From Prevotella sp. (lineage in GTDB: Bacteria > Bacteroidota > Bacteroidia > Bacteroidales > Bacteroidaceae): a stretch of DNA of 50,666 nucleotides. The translations under genes were made by a program, and so were the position numbers. The stretch covers positions 1 through 50,666 of the forward strand of contig JAFYJN010000077.1 in NCBI GenBank assembly GCA_017538105.1, in the 5' to 3' direction. Within the stretch, counting starts at the first letter, position 1, and every line of letters begins with the position of its first letter. Below are positions 1 to 50,666 of this stretch, piece by piece. Under the pieces are notes generated by a model. It did no database searches, had not been told where the DNA came from, and saw nothing but the letters and a program-made list of their open reading frames with translations.

Positions 1-1
1 A

Positions 2-532
2 GGCCAGAAAGCACAAGAAGAGAAAGTGGAAACCGCCGTTGCCGACACTGCCGCGACCGCGTCTGTTGCGACCGACTCGACCGCCCTCAAAGCGAAGGCC
101 GAGATTGTCGGCATCATCAACAAACTCTATGCCGCCGCATCCAAGAACGAAGGCGACATCGACGGACGTTTTGCCTGTCATGTCTGGCGCGACACCGTGG
201 ACGCCGTCAATGCGAAGGACGCCAATTTGGAGGAAATCGGATTTTTCAACGACGACTATTGGACCATGATGCAAGACTCCAACCCCGACGATCTGGAGGC
301 CCGCGACATCCAGTTCGAGCAGTTGGACGTGGAGAAGGGTAGGGCGCTGGTCGACTTCGTTCTTCATAGCTCCATTCAGACCGTCCACATGAAGTTCCTC
401 TTCTGCCGCGACGATGCCGAATGGCGAGTGCACGACATCATCCGGTTCTATGACGACCCCGACGGCAAAGAGTCCTCCTTCAGCTTCATGCAATCCATGC
501 ACGACTATCTCAACGAACCGTTGGAGGAATAA
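2..532 (+). CDS. DUF3828-like/NTF2-like protein, N-terminus outside window
   Basis: The reading frame is open to the left edge, so the protein starts outside the window; a GTG at 26 is only an internal candidate. The Ala/Thr-rich start is followed by a compact domain of about 140 residues (IINKLYAAASKN..., DDYWTMMQDSNPDD..., WRVHDIIRFYDDPDG) resembling the DUF3828 family of small, often exported or lipid-anchored proteins of unknown role. The low-complexity Ala/Thr stretch would fit a linker after a signal or lipobox sequence, which cannot be seen here. Codon use is clearly GC-rich, unlike the AT-richer genes that follow, so this probably belongs to the chromosome backbone. The family call is by pattern recall only. 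Confidence 0.6.
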   Translation, partial: GQKAQEEKVETAVADTAATASVATDSTALKAKAEIVGIINKLYAAASKNEGDIDGRFACHVWRDTVDAVNAKDANLEEIGFFNDDYWTMMQDSNPDDLEARDIQFEQLDVEKGRALVDFVLHSSIQTVHMKFLFCRDDAEWRVHDIIRFYDDPDGKESSFSFMQSMHDYLNEPLEE

Positions 533-629
533 TCATGAGATAGAAAAAGACTATTCAACTTGAATAATACCAAGCGCAGACTTTCCAATAGTATGATAAA
601 TGATTAATGAAAGATATCGGCTCAAATAC

Positions 630-660
630 TTGCATGTTTGAACAGAATTCGTTATTTTTG
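630..660 (+). promoter_or_regulatory. Bacteroidetes-type promoter of the zinc micro-gene
   Basis: TTG (630-632) is separated by 20 bases from TATTTTTG (653-660). This matches the Bacteroidetes consensus (-33 TTTG, 19-21 bases, -7 TAnnTTTG). The ATG of the small Cys-rich gene follows 40 bases downstream. Confidence 0.5.
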
Positions 661-700
661 CAGGAGCTAATACCAATAATAACTAAAAACTATAACGCTT

Positions 701-850
701 ATGTTTATACCTTGTATGTGTTGTGGACGACAGCTCCCTGAGGATTGGTCTTGGTGGGTATGTGATAAGTGTGGATACCGCGTTTGTTCATCATGTTTCA
801 CCAGTTATAAATGCCCAAAATGTACTTGGGGTTGGATGAAGAGAACGTAA
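701..850 (+). CDS. 49-residue four-CxxC zinc-ribbon micro-protein
   Basis: A short gene (ATG 701, TAA 850) encodes 49 residues with eight paired cysteines: C5-C8, C21-C24, C29-C32 and C38-C41, all CxxC knuckles. This is the pattern of a double zinc ribbon or RING-like cross-brace. Five tryptophans are also present. The gene is a self-contained transcription unit: a Bacteroidetes promoter lies just upstream and a perfect 14-bp hairpin follows at 874-906, which argues against a chance frame. There is no signal peptide, so it is presumably cytoplasmic. Function is unknown; small zinc-ribbon proteins often bind nucleic acid or partner proteins. I do not recognise a named family. Confidence 0.65.
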   Translation: MFIPCMCCGRQLPEDWSWWVCDKCGYRVCSSCFTSYKCPKCTWGWMKRT

Positions 851-873
851 ACAGGGAAAATGCCTCGAAATAA

Positions 874-906
874 AAAATCCGATGAAGTCATGCTTCATCG
901 GATTTT
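874..906. terminator. Perfect 14-bp hairpin, probably a bidirectional terminator
   Basis: The arms 874-887 and 893-906 are perfectly complementary with a 5-base loop. There is an A-run on the left and a T-run on the right, so it could terminate the micro-gene (plus) and the HEPN gene (minus). Its core ATCCGATGAAG recurs in the hairpin at 2521-2566. Confidence 0.65.
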
Positions 907-1012
907 GTGTGTTATCAGTTTGAACGACCCAATTATTCTTTAGAATTCACATAGTCGAACCCTGTTGGTTCAAATATGATTCTCTCGTCAATGTTGCTCA
1001 AACTTTTAATAG

Positions 1013-2398
1013 TCATATGTCATATTGTTCACAAATAAAATCCCATATAATACTTTCTTCGTCTTCCTCTTCCATCTTTTTTAATTCGGACAAAGGCAGA
1101 AAACTACCGTCTTGTTTTACATATCCCTGAACACCATCGAGTGTAAACAATAGTGGATCTTCAGGATCACCAGTCATCTCGATGTTGTCATATAATGGAG
1201 GTAAAAAGATGATACCAAACTGCCAATATCCCATCTTGTCACCGCTATCATACCACATACTATTTAGTCCCCATGCGTAATGATCGATGATGTTTTCGCA
1301 TATCTCATCACCCAACGTATTCATGAATCCCCATGCTTTCATTCCATTCTTACGATATACGTATGGTGATCCGAGATGATGATACGTCGCAAGCCTAATT
1401 TCGTCGTAAGGTTCTTTAGTCAGCTCTTCACCTGACCCATCGAGCGTTACCAGAACAAATTGTCCGTTACGTAAAGCATTAACCGATTTGCGATTTACAA
1501 TAAATGGTTTAGGGATGAATCCAAAACCGTCATATTTTGCAGGTACCAATATATGTTCACAACAATCTTTTATCCCCTTCTTACCATTCATTCCTTCAAA
1601 AATGATGGCATCAAGATTATATTTATTTGCGATGTCGTAATACTCGTTAGTCCATTCACCAGCTTTACTTAACTTGCAGTATCGTTCAGCAATTTCTTTT
1701 GGAGCAAAAGGTTTATCACTAGGTGGATTCTCTGTGACGATATATGGCGACACATCTTTTCCTTTCTTTTCGGAAGTGGGTAACGATTCTATATAATCAT
1801 CAGGAGCCAGTTTCTTTTTTGCTTCAAGAATATCTGGCATATATCTTAAGAATCTAAGGAAGTATTCATAATTCTCCTTCAATGTTTCGATATCAATAAT
1901 TTCACCGATATGGGCCATCTTGTTACGAAATGTAAATAGGTTACGCCAAGCTTCCAGGAATATTCTGTCGCTAAGCCAAGGAAAATTATTAAAGAATCCT
2001 TCGTCATCCTCTTTTTTCAACAGTTCAAGCGCATAGAAAGCATCTCCTAGAGGAATCGTTCTCAACGATTTCAAATCTCCGTTTGGTTTCTGCTCATTAA
2101 GACGAATCTTCTTATTTTTTCCTTCCACGTTTGCATCAACATCAAAACCTGGATAACGTTTACAATAGTACTCTGGCATGTCTATTCCGCAAAACGCCCT
2201 CATTATCTGAACAACCGAACTGTTTATCTCCTGCTCTACGAACTTGCCGATATACATTCCAAGTGCAGAATAGTCAAGAGGAGATAATTCTTTCAGTTTA
2301 TCCTCATCATTCATCACTTCTTGGAGAATATTAAACATATCCTCATACACTCGACTCAATTTGTCGCATCCCTTGGTTTGTTTTTTTTCGATATTCAT
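1013..2398 (-). CDS. HEPN-motif protein with C-terminal WG-type repeats
   Basis: 461 residues. A helical N-terminal half contains FRNKMAHIG at about residues 157-165: R158 and H163 form the RNxxxH (Rx4H) signature of HEPN RNases, and the following helix (TLKENYEYFLRFLRYM) fits the Swt1-like type. The C-terminal half has repeated units such as LVPAKYDGFGFI, MGYWQFGIIFLPPLYDNI and GVQGYVKQDGSFLPL, which look like WG/KWG beta-repeats, usually binding or sensing modules. By family knowledge HEPN proteins with this motif are metal-independent endoribonucleases in toxin and antiphage systems. No antitoxin partner is adjacent. It is monocistronic with its own promoter and is bracketed by two related hairpins. 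Activity is inferred from the motif only. Confidence 0.6.
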   Translation of the reverse strand: MNIEKKQTKGCDKLSRVYEDMFNILQEVMNDEDKLKELSPLDYSALGMYIGKFVEQEINSSVVQIMRAFCGIDMPEYYCKRYPGFDVDANVEGKNKKIRLNEQKPNGDLKSLRTIPLGDAFYALELLKKEDDEGFFNNFPWLSDRIFLEAWRNLFTFRNKMAHIGEIIDIETLKENYEYFLRFLRYMPDILEAKKKLAPDDYIESLPTSEKKGKDVSPYIVTENPPSDKPFAPKEIAERYCKLSKAGEWTNEYYDIANKYNLDAIIFEGMNGKKGIKDCCEHILVPAKYDGFGFIPKPFIVNRKSVNALRNGQFVLVTLDGSGEELTKEPYDEIRLATYHHLGSPYVYRKNGMKAWGFMNTLGDEICENIIDHYAWGLNSMWYDSGDKMGYWQFGIIFLPPLYDNIEMTGDPEDPLLFTLDGVQGYVKQDGSFLPLSELKKMEEEDEESIIWDFICEQYDI

Positions 2399-2435
2399 TT
2401 TGTTCGTAATATATATTTGATGAATACTTTGACTA

Positions 2436-2466
2436 CAAAGATATCACTTTTATTTGAGATACCAAA
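2436..2466 (-). promoter_or_regulatory. Promoter of the HEPN/WG gene
   Basis: On the minus strand TTTG (2466-2463), 19 bases, then TATCTTTG (2443-2436): a near-ideal Bacteroidetes promoter about 38 bases before the ATG at 2398. Confidence 0.65.
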
Positions 2467-2520
2467 GGAGCAGGGAAAAAACTTATACATATAACAAACT
2501 GAAAAAGGCCTATTTGCTTG

Positions 2521-2566
2521 AAACTACAAATCCGATGAAGTCTGTGCTCCATCGGATTTGTAGTTT
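2521..2566. terminator. 20-bp hairpin related to the one at 874
   Basis: The arms 2521-2540 and 2547-2566 pair with one mismatch and a 6-base loop, followed by a T-run on the plus strand. It sits after the last gene of the minus-strand restriction operon, so it may end that transcript. It shares the ATCCGATG core with the hairpin at 874-906, so both may be copies of one dispersed palindromic element. Confidence 0.55.
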
Positions 2567-2649
2567 TTCGGCTTGTACTACCCAATTCTTTCTTAAACAG
2601 TGAAAAACAGGGTTGTGCATAATCATCCACTCATAAAAAAAAACGCTCG

Positions 2650-3021
2650 TTACCTTTTCTGCGCAGCCATAAAGAAACGATTAATCTGCATAGTAAAATC
2701 TCCTATCAGTCCTAACATAGGAGGAGGAAGAAATCCTTGTTCTTTGGCAATAGTGTAAACAGCCAACATTTCAGAATCATCATTTTCAATCTGACCTCCA
2801 TTTGGCGTACACAACATAGAGCCATCATCAACTTCTATCGACTCTGAGCCAAATGTCTTTGCCGTTTCTTCCTTTGCCTTTTGGTAAGCTTCGAAAACGC
2901 TGACGAATGCACTAGTAACAGCCATAGGGTCTCCGAATCCTTGAAACGCAAAGGTTCCTAAAACATCGAAATCTGGTCTAATTGCGTCAATAATAGTTTT
3001 TATTTGTTCATTGTAACTCAT
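2650..3021 (-). CDS. Hypothetical 123-residue protein downstream of hsdR
   Basis: I do not recognise a family. The protein is small, acidic and soluble-looking, with an N-terminal helix (MSYNEQIKTIIDAIRPDF), a Phe/Gly-rich stretch (TFAFQGFGDP), a helical middle (FEAYQKAKEETAKTF) and a hydrophobic C-terminal part (FLPPPMLGLIGDFTMQINRFF). There is no signal peptide and no catalytic motif. It lies 79 bases after hsdR on the same strand, separated by a perfect 16-bp dyad (3067-3082), so it may be the last gene of the restriction operon or a separately controlled unit. No clear TAnnTTTG box was found in front of it. Confidence 0.55.
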   Translation of the reverse strand: MSYNEQIKTIIDAIRPDFDVLGTFAFQGFGDPMAVTSAFVSVFEAYQKAKEETAKTFGSESIEVDDGSMLCTPNGGQIENDDSEMLAVYTIAKEQGFLPPPMLGLIGDFTMQINRFFMAAQKR

Positions 3022-3066
3022 AGAATTGTAAATTATACGTTTTTACTGAATTATTATTCTTATTAT

Positions 3067-3082
3067 CTTTGTCTAGACAAAG
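3067..3082. promoter_or_regulatory. Perfect 16-bp palindrome between hsdR and the next gene
   Basis: CTTTGTCTAGACAAAG is a perfect dyad in the 79-base gap between hsdR and the 123-residue gene. It could be an operator, or an 8-bp-arm RNA hairpin with no spare loop, which makes a terminator less likely. Confidence 0.4.
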
Positions 3083-3100
3083 CTGTGTCATCAGATGAAA

Positions 3101-6100
3101 TTATATATCGTATTTCTCTTTTAACTCCTTCAAACACATGCCAGTTACATAGATGTACAAAGTTACAAACGCTTTAATATTACTATCAAGTTGTTGTTCG
3201 GTCAACAAATAAGATGAATGAGCGCCATTGCCAATATCCGTATTTCTGTTGTTTCTGATAATATCAAGATAGCCAGAAAGTTTCTGCTCTGTTTCCTTTG
3301 TACTCCATTTCAGTCGTTTCAGGCATGGGAATGCAAAGATGCAGTTAGACAGAGTAACGTGCTCTCCTTTATTCTGAGGCTGAATCTCTTCGCCATGAAG
3401 CATATAATACAACTTCTTCAGATACACCTCAAACTTTACGGACAGATTTCCAGAGTGAACATGCTTATCGATTATATTCACTTTCTTCCTTCCGAAAAGC
3501 TCATCCATAGCTTTATACACATCAAATCCTACACCATCAACACTCGGAATGGTATTGGTTGTAAGAATCTTAAAGAAAGAACTGACAACATCTTGTGTCA
3601 GCGGCATACCAGCGCACTTTCTCAATTCTTTTTTGACCAATTCACGTATATTCTCTCTGGCCTCGTTAAACGATAGTTTATTGCTTTCCTCGCGCTGTTC
3701 CTTCTGCTCTGGTGTCTCCTGCGGTTCTTCGTCTTCGGGAAGTTCCTCTGGAATATTAACATCCAAGAAGAAATCGTCATTCTGGTATGCATAGATAATC
3801 TTTGCCCTGTCTGAAGGATCGAGGATGAAGCGGCGAAGGATGCTCGATATGTTAATGATGACAAAGCGCTTGGGTACATCTTGGCCAGTAACTTTCTTCA
3901 AGAAATCGACAGCCTTTACCTTGTCAAGTATCTGCACCAAATCATCAAAGCGACCTTGTTCATTGATGTTCTGTTCTGTTGTATCTTTGCTGATGAGTTC
4001 CTGCAGTTTGGTGATGTTCAAACCTGTTGCCTCAGCAAGGGTATAAACCTGCTGATCGCACTCACGTTTCTGATAGTCGAGAATGTAGTCATAAATGTTC
4101 TTACCAGGACTCAAACGTAAATCGCCACTCTCTATATCGTGTAGTATACGCTGTGCTGTACGCTGATCACGCTGATCAAGTGAAGCGAAGGCACTATGCA
4201 ATTCAGCCTGAGCAGCTTTTACATGCTCACTGCCGGGACCGGACGTATAGAGGTTCTTGATGAACTTGATAAACTTCGAGTTGATATATTCAGCATCGAT
4301 TGTTCCTGCGCCGGTTTCTGTGATATATGCCTCCAACTGATAAACATCATCGTCACCACCACCGCTTCCAGTACCTTTTTGGAACAGCTCACGATAGCGT
4401 GCCAATAGAATCTTGTAAGTCTGCTCGTCAAGTTCCATCTTCAGTTTTACCCATCCATTGGTGTGCTGGAACTCGTATTCGGCTTTTTCCCACAAGAAGC
4501 CTTGCATCTTGGCAGCTTCCAATCGTTTTGTCATTTCACAGAACTCCTTGGCGAATTTCTTCCTTGAAGCTTCTGCTTGTGGCAATGTTGCATAATACTC
4601 TATACCTTCAGCCTTGAACAGTTGATCGATAATAAGGAATGACTGGTTGATTTTCTCCAGATTTGCCTCCAACTTATCTGTGAACACAAGCAACGGTTGG
4701 TCAACATACAGAGCTAGAGCGTCATCAATATTCTTTGCCATTCGATTAGGACGTGTGAAGTACTTGATGATGCCGAATGGCTTGTCAGGCCCAAACAAAC
4801 GGTTGGTGCGTGAGAATGCCTGAATGACATCCACATACTGCAACAGTTTGTCCACGTAAAGTGTGTTTACCCATTTCGAGTCGTAGCCCGTCAGCATCTG
4901 GGTCACGACGATGAGCATGTCCAGTTGCTTGCCTTTCTCTATATGCTGATATGGCATCTTGTGTGCAAGACGCTTTGCTACATCTTTCTTATACTTGGCG
5001 TATGTTGACTGTTGGAATGTAGTCTCAAACTTTTTATTGTAGTCATCAAGTATTTCAAGGATAGCCTCTTCCTTGTACTCTCCACCACCATTGTTGTCGA
5101 TAGAATCATCAAAGATAGCGGTAATATTGTACTCAGGATAATGCTCCTTGAACAGATGATAGTATTCTATCGCCTCTGGGATGTTCTTTGTAGCCAGTAT
5201 AGCATGGAATTTACCATTATGACTGAGCATCGGACGTTCCTCAACAATTTTTTGAACTACCGCCATGTGATGTGCATCGGTGGTGTAGAGTGATTTTGCT
5301 TCATCTTCCACCTTCAGCATATCGGTATCGTTCATCCACTTGTAATAGATGTCCATCTTCTCCTTATCCTCTGCAATGTCATCAACTGTCTCTGCCTCTG
5401 GGTCTGCCTGTCTCAATGCCACTATCTCACGGATGTCTTGCTCTTGGAATGTATCCTCACGATAGAGGTCGAAACCAAGAACGTTCTTGTCTGGAATACC
5501 ACTGGCCAAGGTATATTTATGGAGCATATCGCCAAATATAACTTCTGTTGTCATCTCTCCACGGGCATTCTCTTCGAAGATAGGAGTACCAGTGAATCCG
5601 AAGAGGACGGCACGAGGGAAAGTGTTCTTAATTGTCAGAAGCATACCGCTACCGCTGTCCCTACCAGAACCGGCTACGCTTCTATGGCATTCATCTACAA
5701 TGAACACGACACGTTTCTTGTTAATCTTGTCGATGGTTGACTGAGGGATATTGTTGTCGCTGTTGATGCGACTCATCTTCTGGATGGAGGTTACGATAAG
5801 GCACTCGTCTTTGCTGTCGCTTTCCAGTACACGGACGAGATTTCTGGTATCTTCTGTATCGAGCACATTGTCATCAGCATTGGCAAAGCCACGATATTCG
5901 TCAGCCGACTGAGTGCTGAGTTCTATACGGTCGAGCAGGAATACGACCTTGTCTGCATCATTAGCCTTGCCAATGAGCTGGGCAGATTTGAACGAGGTCA
6001 TCGTCTTACCCGAACCCGTAGTGTGCCAGATGTAGCCGCCCTTATGATAATGGTCGTCCCAGTTGGTTTCACGCACACGTTCCCATATCTTTGTAGTGGC

Positions 6101-6931
6101 AAAGTATTGGTAGCTGCGAAGCACCTTCAGTGTTTCGTCCTTATCATCAGCAATGGTATAGTAACCTACCATCTGGTGAGCCATTGGTATTGACAGCAGA
6201 TTGGCAGCAATACGTTTCCAGTCGCGAATCTCCTCGTTATTGAAGTCAGCCCAATGGAAGTAGAAACTTGGAGAGTAGTTCTCTGATGCTCCAGGATTAG
6301 CGAAGTAGAGCGTCTTCTCAGGTGTCATCGCTACAAATATCTGTACCAACGAGAAGATACCATGCGAGAAGATGCCTTCGTGGGCATACTTCTTAATCTG
6401 GTTCACAGCCTGAGTGACATCCACCCCGCTTCGTTTCAGTTCAATGTGGACAACAGGCATGCCATTGATGAGTAGCATCACATCACCTCTTCGAGTAGTG
6501 CCAAGAGGATGCTTCGTCTGGAACTTTGGCTGACGAACAATCTGATAGACACTCTGTCCGGCACGTATCTCACGGGCATTGAAGATGGTAAGCCAGATTT
6601 CCTTGCCGAAGTTTATCTTGTCATCCGGGTTATCACGCTTTATCATTACCTGGCCTCCATTTATGAACTTGTTCACCTCGTATGGGTTCTTCAATGCGTC
6701 CACCTGTGTCATAATCTGCTGCATCTCACTGTCTGTCAGCGGGAAGTCCCCTAAACGGTTCATGTCACGGTTGTTGTTATAGATGATGGCAGCCCAGTTC
6801 TTAATGAGGATTTCCTCAGTGGGGTTCATCATCACGTAGGGTTCCCAACCGTGTTGGGGTAGAAATTCGGCAAGAGCTTTCTCAAAGTCAAGTTCCTTCA
6901 GAAAAGGACGAATTAAAACATCTACTGGCAT
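3101..6931 (-). CDS. hsdR: Type I restriction enzyme, R (motor-nuclease) subunit
   Basis: 1276 residues, longer than many HsdR proteins (commonly about 1000-1100). An N-terminal PD-(D/E)xK nuclease is visible as RRGDVMLLINGMP...IELKRSG (acidic residue, then ExK). The SF2 motor has Walker A TTGSGKT (in GGYIWHTTGSGKTMTSF), the DECH box (VVFIVDECHRS) and motif III (FGFTGTP). The C-terminal few hundred residues are helical and probably bind the methylase core. The subunit translocates and cuts DNA lacking the host methylation mark. It is the third gene of hsdM-hsdS-hsdR, starting 17 bases after hsdS. All core motifs look intact, so an active enzyme is expected. Confidence 0.96.
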   Translation of the reverse strand: MPVDVLIRPFLKELDFEKALAEFLPQHGWEPYVMMNPTEEILIKNWAAIIYNNNRDMNRLGDFPLTDSEMQQIMTQVDALKNPYEVNKFINGGQVMIKRDNPDDKINFGKEIWLTIFNAREIRAGQSVYQIVRQPKFQTKHPLGTTRRGDVMLLINGMPVVHIELKRSGVDVTQAVNQIKKYAHEGIFSHGIFSLVQIFVAMTPEKTLYFANPGASENYSPSFYFHWADFNNEEIRDWKRIAANLLSIPMAHQMVGYYTIADDKDETLKVLRSYQYFATTKIWERVRETNWDDHYHKGGYIWHTTGSGKTMTSFKSAQLIGKANDADKVVFLLDRIELSTQSADEYRGFANADDNVLDTEDTRNLVRVLESDSKDECLIVTSIQKMSRINSDNNIPQSTIDKINKKRVVFIVDECHRSVAGSGRDSGSGMLLTIKNTFPRAVLFGFTGTPIFEENARGEMTTEVIFGDMLHKYTLASGIPDKNVLGFDLYREDTFQEQDIREIVALRQADPEAETVDDIAEDKEKMDIYYKWMNDTDMLKVEDEAKSLYTTDAHHMAVVQKIVEERPMLSHNGKFHAILATKNIPEAIEYYHLFKEHYPEYNITAIFDDSIDNNGGGEYKEEAILEILDDYNKKFETTFQQSTYAKYKKDVAKRLAHKMPYQHIEKGKQLDMLIVVTQMLTGYDSKWVNTLYVDKLLQYVDVIQAFSRTNRLFGPDKPFGIIKYFTRPNRMAKNIDDALALYVDQPLLVFTDKLEANLEKINQSFLIIDQLFKAEGIEYYATLPQAEASRKKFAKEFCEMTKRLEAAKMQGFLWEKAEYEFQHTNGWVKLKMELDEQTYKILLARYRELFQKGTGSGGGDDDVYQLEAYITETGAGTIDAEYINSKFIKFIKNLYTSGPGSEHVKAAQAELHSAFASLDQRDQRTAQRILHDIESGDLRLSPGKNIYDYILDYQKRECDQQVYTLAEATGLNITKLQELISKDTTEQNINEQGRFDDLVQILDKVKAVDFLKKVTGQDVPKRFVIINISSILRRFILDPSDRAKIIYAYQNDDFFLDVNIPEELPEDEEPQETPEQKEQREESNKLSFNEARENIRELVKKELRKCAGMPLTQDVVSSFFKILTTNTIPSVDGVGFDVYKAMDELFGRKKVNIIDKHVHSGNLSVKFEVYLKKLYYMLHGEEIQPQNKGEHVTLSNCIFAFPCLKRLKWSTKETEQKLSGYLDIIRNNRNTDIGNGAHSSYLLTEQQLDSNIKAFVTLYIYVTGMCLKELKEKYDI

Positions 6932-6948
6932 ATATCTTTGTTTTTAGG

Positions 6949-8133
6949 TTATACAAACATATTATCTAAACATGCAGATTTAATCTGCTTCAGTTTCTCC
7001 AGACGCTGGGTTTGGAGAGTGATTTGAGAGTCGAGAGAGGCGAAATAATTTGCAATCTGCTGTTGTTCGGCCTTTGTCTTCGGTAACAACAGCTCTGCCT
7101 TACAGAAACTATTCTTTGACAAATTATATCGTGTAGCACCTTGCGCCAAGATTGACATTATACGCCTTCCTATGTGACTTCTCATAAGATAGGCAATAAA
7201 TGTGGAATAAATGTTCTCGTCAGTAACTCTAAATCCGAAGCAGAAACTATTCAGGTAAACATTGGTAAGATCTTCATCCATTACAGCACACATGCCCACT
7301 TCTTCTGGAGTTTCGGATGATGTATTAAACAGAAGGTCGCCTTTTCTAACCTCGTTTTGGTGTTCACCCTCGAAAACATTAACGGCTTCTAGGATTGAGG
7401 TGTCGATTATGGCATTAGTAAGAACATTCAGGAAAGTTACAAAGCGAGCTCCACCAATCCCAAAGTCATCTTTGGTTTTACCTGACAATCCAGAATATGT
7501 AGTTCCCATTTTCCCGACAAGAACCTTTTCCCATTCCCCTGTAAAACCTTTGAATCTTACTCGTGGAGTAGTTTCCTCTTCCTGTGGAAACATGGATTGC
7601 AAACCAGCCGCCTTCACCTGTTTAAGCGACTCAATCTTCTTTGTGGTGTATTGAATAAGAGAGTCGAAGTGCAGGAAGTAAGACCCCAATGCTTGCTGTT
7701 CATCATATTTTGGTAGTACTACAAAAAGACTTTTATTCACATTTTGAACAGATATTCCTGGTTGAGCTACACCTGTTGCATATTGATTAATATTTGCTTT
7801 TGTTAGTACATTATAGAGAAAATAAGGGTCTGTAGGTGTTATGGGTGAAACAACAACAGCATGTTCGGTTGCATGAAATTTACCAGATACTATTTTTACA
7901 TTTCCACATAATGCACCTTGGCGACCAATAATACTGTATGTACCTTCATGTGTATAATCACGCACATATCCTCTTAACCCATTTCCACCATAACAAGGAT
8001 AATATCCTTGACTTGGATAAGGAATTTCTTGTGAGGTGTCAATACTTTTACCTGCTTTAAGGGATGCTATGGAGGTTATATTCTTCTTTCCCCATTCTCC
8101 ATAAAATCCTTTTATTCTTATCTTTGGCTCCAT
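6949..8133 (-). CDS. hsdS: Type I restriction-modification specificity subunit
   Basis: 394 residues with two target-recognition halves. Each starts with the same kind of phrase (RIKGFYGEWGKKNITSIASLKAG and RVRFKGFTGEWEKVLVGKMG) and ends in a conserved helix (YFLHFDSLIQYTTKKIESLKQVKAAGLQSMF and YFASLDSQITLQTQRLEKLKQIKSACLDNMF). The two helices form the spacer that sets the distance between the half-sites of a bipartite target. It starts 2 bases after the hsdM stop, so translation is probably coupled. No second hsdS copy, silent hsdS fragment or recombinase is nearby, so shuffling-type phase variation is not indicated. Confidence 0.95.
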   Translation of the reverse strand: MEPKIRIKGFYGEWGKKNITSIASLKAGKSIDTSQEIPYPSQGYYPCYGGNGLRGYVRDYTHEGTYSIIGRQGALCGNVKIVSGKFHATEHAVVVSPITPTDPYFLYNVLTKANINQYATGVAQPGISVQNVNKSLFVVLPKYDEQQALGSYFLHFDSLIQYTTKKIESLKQVKAAGLQSMFPQEEETTPRVRFKGFTGEWEKVLVGKMGTTYSGLSGKTKDDFGIGGARFVTFLNVLTNAIIDTSILEAVNVFEGEHQNEVRKGDLLFNTSSETPEEVGMCAVMDEDLTNVYLNSFCFGFRVTDENIYSTFIAYLMRSHIGRRIMSILAQGATRYNLSKNSFCKAELLLPKTKAEQQQIANYFASLDSQITLQTQRLEKLKQIKSACLDNMFV

Positions 8134-8135
8134 AC

Positions 8136-10943
8136 TTACTTCTTGATAAGGTTATACAAACCGCTGATGGCGAACTCGTCACCAGTTAGCTGACCTATAA
8201 GTTTAGCGAGATTATTCCTCGACTCTACAATGCCGTTCTCAATATCATTATATGTCACGGCATATTTCTCACTGAGTGCAGTTATTGCATCGGCAAGGGA
8301 CTGAATGACAGCATCAGGCAATACTTCAATAGCAGAGGTGATGGGGACAATCCATTTCAGCTCAAGCAAATTGATAATCTGTTTCATATCAAGAGCCTCG
8401 ATAGTCTCTATGGTGTGCTGTTCAAGTATTTGAGCTGCCGCAGTAATGTCTTTCTTAAGTTGTGTAGAACGGGCTTGAAACAGGACGATGTCTTTTAGCT
8501 TTGCCTCTGTTGTTTCTTCCTCAAACTCGTGCTCGAGTTTAAGTTTAGCAATTTCTTTATTGACAACAGACTTGGAGTAGGTGCCGTTCTTTGCCTTTTC
8601 CATTCCTCCCCAAATGGAAGAGGGGTGACTTACGACATAAGCCAACTTCTCCTTTGTGTTTAGTTTGGTATAAGCGTCAAGCATATCAGTTTCTGGAGTT
8701 GCCACTTCTGCAATAGCTTGCTTCCATGCTTCGCCTACCTTCTTCTTGTCAAAGTCTGTGTTGTCATCGTTCAGTAACAGGTCTTGCTCTTCGGTATCAA
8801 GGCCCTCCATAATCTCGATAAGGTTATTGTCTGTCTCTTCTTTATCTTGCTGCAAGGCATTGAGAGCTGCAAGTTCTTCTGTAAGATAGGTTTCCTGTAC
8901 CAGTCCGAAAGGAATGATGCGTCCCTTCTGGCCATCTTCCACTTCCTGCTCGATACCGTTCTTGTCCTTCACCATCTTCATTTTGGGTTCAACCACATTG
9001 CAAGCGGCAAAGCCCTCGGTCTGGATAATCTCCACATCGCCCATAATGCCCTGCCAGTTGTCGGCCAGTATCTGATAGGCAGCATACTTATCCACAAGAG
9101 GAAGACCATCGCAACGACGGAAGATGTCGGCAGAGATATGGTCGCTCTCCACAACTTCCTTTACCTGCTCCACATTGTCGATAAGACGGATGTGCAAAGT
9201 ACGCTTAAAGTCTTCAAAGGCAGTAGCAAAACGGGCCTTGAAATCCTTTACATCCTTATTATCATGGATAGAGGCCAAAATATCTGCAGTCTTGACTATA
9301 GAGTAAGGACGGTCTGATTCAGGTGCGAACACCTCTTGTTGTAAGGTGGGGAATGCATCCCAATACTCCTGGAGATCGGCAATCTCGCTGTTGGGTATGC
9401 CACCAAACATAGTTGAGTAGATGTCATACTTCACGGGTGCCTCGCTGGAATCTACATAGCGAGGAATGTTAAGGTTGTATTCATTCTTGCGAATCTCATC
9501 GCGTGTTACAACACGGGAGAAGCCTGGTATCTCCTTACGCTCACGATAGGTGTCGGCTATCTTCTTCACGTCACAAGCACGGAGCTTATTCTGCTTGCCG
9601 TCCTTCACAAATCCTTTACTTGCATCGATGATAAGTACACCTTCGTTACCACGGTTCTTCTTCAGCACCATAATTATTGTTGGGATGCCTGTACCAAAGA
9701 AGATATTGGCAGGAAGTCCTATGATAGCGTCGATGTTGTTCTTCTCGATAAGGTTGGCACGAATCTTGCCCTCAGCCTGACCTTCTTCTCGCTGCTCTAT
9801 GGGGAGAATGTTGCCATCCTTGTCATAAATCTTAGGAGTCTTTCCACGGAACAATACACCATGAGGCATGACGATGGTGAGTATTCCATCTGACTTCAAG
9901 TGATGAAGCTCGTGAAGCAAGAAAGCATAATCCGCCTTAGTCTTAGGAGCAAGTCCGTATTGAGCGAAGCGAGGATCCATCTCTTTGTTTTTGGAATCCC
10001 AATGCTGTGAGTATGGTGGATTGCTAACAACTGCATCCACGGCGAGTGGCTTATCTATATCAGAACCCTCCTCATGGATTGGCCAGTCTTCTTCTAGCGT
10101 ATCAGCACAACGGGTTACGATGTTCTGTGGGATGATGCCACGCATAACGAGATTCATACGGGTAAGGTTGTAGGTGTTCTCCTTCAACTCCTGCGCATAG
10201 TATTTCACTTTGTTCTTGCCCCGAATGTGCTTGCTCACAGCCTTACCAATGGTAATCAGCAAAGAACCAGAACCAGATGTAGGATCGTAAATCTCCAAAC
10301 TTTCCTTATTCTTATGGTGCTCAGCCACAATCTCCGACATAATCATAGCCACCTCGTGAGGGGTGTAAAACTCACCAGCCTTCTTGCCGGCATTGGCAGC
10401 AAAATTACTGATAAGGAATTCATAGACGTAACCCAGCACGTCGTAGTCTTGAGAACCATCGGTAGGAATGTCCTTGATGAGTTTGATAAGCCCCTTCAGA
10501 GCCTTTGTTTGAGCTGGAGGATTTTCTCCAAGTTTGCTAAGACCTTCACGCAGCGTCTTGAAAATACCATCATACACAGAGGCATAGTTATCGCTCATCA
10601 GTCGCTCAAAATTACTCAGCGCTTCGCTCAGTGTCTGCACACTGAAACTGGTGTCGTCGAGCCATGTAGAGAACAGATACTTATACTCAATGAAGAAACC
10701 GATGCGCTCCTGACATTCCGCAATGGCATTCTTCATGTTCATATCCTCGTAATTCTCTACGAGTTCGGGCAGTTCGTCCTCTTCCCAGTCGCATACCTCT
10801 GTGAAGTATTTTACCTCTGTATCTGACAGGAATTTATAGAAGATAAGGCCAAGAATATAGTCCTTATATTCATTGGCTTCTATCTTATTACGCATGTTGT
10901 TGGCTGATGCCCAGATTCTATTTGCTAATTGTTGTTTGTTCAT
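8136..10943 (-). CDS. hsdM: Type I restriction-modification methylase subunit, long form
   Basis: 935 residues. The N6-adenine methylase part has the AdoMet motif DPTSGSGSLL and the catalytic NPPY (VSNPPYSQHW), preceded by the usual helical N-terminal domain (ANRIWASANNMRNK..., AGEFYTPHEVAMIMSEIV). After about residue 520 there is an extension of roughly 400 residues, rich in charged helices and possible coiled coils (KEETDNNLIEIMEGLDTEEQDLL, LKLEHEFEEETTEAKLKDI). Classical HsdM is about 500-530 residues. It is the first hsd gene. No convincing promoter lies directly upstream, so it may be read through from the two small genes at 11.0-11.8 kb. Confidence 0.95.
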   Translation of the reverse strand: MNKQQLANRIWASANNMRNKIEANEYKDYILGLIFYKFLSDTEVKYFTEVCDWEEDELPELVENYEDMNMKNAIAECQERIGFFIEYKYLFSTWLDDTSFSVQTLSEALSNFERLMSDNYASVYDGIFKTLREGLSKLGENPPAQTKALKGLIKLIKDIPTDGSQDYDVLGYVYEFLISNFAANAGKKAGEFYTPHEVAMIMSEIVAEHHKNKESLEIYDPTSGSGSLLITIGKAVSKHIRGKNKVKYYAQELKENTYNLTRMNLVMRGIIPQNIVTRCADTLEEDWPIHEEGSDIDKPLAVDAVVSNPPYSQHWDSKNKEMDPRFAQYGLAPKTKADYAFLLHELHHLKSDGILTIVMPHGVLFRGKTPKIYDKDGNILPIEQREEGQAEGKIRANLIEKNNIDAIIGLPANIFFGTGIPTIIMVLKKNRGNEGVLIIDASKGFVKDGKQNKLRACDVKKIADTYRERKEIPGFSRVVTRDEIRKNEYNLNIPRYVDSSEAPVKYDIYSTMFGGIPNSEIADLQEYWDAFPTLQQEVFAPESDRPYSIVKTADILASIHDNKDVKDFKARFATAFEDFKRTLHIRLIDNVEQVKEVVESDHISADIFRRCDGLPLVDKYAAYQILADNWQGIMGDVEIIQTEGFAACNVVEPKMKMVKDKNGIEQEVEDGQKGRIIPFGLVQETYLTEELAALNALQQDKEETDNNLIEIMEGLDTEEQDLLLNDDNTDFDKKKVGEAWKQAIAEVATPETDMLDAYTKLNTKEKLAYVVSHPSSIWGGMEKAKNGTYSKSVVNKEIAKLKLEHEFEEETTEAKLKDIVLFQARSTQLKKDITAAAQILEQHTIETIEALDMKQIINLLELKWIVPITSAIEVLPDAVIQSLADAITALSEKYAVTYNDIENGIVESRNNLAKLIGQLTGDEFAISGLYNLIKK

Positions 10944-11014
10944 TTATTGAAAGGTTTTTATTGTCCTGTTTCCCAATCTGAATCAAGATGTATCTCTTTT
11001 TCTGTTTTGGTGTC

Positions 11015-11035
11015 GATGAAGGCTTTTCCTTCATC
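11015..11035. terminator. 8-bp hairpin between the small upstream gene and hsdM
   Basis: GATGAAGG (11015-11022) and CCTTCATC (11028-11035) form a perfect stem with a 5-base loop. The stem overlaps the stop codon of the 11034-11522 gene. It may be a partial terminator controlling read-through into hsdM. Confidence 0.4.
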
Positions 11036-11522
11036 AGTTTTCCCATTCCAGATAGATATCAACAAGAGACAGCATGGAGTATTCGGGCTTTAGCTTTTTA
11101 GCATACTGCCACCTGCTGCCTTTGAAAGCAACCTTCGGTCCATCTGGGTCAGGAACATATAAGAATAGCTCTTCTTTGACGGAATCCCAAACCAAAGCCT
11201 CTTCATCCAGATATTTTGAATATAGGCTTGTTTCCAAAGAGGCACTCCTCAAGGTCAGGAACTTGACACCATTGGGATACATTCCATAACCATAATCTCC
11301 GTATATGGCGGGAATAGATTCGGAATAGCCTTCTTCATCACACTCAGAAGTCTTGAACGCATCTTCCAATCGTTCGTCGTTTAATACATCAGGGCAAACA
11401 GGCTCTTTGGCATTCTTTGCCATTTCCATAAACTGCTCTTTTAATTTTTCTCTATCCATATGCCTTTTTAGATTTTGATTAAACACATTTTCGCCTATCT
11501 CCATTCTTCGGGAATGAGACAT
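11034..11522 (-). CDS. Hypothetical acidic protein upstream of hsdM
   Basis: No family is recognised. The ORF opens at 11522, overlapping the preceding gene by 28 bases. A second ATG at 11459 (MDREKLKEQF, 141 residues) lies just after an AAAAGG stretch and may be the real start. The body is acidic, with a Gly/Tyr segment (AIYGDYGYGMYPNGVKF), beta-rich stretches (EALVWDSVKEELFLYVPDPDG) and an aromatic end (SLVDIYLEWEN); it looks soluble and cytoplasmic. It is co-directional with 11495-11833 and hsdM and probably co-transcribed from the promoter at 11909-11940. A small restriction-linked accessory protein is possible but unproven. Confidence 0.5.
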   Translation of the reverse strand: MSHSRRMEIGENVFNQNLKRHMDREKLKEQFMEMAKNAKEPVCPDVLNDERLEDAFKTSECDEEGYSESIPAIYGDYGYGMYPNGVKFLTLRSASLETSLYSKYLDEEALVWDSVKEELFLYVPDPDGPKVAFKGSRWQYAKKLKPEYSMLSLVDIYLEWEN

Positions 11523-11833
11523 GAATATTCTTCGCCAGTGAGTTCGATATCGCCTGGCTCGTCGTCTTCACTCTCGGCGAAATAGTCCTTATACTCTTGG
11601 ATATAGTGGTCGTAGGCGGCGTTTCTGAGCGTATCGTAGATTTGATCATATAACTCAGGAAACTCGTCTTCGATAATTTGACCTAAGTCGTCGCATTTGG
11701 GCGATGCTTTTATCAGAGACTTTATGTGCTCTAACTCTTTGTCAGACAACGATATGTGGATATCAACTGTAATGGTATCGTAAGTACCAAAAATCTTACC
11801 TTTAAGAAGGTATTGCTTTGATTCGTTTGTCAT
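11495..11833 (-). CDS. Hypothetical acidic protein, paralogue of the 24243-24836 product
   Basis: 112 residues, strongly acidic towards the C-terminus (YFAESEDDEPGDIELTGEE). The middle (LSDKELEHIKSLIKASP...EDEFPELYDQIYDTLRNAAYDHYIQE) aligns by eye with LTDEEVKVLVDLIREKN...EEKYPKLYEKLDDAYHDMAYRAEE of the protein at 24243-24836: a helix, an acidic EF/KYPxLY turn, then a second helix. They are therefore two members of one small family in the same island. The function is unknown; an acidic helical partner or immunity-type protein is conceivable. It is first in its transcript, behind a good promoter. Confidence 0.6.
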   Translation of the reverse strand: MTNESKQYLLKGKIFGTYDTITVDIHISLSDKELEHIKSLIKASPKCDDLGQIIEDEFPELYDQIYDTLRNAAYDHYIQEYKDYFAESEDDEPGDIELTGEEYSCLIPEEWR

Positions 11834-11908
11834 ATGTTATAGATTTTCGTATTTTTAGGGGGCTACGGAATATTAGATGTTTACTATAAGGTTTTTAGTA
11901 TATAGCGG

Positions 11909-11940
11909 CAAAGATAGTGAAATCAAATGAAATAAGCAAA
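11909..11940 (-). promoter_or_regulatory. Promoter of the minus-strand operon leading to hsdM
   Basis: On the minus strand TTTG (11940-11937), 20 bases, TATCTTTG (11916-11909), with 75 bases to the ATG at 11833. A second TATCTTTG lies at 11981-11974 and could be an alternative start. Confidence 0.6.
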
Positions 11941-12139
11941 TAAACTACGGTTTTTGTTTCATTTTTTTACAGGCAAAGATACCGGAACGGGGGTAGATTA
12001 TGGCGAATTTTAATACGTATGAAGTTTATGATGCAAAATCTAAAGGTTCAAATCATTAAACAATATATATTTTTGATAAACATACACTATTGAGTTATAT
12101 ATCATTGGTATACAGCTATTTATGTTTTGATTCTACATA

Positions 12140-12238
12140 CACCAAACATGCACTAAATATACACTAAATATACACTAAATATACACTAAATATACACTAA
12201 ATATACACTAAACCTACACTCATCATACACTAAAAATG
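12140..12238. repeat. Nine direct 11-bp repeats in perfect phase
   Basis: Units begin at 12140, 12151, 12162, 12173, 12184, 12195, 12206, 12217 and 12228. Five are identical (CACTAAATATA) and four are variants. The 11-bp step is close to one DNA turn, so repeated sites would lie on one face of the helix. The block lies in the 913-bp gap between divergent operons. Confidence 0.85.
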
Positions 12239-12250
12239 ATATTACTAGAA

Positions 12251-12330
12251 CATACATCTAACGCCCTCAAAGCATACATATAGCAAGGTCAAACCATACA
12301 TCTGGCAAGGTTAAAGCATACATATGACAA
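12251..12330. repeat. Four CATACAT repeats at a 22-bp period
   Basis: CATACAT begins at 12251, 12273, 12295 and 12317, exactly 22 bp apart. The middle copies also share GGCAAGGT/AGCAAGGT. The period is twice that of the adjacent 11-bp block. Confidence 0.7.
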
Positions 12331-12340
12331 ACTAATAATT

Positions 12341-12438
12341 TTAGTGTAGGCTTAGTGTATGTAAAATGCAGAGTTAGTGTATGTTAAAAATGACAGAAAT
12401 CCCTTTATTTTATTGCTATTTCAAGAAATTTAGTGTAT
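12341..12438. repeat. Inverted copies of the 11-bp repeat core
   Basis: TTAGTGTA, the reverse complement of the TACACTAA core of the 12140 array, occurs at 12341, 12352, 12374 and 12430. The first three are spaced 11 and 22 bp. The whole array is thus one arm direct and one arm inverted around the CATACAT block. Confidence 0.7.
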
Positions 12439-12568
12439 GTTTGTAGAGCAGAATACAAATTTTATTAGAAGAACAACTCGTTATTTAAGAAAAATGGGAA
12501 GAAAGAGGCGCTGCAGCCTGCTTTTTTGCTAAGTATTACCTCCAATGATGTTTTTATTACCAAAATTG

Positions 12569-12600
12569 TTTGGAACGTAATTGTTTTTTTTCTATATTTG
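12569..12600 (+). promoter_or_regulatory. Promoter of the kinase-AAA/TIR operon
   Basis: TTTG (12569-12572), 20 bases, TATATTTG (12593-12600): a full Bacteroidetes consensus. The leader to the ATG at 12747 is about 140 bases and starts with a GC-rich segment that could fold weakly (CGCC/GGCG). No known riboswitch was recognised in it. Confidence 0.7.
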
Positions 12601-12746
12601 CGGTGTCCTATACAAAAAGGCGCCACGGGGCGTTGTAATAGTTGGGACTCTGGAGGAAGCTAAAGAACACATCCGATACCTTGGGAACACTAATGCTTCT
12701 TACTTACTTTATAATATAATACTGAAAACCTGGAAACAATACTATT

Positions 12747-14588
12747 ATGGCAATTCTAAGCACAGGCAAACATGTTGACAGATATCTTGTCCAAAGTTTG
12801 ATTAAGGAAAATCTATATACCGAAACTTATCGAGTTGAGGATGAAAATCATAATCCTTTTTTTCTGAAGGCTTATTTAACGAAAAAAATGCCAGAAAAAA
12901 TGATAAACCAGGAAACTGGTGTTGTATATGAGATAGAGCATGTTCAGAATCTCAAACACAAAAACTTGATTAGCTTTATAGAAAGCGGTACAATGCATCA
13001 TGAGGAAGGCAGTATTCAGTACTACCTTACCAATTATTTAACAGGAGAGGTCCTTGCCGATAGAATTCATCGAGAGGGGGCATTGTCGGAAGATGAAGCA
13101 ATAGAGATCTACAAGAGTATTCTTGAAGGTCTTCAGTATTTGCACGAGAAAGGTCTATTCCATAATGATATTACCCCGAGAAATATTATGCTTTCTCGTA
13201 ATGCTGACATTGAACCTCAAATTATTGATATGGGACATATCTCAGAACGGTGTAATGGTAAGGTCCCATTTGACGTGACTGATCTTGAAGTGATGTATTC
13301 GGCAAATGAAACGTTTGTTGGCATGTATGACGAGCAATCTGATATTTTCTCTGCAACTGCAGTACTTTATGCAATGCTGAAAGGAGAGGCTCCATGGAAC
13401 ACTCAATTGCCTGAAAGTGCAAATCGTGGGAGGAAGTCTATTCTGTTAAAAGATTTCAGGAAAAGCAATCCTATAAATTGGAATGAACTTGCTTTCAGTG
13501 ATCGTACCAAGGCAGTCCTTTCTATGGGGTTGGCTCTTGATTTCAATTGTCGTGTAAGAAATGTAGAATCTTTGCTTGCCGTCTTGGACCCAACAAAAGA
13601 TGCTCCTGCGGTTAAAACAGAAGCATCCGAATCAGAATCTCCCCAAAGTCGTTTGAACGATTCTTCTCATAATACTTCAGGAAGAAATGGTGAGATGGAG
13701 TATGACCCAAACCATGTGGAGTTTGAAGTAAAATGTGGCGGAGGTAATGGCTTCAAGGATATTGCTGGTATGAATGACTTGAAGAATTATCTAAACCAGA
13801 AGATAATATTTGTTATAAAAAACAAGGAACTGGCAGAGAGATACCGTCTCACTCCTCCTAATGCCATGCTTTTATATGGTCCTCCTGGATGTGGAAAGAC
13901 GTTTATCGCTGAGAAGTTTGCCGAAGAGACGAACTTCAACTACATACTTGTAAAGTCTTCAGATCTTGCATCCTCGTTTGTACATGGTTCGCAGCAGAAG
14001 ATTGCAAAACTATTTAAACAAGCTAAAAGTAACGCCCCCATTGTCATCTGTTTTGACGAGTTCGATGCGCTTGTCCCCGACAGGTCTCAAACAGCAACAC
14101 AGTTTGTGGCGGGTGAAGTAAATGAATTCTTATCACAATTGAACAATTGCTCACAACGTGGCATCTTTATCGTAGCAACCACGAATCGCCCAGACAAGAT
14201 TGATCCTGCAGTATTGCGTACAGGTCGAATTGACAAACAGGTTTATGTTCCATTACCAGATCATGATGCTCGTGCAGAGATGTTCAAGATTCACCTCAAT
14301 GGACGACCTTATCAGGAGAATGAGATCAGTTTTGATAAGCTTTCTGACATGACTGACGGATATATAGCTAGTGACATCGCATATATTGTAAATGATGCAG
14401 CAATGGTGGCTGCATTCACCGGCCAAGATATAACAGAAGAATTGATAGAACAATCTATCCATAACACTCATCCCTCACTTCGTAAAGAAGTATTGGAGCA
14501 GTATGAGATGATTCGTGAGAATATGGAGGGGGTTGAACGCCGTAATCTAACTCGTAAACCAATTGGATTCACCACATATAATAATTGA
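12747..14588 (+). CDS. Protein kinase fused to an AAA+ ATPase
   Basis: 613 residues. Residues about 10-280 are a Ser/Thr-kinase-like domain: K41 in FLKAY as the ATP lysine, H139-N140-D141 with N146 (HNDITPRN) as catalytic loop, and D161 in DMG as the DFG equivalent, so the catalytic residues are present. An acidic, Ser-rich linker (about 285-320) leads to an AAA+ domain of the classic FtsH/Cdc48 kind: Walker A GPPGCGKT (378-385), Walker B VICFDEFD (433-440) and TTNRPDKIDPAVLRTGRID (478-496) with the arginine finger. The kinase probably phosphorylates operon partners and the ATPase remodels them; both roles are inferred. It is first gene of a seven-gene plus-strand operon behind a consensus promoter and repeat array. 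I know of no characterised protein of this layout. Confidence 0.88.
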   Translation: MAILSTGKHVDRYLVQSLIKENLYTETYRVEDENHNPFFLKAYLTKKMPEKMINQETGVVYEIEHVQNLKHKNLISFIESGTMHHEEGSIQYYLTNYLTGEVLADRIHREGALSEDEAIEIYKSILEGLQYLHEKGLFHNDITPRNIMLSRNADIEPQIIDMGHISERCNGKVPFDVTDLEVMYSANETFVGMYDEQSDIFSATAVLYAMLKGEAPWNTQLPESANRGRKSILLKDFRKSNPINWNELAFSDRTKAVLSMGLALDFNCRVRNVESLLAVLDPTKDAPAVKTEASESESPQSRLNDSSHNTSGRNGEMEYDPNHVEFEVKCGGGNGFKDIAGMNDLKNYLNQKIIFVIKNKELAERYRLTPPNAMLLYGPPGCGKTFIAEKFAEETNFNYILVKSSDLASSFVHGSQQKIAKLFKQAKSNAPIVICFDEFDALVPDRSQTATQFVAGEVNEFLSQLNNCSQRGIFIVATTNRPDKIDPAVLRTGRIDKQVYVPLPDHDARAEMFKIHLNGRPYQENEISFDKLSDMTDGYIASDIAYIVNDAAMVAAFTGQDITEELIEQSIHNTHPSLRKEVLEQYEMIRENMEGVERRNLTRKPIGFTTYNN

Positions 14589-14615
14589 TATTATTCATTT
14601 AAAACCTTTAAAACA

Positions 14616-14996
14616 ATGACACGAGATTTAGTAGTAGACTTCCTCCGCGAGGAAGGTTTCTGTCCCCATGTGGACGAAGATGGAGATGTGTTCTTCAAGT
14701 GTGAAGGTCGTAATTATTTGTATTACGGGAACGAAGAAGACAATGAATTCTTCCAGTTGGCAATGCCTGCCATCTTTGATGTAACTGAAGACAACCGCGA
14801 AATGGCTCTTGAGGCTTGCAATGATGTTACACGCAGAGTTAAAGCTGCAAAATGCATGGTCATCGACGAGCAGAATGAGGTCTGGCTGATGTGTGAAATG
14901 TTTCTTGATCACACTCCTAACATCGAAGACATTCTTCCTCGTGCTATCGTTATTCTTCGAGCTGCTCAGCACGAGTTTTACAGTAAGATCCAGTAA
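14616..14996 (+). CDS. YbjN-like small protein
   Basis: 126 residues, acidic. The pattern LREEGFCPHVDEDGDVFFKCEGRNYLYYGNEEDNEFFQLAMPAIF, with DGD and FFxL blocks, resembles the YbjN/type III chaperone-like fold, which binds partner proteins. There is no membrane segment or catalytic motif. It lies 27 bases after the kinase-AAA gene and is followed by a 12-bp hairpin before the channel gene, so the first two genes may be made in excess of the rest. By position it may be an adaptor or substrate-presenting chaperone for the ATPase (inference). Confidence 0.6.
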   Translation: MTRDLVVDFLREEGFCPHVDEDGDVFFKCEGRNYLYYGNEEDNEFFQLAMPAIFDVTEDNREMALEACNDVTRRVKAAKCMVIDEQNEVWLMCEMFLDHTPNIEDILPRAIVILRAAQHEFYSKIQ

Positions 14997-15021
14997 TTCT
15001 GGAGATTGACGACTATCGTTC

Positions 15022-15051
15022 CCCACCATACCTACCCCAAGGTATGGTGGG
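15022..15051 (+). terminator. 12-bp GC-rich hairpin inside the operon
   Basis: CCCACCATACCT (15022-15033) and AGGTATGGTGGG (15040-15051) form a perfect stem with a 6-base loop, followed by TTCAATTCCTTTT. It is a likely intrinsic terminator or attenuator between the second and third genes. Confidence 0.6.
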
Positions 15052-15106
15052 TTCAATTCCTTTTAACGTGGGAATATAATGTAGTTTCACAATAATAGGT
15101 GGTTAT

Positions 15107-17119
15107 ATGAAAGGCAAACATTTTATAAGTCCTTCGTTCGACAGAATGCTTTATAGCGGCACCATGAAGCAAATTCTTTTATTGTTTGTTGTCGCAATAA
15201 TAATCTTCCTGATATTCTCTGTTGTAATACAATGGGGAGATGAAAAAAACAGCCTCACAGAGAACCTTTGGCAATTGTATTATAATTTTTCGGATTCTAA
15301 CCAGCAAGATAGTATTGATTCTGCTTTAGGATGGCGTAGGGTGGTAATGGCGATAGCAACATTTCTGGGAACTATCATCTTTGGAGGAATGCTGATTTCA
15401 ACATTAAGTAATATGTTGGAACGTCGTGTGGAACTCTATAGGAATGGGTTGACGCACTATTCTATGAAGAATCATATTGTGGTCATTGGTGCTGCCCCTA
15501 CTGCCATTGGAACTGTAAAACGCCTATTAGAAAAGGAAACAAATGCGCTCATTGCAGTATTGACCATGTCGGATGTTGATGAGGTACGACGCTCACTTAA
15601 TGCTCAATTAGGTGATGAAGCCATGAAACGCATTGTACTAAACTATGGTAGTCGTGATTCCATAGAAGATTTGACAGACATTTGTATTAGTTCGGCTAAA
15701 AAGGTGTATGTATTTGGTGAAGATAGTGAAGTTGATGGAAAAGAACAAATACATGACTCCTTAAACATCAAATGTGTAAAGATTATATCAGAATTACGCA
15801 AGGGTTGTAATGAACTACTTCCATGTATTGTCGCATTCGATTACCTCGCAACATATCATATCTACCAGTATGCAGATTTGGAAGATGACGTCAAACACAC
15901 CATAAAATTCATTCCGTATAATTTCAACGAGCTATGGGCTCGTAAGATGTTTGTGGGCATTCAGTACAATAATGATTCTGATAGACATGTTCTCCGGACA
16001 CCACTTGATTACCGTCCCATCACATCAGAAACATCTGAAGACTTCGTTCATCTTATTATTATAGGTCTTTCAAGAATAGGTGAAGCTATTGCATTAGAGG
16101 CGGCAAGGATCTGCCATTTTCCAAACTATCGCCAGAAGAAGACCAAGATTACTATTATCGATAATAATATGCAAATTGAAATGGACATCTTTAAACAAAA
16201 ATGTGGCGATTTGTTCAATTTATGTCGATGGACATATACAGATGTGTTCAATGCGGAAAATAATACGGCTGGCGGCATTTCTGATAAGTATCGACATCTA
16301 ATTACAGATGAAAATAATGCTGATTTTATTGATATAGAATGGCATTTTATTAATGGATATGATGCTAACAATCAGGTTCGTGAATACATAGAGAATTGTA
16401 TACATGATTCTCACTCAATAACGACAATTGCAATATGTTTAAACGAAACTCATAAATCTTTGCAAGCAGCCATGAACTTGCCTAATGCCGTTTATGAGAA
16501 TTCAATACCAGTCTTGGTGAATCAGCGTCAGACAGATTCCATGGTGAAGGCATTAAAGGTTGGAACTCGATATGCAAATTTATGGCCAATTGGTATGCTC
16601 ACTGAAGATTTGGAAGATCAGTTGACAACATTGATTAAATATGGCAAGCGCATCAATTATATCTATAACTACTATTATGCCAATGGAATATCCCCAGATA
16701 GCATTGATGATAATGTCGCGGCAGATCAATGGGAGGACGTTAGGATCTCCAAACGTTGGTCGAATATCTATTGTGCATCTACAATCTGGACAAAGCTTCG
16801 TAGTCTGACAGGTACGGACGAGGTGCAACCAACCAAAGAACAAATTGAAAGCCGTATAAGTATTCTTGCTCAGATGGAACATAATCGATGGATGGTTGAG
16901 GAGCTCCTACTTGGTTACAGGCCTGTCACTAAACAAGAAGATCAAGCAATAGATGATAATAGAACTCTGAAGTCTGTAAAGAAACAACAATACATCCATT
17001 ATGACATTCGGCCTTATGAAGGATTAAAGACCGATGAACATGGGAAAGATGTTCGTGAAAACGATAAGCTGATTGTCAGGAATATACCTCTTATTGCTTC
17101 TGACTCATTTGTGGTTTAA
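15107..17119 (+). CDS. CASTOR/POLLUX-like channel protein with TrkA-N and RyR domains
   Basis: 670 residues. There are two membrane segments, about 21-45 (ILLLFVVAIIIFLIFSVVIQW) and 76-100 (VVMAIATFLGTIIFGGMLI), followed by LSNMLERRVELYRNG...SMKNHIVVIG, which matches the junction of CASTOR/POLLUX-type ion channels. Two Rossmann (TrkA-N/RCK) modules follow, beginning at HIVVIGAAPTAIG and HLIIIGLSRIG. Near the C-terminus AQMEHNRWMVEELLLGYRP and IHYDIRPYEGL look like the RyR (ryanodine-receptor repeat) domain, which in prokaryotes is often attached to signalling proteins. Likely role: a membrane ion channel gated by a nucleotide or nucleotide-derived ligand. With TIR proteins in the same operon, an NAD-derived ligand is an attractive but unproven idea. 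Confidence 0.78.
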   Translation: MKGKHFISPSFDRMLYSGTMKQILLLFVVAIIIFLIFSVVIQWGDEKNSLTENLWQLYYNFSDSNQQDSIDSALGWRRVVMAIATFLGTIIFGGMLISTLSNMLERRVELYRNGLTHYSMKNHIVVIGAAPTAIGTVKRLLEKETNALIAVLTMSDVDEVRRSLNAQLGDEAMKRIVLNYGSRDSIEDLTDICISSAKKVYVFGEDSEVDGKEQIHDSLNIKCVKIISELRKGCNELLPCIVAFDYLATYHIYQYADLEDDVKHTIKFIPYNFNELWARKMFVGIQYNNDSDRHVLRTPLDYRPITSETSEDFVHLIIIGLSRIGEAIALEAARICHFPNYRQKKTKITIIDNNMQIEMDIFKQKCGDLFNLCRWTYTDVFNAENNTAGGISDKYRHLITDENNADFIDIEWHFINGYDANNQVREYIENCIHDSHSITTIAICLNETHKSLQAAMNLPNAVYENSIPVLVNQRQTDSMVKALKVGTRYANLWPIGMLTEDLEDQLTTLIKYGKRINYIYNYYYANGISPDSIDDNVAADQWEDVRISKRWSNIYCASTIWTKLRSLTGTDEVQPTKEQIESRISILAQMEHNRWMVEELLLGYRPVTKQEDQAIDDNRTLKSVKKQQYIHYDIRPYEGLKTDEHGKDVRENDKLIVRNIPLIASDSFVV

Positions 17120-17170
17120 TAAATACAAGGATCAATATGCATCCTTTTGAACAAGATACATACATGTAAT

Positions 17171-18337
17171 ATGAAATATGATATTTTCATAAGCTACTCA
17201 AGTAAAGACCAAGCGAAAGTTTCATCTTATGTGAGCTTTCTACGAAGGCATGGTTATTCTGTTTGGATAGATCAAGTGGGTATCTCTCATGGACATGAAT
17301 TTCCCGAAGAGATAACAAAAGCTATACAAAATTGTAGTATCTTATTATTCTTTTCCTCAATAAACTCGAATTCATCCAAGTGGGTAAAGAGAGAACTTGT
17401 TTTTGCTGATAAGCATAATAAAATGATCCTCCCCATTTGCCTCGACCCTTCAGAATATAACCAATCCCTTCAACTTCTATTATCTGGCGTTGAACACATT
17501 GAGGAGTTTTCCAAATCTGAGGAAGATGTAAAAAAAACTATTCTCATTTCTGTCGAACGTGAAATAGGAAATAAAGACCACCAAGAGTCGTGCCCTGTTA
17601 CCAAACAAGTATGTCCTATAGACGGTAGAAATAATAATACTTCTCCATTTGTTCAAGAGCAAATAAACGTGGCAAATAGCCGTTTGGCTTCAAAATATGA
17701 GATAAGATGTGAGGCTTTTGTCTTTACTGCCTTATGTGAAGCGATATGGTTGATAATAATAGGATGTTGTCTTATACCGATGGGTATACTATCACATACC
17801 TTTTCTTTATTTGTAAGTACAGTGGTGGCCTATTTTTTAGCGATGTATACTACACATCTCTCAACTAATTCTTCTTATGTACCCGGATGGTATAATAGAC
17901 ATCTGACAACATATGGTGCGTTAATATTAGCAATGGATTTTTTCATAACTGTGGCTTGCCTTAGTATTTCCAGCGCATTTAGCATAGACATTATTACATC
18001 ATTATTGTTTTTCTTTTGTTCCGTTTTAGGTTCCATCGGTATTATTTGTCTTTATAGACTTAGAAGACTGGGTTATTATATTTTATGGATAGATTCTGTC
18101 ATATTTGCAGCATCGTCTTATAACTTATGGTCAGATAATTTGAAATTAATTGGACCTGCAAGTCTATTTTTGTTATTTGTGTTTGCAATGCTTATTCTCA
18201 CATATACTTTAAAGCTTAGATTTAACGGGAGTTCGACGTGGGGGCTTCTATTTGGAAAAGAAAAGGATTCTGAAGATCAAGAACCAAGTATAGTTGAATT
18301 ATTTTTGATGAAAATATGGATAAATCTTTATAAATAA
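17171..18337 (+). CDS. TIR domain protein with six membrane segments (TIR-TM 1)
   Basis: 388 residues from ATG 17171; an upstream in-frame TTG at 17147 is less likely. Residues 1-140 are a TIR domain: KYDIFISYSSKDQ (box 1), GYSVWIDQVGI (BB-loop region) and SKWVKREL with E75 at the position of the catalytic glutamate of NAD-cleaving TIRs. After a polar linker about six hydrophobic helices follow (AIWLIIIGCCLIPMGIL ... LFLLFVFAMLILTYTL), so the TIR domain faces the cytoplasm from the membrane. By family knowledge TIR domains either cleave NAD or make cyclic-ADP-ribose-type signals. It is the fourth gene of the operon and has a sister, TIR-TM 2. Confidence 0.88.
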   Translation: MKYDIFISYSSKDQAKVSSYVSFLRRHGYSVWIDQVGISHGHEFPEEITKAIQNCSILLFFSSINSNSSKWVKRELVFADKHNKMILPICLDPSEYNQSLQLLLSGVEHIEEFSKSEEDVKKTILISVEREIGNKDHQESCPVTKQVCPIDGRNNNTSPFVQEQINVANSRLASKYEIRCEAFVFTALCEAIWLIIIGCCLIPMGILSHTFSLFVSTVVAYFLAMYTTHLSTNSSYVPGWYNRHLTTYGALILAMDFFITVACLSISSAFSIDIITSLLFFFCSVLGSIGIICLYRLRRLGYYILWIDSVIFAASSYNLWSDNLKLIGPASLFLLFVFAMLILTYTLKLRFNGSSTWGLLFGKEKDSEDQEPSIVELFLMKIWINLYK

Positions 18338-18387
18338 TTACGATTCACTTCTTATTTTATTTGTAACCGAACTAATGTAAATTTTAT

Positions 18388-18885
18388 ATGAATATAAGAA
18401 ACAAATATATTGACACCCTACTGAAAGATATAGACTATCACTCGATAATACTTCCTAAAGAGCATGATGGCTTCTTGCTTTCTCTGATGGTTATATCTTC
18501 ATATATAATTCAAGCTGATGGAAAGATCATGCATTCTGAATTAGAGTATTTGCGTGGATTCCTTGCCGAGAACTATGGCATAGAAAAGAAAGAGAAATAT
18601 ATAGGGCTATTATTGAATCTTTTTGAGGAATCAAAAAAGTATCCTCATGATGAATGGGTTTCAAAAATCAAGGAATGCGCCATAGAACTAACCCACTACA
18701 CTACAGAGGAACAAAGAATGCTTTTAATGTCATTCTTGATCAAGATAGTCAAAGCCGATAAAAAGGTGGAGTATACAGAAATGCAATCCCTCAAAGATGT
18801 TGCAACGTGGTTACAAGTCGACATTGCTCTTTCTGAAAGAATTGATAACTTAAAAAGAGAAGAAATATGGACATGGGGGATATAA
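18388..18885 (+). CDS. TerB-like protein
   Basis: 165 residues, all helical. It has two similar halves with acidic turns: SSYIIQADGKIMHSELEYLRGFL and FLIKIVKADKKVEYTEMQSLKDV, the repeated xADGxxxxxE pattern of the TerB (tellurite-resistance/DjlA-type) fold, which binds metal or membrane-associated partners. There are no membrane segments. Its 3' end overlaps the next gene (PrsW-like) by 19 bases, indicating coupled translation. TerB proteins are commonly linked to stress and defence gene sets with kinases; here it may bridge the kinase-AAA protein and the membrane components (inference). Confidence 0.75.
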   Translation: MNIRNKYIDTLLKDIDYHSIILPKEHDGFLLSLMVISSYIIQADGKIMHSELEYLRGFLAENYGIEKKEKYIGLLLNLFEESKKYPHDEWVSKIKECAIELTHYTTEEQRMLLMSFLIKIVKADKKVEYTEMQSLKDVATWLQVDIALSERIDNLKREEIWTWGI

Positions 18886-19649
18886 TCATTATGTTATTTG
18901 CAGGTCTTTTGCCCGCTATTCTACTCATTCTATATGTGAGGTATAGAGATAAACTGCATCCTGAGCCTTGGAGTAAAATCGCCAAGGGAGTTTTCTACGG
19001 AGTTTTATCTATTATCGTTTCATCCTTAATCTCGCTGATATGGGAACCACTTCCGTATCTAATGGGTTTTGGTTGGTTATATAACACCCCCATAGTTCGA
19101 GGAATCTTCATTTCATTTTATAACGCTGCCATTCCTGAAGAAACGGCCAAATTGTTCATGTTATGGCTTTTGCTGAGAAAGAACAAGGAGTTTAACCAGA
19201 ATATTGATGGCATCGTGTATGCAGTATGCATAGCAATGGGATTTGCTGGATTTGAAAATATCATGTACATATTCAAAGAGGAAGAAGGACCATGGCAAGC
19301 AGTTGCCATTATAAGAGCCCTTTTTGCCGTTCCTGGTCATTACATCTTTGGGGTTCTGATGGGGTTCTTCTATTCAATAGTCCATTTCCGTCCCAAAAAG
19401 TTTGGTAAGTATAAAAACATGATTTGGGTTGCCCCTGTTGTCGCTCATGGAGTATATGATTCCATATGTTTTATAGGGGAAGAACACTATGTGTTAGGTA
19501 CTCTGATATTCATACCATTGATATGGTTCTGCGTTAAAATGCACAAATTCTGCCTTAAGAGAGTAAAAAAGATGCTGTTGCTTGACGAAGACCGGGATGA
19601 CCTCTCGAAGTTTACGATGGCTATGAAAAAAGAAAATCCTGGCATATAA
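18867..19649 (+). CDS. PrsW-type intramembrane glutamic protease
   Basis: 260 residues with about seven or eight membrane helices. PrsW/CPBP-type motifs are in order: HPEPW near residues 31-35 after the first helix, EETAK at 91-95, GFAGFEN at 125-131, H158 in GHYIFG, and HGVYD at 194-198. This family cuts membrane-bound regulators within or near the bilayer. Start ATG 18867 lies inside the TerB-like gene; ATG 18873 is an alternative. In context it may release or activate a membrane-bound partner, perhaps one of the TIR-TM proteins that flank it in the operon (inference). Confidence 0.85.
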   Translation: MDMGDIIIMLFAGLLPAILLILYVRYRDKLHPEPWSKIAKGVFYGVLSIIVSSLISLIWEPLPYLMGFGWLYNTPIVRGIFISFYNAAIPEETAKLFMLWLLLRKNKEFNQNIDGIVYAVCIAMGFAGFENIMYIFKEEEGPWQAVAIIRALFAVPGHYIFGVLMGFFYSIVHFRPKKFGKYKNMIWVAPVVAHGVYDSICFIGEEHYVLGTLIFIPLIWFCVKMHKFCLKRVKKMLLLDEDRDDLSKFTMAMKKENPGI

Positions 19650-19715
19650 ACAATCGGTTTTGGAGAAAGTTTAAATCAGTTTTGTTTTTTCGAACATTAA
19701 TTCATTATTATATTT

Positions 19716-20630
19716 ATGGGTGAAGAAATCTTCATAAGCTATTGCAGAAAAGATCTTGCAAAAGCAAAGCAAATAAAAAAAGAAATTGAAAAAGCCACTT
19801 CTACCAGATGTTGGATGGATTTGGAAGGAATTGAAAGTGGTTCGCAATTTGAAGATGTCATTATTTCTGCAATTGATAACGCAAAAGTAGTATTATTTCT
19901 TTTGTCAGAAAACTCTATGGAATCGGAATATTCCCAAAAAGAGATTAGATATGCTTATAAAAAACGAAAGAAAGTTGTTCCTGTCAATATAGATGGATGT
20001 ACTCCAAATGGTTGGTTCCTTTTCACTTTTTCGGGAACGGATATAATTGATTATTCAGAACAAGATCAGAGAAATAAACTGATGAAGGATCTCGTAGAAT
20101 GGATTAATATAGGAACTGATTCTGATAATAATGATGATCCCCCCCCAACTCCCCCAAAGGAGGGGCTTTTGTCAAAGATATTTAACATAGCCCTTGTTGT
20201 ACAAGCCCTGCTTTTTGGAGGCATACTGATTTCGCTTTTGACTATGTATCGCATAGGTGTTGTCTACAATCACCCATTCGGAATGACAAGTTGTTTCAAT
20301 ATGTTATTATGCGTCTGTCTTTGTGGCACACTATATTTTACCTATCAATTGTATAAGAAGAAAAGAATGGCTTTTTATATTTTGTGCTTATTGGACGTTA
20401 TCGAAATACTATTGTTATGTGCACTTTGTTATCGTATTAGAGATGTCGCTTCTAACTACAAGTATTTCCCTTATGATGATCTAAATGAATTGGGACGTAG
20501 GATTCATTCATGGGGATTTCTTATGGGAACTTTCCTTATGGAATTCTGCGCATTCTTCCATATCGCAATAATGTCTCTTGTGCTATTCACAAAGATTCAA
20601 GGGAAGAGAATATGGGACAGATTGCATTAA
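19716..20630 (+). CDS. TIR domain protein with four membrane segments (TIR-TM 2)
   Basis: 304 residues. An N-terminal TIR domain (EEIFISYCRKDLAKAKQI, TRCWMDLEGIESGSQF, then SQKEIRYA with E76 at the catalytic-glutamate position) is followed by a Pro-rich linker (DDPPPTPPKEG) and about four membrane helices. The linker is encoded by a dispersed C-rich repeat (20138-20167), not by ordinary coding sequence. It resembles TIR-TM 1 in layout but is clearly divergent. Last gene of the operon; 34 bases separate its stop from the next ATG, where base composition jumps, so the operon probably ends here. Confidence 0.85.
   Translation: MGEEIFISYCRKDLAKAKQIKKEIEKATSTRCWMDLEGIESGSQFEDVIISAIDNAKVVLFLLSENSMESEYSQKEIRYAYKKRKKVVPVNIDGCTPNGWFLFTFSGTDIIDYSEQDQRNKLMKDLVEWINIGTDSDNNDDPPPTPPKEGLLSKIFNIALVVQALLFGGILISLLTMYRIGVVYNHPFGMTSCFNMLLCVCLCGTLYFTYQLYKKKRMAFYILCLLDVIEILLLCALCYRIRDVASNYKYFPYDDLNELGRRIHSWGFLMGTFLMEFCAFFHIAIMSLVLFTKIQGKRIWDRLH
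20138..20167 (+). repeat. C-rich palindromic repeat embedded in the TIR-TM 2 linker
   Basis: A run of eight C, then AACTCCCCCAAAGGAGGGGC, is translated in frame as DPPPTPPKEGL. A similar motif in opposite orientation (GAGGGGGTGTTGGGG, 26418-26432) occurs between genes. It looks like a dispersed intergenic-type repeat that landed in frame between domains. Confidence 0.55.
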
Positions 20631-20664
20631 TACAATACAAAATCAAACTCGATGAATAGTGCTT

Positions 20665-22779
20665 ATGAACGTTACGTTACTTAAGAAAAGCAGAAACAAG
20701 GAGGTAATCAATCGCCTTGAGTTGAGTGATATTGCCACTTTTATCAAGGAGGGCGCATCGGCAAAGGAGGTGAAACGCATTCGTGAGGTGTACCATTTGA
20801 TGAAACCCCGAAGACTGGAGGACGGACGGGTGACAGCAGAGGGATTGCCGGAGATCCAATTGCCACGCATCTGTTTTGCAGCTGAATATGTGAACAGGAA
20901 CAAGGCGCGGCAGATGGTGGCCTACAACGGGCTGGTGGTGCTGGAGCTGAATGGCTTGGAATCGTACGAGCAGGCTGTCGCTCTGAGGAACCAGGCCAGT
21001 AGGATGCCTGAGACGCTGATGGCGTTTCTCGGAGGGTCGGGCAGGAGCGTGAAGATAGTGTGCCGAGGAGAGCCGTTCGGAGGACAGTTGCCTCAGGATG
21101 AGGCTGACATCATGCAGTTCCACCTCAACCTGTACAATACGGCGCGAATGGCATACCAGAACCAGTTCCAGATGGACATCGAGTATCTGGAGCCGCGTTT
21201 GGACAGGACGGTCTATCTGAGTGCCGATCCGGAGATGTACTACCAACTGGATGCGAGGGCTTTTCTGGCTGACAGCAGGAAGCCGGAGCAGCAGGAGGCT
21301 GTCAGCATCAGCGACGAGAGCGACATGCTGATGCCTGGTCGTACCGTTGTCAGGACATACCATCTGAATTGGCTTGCCATCGTGAACAATGTGCTGGGCT
21401 ACTATTTCGACCTGCCCGACGAGGAACGTGAGATGACGTTGCTAATGAGGGTGGCAAAGGCTTGTCTCGACGAGGGTATCCCTATGGCGCATGCCCAGGG
21501 ATTGACGTTGTGCCATCCTGTGCTGGCGAGGGATGAGATGCTGGTGAAGAACGTCTTTTCGTCGATCTATTCCGTCACCCAGCAAGAGAGCTATAGGAAG
21601 AAGCACAAGATACGCCCCATGAAGAGCGTGCCCGAGGAAACCATCCAAGCCATGAGGACGGAGATTTTCCTGAATGCCAACTTCGATATGCGTAAGAACT
21701 TGTTGACGGGTGTTGCCGAATATCGCGAGAAGTTCTCTGACGACCAGGAGTTCAAGCCGTTGACAGAAGAGGTGCGTAACGATATGACACTCAGGGCTGT
21801 GGAGTTGGGGATAAAGGCGTGGGACAAGAACGTGAACCGCTTCATCGACTCCACCCGCATCGAGCAATATGACCCCGTGAACACCTGGCTCGACAAACTG
21901 AAGCCGTGGGATGGCCACGATTATATCGCCGATCTCGCCAAGCGTGTGCCCACTGACCAGCCGCATTGGGAAAAGTATCTCAAGATGTGGCTGACGGGTA
22001 TGGTCGCTCAGTGGCGGGAGAGCGACAAGCAGCTGACGGGTAACGCCCTCGTGCCGCTGCTCATCGGACGACAGGGCTGTGGAAAGACACGTTTCTGCAA
22101 AATCCTCCTGCCACCGGAACTGCGCGACTACTATAACGACAAGATCAACTTCAAGAATGAGTTCGACCTGAACATCGCCCTCACTTCGTTCGCGCTGATC
22201 AACATCGATGAGTTCGACAAGACCACGAAGGGCCAGCAGGTGGTGCTGAAGTATCTGTTGTCGTCGGCTGACGTGAAGTTCCGTCCACCTTACGGAAAGA
22301 CCATCAAGCAGTATCGCCGCTACACCTCGTTCATCGGCACCACCAACAAACGCAAGCCGCTGACTGATCCCACGGGTAGCCGCCGCTTCGTTTGTGTCGG
22401 TGTGACGGGACATATCGACTACGAGGACTCGCTCGACCATCGCCAACTGTTCGCCCAAGCCCTCCACTATTTCAATCATGGAGAGCGCTTCTGGCTGAAT
22501 GACGACGAGATTCAGGTACTCATCAAGGAGAACGAGCCCTATCAGCAGCTCTACACCCTCGAGGAGATGATAGCCGAGACGTTCCGCAAACCGAGACCCT
22601 CGGAGGACGCCCGCTGGCTCACCATCGACGAGATCAAGGAGGTGTTGTGCAATTGCTATGCCTCCTTCGACCCGGAAACGAGCAACATGGCGATGGGCAA
22701 CGCCCTGAATGACAGCCAGTTCTCGTTCGAGAGCCGTCGTGTGGGCGCAGGGAAAGAGTATAAGATGGTGGAGAAGTAG
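20665..22779 (+). CDS. VirE-N/VapE-like P-loop protein
   Basis: 704 residues from ATG 20665 (an upstream GTG at 20659 is less likely). The N-terminal about 300 residues resemble the VirE-N/BT4734-type primase-like region (VVLELNGLESYEQAVALRNQA, FLGGSGRSVKIVCRG). The C-terminal half is a VapE-type helicase/ATPase: LLIGRQGCGKTRF (Walker A), FALINIDEFDK (Walker B) and FIGTTNKRKPLTDPTGSRRF (sensor region). Such genes are widespread in Bacteroidetes, often on mobile elements, and are thought to act in DNA replication or primase-helicase roles. Codon use is much more GC-rich than the operon before it, suggesting separate acquisition. Confidence 0.82.
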   Translation: MNVTLLKKSRNKEVINRLELSDIATFIKEGASAKEVKRIREVYHLMKPRRLEDGRVTAEGLPEIQLPRICFAAEYVNRNKARQMVAYNGLVVLELNGLESYEQAVALRNQASRMPETLMAFLGGSGRSVKIVCRGEPFGGQLPQDEADIMQFHLNLYNTARMAYQNQFQMDIEYLEPRLDRTVYLSADPEMYYQLDARAFLADSRKPEQQEAVSISDESDMLMPGRTVVRTYHLNWLAIVNNVLGYYFDLPDEEREMTLLMRVAKACLDEGIPMAHAQGLTLCHPVLARDEMLVKNVFSSIYSVTQQESYRKKHKIRPMKSVPEETIQAMRTEIFLNANFDMRKNLLTGVAEYREKFSDDQEFKPLTEEVRNDMTLRAVELGIKAWDKNVNRFIDSTRIEQYDPVNTWLDKLKPWDGHDYIADLAKRVPTDQPHWEKYLKMWLTGMVAQWRESDKQLTGNALVPLLIGRQGCGKTRFCKILLPPELRDYYNDKINFKNEFDLNIALTSFALINIDEFDKTTKGQQVVLKYLLSSADVKFRPPYGKTIKQYRRYTSFIGTTNKRKPLTDPTGSRRFVCVGVTGHIDYEDSLDHRQLFAQALHYFNHGERFWLNDDEIQVLIKENEPYQQLYTLEEMIAETFRKPRPSEDARWLTIDEIKEVLCNCYASFDPETSNMAMGNALNDSQFSFESRRVGAGKEYKMVEK

Positions 22780-22809
22780 AGGGGCTAACTCTTCATATAT
22801 GCACCTGTT

Positions 22810-24066
22810 TTAGGATTCTAATAACCACTTCCAAACTGGGACGACACGAATGCTCTTTCCATTGGAAAGGGAAATGGAACTTTCGGTATCGCGAGAGATG
22901 ATGATGAGTTCCTGTAGGTTGAAGGCTTTGTCGAGTTTCTCTAATGCTTGGACTTCGCGCTTAGTGGTTTCATCGTCGCCGAGCCTGTAACAGGCCTGGA
23001 TGGCCATCTGCTTCTCTGGAACGAAGAAATCTACTTCAAAATCTTTATAATAGTAGTACAATTCTTCAGCATATTGCTTATAAAGATGAATGGCACAGAT
23101 GTTCTCCAACAAAGAAGTGTCTGGGTCGGTCAGGAAGATGTTGAGTAGGCCGTTGTCAATGAAATAATGCTTCTTGATGGTCTCTTTCTCTACGAACTTG
23201 GAACTATAGTTCTCTAGAGAAAAGACGAGGCAACTCTCGCGAAGAAATCTCACGAAGTCGATGATGCTTTGGACATTGGTACTGACACCTGTGGACTTTA
23301 CAAGGTTACTGATACGATTGTATGAGGTGGGTTGCTTGACGCAGTCTGCCATTCTGCGAACACACATTCGAACAGCCTCCTCATTACGAAGGTTGTTTCT
23401 GACAATGACATCACTCAATAGAATCTTTTTGAAAATGCCATTGAGCCATGACCGCTTATCAGTAACACTGGTTAATTCTGGGAATCCTCCGTAATAGAAA
23501 TAGGTGTTAAACGCCTTGGCCACCTCATCTTGCTGACGGGTGCTCTGCCAATTCTTACGCAGTTGTATACCTATGGCAGTAAGATATTCATGGAAAGAGT
23601 AAGTGAAAACTTGGTTCATCCAGAAGCGGCCGCCAAGGACGGTGGCAATGTCATGGCTCAGCATCTTGGCATTGCTGCCAGTGATGAAGACACGATACTT
23701 CTGATTGGCCAGACGTCGTGCAAAATGCTCCCAACCATCGACATTTTGGATCTCATCCAGGAACAGAATGGGCTGGTGGTCGGAGAGGGTACGATGGGCC
23801 TGTAGAATCAGGTCTAACTCTTCTTTGCTAATATCACTGATTCGCTCGTCATCGAAGTTGATATATACAATGTCTTCCAAATTGTGACCTTGTTGCAGCA
23901 ATTGCTTGGCACATTGGTATAGCAAGTAGGACTTTCCTGCCTGACGGACTCCCACAAATACATAATTACCATTCTCTTCGAAAGTGAACGGACGTTCTAC
24001 CAATGGAATCTGTGATACCACATCTTGGTACTCTAAAATCACCCTTCGTAGCAATTCTTTATCCAT
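22810..24066 (-). CDS. AAA-14/DUF4143 ATPase
   Basis: 418 residues. Walker A VGVRQAGKSYLL and Walker B QPILFLDEIQNV with VFITGSNAKML are the signature of the AAA-14 ATPase family. The second half matches DUF4143 (KEHYFIDNGLLNIFL-like segment, then YYKDFEVDFFVPEKQ with E-V-D-F, a restriction-endonuclease-like core often drawn for these proteins). Many copies occur in Bacteroidetes genomes; no precise function is established. A TATATTTG box lies at 24103-24096, 30 bases before the ATG, without a clear -33 box. It is convergent with the VapE-like gene and probably monocistronic. Confidence 0.88.
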   Translation of the reverse strand: MDKELLRRVILEYQDVVSQIPLVERPFTFEENGNYVFVGVRQAGKSYLLYQCAKQLLQQGHNLEDIVYINFDDERISDISKEELDLILQAHRTLSDHQPILFLDEIQNVDGWEHFARRLANQKYRVFITGSNAKMLSHDIATVLGGRFWMNQVFTYSFHEYLTAIGIQLRKNWQSTRQQDEVAKAFNTYFYYGGFPELTSVTDKRSWLNGIFKKILLSDVIVRNNLRNEEAVRMCVRRMADCVKQPTSYNRISNLVKSTGVSTNVQSIIDFVRFLRESCLVFSLENYSSKFVEKETIKKHYFIDNGLLNIFLTDPDTSLLENICAIHLYKQYAEELYYYYKDFEVDFFVPEKQMAIQACYRLGDDETTKREVQALEKLDKAFNLQELIIISRDTESSISLSNGKSIRVVPVWKWLLES

Positions 24067-24242
24067 TTCTTTGATAATAATAACCTATTTGGGTGCAAAT
24101 ATACAAATTTATATCAACATAATTGATAAAAATGCCGATTTTTTTGATTTATAATTGATAAAACCGTCATTTTGCGAGCGCTATACTCCAAATTGCTTGT
24201 GCTTGCTTTTGCGAATTAATGATTAATTAGATGATTACATGT

Positions 24243-24836
24243 TTACAATGATTGTTTTGCCATTTCGATGATGGCGGCAGGGATGCCTACTTCGTAATCC
24301 ACAGAACCCATTTCGAGTTCGGGATTCATGTGGTCGTAGAAGAAACGGCAGGCTTCGTCGTCTGACAAGCTGTGGACGTATTTGTCGAGCCACTTGTTGA
24401 AGACTTCGCTCTTGATGTCATTAATTTGATCCTCGAACGACTCAGGATTTTCATAATAGTCTTCGAGTTCGTATTCTTCCAAATACTCTTCTGGCTTGAA
24501 TTCGAAAGTGAAGCCGAGGTTGTTTTCACAATACCTCATCAGTTTATACTCATTATACTCGAAATAACCGCTTTCGTAGCCTTCCCACAGCCAATGTGTT
24601 TCCTCGGCACGGTAGGCCATGTCATGGTAGGCGTCATCGAGCTTTTCGTAGAGTTTGGGGTATTTCTCCTCCAACTCTAATTCTTCGACATCGGTGGTGT
24701 TTTTCTCACGAATGAGATCGACTAGCACCTTCACTTCCTCGTCGGTGAGTTCCACGGTGCTGTCTCCCTCGGCAATCACTTCGCCGCTATGCGACATTCC
24801 TAATGATTGCTTACACTCAATACTGAATTTTGACAT
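24243..24836 (-). CDS. Hypothetical acidic protein, paralogue of the 11495-11833 product
   Basis: 197 residues, very acidic and aromatic (YEFKPEEYLEEYELEDYYENPESFEDQ). Residues about 30-85 match the 112-residue protein at 11495-11833 by eye (LTDEEVKVLVDLI, EEKYPKLYEKLDDAYHDMAYRAEE), followed by a C-terminal extension of about 110 residues that the paralogue lacks. No catalytic motif, signal peptide or membrane segment. The function is unknown; a DNA-mimic-like or partner-binding acidic protein is possible. It lies alone between the DUF4143 gene and the sigma factor gene. Confidence 0.6.
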   Translation of the reverse strand: MSKFSIECKQSLGMSHSGEVIAEGDSTVELTDEEVKVLVDLIREKNTTDVEELELEEKYPKLYEKLDDAYHDMAYRAEETHWLWEGYESGYFEYNEYKLMRYCENNLGFTFEFKPEEYLEEYELEDYYENPESFEDQINDIKSEVFNKWLDKYVHSLSDDEACRFFYDHMNPELEMGSVDYEVGIPAAIIEMAKQSL

Positions 24837-24952
24837 AATGGTGTTGTTTAAGGTTCTTAGTATCGTCTACAAAAATAGAAATAAAAAATTAAATAACAAA
24901 GAAAGAAACAATAAAATCTGCTTTACGACGTAATTGTTCCTATATTACTTTC

Positions 24953-25642
24953 CTATGCTGCAGTACAAAGGGAAAGAGTGGCCTCCTCACGAAGGATTGT
25001 GAGGAGGCGTTTCATTTGTGTTTCATTGAGATGATGCTTGCGTGCGAAGTCGTAGGTGGTGTATCCGCTGAGGAGCATCTTGTGCAGGTCGGCGGTCAGT
25101 TCCCCTAATCCGTATTGACGCTCCTCGGCTTTGGCCTTGAGGCTGGTGAGGGCATCGATGTAACGCACGTTCCAATCGGTGGACTGGCTGGGGTAGGTGG
25201 TAAAGAAGTCACCACGTGTGGCCCCTTTTTCGTCTTCAGTGTCGATTGGGTCGTCGAGAGATATGGAATCATGGGTCATATAGTCTTTGGCAGCCTTGCT
25301 AATCTCGTTCTCGATGTCCCATCTGGCATAGTTGATGAGGCGGACCCCGCGTGTGGCATCGAACCTATCGACTGCTTTGATGAGACCTTCACACCCAGCT
25401 TGGATGAGGTCTTCGAAAGCAGCTTTTGACCATTGGTAATTCTTAGCGAGACTGACGACGAAGCGCAAGTTGGCGAATATCAGCTTCTCGCGTGCGCTCT
25501 TGCTGCCTTGTTGCATTTCGGACCAGAGGGCGTATTCCTCTTCGTTCGTGAGAGGTTTCGACTTGCTGATGTTGCTGAGAAATAGATTGACACTGGGGAC
25601 ACTGCGGTCGGTGAAAGTGATGTTCTTACCGTTTTTGTACAT
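24953..25642 (-). CDS. Short sigma-70 family factor
   Basis: 229 residues. Regions 1.2-2 are clear: LFLSNISKSKPLTNEEEYALWSEMQQGSKSAREKLIFANLRFVVSLAKNYQW...FEDLIQAGCEGLIKAVDRFDATRGVRLINYARWDIENEI, very like RpoD-type region 2 (core binding and -10 recognition). Region 3 appears missing or degenerate (SLDDPIDTEDEKG only), and the C-terminal 60 residues may hold a small helix-turn-helix (YTTYDFARKHHLNETQMKRLL). It is an alternative or accessory sigma carried by the island. It lies 12 bases after the 186-residue gene, forming a two-gene operon. Confidence 0.85.
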   Translation of the reverse strand: MYKNGKNITFTDRSVPSVNLFLSNISKSKPLTNEEEYALWSEMQQGSKSAREKLIFANLRFVVSLAKNYQWSKAAFEDLIQAGCEGLIKAVDRFDATRGVRLINYARWDIENEISKAAKDYMTHDSISLDDPIDTEDEKGATRGDFFTTYPSQSTDWNVRYIDALTSLKAKAEERQYGLGELTADLHKMLLSGYTTYDFARKHHLNETQMKRLLTILREEATLSLCTAA

Positions 25643-25654
25643 AGGCTGAATGGT

Positions 25655-26215
25655 TTAAATGTTAGACGAGTTATTACGAAGTGAAGCGTCGATGATGACA
25701 TTGCCGCCTTCGGCGACAAAGGGGATGAGAATCTTGCCGTTGTGAGACTGTGGACGGTCGATGGCTAAACGCTCGGCAAGTGGGGATGCAAGTCGTATGG
25801 CCTTACGCGACTGGGCTATGTTGTGGCTCAAAAAGTGACCAGGCTTGGCTGCCTCGGTGTTCTCAATGCTATTCAGAAGTGGGGCGCTGTCTCTGAAATA
25901 GAGTAGGCTGTATAGCCGACAAAGGTCGTGGTAATTGTCGGCCGCCACTTTGCGGCGCTGATAGCCTTGAGGATGGAGCAGGGTGTAGATGTAGATGAGT
26001 CGTGAACAGCGGTCGCGGAACTTCACTGGGGTCTCATTACCCTCCTCGTCGATGAGTAGCACATCGTAGCGGCTCCCAGTGTTGTTCTTGTCAGCGAGAC
26101 GGACCTCTACAGCGACGAGCGGTGGTTTGAGGTGTTGGTCGGCTGCCATGTATTCGGCCAGTCGCTGTTTGATTTCGTCAATGCTCATCTTGTCGATAAT
26201 GTCAAAAATTTTCAT
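25655..26215 (-). CDS. Hypothetical partner of the short sigma factor
   Basis: 186 residues, no recognised family. N-terminus MKIFDIIDKMSIDEIKQRLAEYMAADQHLKPPLVAVEVRLADKN is helical, then a beta-rich stretch (YDVLLIDEEGNETPVKFRDRCSRLIYIYTLLHPQGY). The second half is basic/polar with IRLASPLAERLAIDRP. The segment FRDRCSRLIYIYTLLHP might be a buried helix typical of a DNA-binding or WYL-like accessory fold, but that is speculative. It sits directly upstream of the sigma gene (12 bases) and may act on it, for example as an anti-sigma or co-regulator; there is no membrane segment. Confidence 0.5.
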   Translation of the reverse strand: MKIFDIIDKMSIDEIKQRLAEYMAADQHLKPPLVAVEVRLADKNNTGSRYDVLLIDEEGNETPVKFRDRCSRLIYIYTLLHPQGYQRRKVAADNYHDLCRLYSLLYFRDSAPLLNSIENTEAAKPGHFLSHNIAQSRKAIRLASPLAERLAIDRPQSHNGKILIPFVAEGGNVIIDASLRNNSSNI

Positions 26216-26494
26216 AAATTGTTTTCCGAATTCATCTAGTCATGTTTGCAACAACGTATTCTCATGGGGTTTCATGAGCATGAGTGTCTTCAGGGCGGAG
26301 ATGGCCAATCTCGCCCCAGTCCATTCACAGAATGGAGGTTCAAAGGATCGTGTAAGTTTCTAGAGGATAGGTGATTGTGCGCTGCAATTCCTAATGGTCG
26401 ATTCAGTCTTCCCTTCGTGAGGGGGTGTTGGGGTTACATTTTTCTATTCGATAGTGAATTTTTCATACTAGTTGTTTTTCGGAATGCAAAGATA
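26216..26494 (-). promoter_or_regulatory. Structured leader of the sigma operon
   Basis: This stretch has no gene. On the minus strand a TATCTTTG box lies at 26494-26487, giving a leader of about 265 bases. It holds three consecutive hairpins: CCATTC/GAATGG near 26324-26338; GGGCGAGAT pairing with ATCTCCGCCC (one bulge) near 26296-26315; and CTCATG/CATGAG at 26261-26278. A C-rich repeat copy (26410-26435) is also here. A weak version of the island operator (TTATAG) lies 28 bases upstream of the box. It could be a regulatory leader RNA; no known riboswitch class is recognised. Confidence 0.4.
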
Positions 26495-26601
26495 CGAAAA
26501 AAAATTGGAATGTCAAAATAATTATAGTTAACAAATGTAAAATTTCCGTAGTTTTCATGTACACCTTATTCATAAATACGCGTACGCATGCAGAGGATTC
26601 T

Positions 26602-28341
26602 CTATAAAGAGAATCCAGCGATGTGTTTACGTTGTTTCTTATCGTCAAGCAGTTCTGCCTTACAATAGTCCTCAATCTCTTCCAATGATGCAAACTTACC
26701 AGAGAGGATATAATCGACAGTACGTTTGCGGGCAATGTTCTCGATTTGGCCACCAGAGAAGTCGAAGTGTGATGCGAGTTGACGTGCATCTTCGGCACTG
26801 ATGTCCTTCAGCATGGAACGCCATATCTTTGTCTTCACCTCGGTATCGGGTTTGTGGAATTCAACCTTGTAGAGGAAACGGCGCTCGAAGGCTTTGTCGA
26901 GGTTGCTTGTGAGGTTTGTGGTGGCAATGAGAATACCTTCGAGATCCTCTATCTCTTGAAGGATGATGTTTTGCATGGCGTTGTCCATCTTATCCACCGA
27001 ATGCTCCACATTCTCCGTGCGCTTATTGATGATGGCATCGGCCTCGTTGAAGAACAGGATGGGCATCACTTCGCTGTTCTTGCACAGCATACGATAGCGA
27101 CGAAAGACCTCCTTGATGTTCTTCTCGCTCTCTCCCACCCACTTGTCGCGCAAACCTGCGATATCCACTTGCATCAGGTCTCGTCCTGTCTGACGGGCTA
27201 TCTGCAAGACGGTCTCGGTCTTGCCAGTACCTGGTGCACCATAGAACAGACATGCAAAACCTTTGCGCATGCCTTGTTCTTCGAGCCGCTGTTGAATGGA
27301 GGGCAGGTTCTCTGTGCTCAGAAGGCTTGTCAGACGCTCAATCTGCCCTTGTTCTGTAGCATTGAAGAACAATGCCTTTTCCTTGATGGCTGTATGACTC
27401 TTCAGGAAACGACCGTTAGGAGCTTGACGCCTACACTTTGACCTACTGGGTTTGTAAGCAGGGAGCAGCTCCTCCTTTGCCTTGCGTGTGAGCATATACT
27501 GGTCAGTATCAGCCTGTCCGTCGGTACACTTATGCTCGATTAAGCCACATTGCATCAAGGGATGAGAGCCGTCCCTCAGCTCATCGCGCATATAGTTACA
27601 ATCATAGTCTTCAGGATAGAGGTCGTCGATGGTCCGGAATTGCAACCCCTCACCATCTGAGCCTTCCCATTGGGCATAGTCGTAGACTATCAAAAGAAGG
27701 AGCGACTGAACGTGAATGTTATCAAACGTCAACACTTCTCGACAAAGTGGGAGATGCGGGTTTGCTTTGACAAGTTGTAACATCCACTCTTCATCATCAC
27801 TGAATTCCGCATTATGGCTATGGCAGTTCTTGTCGATGTGTTGCTCGAGTTTCTCAACAAACTGCTGTTCGGTGAGACCGTCGATTTTTTCTGGAACGAA
27901 TGTTTTGTTGTGACGAAGAGCGGTAACCACCCCTTGTTCCAGGCCAAATCCATCAAAAAATCCACCTATCTCATGGACTCTTCTGCGAACAAACCAACGT
28001 TTGGTGATAAGTTCTTCAATCTCCTCAGAATAAACCATGATGGAAAGTCGGCTACAATTGAGGTAGTTGGCTATGCGTTTCCATGATACAGGTTCTCCAG
28101 CTTCTACCGTAATGGCCAGAACGATAATCTGGAAGTTGGTGAGTCCAAGTTCATTTCGGAGGAAGTCCAATGGATTCTTGCACTTATTCCAGAAATCGTT
28201 GGACAGCTTAGAGTCTTCTGCCAAAGTCAGCACTCTGTCCAAGGCAGTGATGATAGTCCAAGAGGCGGGTTCTACGAACTCACTCTCGTAATTTTCAAAA
28301 ACGGGTCTGTTCGGTAATAACTGGTTCTTTTTTATACTCAT
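26602..28341 (-). CDS. AAA+ ATPase with winged-helix-like N-terminus, paralogue 1
   Basis: 579 residues from ATG 28341; upstream in-frame codons at 28395 are excluded because the -7 box lies between. The N-terminal region (LTNFQIIVLAITVEAG...WKRIANYLNCSRLSIMVYSEEIEELITKRWFVRR) looks like a winged helix. The C-terminal AAA+ domain has FYGAPGTGKTETV (Walker A), MPILFFNEADAII (Walker B with Asn-Glu in place of Asp-Glu), and ATTNLTSNLDKAFERRFLYKVEF (sensor and arginine finger). It is of the Cdc48/Spastin-like kind. It shares the operator region with the divergent metalloprotease gene. Its closest relative in the window is at 48580-50316. Confidence 0.88.
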   Translation of the reverse strand: MSIKKNQLLPNRPVFENYESEFVEPASWTIITALDRVLTLAEDSKLSNDFWNKCKNPLDFLRNELGLTNFQIIVLAITVEAGEPVSWKRIANYLNCSRLSIMVYSEEIEELITKRWFVRRRVHEIGGFFDGFGLEQGVVTALRHNKTFVPEKIDGLTEQQFVEKLEQHIDKNCHSHNAEFSDDEEWMLQLVKANPHLPLCREVLTFDNIHVQSLLLLIVYDYAQWEGSDGEGLQFRTIDDLYPEDYDCNYMRDELRDGSHPLMQCGLIEHKCTDGQADTDQYMLTRKAKEELLPAYKPSRSKCRRQAPNGRFLKSHTAIKEKALFFNATEQGQIERLTSLLSTENLPSIQQRLEEQGMRKGFACLFYGAPGTGKTETVLQIARQTGRDLMQVDIAGLRDKWVGESEKNIKEVFRRYRMLCKNSEVMPILFFNEADAIINKRTENVEHSVDKMDNAMQNIILQEIEDLEGILIATTNLTSNLDKAFERRFLYKVEFHKPDTEVKTKIWRSMLKDISAEDARQLASHFDFSGGQIENIARKRTVDYILSGKFASLEEIEDYCKAELLDDKKQRKHIAGFSL

Positions 28342-28360
28342 GGCGATTATTGTTTGTATG

Positions 28361-28409
28361 CAAAGATAGACTTTTGAAAATAAGTAAGCCCTCAAATGTA
28401 TACCTATAA
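28361..28409 (-). promoter_or_regulatory. Operator plus -7 box of AAA paralogue 1
   Basis: On the minus strand the near-palindrome TTATAGGTATAC (28409-28398) is followed after 29 bases by TATCTTTG (28368-28361) and after about 20 more by the ATG. No -33 TTTG at the normal distance, suggesting activator dependence. Confidence 0.6.
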
Positions 28410-28455
28410 ATTTAGAATACTGCCTTTTGAGTCACTTTAAGGTTCAAGAAAACTG

Positions 28456-28504
28456 TTATACCTATTAATATATCCCCATAAACACTGGTCTTCTCGTATA
28501 TTTG
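28456..28504 (+). promoter_or_regulatory. Operator plus -7 box of the SprT-like gene
   Basis: TTATACCTATTA (28456-28467), 29 bases, TATATTTG (28497-28504). Same arrangement as the divergent promoter and as three other loci at 37.4, 40.8 and 48.5 kb. Confidence 0.6.
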
Positions 28505-28539
28505 CAAATACAACCGATTACAACAAAATACTCTAAATA

Positions 28540-28965
28540 ATGATAGCAGATTATAATACAATGCTCATGATGTTTTGGGAGTGTAATAAGAAGTATTTCG
28601 AGCGCTCGTTGCCCACACCGAAGTTTGGATTGTTCAAGAAACTGAACCTTCTGGCAGAATTTGTGTATTACAAGAACAAAAATGGTAGAAAACCAATAAA
28701 GGATCAGCGCATTCTATTTTCGGAGTACTACGATTTTGATGAAGAGACGTTTCGTAATCTGATGGTTCATGAGATGATACATTATTATATCGCGTGGAAC
28801 GGAATAGAATGCAAACACGACCATGGTAAGGAATTCATGCAGATGGCCCATGAATTGAACGAGAAATATGGTCTGAACGTAACCAAGACAGTGGACGCCT
28901 CGTCGTTCAAAAGAACTGAGCATGCGCCCACCGTCAAAGGTTTCTGGCAGTGGTTGTTGTGGTGA
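28540..28965 (+). CDS. SprT-like zinc metalloprotease
   Basis: 141 residues. VHEMIHYY carries the HExxH zinc site and the downstream HDHGKEF supplies a third ligand; the whole resembles the SprT/Spartan-like fold. No signal peptide, so it is intracellular. SprT-type proteins act on DNA-bound or damaged proteins (family knowledge). It is divergent from the AAA paralogue 1 gene and both promoters carry the same operator, so the two are probably coordinated; Cdc48-type ATPase plus SprT-like protease is a known functional pairing in eukaryotes, which is suggestive only. Confidence 0.8.
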   Translation: MIADYNTMLMMFWECNKKYFERSLPTPKFGLFKKLNLLAEFVYYKNKNGRKPIKDQRILFSEYYDFDEETFRNLMVHEMIHYYIAWNGIECKHDHGKEFMQMAHELNEKYGLNVTKTVDASSFKRTEHAPTVKGFWQWLLW

Positions 28966-29017
28966 TGGAGAGGGGAGTGCCACTGCCAATAGTCATGGAT
29001 CGTTTCCTATAAGATTC

Positions 29018-32000
29018 TTATTTTACTTCAACAACGAACTGAGTGACGGGGTAGTAGATAAGTTTTGCCAGAACAATCTCACCAGCTTTTTCAAGAGCAG
29101 TTTGGTAACAGTCAAGTTGCCCTTTGTAATTTCCTACATAGTGCTTATTTTCCTTTGATAATGTGTCAGAGCGTTTCCAGTCTGGGTATGATTTATAGTC
29201 TATGACCACATTACCCTTCGCTGTCTGCCATACCAAATCAATAGAGCCGGTTACGATTTGACCATTGTCTGCATACTTGAATGGACGCTCATGATAGACG
29301 GCAACAGCCTCGCCATATTTTTCCTGAAGGAACAGGAGTAGTCGGTTCCAAGAATCAGCAATTGCCTGTGGATTCGTGAGTTGGGCTTGCATGCCATGAG
29401 CAAGAATAACAGAAGAGATATAGTCAGCGGAATTGTTCTTGTCGAGCGTACAGAAGATATGGTGGATGCAGGTACCGACTTTTGCCATTGTTTCCTCATC
29501 AGGAGCATTCTCAATAGGAATCCGCTGTTCTTTCTCATCCAGAAGAACTTCAATGTTTTCAGCAACCTGTTTCACTTTGCTTGGCATCACATCGCGAGCA
29601 ATCCTTTCTTCCAGAGAGTCTTGACGAAGCAGTAACACCTTGTCGAAGTGTCCTAAGGAAGGATACATCAACGTTTCCGGATTATCTACAATAGAAACCA
29701 CTTCAGTATCAAACTTCTGCAAGAGGGAATCTGCACTGACATCTACCGTTGCGAACCACTTCATGGGGTCAGCAATCTTCTTGGTTTTCATGCTCACTAA
29801 CACAAGACATTCGCTGGCTCGCGTCATTGCTACATAGAGCTTCCTCTTGGCTTCGCTTTTTTGCGCCTTTCTCTTATTCTCAGAATCTATAGGACCTATT
29901 TCGGCAGGAACTTTTTGAGCTGCACCAAATAGCCAAGGGAGTACCGTGATGGTCATCGGAACAAAAAGGTGATTGGCAGAGGGCTCCTTGTCATGATTCT
30001 CTTGCACACCAAAGACATTGTTCTTGTCAAATTTGTAATTGTAATCAGTTTCCAATGATGTCACGATAACGTGTTTCCATTCCAATCCTTTTGAGCTATG
30101 AATGGTATATAGACATACGCCATCGTTGTCGCCCTCAGTCTTTACTTCTGTGGTATCAACATATTCCATATAGCCGGATATAGTAGCAGGCAGTCCAAGC
30201 TGCAAGCAGTGGTCTTCATACGTCCTGGCTAACTCATTACATGTCCGCAGAATGTTATAGCCACGAGGCGTGGTGTCCCAATGACGGCTTTCTGCATATA
30301 GATCCATTTCTATGATGACACTCTCAACTAAAGCTGACACAGACTGGCGCTTAAATGACTCTGCGTGTTCAAACAGTCTGGTTATGAGAGGATGACTCTT
30401 CAGAAAATCCTTATCAATAAGTTTGTTGTCAATCAGACCGCCCAACGAGGTATCAGGATCTGTGAGGTAATGAATCTGCATCATAGCCATGGAGTTGTTC
30501 TTGCTCACCAACAAGGCAAGTAAGGCAAAAAGCAACTGTTTCTCCTTTTCTTCAGAAACAGAGCCGTCACTCCGTCTTACAGGAAGGTTGTAGGCCCTTA
30601 GTTTTTTAGCTAAGGTGTCCAAGTCATTGTTTTTATTATTCAGAACTGCTATATCTGAGGGTTTGATGCCTTGTTGTACCATTACTGCGATTCTGCGGGC
30701 AATCTCAGAATAAGCCATCTCTTTCGTGTCTTCATTCAGATTCCACAGCTTTAGAGGGGTGACAACTTTTTCTTCAGGCTTGATGTCCTTTGGTTTTAAT
30801 TCAACCATTTCTTTTTCCAGTCCGTCTTCTTTAAAGACAGGGACAAAGACATCATTCACCATAGAAGTGATGACAGGATGAGAACGCCAACATGTGTCGA
30901 GAGGTTTTGCCAAGCGGTTCCCATCCTGGCCTTTCGCAATGACATCAACGACAGCTTTCACAAGGGCAGTGTCTGTGCCACGGAATCCAAAGATGGCCTG
31001 TTTGTAATCACCCACCCAATAGCTTTTCTTCATAAGTTTCGATAACTCGTCGAATATCTGCACTTGAATAGGAGAACTGTCCTGGAACTCATCTACAAAG
31101 AGGTATTCATAACTGCTACGGATATCCTCTTTGACATCGTCACGCTGAAGCAGTTTGAGCATATATCGCTCCATATCATCATAGTCAAGCAGATGATTCT
31201 GAGATTTGTACAGTTCGTATCTCTCTTTCCATCTTTCAGCCATGTCGAAGATGGTGTTGACAAGACGCTCGTTCATCTGCTTGACTTGAAGAGTTGCCCA
31301 TGGATTGAGTGCCTCATTATATGCTATTCCTTTGGGACTGTTCTTTGCAACAGAGGCTTTCCCAATTGCTGCAGAAACAGCTTTCTTTAGACCGAGAATC
31401 CATTGGAACGAAATAATATGAGGCTTTTCCTTATATTTAAGAATGTCTGTGGTTAATTGTTCCTTAGTATCATCGTTTAATCTGCCTGCGTTGGCAATAG
31501 ATATGATTAACTCGTTGAGTGCCTCGATTCTCTGTTCATCAGAAGGAAGGGGCATGTCCCCCTTATAAAGTGAGCGAACCTGATTGAGTGATGCTTCACG
31601 ACTAGCTTGGAGGTTAGTAATGCCGAAGGTTTCAGACTTCTTGATGACCTTCTGAAGCAAGTCCTTCCAATAGCCATAATCAGCAAAGCTGCCTTTGCTG
31701 GGATCACCAGGAACGCGTAGCTTCTCTATACTGAATTCATGACGGAAGTTGTTCAGAAACTTAATCTCGTCTGAGGTGGGCAGCTCAGCCAATGACTGGC
31801 TGATATAGAAATCGATGTCTTCCTCGGCAATGACTTTTTGTTGTGGACTCAGTCCTAAGTAATACCAATACTTTTGGACGAACGAATTAGCTACTGAGTG
31901 AACGGTACCTATACATGCCTGGTCTAAACGACCTGCTGCCTCATGAAGAAAAGCATCATTACGCCCTTCTTCATAGAGAACGCTTTTCGCTTTCTCGCGA

Positions 32001-32185
32001 AACTCTGCGGCAGCCTTTTTGGTATAAGTCGTTAGTATTACCTTTTCTGGCTCTACCTGCTCGCAGGATTCCCACTTCCCATCCTTATTTTTTTTCTTAC
32101 CGGCAATATGCTCAGCCAAGAGGTGAGTCAAAGTGTAAGTCTTGCCACTACCGGCACCTGCGCTAATATATGTTACTCTTTCCAT
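29018..32185 (-). CDS. AddA/UvrD-like helicase-nuclease
   Basis: 1055 residues. UvrD-type SF1 motifs are all present: YISAGAGSGKTYTLTHL (Walker A), TYTKKAAAEFREKA (Ia), LFVDEFQDSSP (II), YWVGDYKQAIFGFRGTD (III), CLYTIHSSKGLEWKHVIV (V) and LYVAMTRASECLVLVS (VI). A C-terminal PD-(D/E)xK nuclease follows (GSIDLVWQTAKGNVVIDYKSYP). This is the AddA/RecB layout that unwinds and trims duplex DNA. It starts 9 bases after the AddB-like gene. As it sits in an accessory region with ADP-ribose genes, an anti-phage or repair role is possible. Confidence 0.88.
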   Translation of the reverse strand: MERVTYISAGAGSGKTYTLTHLLAEHIAGKKKNKDGKWESCEQVEPEKVILTTYTKKAAAEFREKAKSVLYEEGRNDAFLHEAAGRLDQACIGTVHSVANSFVQKYWYYLGLSPQQKVIAEEDIDFYISQSLAELPTSDEIKFLNNFRHEFSIEKLRVPGDPSKGSFADYGYWKDLLQKVIKKSETFGITNLQASREASLNQVRSLYKGDMPLPSDEQRIEALNELIISIANAGRLNDDTKEQLTTDILKYKEKPHIISFQWILGLKKAVSAAIGKASVAKNSPKGIAYNEALNPWATLQVKQMNERLVNTIFDMAERWKERYELYKSQNHLLDYDDMERYMLKLLQRDDVKEDIRSSYEYLFVDEFQDSSPIQVQIFDELSKLMKKSYWVGDYKQAIFGFRGTDTALVKAVVDVIAKGQDGNRLAKPLDTCWRSHPVITSMVNDVFVPVFKEDGLEKEMVELKPKDIKPEEKVVTPLKLWNLNEDTKEMAYSEIARRIAVMVQQGIKPSDIAVLNNKNNDLDTLAKKLRAYNLPVRRSDGSVSEEKEKQLLFALLALLVSKNNSMAMMQIHYLTDPDTSLGGLIDNKLIDKDFLKSHPLITRLFEHAESFKRQSVSALVESVIIEMDLYAESRHWDTTPRGYNILRTCNELARTYEDHCLQLGLPATISGYMEYVDTTEVKTEGDNDGVCLYTIHSSKGLEWKHVIVTSLETDYNYKFDKNNVFGVQENHDKEPSANHLFVPMTITVLPWLFGAAQKVPAEIGPIDSENKRKAQKSEAKRKLYVAMTRASECLVLVSMKTKKIADPMKWFATVDVSADSLLQKFDTEVVSIVDNPETLMYPSLGHFDKVLLLRQDSLEERIARDVMPSKVKQVAENIEVLLDEKEQRIPIENAPDEETMAKVGTCIHHIFCTLDKNNSADYISSVILAHGMQAQLTNPQAIADSWNRLLLFLQEKYGEAVAVYHERPFKYADNGQIVTGSIDLVWQTAKGNVVIDYKSYPDWKRSDTLSKENKHYVGNYKGQLDCYQTALEKAGEIVLAKLIYYPVTQFVVEVK

Positions 32186-32194
32186 ATGTCTCTC

Positions 32195-34930
32195 TTATTT
32201 CCTAAAGTTGTTATAATCGCTGAAGATATTCTCCTCTTTGATGCCATCTCTTGATCTGAGTGGCATCAGCTTCTTGTCAGAACTATCTGAAACATAGCGA
32301 AGCTCGCTGGTGTCCTTGCCTTCTCCAAGTTCGATATTGCCCTCTGATAGCTGCTGACAGCGGTATTTGTGAGAGTTTTTAATTTGTGTGAAAAGTTTTT
32401 TGCCCACGTTCTCTGTTTCTTCCAACTGTATGGCATCTGAACCTTGGAATGCGTGCGTGCTGTACAGGCGATTCTCTGGCATGAGGAAATAGGCTGTAGC
32501 AGCAACAGGCTTGCTTAGTTCCTTTTTGGCCAGCTCTTTATAAAGAGCTAACTGGAGTGACCCATTCTTGGCAATCAAGTCCTTGTAATGATTCTTGGAA
32601 CTGGTCCATTTGAAGTCAAACACATAGAGTTTACCTTGTCTGTCAGTGAGAAGCATGTCAATATAGCCTTTGATATCGGGATTATACTCCAAACCAAGTT
32701 TGCGTATTATTTTCTTTTCACATTCTACAACACATAAATCATTGTCTCTAACAATACCTAGCAAAGTGTCAATGGCGTAGCGTAGGCGGTCTTTCAGTAT
32801 TTTGGTGTCCACTCTGTTCTCGCGAAGCAACAAGATGGCTCCTTCTTCCAAGAGGGCATTGCTGAATGATTTATCGAAAGATGATTCAATTCGTTTGGAA
32901 ATCTGGTCGGCAGTATTCTCTTCGCCTTCCTTGTAGAAAAGCTGTGCAATCGTGTTATGGGCGACAAGGCCTTTCGTTATGTCCAACTGCTTCATGGCTG
33001 AGATGCTGTTGTCTTTGATTCCTACAAGGTATTTCATCGTATAATCAAACGGATGCTGAATCAGCAGATCCAAAGACGTGGCACTTTCTTTGTCGCGCCA
33101 TTTCAGGTGGTCAGCATTCTTAATCTTCAGGAACTGTTCATCATTTGGTTGGTTGTTAACTAATGGGCAATCAACGAAATGCTTCTCCTCAGGTTGTGGT
33201 TCAATGACGACATCACAAAGATTATTGAAGTGCTGCTCCAATAGAATCATCAATGGGTGCTTTTGTAGTACCTCACTACCATCTCGTTCAGGAAACACCA
33301 ATGTTAACTGATGCTTGGTCAGGAGAAATGGAATCTGTTGCAGGAATGCATGATATCGCCGCTCGTCATCAGCTGCCCATATATGAACACCTTCAGCAGC
33401 CAATGCCTCTTTCTCCTTCTGTGACAGGAAAGCATAAGAAGATGGAGCATTTGTGTGATCATAGAAATCACACCAAATGGTTTTGTCTGATTCTCCAGCC
33501 ATGTTGGCAGGGGTGGCTATTACATTTCGACAGTCTTTTTCCGCTTCGTACATAGGATAGTCCTGAGGTTCATATGAACTGTTGATCCATCCTTGCAGAA
33601 CAGTGACAGGTATATCCTCTTTAGTTTCTGTTGAAAGTAACAGCGTCAGTGCTTCTGCTTGTTCTACGATGACCTGCAGCTGTAGCTGTTCTGTTTGATT
33701 GATATTCTTGTGGAGACGATTCTTAACCCATTTGGAAAGATGGTCCACAAAGGTCAAAACATCGTTCTTCTTGACATGCTCATCCATTTTCAGCACATCT
33801 GCAGGGCGCTCCATAGGAGGCAAGAATTTCTTAATCAGCTTTGTGCGATTAGGCTTGTTTCTCTGAATGGTTTCCTTCTTTTCCTCTTCTGTGATATCCG
33901 AAGGCCAGGAGTCATACTTACCGTTTCTGTAATTGTCGATAACCTCTTGACACTTCTTGTTATAATATCCGCCTGAGTCAACAATCATGTCAGCTAAAGG
34001 TTCACGAAGTTTTTTATCTAGGGGATTTACTGGAGAGCGCAACCATTCAAGCAAGAAATAGATGTTCAATGGGCGTGGAATGAGATTAAGACCAATTATC
34101 AGCAATTGGGATATTTGAGGAATAACATCCTTCATATGGGAACCGCATGTAGGTTGGCCAGACAAACGAAGCGTGTTGTCGAAAGCCTTGTTATCTGAGT
34201 CAATCCAGACATCATAGTTGGATGGATTCTGCAGGGTAAGGTTGTTGACGGCATCTTGACGTTGCTTAAACTTGAAGATCTGGAATGACTTGTCGCTTGT
34301 TTTCAGTTCAGTTGGAACATCTTTTTTACCTTGTACCAAATTACGTACCATTGAGAGATTTGATCCATCGATTTCTTCAAAGTTCATTTGGTAGATATTC
34401 ACTTCCCGTTGACGCAATATCTCAAATAAGGCCCGTAAAGATGGGTGCAGGCAATCTTCAGGGATTGCCATCTCTATCTCTAACTGAGGAGGAAGAACAC
34501 ATCCATTTTTTACAGATTCAATGATATCATGTATTCTTTCACCATTTCCTGGGCAGTCGAAAAGATTCTCTATTCCACATAGAACCTCCATGCGACCAGT
34601 AACTGAAGCTTCTTGACCAGTCCATCCTGCTTCGATTAATAAATCCCGCCAATGAAGACAGGTTTTTGCAGTTCCAAGTCCATCAAGACGGAATGAGTCT
34701 GCCAATAAGTGATTGGGGTGTTCTTTTGTATATTCTAAAAGCGCAGAATAGTAGAGTGCAGTCCTTTTATTTGAATTAATTAACTCGATATGCTTCCCAG
34801 CATACAATTCCAAGAGATCGAGTAATCCAGAGGTGCTGCATATTTGTATATCAAGTGCCACTCCATTGGGAGAAGCATTTAAATTGTAATAGGTAAAGCC
34901 TTGATAGGCTGGTGAATAAATAATCTTCAT
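32195..34930 (-). CDS. AddB-like PD-(D/E)xK nuclease protein
   Basis: 911 residues from ATG 34930 (MKIIYSPAYQGF); in-frame codons up to 35014 are unlikely because a TATCTTTG box lies at 34966-34959. The N-terminal part is a degenerate helicase-like region with no Walker A. The C-terminus carries a PD-(D/E)xK nuclease: DIKGYIDMLLTDRQGKLYVFDFKWTSS (Asp, then DFK), followed by QLALYKELAKK. It pairs with the AddA-like product as a two-subunit helicase-nuclease. It does not look like the usual housekeeping AddB of Bacteroidales, which supports an accessory origin; this is judged from memory. Confidence 0.75.
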   Translation of the reverse strand: MKIIYSPAYQGFTYYNLNASPNGVALDIQICSTSGLLDLLELYAGKHIELINSNKRTALYYSALLEYTKEHPNHLLADSFRLDGLGTAKTCLHWRDLLIEAGWTGQEASVTGRMEVLCGIENLFDCPGNGERIHDIIESVKNGCVLPPQLEIEMAIPEDCLHPSLRALFEILRQREVNIYQMNFEEIDGSNLSMVRNLVQGKKDVPTELKTSDKSFQIFKFKQRQDAVNNLTLQNPSNYDVWIDSDNKAFDNTLRLSGQPTCGSHMKDVIPQISQLLIIGLNLIPRPLNIYFLLEWLRSPVNPLDKKLREPLADMIVDSGGYYNKKCQEVIDNYRNGKYDSWPSDITEEEKKETIQRNKPNRTKLIKKFLPPMERPADVLKMDEHVKKNDVLTFVDHLSKWVKNRLHKNINQTEQLQLQVIVEQAEALTLLLSTETKEDIPVTVLQGWINSSYEPQDYPMYEAEKDCRNVIATPANMAGESDKTIWCDFYDHTNAPSSYAFLSQKEKEALAAEGVHIWAADDERRYHAFLQQIPFLLTKHQLTLVFPERDGSEVLQKHPLMILLEQHFNNLCDVVIEPQPEEKHFVDCPLVNNQPNDEQFLKIKNADHLKWRDKESATSLDLLIQHPFDYTMKYLVGIKDNSISAMKQLDITKGLVAHNTIAQLFYKEGEENTADQISKRIESSFDKSFSNALLEEGAILLLRENRVDTKILKDRLRYAIDTLLGIVRDNDLCVVECEKKIIRKLGLEYNPDIKGYIDMLLTDRQGKLYVFDFKWTSSKNHYKDLIAKNGSLQLALYKELAKKELSKPVAATAYFLMPENRLYSTHAFQGSDAIQLEETENVGKKLFTQIKNSHKYRCQQLSEGNIELGEGKDTSELRYVSDSSDKKLMPLRSRDGIKEENIFSDYNNFRK

Positions 34931-34989
34931 AGACTTGGTATTTTTAGTTATCTGATTGCAAAGATACAGAATTGTTTGAGAATAACAAA

Positions 34990-37344
34990 TTATTGGGAGG
35001 TATATTGATTCCACCGGTCGAGGATTTCGCGGAGTTCCTGGGGAAGTTTGTTGTAGCTGCCGACGGTGATGTCTTCGGGCACGGGCATGGTGGCAGCGGC
35101 GATGTTGCCGGCTATGCAGGCCATCGTGTCGGTATCACCACCGAGGGAGATGGCGCGGATAACAGCATCCATGTAGCCTTCGGCTTCGAGGAAACAGATG
35201 ATGGATTCGGGGACGCTCTTGTCGCAGGCGGTCTCGAAGGTATAGATGGGGCGAATCTCATTGGTAGTGCGGTTCAGGTCGTAACCGAAGGTTTGTTCGA
35301 TGTACGACTTGATATCGGCTTTTGGCTTACCTGTGCGGTTCAGGAAGATGGCGGCAGCAACAGCCTGGGCACCACGGATGCCTTCTTCGGAGTTGTGAGT
35401 GATTTCGGCAGTAGTCTTGGCGAGCGCCAGACATTCTTCGAGCGATTTTGCATACCAGGCAACAGGAGCCACACGCATGGCGCTGCCATTGGAGTTGGCG
35501 CCATAGGGAGCACGATCGTCTGACTCAACCCATTTGCGGAAGTTTCTGCCAAAGGTGAAAACACGATAGCGGTTGGCGAAATGCTTGAACAGGTCGATGA
35601 GCGTCTCTTTGTTGTGCGAAGGATCGTCCATCAGCCACTTGGCAATGGCGAGCGAGAGGATGGTGTCGTCGGTATACGACATGCCGGCCAGCACTTTCAT
35701 GCTCTTCTTGCTGGCGAGTCTTTTGGCCTTGTCTTTGTCTTTTTCCAGCTCATACATAGAACCGAGTACTTCGCCACAGATGCCACCGATGAGGCCGGTC
35801 TGTGGGAGGTTTTCAGGGGCAGTACGCTCGACACGCTCCACGCTGATGTGTCCATCGGTTTCCTGATGGAAACGAAGCACACCACCCAGCCAGTTGATGT
35901 AGGCGCTATTAAGCAGGTCGACATCAGCAGGTTCTCCATGCAGCCACTTCTGCCACTCGGCATACCAAAGGTTGCTTCCTTTCCTGAGTTCTTTAGAACG
36001 GGTTGGAGGAGTGCCATAACGAGTTATCATGAAGTCGCTCTTGATGAGTTGAGGGTTATTGAGGTAACCATTCTCGGGGTTGACAATCTTGGCTTGATAT
36101 TGTGCAGCTTTTCGACTGTCATCGAATTTGGCCATGAGTTCGGCTGATTCAATACTATCGAAATGAACACCAAGGATGTCAATACCGCTACTGGTGGCAT
36201 TAGGGGTGAGACTGTCTGTAGATGCAGGTTGTGGCGCAGACAGGGAGAGAGGTCCGTAGAGTTCGAAGTCGGGCTTGAAGTAAACACCGTCGCGGAATAC
36301 GCGTTTGTCAAAACCGCCAAGGTTGTTGGGATCGTTGGGATTGGAACCACGATGTTGTTCGCCAAAGACGCAGGTGAACACGCACATCTTGTAGAGCAGG
36401 TCGATGGAGCCCAGGGGTGATGTGAAGTCGGTGCGTATGAGGACGATGGGCAGATGGCCTGGCAGATGTTTCATGAAGTTGCGGCAGATGGCTTCTTCAC
36501 GTGGGGTGACAAGCAATACCAGGGCGCAGTCGGTCTGAGAGTGTTTCCGGCTTTGGATGAAGTTGGAGAGCGCAAGGAAACGTCCATGGCACTCGTCGCG
36601 GAAATCGGAGATGACGCATGAGGCCAATCCGGCTTCGGTCATGTTACTCTCCATCTTGTGGGCTACAGGTTCGCCATACGAACCATAGAGCACGGTGAAT
36701 TGGGAGATCTGACTGAGGTCGGGTGGGGCAATGGTTTCATCTACGCAGCAATACGTGAAGTTGTCTTCGGGCTTGGCAGAGAGAGCCAGTTTGCGTGAGA
36801 AGTCGTTGTCGCCAGTGAAGGCCTTGTATAACAAGGAGAAGTACGCGAAGGTGCCATTCACGCTAATAAATCCGTCGGGGAACTCAAATTCACGGTTGAT
36901 GACCCCATTGGGACAGGCCCTCTTCATGCGTTTCATGTTGGGATTGTCACTATGAGTCATCGTCAGGGCACAGCTGTGTTCAGGGTTCACGCGAGCCATA
37001 CGACCAGCGATATACACGGCATCTTGGTTCTTCAGCGATTTGCTGATGAGCAGGAGTTTTGAGTTGCGTAGCGTCTCGTCAGAGAGCGAGTTGCACTGAT
37101 AGGGTGTCACCACTTTGCTCAGTCCGCAGTTCGTGCCGTAGAGCAGTGCTGCATACGAGGCGGAAGAATGCGAACCACCATGTCCCATCGTGATGAGGGG
37201 GCGTTCGGGTTCGTTGAAGAGAAACTGGCGCAGAGGCTCCACGTCGGTCTGTTCAGCTTGTTCGATGTACTTGCGTGTGTCTTTTAGTAAATCGCTCATT
37301 AGTGGTTTTCCACCACGAGCATAAGGTTTTCTGCTATTTGACAT
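34990..37344 (-). CDS. SIS domain fused to an ADP-ribosylglycohydrolase
   Basis: 784 residues from ATG 37344; codons up to 37368 lie too close to the -7 box (37373-37366). The N-terminal about 370 residues resemble a SIS sugar-isomerase fold (ITMGHGGSHSSASYAALL, KLLLISKSLKNQDAV). The C-terminal about 270 residues are an ADP-ribosylglycohydrolase: GLIGGICGEVLGSMYE, the metal motif MSYTDDTIL, GSAMRVAP, and GGDTDTMACIAG. Such enzymes remove ADP-ribose from protein or DNA. It shares a divergent promoter region and the island operator with the gene at 37465. The pairing of SIS with this hydrolase is unusual to me. Confidence 0.82.
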   Translation of the reverse strand: MSNSRKPYARGGKPLMSDLLKDTRKYIEQAEQTDVEPLRQFLFNEPERPLITMGHGGSHSSASYAALLYGTNCGLSKVVTPYQCNSLSDETLRNSKLLLISKSLKNQDAVYIAGRMARVNPEHSCALTMTHSDNPNMKRMKRACPNGVINREFEFPDGFISVNGTFAYFSLLYKAFTGDNDFSRKLALSAKPEDNFTYCCVDETIAPPDLSQISQFTVLYGSYGEPVAHKMESNMTEAGLASCVISDFRDECHGRFLALSNFIQSRKHSQTDCALVLLVTPREEAICRNFMKHLPGHLPIVLIRTDFTSPLGSIDLLYKMCVFTCVFGEQHRGSNPNDPNNLGGFDKRVFRDGVYFKPDFELYGPLSLSAPQPASTDSLTPNATSSGIDILGVHFDSIESAELMAKFDDSRKAAQYQAKIVNPENGYLNNPQLIKSDFMITRYGTPPTRSKELRKGSNLWYAEWQKWLHGEPADVDLLNSAYINWLGGVLRFHQETDGHISVERVERTAPENLPQTGLIGGICGEVLGSMYELEKDKDKAKRLASKKSMKVLAGMSYTDDTILSLAIAKWLMDDPSHNKETLIDLFKHFANRYRVFTFGRNFRKWVESDDRAPYGANSNGSAMRVAPVAWYAKSLEECLALAKTTAEITHNSEEGIRGAQAVAAAIFLNRTGKPKADIKSYIEQTFGYDLNRTTNEIRPIYTFETACDKSVPESIICFLEAEGYMDAVIRAISLGGDTDTMACIAGNIAAATMPVPEDITVGSYNKLPQELREILDRWNQYTSQ

Positions 37345-37365
37345 AATGGTATAAGATTTATGATG

Positions 37366-37449
37366 CAAATATACGAAAAAAATTTGGGAATTCCAATCGT
37401 TTATACGTATAATTTCGATTGCATTATTTAAATAAAAGTATTATTTTTG
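37366..37449. promoter_or_regulatory. Divergent promoter with shared palindrome
   Basis: TTATACGTATAA (37401-37412, perfect dyad) lies between TATATTTG on the minus strand (37373-37366, gap 27) and TATTTTTG on the plus strand (37442-37449, gap 29). One site can therefore control both genes. Confidence 0.65.
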
Positions 37450-37464
37450 CTATATTGAAACCGG

Positions 37465-38052
37465 ATGGAGGAAATCCATAAGCCACGTTTAACAGAAACA
37501 ACACTTTGCTATATGATAAAGACAATGACAATTCTTACAAGAGAGAGAAGGAAAGACTTTGAAGATATTCTAATGCTCGGACATTACGCATGGTTTCCGA
37601 TTAAGGGTCAGCACGAAGTCGGAGCAGTCATGTATGTCGTTTATAATATATCATTAGACAATGCCCTGTTTTTAAGCAGGAATTCCAAAGTGGAATCAAT
37701 TGTTTTCATTGAAGGAGGCCATTGCGAGTATTGGGAACGAACAGCTGATGGAGGCTATTTGAAAATAGATGAGAAGGAAATAAGCCAACAACTTGATGTG
37801 GCGCACGCTGATGATTTCCATACTCAGGTCAGTCGTGCATTTGAATGCCAGATACCTTTTTTTGATGGTAGTGAAGGGAATAAGAACGTAATGAGCGAAA
37901 CCATGCAGTATGTGAATGATACCATCAAAAAGAACATTAAAGACCCCAACGAAGCCGAAAGAAGAATAGAGACGAGCCTCACAGCCCCCTCTGGTTTTAA
38001 TAGATTCTGTAACAGGGGCAGGCTTTATGGAAGCAGTTTCTATTGGAGTTGA
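37465..38052 (+). CDS. Hypothetical 195-residue protein
   Basis: No recognised family. The ATG at 37465 lies 15 bases after the -7 box; an alternative ATG at 37513 (MIKTMTILTRERRK) gives 179 residues. The protein is mixed alpha/beta, with YAWFPIKGQHEVGAVMYVVYNISLDNALFLSR and a polar middle (HCEYWERTADGGYLKI). The C-terminus has an SxTxPSGFNRFCNR stretch. No membrane segment or catalytic motif is obvious. It is the first gene of the plus-strand run 37465-39397 and shares its operator with the SIS-ADP-ribosylglycohydrolase gene, so it is probably part of the same response. Confidence 0.55.
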   Translation: MEEIHKPRLTETTLCYMIKTMTILTRERRKDFEDILMLGHYAWFPIKGQHEVGAVMYVVYNISLDNALFLSRNSKVESIVFIEGGHCEYWERTADGGYLKIDEKEISQQLDVAHADDFHTQVSRAFECQIPFFDGSEGNKNVMSETMQYVNDTIKKNIKDPNEAERRIETSLTAPSGFNRFCNRGRLYGSSFYWS

Positions 38053-38090
38053 AAACCGATAAGTAATCATCATAAACGTACAGACAACAG

Positions 38091-38843
38091 ATGGAAAAGC
38101 AAGTAGAGAGTATCTTCAAAGTGATGCACTATGAACATACAAGGAACCGCAAAAGTAAGTTGCGCTATCCGACATTCAGGGTTCATGGAAGTGATGAGAT
38201 CTATTTCAAGACCTTGGAAGAAGTGGAAGACTATATGCGGAGGCTGGCGGAGTTCTGCAACAAGCATCCATTGGATGATGATTACATTGACATGTATGCT
38301 TATGTGGTCATTGAGATTCCTTTAAACGAAGAGGTGAATGTGGACGTTCTTGACCACTATCTCTCATTCAGAACATACTTGCCCGATGGCACTCTATGGG
38401 GCAAGAACGACTATGGGCACTTCATGCCAAGATGCGCGATAGGAGATGAATTCAATTATTGGGGGCGCAGGAATCAGTTCTGGGGTCGGCATCCTGAAGA
38501 GATTCGCTTCAAACCGGGCGACATTGTGGAAGTGCTGGGTTGCCCAGGAAACGATTATTGGGGTAACGAGATGGTGGATCTTGCCATTGTTGTGAAGACT
38601 CCGCCAACAATCGCTGAGGTCGAGGATATGAGGAAGCGGTATTTCGAGACTCATAGTGGTTTCGACCTCTGCGACCATGCGTTGAGTTGCGAGTTTGACC
38701 GCAGTCTTGACACCTACGAGGTGATTCCTTATTCCTTTGGTGAAATTGACCACGCGCCCACCATCTGCGTGTTTGAGCCAACCAAGAAGGTGTCCTCAAG
38801 AAGAGTGAAGGTCTTAATGGATTTATACGAGAAATACAAATAA
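38091..38843 (+). CDS. Hypothetical 250-residue protein
   Basis: No recognised family. The N-terminus is basic (HYEHTRNRKSKLRYPTF), the middle is beta-rich and aromatic (YVVIEIPLNEEVNVDVLDHYLSFRTYLPDGTLWGKNDYGHF), with several Trp/Gly pairs (NYWGRRNQFWGRHPE, GNDYWGNE). KPGDIVEVLGCPGNDYWGNE resembles the SH3-like turn seen in small cytoplasmic Gly-Asp proteins, but no call is justified. It follows the 37465 gene by 38 bases and precedes 38858 by 14, so the three probably form an operon. Confidence 0.55.
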   Translation: MEKQVESIFKVMHYEHTRNRKSKLRYPTFRVHGSDEIYFKTLEEVEDYMRRLAEFCNKHPLDDDYIDMYAYVVIEIPLNEEVNVDVLDHYLSFRTYLPDGTLWGKNDYGHFMPRCAIGDEFNYWGRRNQFWGRHPEEIRFKPGDIVEVLGCPGNDYWGNEMVDLAIVVKTPPTIAEVEDMRKRYFETHSGFDLCDHALSCEFDRSLDTYEVIPYSFGEIDHAPTICVFEPTKKVSSRRVKVLMDLYEKYK

Positions 38844-38857
38844 AAACAACAAGAATC

Positions 38858-39397
38858 ATGGAAACAAAGAAGAAAGTGAACTACTCCTCCTACAAGGACA
38901 AGTACGACAAGGAAATCAAATCGAGAATGGAAACGTCTCCTGAGAGCGTGGATGTCGAAACGATGAGAGAGAATCTCTATGGCTACACTTATACCAAGGG
39001 ATATGCAAAAGGAGAGATTCCCGACGAGCTGTCGATGGATTATTGGGAGGAATACCATCTGGAGAATGATGATTTGGATATCGACTTCTGGGAAGATCCT
39101 GATCCGGCCATCATCGACGCGATGTACGATGAGTATTTCGACCTTTCCCCCCAAGAGAGGCTCCTGATGCAGGCGATTGAAAGCACGGGAGACGGCAAGA
39201 CGCCTGAAACGGCTTTCTGCGTGATTGACGTTCATCAGGAATATGAATTCATCAATAGGTCGAGTCGATTCATTGGTTTGCAACTCGTCATGCAGAGTGT
39301 GGCGAATGGGATTGACTGCCTGGAGTTCAAGGACTACAAGGGCGATATTGAAAAGGTTTATTTCGACATCAGCCGCCGGTTTGAAGTTGGATATTAA
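38858..39397 (+). CDS. DUF4919-like acidic protein
   Basis: 179 residues, acidic. The C-terminal part, SPQERLLMQAIESTGDGKTPETAFCVIDVHQEYEF...QSVANGIDCLEFKDYKGDIEKVYFDISRR, resembles the DUF4919-type pattern (GDGxxxETAFxVIxVxxEYE ... YFD) of Bacteroidetes proteins of unknown role. No signal peptide is seen. It ends 3 bases before the first 50-bp inverted repeat (39401-39450) and is the last gene of the 37.5-39.4 kb operon. The family name is given from memory with modest certainty. Confidence 0.45.
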   Translation: METKKKVNYSSYKDKYDKEIKSRMETSPESVDVETMRENLYGYTYTKGYAKGEIPDELSMDYWEEYHLENDDLDIDFWEDPDPAIIDAMYDEYFDLSPQERLLMQAIESTGDGKTPETAFCVIDVHQEYEFINRSSRFIGLQLVMQSVANGIDCLEFKDYKGDIEKVYFDISRRFEVGY

Positions 39398-39400
39398 AAA

Positions 39401-39450
39401 GGGAATGTTGTAAGGTTGCTTATTGTCATTTGTCATTTGTCATTGTCATT
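39401..39450 (+). repeat. Inverted repeat 1, left arm (forward)
   Basis: 50 bp, matching the reverse complement of 40379-40428 at 49 of 50 positions. It contains a 7-bp periodic core (TTTGTCA units) and the pair-specific tip GTTGTAAGGTTGC. Confidence 0.8.
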
Positions 39451-39484
39451 CTTGCACGGAATTACCAAAATAAATGAATAATAT

Positions 39485-40396
39485 ATGAAAACAAAAGTAG
39501 ATGCAATTATCGGAGCCATTGCCGGAGATGTTATAGGCTCCGCTTACGAGTTCAGAGGTGTTGAGTCGGAAGAATTCAAAGTGTTTGACCAAAACTGCAG
39601 TTATACGGATGACACAGTGCTGACCATTGCTGTTGCCGATTGGCTTTCAACGCCAGGAAGCGAGTTGCAAGAGTTCCTCATCCGCTATGCGCGGAAATAC
39701 TACCGTGCGGGTTATGGTCCTCAGTTTGGGCGTTGGTGCATGATGAGGAATCCTCGTCCCTACAACAGTTGTGGCAACGGTTCGGCAATGCGAGTGAGTG
39801 CTGTGGGTTGCAAGGCCAATAGTGTGGAAGAGGCGTTGGAATTGGCAAAAGACAGTGCTCTGCCCACCCACAATCATCCTGAGGGCATCAAGGGCGCACA
39901 AGCTATTGCTGTGGCCATCGTATTGGCGCGACAGGAAAAGACGAAGGAGGAGATAAAGACGACCTTGCAGAGCCTCTTCGACTATGACCTGAACCGCACC
40001 TATCTCGACCTCTACAATGGCGATTACACTTTTAATGTCATCTGCCAGACAACAGTGCCAGAAGCACTCATCTCCTTCTTCGAGAGTGAAAGCTACGAGG
40101 ATTGCATTTTCAAGGCAATGCTTACCAACAAGGATACTGACACGGCTGGAGCCGTTGCAGGCGCTGTTGCAGGCGCATACTACGGAGTACCTGATAACAT
40201 CAAGGAGAAAGCCTACACCTATCTTCCAAAGGAGTTCGTAGATGTGATTGCTAAAATGGAGAGGTTCTTAACCGAAACTGCTCTTCCTCACGCTGACGAT
40301 GTGTTCGACCTTGACAAGATTCCGATGGAGATTCTGGACAAAGGTTATGTGAGTTATAGGCAATTCCGTGAAAACGAAAATGACAATGACAAATGA
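39485..40396 (+). CDS. ADP-ribosylglycohydrolase family protein (stand-alone)
   Basis: 303 residues, a single-domain hydrolase: AIIGAIAGDVIGSAYEF, metal motif CSYTDDTVLTIAVADWL, GNGSAMRVSAVG, THNHPEGIKGAQAIAVA, and KDTDTAGAVAGAVAGAYYG (second metal motif). This is the same family as the C-terminus of the SIS fusion, with close sequence. It is predicted to free ADP-ribose from modified targets. The last residues (ENENDNDK and stop) are encoded by the right arm of the inverted repeat that brackets this gene, so its original C-terminus may have been altered. No consensus promoter is seen between the repeat and the ATG. Confidence 0.85.
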   Translation: MKTKVDAIIGAIAGDVIGSAYEFRGVESEEFKVFDQNCSYTDDTVLTIAVADWLSTPGSELQEFLIRYARKYYRAGYGPQFGRWCMMRNPRPYNSCGNGSAMRVSAVGCKANSVEEALELAKDSALPTHNHPEGIKGAQAIAVAIVLARQEKTKEEIKTTLQSLFDYDLNRTYLDLYNGDYTFNVICQTTVPEALISFFESESYEDCIFKAMLTNKDTDTAGAVAGAVAGAYYGVPDNIKEKAYTYLPKEFVDVIAKMERFLTETALPHADDVFDLDKIPMEILDKGYVSYRQFRENENDNDK

Positions 40397-40428
40397 CAAA
40401 TGACAATAAGCAACCTTACAACGTTCCC
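40379..40428 (-). repeat. Inverted repeat 1, right arm (reversed)
   Basis: 50 bp, the mirror of 39401-39450 with one mismatch. It overlaps the last six codons and the stop of the ADP-ribosylglycohydrolase gene. The 150 bases that follow (40429-40579) are extremely AT-rich near 40465-40540 and hold no gene. Confidence 0.8.
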
Positions 40429-40579
40429 AACCATGAGGAGAGCGTGTGCTGGTAGAATTCTAGTAGTATATATATAATATATAGTAATAATTATATTATA
40501 TAATATTATTATAATTTATATAATATATGTTAATTTATAATACCCCCCGGCACTTTTCTTGCGCGAGGGATGGGGGTGC

Positions 40580-40628
40580 GGAATGTTGACACCTTGCTTA
40601 TTGTCATTTGTCATTTGTCATTGTCATT
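40580..40628 (+). repeat. Inverted repeat 2, left arm (forward)
   Basis: 49 bp, perfectly matched by the reverse complement of 43219-43274 apart from one extra 7-bp unit there. Shares the TTGTCA core with pair 1 but has its own tip GTTGACACCTTGC. Confidence 0.8.
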
Positions 40629-40667
40629 CCTGCACCCCATCTGCCACAATGGAGGTGGTGCTGAATT

Positions 40668-40755
40668 CGAGCTATGCAATGGCGAAGACAGAGCTATGGA
40701 GTAAGGCGGTTAGAGCTATCCTTTAAGCGTGTCAGAGCTATGGAATGAGGCGCTC
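40668..40755 (+). repeat. Four 22-bp tandem repeats upstream of the esterase promoter
   Basis: Units begin at 40668, 40690, 40712 and 40734. Each starts with (A/C)GAGCTAT and three carry AAGCG/AGGCG near the end. The period is two DNA turns. It lies directly upstream of the palindrome at 40797, so it may be a regulator-binding array. Confidence 0.65.
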
Positions 40756-40796
40756 AGATGCCACAAACGACCGTGTCAAAGGACAGCTCTTGTAAT

Positions 40797-40845
40797 TTAT
40801 AGGTATAACTTCGGGGGTTGCCCTCAACTAAAAACCATATATTTG
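40797..40845 (+). promoter_or_regulatory. Operator plus -7 box of the esterase operon
   Basis: TTATAGGTATAA (40797-40808), 29 bases, TATATTTG (40838-40845), then ATG 40861. Same geometry as at 28.4, 37.4 and 48.5 kb. Confidence 0.65.
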
Positions 40846-40860
40846 CAAGCGTAAACATTA

Positions 40861-41730
40861 ATGCAACGAATTATTATGAAAACGATTATCTATTTTCACG
40901 GCTTTGGATCAAGCGGGCAGAGTAACACGGTGAAACACCTCAGGAAGAAGCTTCCCCAATACACCGTACTTGCTCCTGATATTCCCGTGAATCCTTCAGA
41001 GGCTCTTCCCTTCCTGAAGAAGTATTGTGAAGAAAAAAATCCCGATTTGATTATCGGAACCAGCATGGGGGGGATGTACGCCATGCAGATGCATAACTAT
41101 ACGCGCATCTGTGTAAACCCTGCGCTAAGGATGTCGGAACTGCCAGATATTCTCAAGCCTGGTACTTTTAAGTATTTCACACCTCCCCAGAATGGTGAGA
41201 CGCATTTCACGATAACGGAAGAAACCATACAACAGTTCCGTGAGATGGAAGCTCACATGTATGACGATTATAATCAAATGAATCGACATTTTTGTTGGGG
41301 ATTCTTTGGCGATAATGATACCACGGTGAACTGCCGCGAGGAGTTTGAAAAGCACTTTGCACCCAATATTACGACATTTCAGGGCGGACATCGCATGAAC
41401 AATCGTACGCTAGACGAGGTTGTCCTGCCATTTGTGGAGAACCTGTTTGAATGCAGTATGAGTAAGTATAAAAAAGGAGATTGGGTTAAATTCGTTTCCG
41501 ATCAGCCCAGTGCATATCTTAGCAGGTATGCTTATGGTGATCTGAAAATAGAAAGGAAAGAACATATTGGTGTGATTAAGGATGTGCAATGTGTTTTCAT
41601 GAAGTGGTACTTATATGGAATAGAAACCTTCACGGTAAAGTGGTTTTGTTTAGTTGATGAAGGCGACATTATTGAGAAATTATCTGATGAGCAGATTCAA
41701 GAAGTAAAAAAGAAATATCCAATAAGATGA
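40861..41730 (+). CDS. YqiA-like alpha/beta-hydrolase with added C-terminal module
   Basis: 289 residues (ATG 40861, or 40876 for MKTIIYFHGFG). Residues 1-200 are a YqiA/UPF0227-type serine esterase: IIYFHGFGSSGQS (oxyanion loop), LIIGTSMGGMYAM (nucleophile Ser), FFGDNDTTV (acid) and FQGGHRMN (catalytic His). At residue 200 a Met starts a second stretch (MSKYKKGDWVKFVSDQPSAY...VKWFCLVDEGDIIEKLS), a small beta-rich domain that looks like a separate gene fused by loss of a stop. The partner genes 41727 and 42683 overlap by ATGA. An esterase domain of the same family is fused to PfkB at 44641. Confidence 0.8.
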   Translation: MQRIIMKTIIYFHGFGSSGQSNTVKHLRKKLPQYTVLAPDIPVNPSEALPFLKKYCEEKNPDLIIGTSMGGMYAMQMHNYTRICVNPALRMSELPDILKPGTFKYFTPPQNGETHFTITEETIQQFREMEAHMYDDYNQMNRHFCWGFFGDNDTTVNCREEFEKHFAPNITTFQGGHRMNNRTLDEVVLPFVENLFECSMSKYKKGDWVKFVSDQPSAYLSRYAYGDLKIERKEHIGVIKDVQCVFMKWYLYGIETFTVKWFCLVDEGDIIEKLSDEQIQEVKKKYPIR

Positions 41731-42686
41731 CAAAAGCCGAGCTATATACCGATGAGTGGGGTGTGACCTATACAAACGGAGGTCGCACTCTGCAGGAGGT
41801 CAACCCCCAGTTGTTCACCTGCGAGGAATATACGGTTCCTGAGGGAGTGGAGGAGGTGATGGATGATGCCTTTTTGATGAAAAATCCAAGACTGCGAAAG
41901 ATTCATTTACCCAGCACTTTGCGAAAACTGGGGTATAATACATTTCTTTGTTACCCTTTGGTGGAACTTGAATTGCCAGAAGGTGTCAATGAGGTTCCTG
42001 ATAGTATGTGCGAGTGTTGCAAAGAGTTGAAGAAAGTGGTATTGCCATCGACCACCAGTAGAGTTAGAATAGGGGCATTCAACGGTTGTCGGAAACTTCA
42101 GGAAATCAATCTGCCTGATAATATCGAGTTCTTCGAAGATTGTGCTTTCCAAGGTTGTGAATCTTTGAAGCAGATTGTATTGCCGCCGAAACTTAGGTTT
42201 ATTAGTCCTGAATTGTTTTGTTGCAGCGGCATAGAATCCATAGAGATCCACGAATCGATTACCGAGATTGGCTATTGGGCATTCTGGGGTTGTCGCCATC
42301 TGAAGCGGCTGGTCATTCCTGAGAGTGTGACGAGCATTGAGTTTGGCATTGTCAGCTCACACGAAGGCTTTGAGGGCATTGAATGCCATGCAAAGGGCTA
42401 TCATGTGGAGAACGATGCGCTGATTGACGATGAGAAGCAGGAACTGCTATGCTGCTGGACACGGCAGAAACACTATGTGGTGCCCGAGTGTGTCAGGCGC
42501 ATTGCCGACATGGGGGGAAACGACGTGGTGGAGACCATCACCGTGAGGCAACCTATTGAGGTGTCTTACGATACTTTCGCCTCCGACATCAATCTCAAGC
42601 GAGTTGATTTCCAAGGCGGTGTGTCGGGGGTATTTGAATCAACCTTCTGGAATTGTCCGAAACTGATGCAAAACAAGATTATATGA
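41727..42686 (+). CDS. BspA-type leucine-rich repeat protein, cytoplasmic
   Basis: 319 residues made of LRR_5/BspA repeats (LRKIHLPSTLRKLGYNTFLCY, LKKVVLPSTTSRVRIGAFNGC, LQEINLPDNIEFFEDCAFQGC, LKQIVLPPKLRFISPELFCC, LKRLVIPESVTSIEFG). BspA proteins are often exported adhesins; here there is no signal peptide, so an intracellular ligand-binding or adaptor role is more likely. ATG overlaps the preceding stop (ATGA), and the following gene also starts with a stop overlap, so the three are translationally coupled. Possibly the target-recognition part of this operon (inference). Confidence 0.85.
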   Translation: MTKAELYTDEWGVTYTNGGRTLQEVNPQLFTCEEYTVPEGVEEVMDDAFLMKNPRLRKIHLPSTLRKLGYNTFLCYPLVELELPEGVNEVPDSMCECCKELKKVVLPSTTSRVRIGAFNGCRKLQEINLPDNIEFFEDCAFQGCESLKQIVLPPKLRFISPELFCCSGIESIEIHESITEIGYWAFWGCRHLKRLVIPESVTSIEFGIVSSHEGFEGIECHAKGYHVENDALIDDEKQELLCCWTRQKHYVVPECVRRIADMGGNDVVETITVRQPIEVSYDTFASDINLKRVDFQGGVSGVFESTFWNCPKLMQNKII

Positions 42687-43138
42687 ACAGTAGGAATCCT
42701 AATGCAAGAACAAAAATGGGTGGCAGTGAAAACTTGACAATGAAAGCATTGTCACTTGCAATACATGACAATTTCCCCAACTTGAATCTTGAGTTCGTAG
42801 AGCATAACGAGAAAACTAATCAATCATATCCTGTTGATTTGCGATTTACTGATATAAAGTATATCGACAACGAACGAGTGGTGTTACATGGGCAATTAAC
42901 CATGTCATTGAGACCATTTGGCACAGGTGCTATTGAATACAATTTTAATACGCAAGATTTCTTCAGAGTGTCATATTCAGACAAGACTACACGCAGTAGG
43001 AAATTGCATACATTAATCCCCCATAATGAAAAAGTCATCAACAATTTGCTGACATTCATTTCTAACTATCTTTATTCAAGAGAGGATTACGAAACAAATA
43101 TTAATGTGAATGGTTCAACACCATCCAAACCACATTAA
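42683..43138 (+). CDS. Hypothetical 151-residue protein
   Basis: ATG 42683 overlaps the previous stop (ATGA); an in-frame TTG at 42653 is unlikely. The body is beta-rich and resembles a ligand-binding sandwich: LTMKALSLAIHDNFPNLNLEFVEHNEK, YPVDLRFTDIKYIDNERVVLHGQLTMSLRPFGTGAIEYNF, then a charged C-terminus. No known family is recognised. It is the third gene of the operon with the esterase and LRR protein, just before the right arm of inverted repeat 2. Confidence 0.55.
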   Translation: MNSRNPNARTKMGGSENLTMKALSLAIHDNFPNLNLEFVEHNEKTNQSYPVDLRFTDIKYIDNERVVLHGQLTMSLRPFGTGAIEYNFNTQDFFRVSYSDKTTRSRKLHTLIPHNEKVINNLLTFISNYLYSREDYETNINVNGSTPSKPH

Positions 43139-43218
43139 CAGCAAATGAGCAGTCATTGATTTGGCTGCTCATTTTTAGTATAATTATAGGTCAACCGCTA
43201 TTTCATTGCCCGAAGGAA

Positions 43219-43274
43219 AATGACAATGACAAATGACAAATGACAAATGACAATAAGCAAGGTGTCAACATTCC
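43219..43274 (-). repeat. Inverted repeat 2, right arm (reversed)
   Basis: 56 bp: mirror of 40580-40628 with one extra 7-bp TGACAAA unit, the sort of difference made by slippage. Its outer tip, GGTGTCAACATTCC, is private to this pair. It lies just after the 42683-43138 gene, before NADAR. Confidence 0.8.
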
Positions 43275-43278
43275 ATTT

Positions 43279-43881
43279 TCATTTCAGGCACCCTAGGAAG
43301 CTGAGGGCATCGGCGGGTAGGGTGTAGTGCAGTTTGCCGTTGTCGCGTAGTTCCATGAGGAGGCGGCCGAGGAGGCTGGGACCTATATATTGGTCGCCCA
43401 CGAGGTTCACGCCCCAGGAGTCGGCGTCTCTTTTCCTTCGCGCGTTTCGTTTTGTCTCGTCCTCAACGATGTAGAGTCCCTTGCTCCGCTCCAGTTCGTT
43501 GCGGAACGCCTCACATTGCTCGTATTTCGTCTGGAGGCAGAACTTCATGGCGTCGACCACCATAGCGCCCCAGTCGTCGCGCAGCCACTCGGGATGTTCG
43601 CGGTAGATGGGTTTCATGTGGTGCTTGATGTGCATTCCGCGTCTCGCCGCATATTCGCCACGGATTCCTTCAACGGCTGTGGGGCGGAACTTCATGAGGT
43701 GGAAAAGGCGCTCTGTGCAGTCGATGTCGACTCCCTCGACAACTATAGGAGCATGATAGAAATTGCCCAGTATGCCCCATTCCTCTGTGGTCTTTCGGAT
43801 GCATGCGCATTGGGTGGCTGGATAGTGCTGTATGTCGCTATATTGGGGGTAGTATAGCTTGATTTGCTCGTGTAAACTCAT
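43279..43881 (-). CDS. NADAR family protein (YbiA-like)
   Basis: 200 residues. The NADAR hallmark GILGNFYHAPIVVEGVDIDCTERLFHLMKF (FSNF-x-PI ... E-x-x-x-x-x-K type) is clear, and the end motif WGVNLVGDQYIGPSLLGRLLMELRDN fits the family WGxxxxGxNxLGxLLMxxR. By family knowledge NADAR proteins hydrolyse ADP-ribose linked to bases; NADAR proteins paired with DarT-type toxins remove ADP-ribose from guanine. It lies 15 bases after the ADP-ribosyltransferase-like gene on the same strand, a toxin-then-antitoxin-like order. It is predicted to reverse that neighbour's modification (inference). Confidence 0.9.
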   Translation of the reverse strand: MSLHEQIKLYYPQYSDIQHYPATQCACIRKTTEEWGILGNFYHAPIVVEGVDIDCTERLFHLMKFRPTAVEGIRGEYAARRGMHIKHHMKPIYREHPEWLRDDWGAMVVDAMKFCLQTKYEQCEAFRNELERSKGLYIVEDETKRNARRKRDADSWGVNLVGDQYIGPSLLGRLLMELRDNGKLHYTLPADALSFLGCLK

Positions 43882-43896
43882 AGGCGTGCAGGGGGA

Positions 43897-44502
43897 TTAA
43901 AAGCTGTCTAATGGGACTTCTCTTTGGGAGCCTTCGATGAGTTGGAAGTGCTTGGGGTCAAGATCAACCTTATCGATGCGCACGATGCGGATTTTGTCGA
44001 TGTTGAGCACCACGCGGTTGGTCAGTCCATCGGGCTTTGACTGGGCTTGTGGCCAAGCAAAATACTCCAATCCTATCTCGCTGAAGAACTTGGCGGCAGC
44101 CTTCTCGGCATCGAGGTCGGCACTGCCAATGAGCTGTTTGACAGTCCCCGTTTTGCCCGTCAGTCGGTTGCCCACGTACTTGCGGAAGTACTTGCCAACG
44201 GCTCTTGCTTCGGCAGGAATCTGCTCGCCAAGGGCTTTTTCCGTGCGCTCGATGATTGAAGGATGTACGGGGCGAACAGAGAACAAATGGTTATCATCCG
44301 TCATGTCGGGAATCTCTAGAGTATAGACATAATAATCCTTGTTCTCAGGGCGTTTCTTGTTGTAAGCATAGTGGGCGGCAGAGGTATATGCTTCTGTGAC
44401 ATAAGTTCCAAACCCAAACTTTGCCTTACCATCGCCCTCAAGTGCATGGGCAATGTCAAACTTTTTGAATAGTACTGATGTGCCGTGATAGAATGTTTCC
44501 AT
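43897..44502 (-). CDS. ADP-ribosyltransferase-like protein
   Basis: 201 residues from ATG 44502. METFYHGTSVLFKKFD gives the H-G core of an ART fold, and GKAKFGFGTYVTEAYTSAAHYA gives the Tyr of the second motif plus the surrounding FG loop. The third catalytic residue (usually Glu) is not obvious in NRVVLNIDKIRIV, so activity is uncertain. The first about 90 residues are characteristic of ART/PARP-like families; DarT is not recognised specifically. It is followed by NADAR, and its divergent neighbour is PfkB-esterase. The shared operator lies in the promoter region at 44533-44615. Probably modifies nucleic acid or protein with ADP-ribose from NAD (inference). Confidence 0.7.
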   Translation of the reverse strand: METFYHGTSVLFKKFDIAHALEGDGKAKFGFGTYVTEAYTSAAHYAYNKKRPENKDYYVYTLEIPDMTDDNHLFSVRPVHPSIIERTEKALGEQIPAEARAVGKYFRKYVGNRLTGKTGTVKQLIGSADLDAEKAAAKFFSEIGLEYFAWPQAQSKPDGLTNRVVLNIDKIRIVRIDKVDLDPKHFQLIEGSQREVPLDSF

Positions 44503-44532
44503 GATATAATTTTGTAAATAATAATCTGATGG

Positions 44533-44615
44533 CAAAGATATGAATTATTTGTCAATCTCACAAAGAATTTATTCGTATAATTTCCGAAAAGTTTGGCACA
44601 ATTTTTGTATCTTTG
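44533..44615. promoter_or_regulatory. Divergent promoter with shared operator
   Basis: TTATTCGTATAA (44569-44580) lies 28 bases from TATCTTTG on the minus strand (44540-44533) and 27 bases from TATCTTTG on the plus strand (44608-44615). Flanking TTTAT-N-CGTATAATTTC matches the 37401 operator. Confidence 0.6.
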
Positions 44616-44640
44616 CCGTAGTAATCTATTAAACACGGAA

Positions 44641-46302
44641 ATGAGAAACATGAAAAATGACATTTTGACATTGATTGGCTCTCTGAGAGAGAAGACGGCA
44701 GGGAAGACCTGCATGGGAACTGGCAACTACTGTTTAGACGTCATCATCAAACGGGAGTATCCAAACGGCTTTGTGGTGGGCAGGCGCAACAAGTTTGAGG
44801 AGAAGATCTTGAAGATGGAGATTGGCAACACCTGTGGCAACGTGATGACGATGCTGCCCTATCTGGGCGTGAAGACCTTCCCTGTGGCCAAGTTGGACAT
44901 GTCGCCTCAAGGTTATCTGATGAAACGCGACATGAAGGCTTATGGGGCTGACGTTAGGTTTGTGAGTAACACTCTGAAAGGTGGTACCACAATTCTGCGC
45001 TGTACCCATAAGTTGGATAAGGATGGCAAACCTACAATGGGTCACAAGGGATCGGCTGCTGGCAGGCCTTGGACGGGACCCTCGGCAAATCAAAACAAGA
45101 AGTACCTCAACTCGCAGAATGGTGAGGTTGAGACTCTACTGAACACCATGGACTTCACTCCCGATGTATTCTTCTTTGACGTGGCACAGGCCGGGCATAG
45201 GAGCCTGGCAGAACGGTTGCGTGAAAAGGGCACACTGGTGTACTTTGAGTGTGATTCGGACGGACATAAGATTGAGGATGAAAAAAGAAGACTGTCCACC
45301 TATAGGGCTTTCCTCAAATGTGTGGAGGCCAGTGATGTGATTAAGATGTCGGGAGAGCATATTCAGGACTTGACGTTTGCTGACGCTTATCAGGATAAAC
45401 TCTTCATCCAGACGCTTGGCGCAGAGGGACTTCGGTTTAAGTTGGGTGGAGGACAGTGGATCAAGCTCGACCCCATTGTGAATCCTGACTATAAGGACTA
45501 CGAGGGTGCTGGCGACTGGACTTCATCAACGCTGATTGCCGCCCTCTGCAGCAGGAATATGCTGAAGGTGGAGGATATGACGGAGAAGGATGTGAAAGAG
45601 GTGCTGACCACCGCACAGACGATGGCCTCATATAGTGTGGGTTTCTATGGCAGTAAGGGTTTGATTCATGCGGATGAGAACTTCAAGAAGCAGGACGACA
45701 CGTTGGAGATGCCTCACTACACGCAGAAACTGATGTATCTGCATGGCTCTGCATCGGCAGGATATAGCCACACATCGATGGGTATACTGAAGTGCTTGCC
45801 TGAGGATTGGCAGTTGCTGACGCCAGATTGTCCGGTGGATGCTGAAGAGTGTCTGCAGATGCTGAAGGAGCTGTGTGAGCGGGAGAAGCCTGACTTGATT
45901 GTAGGTAGCAGTCAGGGTGGATACTATGCCCAGATGTTGAGAGGATACAAGCGCATATGTGTGAATCCCGCCCTCGACATGTCGAACGATGCGGATGTGA
46001 AGGTGGGTAGGCACGAGTTTTTGATAAACCGACAGGATGGTGTGCAGAAGTATGAGATCACACCCGAGATGCAGGAGGGTTATCGCAGGTTGGAGGCCCA
46101 CCAGTTTGAGGGCATCACCGACTTTGACCGCGAGAACTGCTATGGGCTCTTCGGCGACCACGACGAGGACTATGGGCATTGCAAACCCATCTTCGCGGAG
46201 CACTACAAGCACATCTACACCTTCCCTGGAGGGCACAGGATGGAGGATGAGGAGATTGAGGCGCACCTGATGCCGCTGATTAGGAAATTGATTGAAAATT
46301 GA
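44641..46302 (+). CDS. PfkB-family kinase fused to a YqiA-like esterase
   Basis: 553 residues from ATG 44641; earlier in-frame codons overlap the -7 box (44608-44615). Residues about 1-340 are a ribokinase/PfkB fold (TCMGTGNYCLDVI, TCGNVMTMLPYLGVKTFPVAKLD, FFFDVAQAGHRSL) ending in the catalytic GAGDWTSSTLIAAL. Residues about 350-553 are a YqiA-like esterase: MYLHGSASAGYSHTS, LIVGSSQGGYYAQM (Ser), FGDHDEDY (acid), FPGGHRME (His). The esterase is a paralogue of the protein at 40861. A ribose or ribonucleoside kinase would fit recycling of freed ribose in an ADP-ribose pathway (inference). The next gene starts 1 base later. Confidence 0.88.
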   Translation: MRNMKNDILTLIGSLREKTAGKTCMGTGNYCLDVIIKREYPNGFVVGRRNKFEEKILKMEIGNTCGNVMTMLPYLGVKTFPVAKLDMSPQGYLMKRDMKAYGADVRFVSNTLKGGTTILRCTHKLDKDGKPTMGHKGSAAGRPWTGPSANQNKKYLNSQNGEVETLLNTMDFTPDVFFFDVAQAGHRSLAERLREKGTLVYFECDSDGHKIEDEKRRLSTYRAFLKCVEASDVIKMSGEHIQDLTFADAYQDKLFIQTLGAEGLRFKLGGGQWIKLDPIVNPDYKDYEGAGDWTSSTLIAALCSRNMLKVEDMTEKDVKEVLTTAQTMASYSVGFYGSKGLIHADENFKKQDDTLEMPHYTQKLMYLHGSASAGYSHTSMGILKCLPEDWQLLTPDCPVDAEECLQMLKELCEREKPDLIVGSSQGGYYAQMLRGYKRICVNPALDMSNDADVKVGRHEFLINRQDGVQKYEITPEMQEGYRRLEAHQFEGITDFDRENCYGLFGDHDEDYGHCKPIFAEHYKHIYTFPGGHRMEDEEIEAHLMPLIRKLIEN

Positions 46303-46303
46303 G

Positions 46304-46996
46304 ATGATGATAGAAGTGATAAAAAGCCCTCAGCCCGTTGTTGAGAAGAAACAATGGATGGTGTTTCTGGCTGGACCGATGAATGGCGCTCCCTCGTGGC
46401 AGGCGCAAGTTCCCAAGGTGGCAAAAAAGATTGGACTTGACAATGTCACGTTTCTGAATCCCAGAAAGACCGACCGCTTTGTAAGTCATTCTGCCCAGCT
46501 TAATTGGGAGACCTTCGGTCTTCGTATTGCCGACGTTATCCTTTTCTGGATACCCCCTCAGACTCGTGAGATGAAACCCCATCGTGTATATGCCATTACC
46601 ACTCGAATGGAGTTTGCCGAGAATTGCGCCCGAGGCCATAAGATCATCTTCGGACTAGACCCTGAGGTGGAGGATTTGACGGGTATCAGCCATCTGAAAC
46701 ATCTTGCCAAGTATTATGGTATCAAGAAGGTGCACTCTACGCTTGAGGACTGTCTGAAGGAATTGAAACAATGGCTCGAGAGTAGGGAATATGAACCTAA
46801 GGAGCTTCATGTACCTGGTCCCGCTTTCGATGCGATGGATAGCTTGAAGCGTAGTTATCCCCTGAAGAACCGAAACCAAACCCTCATGGAACACTGGAAC
46901 CAAACGGTAGGTCTTCATGACAAGGTGTATGTGGAGGGTGATTTCGGTGCAGAGGAGTGGAAAGACTATCTGAACGGGGAGATAATCCAGAAATAG
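46304..46996 (+). CDS. Nucleoside 2-deoxyribosyltransferase-like protein
   Basis: 230 residues from ATG 46304, 1 base after the kinase-esterase stop. MVFLAGPMNGAPSWQAQVPKVAKKIG, VTFLNPRKTD, LNWETFGLRIADVILFWIPPQT and ITTRMEFAENCARGHKIIFGL follow the nucleoside 2-deoxyribosyltransferase pattern (glycosidic-bond chemistry on nucleosides, a fold shared with nucleoside hydrolases/CMP hydrolases). A C-terminal extension after about residue 150 has no known match. It is co-transcribed with the PfkB-esterase gene; together they suggest processing of nucleosides made when ADP-ribose is removed (inference). Confidence 0.75.
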   Translation: MMIEVIKSPQPVVEKKQWMVFLAGPMNGAPSWQAQVPKVAKKIGLDNVTFLNPRKTDRFVSHSAQLNWETFGLRIADVILFWIPPQTREMKPHRVYAITTRMEFAENCARGHKIIFGLDPEVEDLTGISHLKHLAKYYGIKKVHSTLEDCLKELKQWLESREYEPKELHVPGPAFDAMDSLKRSYPLKNRNQTLMEHWNQTVGLHDKVYVEGDFGAEEWKDYLNGEIIQK

Positions 46997-47008
46997 GATT
47001 CCAACGGG

Positions 47009-47881
47009 TTAACTGACATGCCGCAAGAGTAACGTTGATTGGTTGCTCTTGCGGATTTTTTCGATTCCCCTTTCACGGATTTGGCGGACTCTTTCGCGGC
47101 TGAGTCCCAATTCGTTGCCAATCTCTTCGAGTCCACGCTCGGGGCATCCGATGCCGAAACTTTGGAGTACGACCGTGCGTTCGCGTTCGTTGAGCACAGA
47201 AGTCAACACCACTTTCAAGTCGCTGCACATGGACTCATAATCAACCTTGCGGTCGGCTGCATATTCTGCTGGCGAGGCAAGCGTTTCGGCGAATGTCGTG
47301 TCTTCGTCTTCGCTGATGGGGGCGTCGATGCTGGAGAAATGGGCATCGGCTCGCATGGCCATCTCAATCTTGCTGATCTCCATGGAGATGATTTCGCTTA
47401 GTTCTTCTACTGAAGGATAATGCTGATTTATCTGAAGGAACTCGTTGGTCGCATTCTTGATTTTGTTGCTGATGGCTATCTGGCTCTGAGGCCTACGCAC
47501 CATTTTGCTATAGTCGGCTATGGCTTGAAGAATGCTTTGGCGAATCCACCAAATGGCATAGGAGATGAACTTGAACCCACGAGTCTCGTCAAACTTGTCG
47601 GCCGCCGTAATGAGCCCTATGTTGCCCTCGTTGATTAGGTCGATGAGAGGTACACCGTGGTTCTGGTATTGTTTGGCTACAGACACGACGAATCGCAAAT
47701 TGGCTGACACCAACTTGTTTTTGGATTCTTCGCCCTTCCTGCCTCCCGAATGGATGTCTTGGGCAAGGGCGACTTCCTCTTCCAACGTCACCATAGGGAT
47801 GCGGTTGATCTCTGTAAGGTATTTCTTGAGTGATCCCTCTGAACGATTCGTGATGCTTTGAATGATTTTAAGTTGTTTCAT
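47009..47881 (-). CDS. RpoD-like sigma factor paralogue
   Basis: 290 residues from ATG 47881. The start MKQLKIIQSITNRSEGSLKKYLTEINRIPMVTLEEEVALAQDI and region 2 (LVSANLRFVVSVAKQYQNHGVPLIDLINEGNIGLITAADKFDETRGFKFISYAIWWIRQSILQAIADYSKMVR) match Bacteroidales RpoD, but regions 3 and 4 diverge (SQIAISNKIKNATNEFL..., LEEIGNELGLSRERVRQIRERGIEKIRKSNQ is retained). It is therefore a second, RpoD-like sigma, likely directing an accessory set. The 3' end overlaps a plus-strand hairpin that can terminate the 46304 gene. No clear promoter box was found upstream. Confidence 0.9.
   Translation of the reverse strand: MKQLKIIQSITNRSEGSLKKYLTEINRIPMVTLEEEVALAQDIHSGGRKGEESKNKLVSANLRFVVSVAKQYQNHGVPLIDLINEGNIGLITAADKFDETRGFKFISYAIWWIRQSILQAIADYSKMVRRPQSQIAISNKIKNATNEFLQINQHYPSVEELSEIISMEISKIEMAMRADAHFSSIDAPISEDEDTTFAETLASPAEYAADRKVDYESMCSDLKVVLTSVLNERERTVVLQSFGIGCPERGLEEIGNELGLSRERVRQIRERGIEKIRKSNQSTLLLRHVS
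47021..47060 (+). terminator. Terminator for the 44.6-47.0 kb operon inside the sigma gene end
   Basis: The arms 47021-47033 and 47042-47054 form a 13-bp stem (one wobble pair) followed by ATTTTTT on the plus strand. It lies within the last codons of the opposing sigma gene. Confidence 0.7.
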
Positions 47882-47983
47882 ATTGTGTGTGTTTCTAATT
47901 ATATGTACTTTGATGGTTTGAAAAATAATACCCCCCATATATATAGGAAAAAAATCGCGAAAATTTAAGGATGGTTGAAAAAA

Positions 47984-48418
47984 TCAACTTGCAAGCTTCT
48001 TTCGCAGGTCTCTGATTCTCGATTCAAACCCCTTGCAATGGACGGTGTGGATTTTCAAATAACAACAATCGTAATGATGCATGAACTCATGGAGGAGGGT
48101 GTTTATAAAGGTCTTTATCTCGCAGGGGATTCTGTAATGCTTGTTGTTCCAAAGGGTGATATCCTTGCTCTTGCCTTCATAAAGCCCCATTTTCGTAAAC
48201 CCGAATATGGGATCGTACGTCATGTCGTACACCCAAATCTTACAATGTGGTATTTCGTATTTGTCGCAAAGATAGTCAATCAGTCGTTGCGAGGCTTCTC
48301 TTCTTGCTTCCACTTTGCTTCCGCAATGGAGCAAGGCCTGGTATTCTTCGTGTGAGAATTCGGTGTGATCCACGGTTGGGAATTTGTTGCTTTTCTTGAT
48401 GTTTCTGATACTTGCCAT
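47984..48418 (-). CDS. SprT-like zinc metalloprotease 2
   Basis: 145 residues from ATG 48418 (MASIRNIKKSN); in-frame upstream codons run across the promoter and are excluded. LLHEFMHHYD carries the HExxH zinc motif, and HTVHCKGFESRIRDL after it may give the third ligand and downstream helix, as in SprT-like proteins. There is no signal peptide. It is divergent from AAA paralogue 2 with one shared operator, mirroring the 28.4 kb locus. Its stop is 102 bases from the RpoD-like sigma start, on the same strand. Confidence 0.75.
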   Translation of the reverse strand: MASIRNIKKSNKFPTVDHTEFSHEEYQALLHCGSKVEARREASQRLIDYLCDKYEIPHCKIWVYDMTYDPIFGFTKMGLYEGKSKDITLWNNKHYRIPCEIKTFINTLLHEFMHHYDCCYLKIHTVHCKGFESRIRDLRKKLAS

Positions 48419-48440
48419 AATAATAATTGTTTGTTTAGTG

Positions 48441-48525
48441 CAAAGATTGTTTTTATTATCGTAAAAAATCTTCTTTTTATACCTATAATTAATCGGCATT
48501 CTCAAAAACAGGACACATATATTTG
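48441..48525. promoter_or_regulatory. Divergent promoter with shared operator (AAA 2/metalloprotease 2)
   Basis: TTATACCTATAA (48477-48488) lies 28 bases from AATCTTTG on the minus strand (48448-48441) and 29 bases from TATATTTG on the plus strand (48518-48525). This plus -7 box excludes in-frame starts before about 48530 for the AAA gene. Confidence 0.65.
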
Positions 48526-48579
48526 CACATGGGAATCCGAGGATACACCGAGGATAGTAAAACAAAAAAGAGTGTTAGT

Positions 48580-50316
48580 ATGATTAGAGGAAAGAAAATG
48601 TCAAAACCACTACGTAGACTGAAAATTCAGGAACAGGCTGGGAATGAAGAGTTGACACCAGACTTCATTGATGAAATTGAGGAACTGACGTTGCTGTCGG
48701 CAATCAATTGTATTGTGACTCTTGCAGAGGACTCTGAGCTAAAAGAGTCGTTTCTGAAGAAAGCTGACCGTTTCATCACTTATTTGTCGGAACGGCAAGG
48801 TATCTCGAAAATGCAAGCAGTGCTATTGGCGCTCTTTATTGAGTCGAGTGCTGCTGGCAACAAAGCAGACTTTTCAGACATTGCCCGCTATCTCAATTGT
48901 AACAACGTACAGGTGTTGCAATATAAGTGTGAGGTGGATGAACTTGTGAAGAAAGGCCTGCTGCGTATGATTAAGAACAACATGACTGGCAATTTTGATT
49001 ATGCTGTTTCTCAAGCGTTTCTTGACAACCTTGCGAAAAACGAGCCATTCCAACGCAAATCATACAAGAACGCTTCGGGCATAGAGTTCTTTCAGCATTT
49101 TTACGACATCACCCATCAGCGCTACGAAGAAGAGCTTTCAACTGAGCTGATGTTTGAAGAGATTGAACGACTGATGGACGACAACCCCAAGTTGACGTAT
49201 GTGAAAGCGCTGCGCAAAACTCGTATGTCGATTGAAAACAAAGCGATAATCACTCAAATGTGTCGTCATTTGGTGTTGTCGGGAACGGAAAGTATTTCCA
49301 TGAACCATGTCGTGTTCTTGTTTGATTCACAACATCAAAGATATGATCTTGATCGTGCGATGTCTGAAGGCAACCACTATTTGATCAAGAATGGATGGGT
49401 GGAGAATGCTTTTTCGGATGGTTTCAAGGATAAGGAGGAATATCAGATGACAACTAAAGCACGGGAAACTCTCTTGCAAGGCTTCAACATCAAGCAGAGC
49501 GAGAACAAGGGATGTGACGTGCTACAGAGTGACAGCATAGTCAAGAAGGAATTGTTTTTCGATAATCAAGTAAAGAGACAGTTGGATGGGCTCGCAGAGT
49601 TGTTGGACGAAAAGAACTACCAAAGTATCTGTAACCGGTTGAAAGATAAAGGATTGCGTCAGGGGTTTGCTTGCTTGTTCTATGGTGCTCCTGGTACAGG
49701 TAAGACGGAAAGTGTGCTTCAATTGGCGCAGAAGACTGGGCGTGATATCATGCAGGTGAACATCTCGGAAGTGAAAAGCATGTGGGTGGGTGAGAGTGAG
49801 AAGAACATCAAAGCCATATTCGACCGCTATCGCGCTGTGGCAAAACATTCGAAACATACTCCCATATTGCTCTTCAATGAAGCTGACGCCGTCATCGGAA
49901 AACGCAAGGAGGGTGCTGAACGCTCAATCGACAAAATGGAGAACTCCATTCAGAACATTATACTGCAGGAAATGGAGTCTCTTGAAGGCATCATGATTGC
50001 TACGACGAATCTAGAGCAAAACATGGATGCAGCCTTTGAACGTCGTTTCCTTTACAAAGTGAAATTTGAGAAACCGGAACTGGTTCAAAGAACGAAAATC
50101 TGGCAGTCTATGATGCCTGAACTCTCCGAAGAAACAGCAGGCCGCCTAGCCTCTGCTTATGATTTCAGCGGTGGACAGATTGAGAACATAACCCGCAAAT
50201 GTGGCATTGAGAGCATCCTCTATGGTGATGAATATGTAACGGAAGAGAAAATCAACCAATACTGCAAAGAGGAAACCCTCGTTAAGAGAAACGGTACAAA
50301 AATAGGGTTTACTTAA
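48580..50316 (+). CDS. AAA+ ATPase with winged-helix-like N-terminus, paralogue 2
   Basis: 578 residues from ATG 48580; in-frame codons at 48523-48529 fall inside the -7 box. Same layout as paralogue 1: winged-helix-like ISKMQAVLLALFIESSAAG...FSDIARYLNCNNVQVLQYKCEVDELVKKGLLRM, then AAA+ with FYGAPGTGKTESV, TPILLFNEADAVI (Asn-Glu in Walker B), and ATTNLEQNMDAAFERRFLYKVKF. The lengths of the two paralogues differ by a single residue. It is the last gene of the island, transcribed towards the GC-rich GNAT gene. Confidence 0.88.
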   Translation: MIRGKKMSKPLRRLKIQEQAGNEELTPDFIDEIEELTLLSAINCIVTLAEDSELKESFLKKADRFITYLSERQGISKMQAVLLALFIESSAAGNKADFSDIARYLNCNNVQVLQYKCEVDELVKKGLLRMIKNNMTGNFDYAVSQAFLDNLAKNEPFQRKSYKNASGIEFFQHFYDITHQRYEEELSTELMFEEIERLMDDNPKLTYVKALRKTRMSIENKAIITQMCRHLVLSGTESISMNHVVFLFDSQHQRYDLDRAMSEGNHYLIKNGWVENAFSDGFKDKEEYQMTTKARETLLQGFNIKQSENKGCDVLQSDSIVKKELFFDNQVKRQLDGLAELLDEKNYQSICNRLKDKGLRQGFACLFYGAPGTGKTESVLQLAQKTGRDIMQVNISEVKSMWVGESEKNIKAIFDRYRAVAKHSKHTPILLFNEADAVIGKRKEGAERSIDKMENSIQNIILQEMESLEGIMIATTNLEQNMDAAFERRFLYKVKFEKPELVQRTKIWQSMMPELSEETAGRLASAYDFSGGQIENITRKCGIESILYGDEYVTEEKINQYCKEETLVKRNGTKIGFT

Positions 50317-50356
50317 AAATAGTACTTGTTTGTCTGCATAAGCTTGTTCGGGTGCA

Positions 50357-50666
50357 TCACACTCGGCAAACCATGAGGTATTCGGAATCGTGGTCGAGGA
50401 TGGTGGTGAAGTCGACTCGTTGGTAGAGCTGGACGGCGCGGTTGTCTTTCTGGACGGAGAGCGAGACTTGCTGGTAGCCGCATTGGCGCAGACACTCGAG
50501 CATGCGGGTCATGAGGGCGGTGCCAATTCCTCTGCCGCGATAGTCGGGGTGGAGGGCGATGGCCAGCGAGGGGGTGTGGTCGTCCACATGTCCGTAGTCG
50601 TGCATGATGCGCGTCCACACTGCCCCCACAACGGTTCCGTCGGCCTCGGCTACAAGGCATTTGTCG
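50357..50666 (-). CDS. GNAT acetyltransferase, N-terminus outside window
   Basis: At least 103 residues, open to the right edge (DKCLVAEADGTVVGAVWTR...). The GNAT signature is present: AIALHPDYRGRGIGTALMTRMLECLRQCGY (motif A, acetyl-CoA loop RGxGIGxAL) and LSVQKDNRAVQLYQRVDF (motif B). The substrate is unknown. It is strikingly GC-rich compared with the island, as is the leftmost gene, so it probably marks the right backbone boundary. Confidence 0.9.
   Translation of the reverse strand, partial: DKCLVAEADGTVVGAVWTRIMHDYGHVDDHTPSLAIALHPDYRGRGIGTALMTRMLECLRQCGYQQVSLSVQKDNRAVQLYQRVDFTTILDHDSEYLMVCRV

What the first reader, a model, noticed from the sequence alone, without database searches (positions are those of the whole stretch)
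28361..48525. A shared near-palindrome at fixed distance in front of nine promoters
TTATA(C/G)(C/G)TATAA or a close variant lies 27-29 bases upstream of a TAnnTTTG-type -7 box for nine genes at five places: 28398 (minus), 28456 (plus), 37401 (both), 40797 (plus), 44569 (both) and 48477 (both). At three loci one palindrome sits symmetrically between divergent promoters. Most of these lack a normal -33 box, consistent with an activator binding there, near position -47. Controls in the same window (2436, 11909, 12593) have ordinary -33 boxes and no motif. This defines a regulon from sequence alone: AAA+ ATPases, metalloproteases, ADP-ribosylglycohydrolase, ADP-ribosyltransferase, PfkB-esterase and esterase-LRR operons.
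Basis: seen in the sequence. Interest (0 to 1): 0.9.

Follow-up and report, generated by a model that had tools for sequence, protein, structure and literature searches.

The report
Phased palindrome marks a hidden regulon
Nine gene starts in this Prevotella-type bacterium share one short palindrome at a fixed distance from the promoter, and the same arrangement recurs in related bacteria in front of similar stress- and defence-like genes, which points to one still unidentified switch protein that controls them together.

Summary
TTATASSTATAA (at most 1 mismatch) lies 27-29 bases upstream of a TAnnTTTG box at 8 promoters and of AATCTTTG at the ninth; 200 Markov sequences gave none. In the own genome, with gaps of 15-45 allowed, 11 of 13 motif-box pairs fall at 27-29: these nine plus two outside the window, one before a paralogue of the window's esterase-LRR operon. 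In relatives 21 of 39 pairs with core CG, CC or GG fall at 28-29, against 1 of 15 at 27-29 for core GC. Among 71 distinct Bacteroidales sites 11 precede an IetA-like AAA gene; others precede SprT, UPF0227, ADP-ribose enzymes, SbcD, AddA. With the box at -12 to -5 the palindrome centres near -46.5. Best explanation: operator of a dimeric activator that stands in for a weak -33 element. Corrections: one of the nine has a perfect -33 TTTG and two have ATTG; the -33 deficit over all sites is slight; 'control' 2436 carries a near-motif at the wrong distance (39). The regulator is unknown; WYL proteins are the leading, unproven candidates.

The parts
28398..28409 (-). palindrome TTATAGGTATAC (1 mismatch), 29 bases upstream of box 28361-28368 (TATCTTTG), for the AAA gene
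26602..28341 (-). IetA-like AAA ATPase; the ATG at 28341 is likelier than the listed TTG at 28395, which lies upstream of the box
   Evidence: Pfam AAA 1.5e-24; PADLOC IetA 8.1e-32
28456..28467 (+). palindrome TTATACCTATTA (1 mismatch), 29 bases upstream of box 28497-28504 (TATATTTG)
28540..28965 (+). SprT-like metalloprotease
   Evidence: Pfam 9.2e-11
37401..37412 (.). palindrome TTATACGTATAA shared by divergent boxes 37442-37449 (+, spacing 29) and 37366-37373 (-, spacing 27)
34990..37344 (-). protein with C-terminal ADP-ribosylglycohydrolase domain, first gene of the minus operon; the ATG at 37344 is likelier than the listed TTG
   Evidence: Pfam ADP_ribosyl_GH 1.2e-30
29018..35014 (-). UvrD/PDDEXK (29018-32185) and PDDEXK (32195-35014) proteins, AddAB-like by arrangement, downstream in the same presumed operon
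   Evidence: in the relative G273 a site stands directly before an AddA-like gene
37465..40396 (+). presumed plus operon: unknown, unknown, DUF4919, ADP-ribosylglycohydrolase (39485-40396)
40797..40808 (+). palindrome TTATAGGTATAA, 29 bases upstream of box 40838-40845 (TATATTTG)
40861..43138 (+). UPF0227 esterase, LRR_5 protein and unknown; a paralogous operon on contig C41 has the site at spacing 28
44569..44580 (.). palindrome TTATTCGTATAA (1 mismatch) shared by boxes 44608-44615 (+, spacing 27) and 44533-44540 (-, spacing 28)
   Evidence: palindrome position and boxes kept against diverged spacers in L130 and L141
43279..44502 (-). ADP-ribosyltransferase-like DUF3990 protein (43897-44502; weak) and NADAR protein (43279-43881)
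   Evidence: DUF3990 5e-5 and ART-PolyVal 1.5e-4, both below Pfam's cut-off; NADAR 1.2e-8, above it; NCBIfam NADAR anti-phage 5e-22, below its cut-off
44641..46996 (+). PfkB-UPF0227 fusion and Nuc_deoxyri_tr2 protein
   Evidence: UPF0227 2.8e-9; PfkB 1.4e-5, just below cut-off; Nuc_deoxyri_tr2 4.5e-11
48477..48488 (.). palindrome TTATACCTATAA shared by box 48518-48525 (+, TATATTTG, spacing 29) and 48441-48448 (-, AATCTTTG, spacing 28)
   Evidence: conserved in three related AAA promoters
47984..48418 (-). HExxH metalloprotease-like protein
   Evidence: sequence LLHEFMHH; weak NCBIfam 6.2e-4, below cut-off
47009..47938 (-). primary-type sigma-70 paralogue, perhaps co-transcribed with the metalloprotease
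   Evidence: Pfam regions 1.2, 2, 3 and 4; paralogues on C39 and C3
48580..50316 (+). second IetA-like AAA ATPase

Best explanation
TTATA(CG, CC or GG)TATAA is the operator of one dimeric DNA-binding protein that sits at about -52 to -41, just upstream of where region 4 of the housekeeping sigma factor contacts -33, and activates promoters that have a good -7 box but often a poor -33. Because the site is symmetrical, one bound dimer can serve two divergent promoters. The regulon is accessory: present in some rumen-type Prevotella and relatives, absent from others. Its targets are IetA-like AAA ATPases, SprT-type and other metalloproteases, ADP-ribose enzymes (ART-like, NADAR, ADP-ribosylglycohydrolase, microbial PARG), nucleotide and DNA-end enzymes (SbcD, AddA, LigT, NT5C) and UPF0227 esterases. 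I read it as a damage- or phage-stress regulon. Shown: the phased motif, its recurrence, its conservation in related promoters, the gene families. Inferred: activation, dimer, the stress trigger. Unknown: the protein; a WYL-domain activator is the best single guess (about 0.3).
For: Own genome 11 of 13 pairs at 27-29. Non-own pairs at gaps 15-45: cores CG/CC/GG 21 of 39 at 28-29, core GC 1 of 15 at 27-29. In 28 chosen genomes, those with an exact phased site hold further pairs with one mismatch, 9 of 16 at 27-29; those without gave 1 of 14, the chance level. Unselected bases after the box are C 90% and A 80% (71 sites). Related promoters keep palindrome and box while the spacer changes. Gene families recur: of 71 sites 11 precede AAA, 3 HD-PARG, 3 SprT, 3 UPF0227, 3 PfkB-UPF0227. 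For WYL: cluster above 35% identity in 13 of 14 motif genomes and 5 of 14 others (64 of 72 WYL matches clustered); relatives of one own WYL protein in 7 of 7 motif genomes and 37 of 73 others of the genus; a WYL gene leads gene strings with AAA in G028 (also sigma) and G059.
Against: No transcription-start, binding or expression data. 18 of 71 sites are unassigned and 6 more precede families known only as unknowns, and single cases are named by their own gene. The -33 deficit is slight and uncorrected. WYL: 2 of 20 named motif genomes have no match, no WYL gene carries the phased motif, half of the motif-negative genomes of the genus have WYL too, p values are uncorrected and may reflect genomes rich in accessory islands. 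Known WYL sites are longer than 12 bp (DriD 20 bp, BrxR 11-bp repeats with 5-bp spacer; passages). MetK and IS1595 targets fit a stress regulon poorly. Not all sites are independent: some G144 and G162 spacers are alike.
Confidence: 0.68

Rival explanations
1. The palindrome is a repressor operator: a dimer at -46.5 blocks RNA polymerase or loops, and is released under stress.
For: Compact palindromes are typical of repressors (general knowledge); some promoters keep a -33-like element (44580 minus TTTG, both 37401 promoters ATTG); the -33 deficit over all sites is slight.
Against: Repressor sites are seldom held to within a base of a fixed distance upstream of -35 (general knowledge); here 15 of 39 related pairs are at exactly 28 and 6 at 29.
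Confidence: 0.17
2. The palindrome is part of the promoter recognised by an alternative sigma factor, for example the sigma-70 paralogue 47009-47938.
For: Sigma genes of this cluster lie in 9 of 54 context loci, window included (two, L124 and L147, of the short type), once directly behind a site (L151); six of nine window promoters lack -33.
Against: A full-length paralogue above 60% identity was found in 2 of 28 genomes (own, G162), plus an 80-residue fragment at 71% in G001, while 14 of the 28 have the motif; sigma region 4 does not read a 12-bp palindrome at -46 (general knowledge); the box is the ordinary sigma-A box.
Confidence: 0.06
3. The AAA protein is itself the regulator, through winged-helix-like N-terminal domains, and autoregulates.
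For: AAA is the commonest direct target (11 of 71); the model shows helix-helix-hairpin elements at 92-136 and 245-284, my reading of the secondary structure only; AAA matches in 10 of 14 motif genomes against 3 of 14 others, a comparison biased by the choice of genomes.
Against: 4 of 14 motif genomes have no AAA match (G001, G018, G050, G377; 79-91% complete), among them G018 with four pairs at 28. Of 29 non-own AAA loci, six could not be judged (match starts inside the gene) and of the other 23 only L049 has the motif.
Confidence: 0.05
4. Coincidence, or shared descent of duplicated promoter DNA without function.
For: Some promoters in G144 and G162 share long spacer sequence, so not all sites are independent.
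Against: Bases between motif and box show little conservation over 71 sites; related promoters keep motif and box but not spacer; phasing statistics.
Confidence: 0.03

Closest known systems
DriD (WYL activator, Caulobacter) regulon, PMC12340889 (passages read)
   Same: Activator with a site at fixed distance from -10 in promoters with poor -35; acts on a bidirectional promoter region; targets include a nuclease.
   Different: Consensus ATACGAC-N7-GTCGTAT over 20 bp, overlapping -35; here a compact 12-bp palindrome upstream of -33. No WYL gene is tied to the motif.
Bacteroidetes LexA / SOS regulons, PMC8565304 (abstract and passages read)
   Same: Palindromic operators that define a multi-operon damage regulon in the phylum.
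   Different: Motifs GGA-N5-TCC and CTAA-N5-TTAG, S24-family repressors, umuD/dinB-type targets; no such target is among the families named.
BrxR (WYL regulator of defence islands), PMC9122601 (passages read)
   Same: Regulates defence-type islands from inverted repeats.
   Different: Repressor, 11-bp repeats with 5-bp spacer, within its island; here many unlinked operons.
Sigma-ABfr promoters of Bacteroidota (PMC7366714, PMC9723704; passages read)
   Same: TAnnTTTG box at -12 to -5.
   Different: A palindrome centred at -46.5 and no conserved -33 element.

Membership tests
Activator-dependent (class II-like) sigma-A promoter | standard -7 box | tested here: met
   8 of 9 exact TAnnTTTG, ninth AATCTTTG
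Activator-dependent (class II-like) sigma-A promoter | operator at fixed distance next to the -35 region | tested here: met
   27-29 in 11 of 13 own pairs; 28-29 in 21 of 39 related pairs
Activator-dependent (class II-like) sigma-A promoter | weak or missing -33 element | tested here: inconclusive
   6 of 9 lack it; TTTG at spacer 18-21 in 3 of 71; TTG 10 of 71 against 22 of 72 controls in the most different of six stretches, p 0.026 uncorrected
Activator-dependent (class II-like) sigma-A promoter | transcription rises when the protein binds | not testable with these tools
   needs a reporter
Bacteroidetes LexA/SOS regulon | operator GGA-N5-TCC or CTAA-N5-TTAG | tested here: not met
   the logo of 71 sites is TTATA(C/G)(G/C)TATAA with nearly flat flanks; LexA motifs from PMC8565304
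WYL-activator regulon | WYL gene in every genome with the motif | tested here: inconclusive
   28 of 28 chosen genomes have some WYL match; the >35% cluster in 13 of 14 motif genomes; 18 of 20 named genomes reached through 23 of the 33 loci used
WYL-activator regulon | operator at the regulator's own gene | tested here: not met
   no phased motif (10 of 12 or better) in the WYL loci scanned, about 1.5 kb each side; the one phased hit, L327, is a G144 site fetched with them; L282, L292 and L309 hold unphased near-motifs
DriD regulon proper | ATACGAC-N7-GTCGTAT | tested here: not met
   logo against the consensus in PMC12340889
Alternative sigma regulon of 47009-47938 | the sigma paralogue in all motif genomes | tested here: not met
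   full length above 60% identity in 2 of 28, a fragment in G001

The most novel reading that the evidence does not exclude
One conserved activator, possibly a WYL protein that senses damage-derived nucleic acid or nucleotide, runs a genome-wide stress regulon in Prevotella and relatives that ties together ADP-ribosylation enzymes on DNA or nucleotides, SprT-type crosslink proteases, AddAB/SbcD nucleases and IetA-like anti-phage ATPases, so that accessory defence and repair islands, and even IS1595 transposases, are plugged into one switch by acquiring a 12-bp site at -46.5.
Probability: 0.3. Interest if true: 0.8.

Novelty: new member of a known kind. Interest (0 to 1): 0.6.

Why it matters
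One motif links unknown and accessory genes of Prevotella-type bacteria into one response, gives each a predicted start and a testable switch, and groups ADP-ribose enzymes with protein-crosslink and nuclease functions. If the regulator is found, the trigger of many defence-like islands in rumen Bacteroidales becomes testable. The site also suggests how unlinked islands could be co-ordinated without carrying their own regulator.

Tried and rejected
Core GC (TTATAGCTATAA) as part of the motif: spacing scattered, 1 of 15 at 27-29, rejected. Phage origin: viral contigs gave 3 hits at spacing 28/29 against 1 at 20/21 (one search repeated two of the three); two of the three have a short ORF behind the box (108 and 93 aa), which I did not search further. 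Sigma paralogue as regulator: rejected by distribution. AAA as universal regulator: 4 of 14 motif genomes gave no match. The 186-aa partner of the short sigma (25655-26215): model mean pLDDT 46, no use. WYL-type gene near a site: only L134 and L155 among the loci checked, and the L155 protein is a 137-aa HTH-only relative; not convincing. Motif at WYL genes: none phased. Near-motifs without a phased box also stand in L407, L408, L413 and L415; L413 (motif genome G059) has two 2-mismatch sites at exactly 28, one before an AAA gene, which I did not count. Literature (listings and starts of abstracts only): the string TTATACGTATAA in 2 unrelated papers; two searches returned nothing, searches listed nothing that describes this regulon; the library is open-access only. 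The PDB comparison of the AAA model tests mainly residues 227-571; its N-terminal part was not searched alone.

Limits: the 71-site set was chosen for spacing 27-29, exact TAnnTTTG, core not GC, so only bases outside motif and box are unselected, and the spacing statistics rest, not on it. The 39 related pairs include near-copies and one palindrome counted with two boxes. One search counts leave out own pairs, pairs already seen or 35 and a second box of one site. G096, G142 and G160 were taken as motif-negative because they have AAA genes, which biases the AAA comparison. Absences in incomplete genomes (G001 79%, G377 85%) are weak. WYL clustering used 64 of 72 matches. Three regulator ideas were tested, p values uncorrected. 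The own genome shows 5.5% contamination.
Full report
OBSERVATION. Spacings from palindrome end to box are 29, 29, 29/27, 29, 27/28 and 29/28. The palindrome by itself is not remarkable (13 against 5.86 expected at up to 2 mismatches; 7 exact sites in 3.6 Mb against 3 for the reversed pattern). The pairing is: 8 strict pairs at 27-29 in the window, none in 200 order-2 Markov sequences. The ninth box, 48477 minus, is AATCTTTG.

OWN GENOME. The window is a whole contig (C98) of a 3.61 Mb, 102-contig assembly. A search for the motif plus box with at most one mismatch overall and any gap of 15-45 gave 13 pairs: the nine, two more at 28 (C5:248444 minus and C41:40318 plus), one at 17 and one at 39. 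The C41 site stands before a UPF0227 esterase followed by LRR_5 proteins, a paralogue of the window's 40861 operon; the C5 site before a calcineurin-like phosphoesterase. So the motif predicted the right kind of gene outside the window.

RELATIVES. Exact search of 80 same-genus genomes and 349 family genomes, own included in both: after removing identical and own matches, pairs with core CG, CC or GG number 39, of which 15 are at 28, 6 at 29 and none at 27; pairs with core GC number 15 with 1 at 27-29. In one search all nine non-own pairs with a core other than GC lie at exactly 28. Allowing one mismatch in 28 chosen genomes, 14 genomes without an exact phased site gave 14 pairs of which 1 at 27-29; those with one gave 16 further pairs (own and already known pairs left out) of which 9 at 27-29. 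The regulon is therefore present in some genomes and absent, or nearly so, from others. Contig lengths shared (405,808; 41,035; 14,835 bases) identify G028, G001 and G049, of the window's genus, as genomes deposited as Prevotella sp.

ANATOMY. Seventy-one distinct sites (spacing 27/28/29: 6/48/17) give TTATA, then C 80% or G 17%, then G 62% or C 34%, then TATAA, with nearly flat flanks. Outside the selected letters the box is followed by C (90%) and A (80%). PMC9723704 (passages) places this box at -12 to -5 in a Flavobacterium, which puts the palindrome at -52 to -41, centre -46.5, for spacing 28. Between palindrome and box no conserved -33 element appears. Against 72 control promoters from the same and neighbouring loci I compared six patterns in six stretches; TTG 21 to 13 bases upstream of the box is 10 of 71 against 22 of 72 (p 0.026, uncorrected), but 27 to 19 bases upstream there is no deficit. 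In the window 44580 minus has TTTG at spacer 20 and both 37401 promoters ATTG at 20; six of nine have neither. The missing -33 is thus a tendency, not a rule.

FOOTPRINTS. The AAA promoter of 48477 aligned with three related promoters (two of them nearly identical to each other) keeps TTATACCTATAAT and TAnnTTTGC while the spacer differs. The PfkB-UPF0227 promoter of 44569 aligned with L130 and L141 keeps the palindrome position and the boxes on both sides, although the divergent partner gene differs: ART-like in the window, HD-PARG in L130 and L141 (PARG tested by Pfam in L130 only). One palindrome serving two promoters recurs at L042, L130, L135 and L141.

REGULATOR. Not found. WYL proteins: cluster above 35% identity in 13 of 14 motif genomes and 5 of 14 others (p 0.002); relatives of one own WYL protein in 7 of 7 motif genomes and 37 of 73 others of the genus (p 0.012); a WYL gene leads a string of genes with sigma and AAA in G028, a partial one leads a string with AAA in G059, and one lies divergent from AAA in G142, which lacks the phased motif. 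Against: 2 of 20 named motif genomes lack WYL, no WYL gene has the phased motif, and richness in accessory islands may explain the association. The sigma paralogue (full length above 60% in 2 of 28 genomes) and the AAA protein (no match in 4 of 14) are less likely.

VERDICT. The finding is real and extends beyond the window. It is a new regulon of a known kind. The activator reading is the best fit to fixed spacing just upstream of -33, but no experiment supports it yet.

Noticed in passing
window 24953-25642 and 25655-26215 (minus): A short sigma factor with Pfam region 2 only, preceded by a conserved 186-aa protein of unknown fold; the pair recurs in L124 (beside an AAA gene) and L147. Could be an unusual split or short sigma system.
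   Followed up: partly
window 47009-47938: A primary-type sigma-70 paralogue inside the regulon region; the own genome has three primary-like sigma genes.
   Followed up: partly
L046, L110, L186: IS1595-type transposase genes (Pfam tested in L186, the others by similarity) carry the same phased palindrome, as if the elements had tapped the host switch.
   Followed up: no
L107, L108 (G144, G162): Several sites share a long similar spacer (CAGATGTTGAAATCGCACGAAAAACGACGTA-type); L107 at 138 has no ORF behind it, perhaps a small RNA or a repeat.
   Followed up: no
L408 5037-12338; L409 1-4123: WYL-led strings of genes with REase-ARP or MBL-fold nucleases, sigma and, in L408, AAA genes; a related module without the phased motif.
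   Followed up: partly
window 12140-12440: Tandem ATACACTAA-type repeats in the long gap before 12747, with TTAGTGTATG-type inverted copies after them.
   Followed up: no
window 40460-40545: AT-only stretch of TATA-type sequence in the gap before the 40797 site.
   Followed up: no
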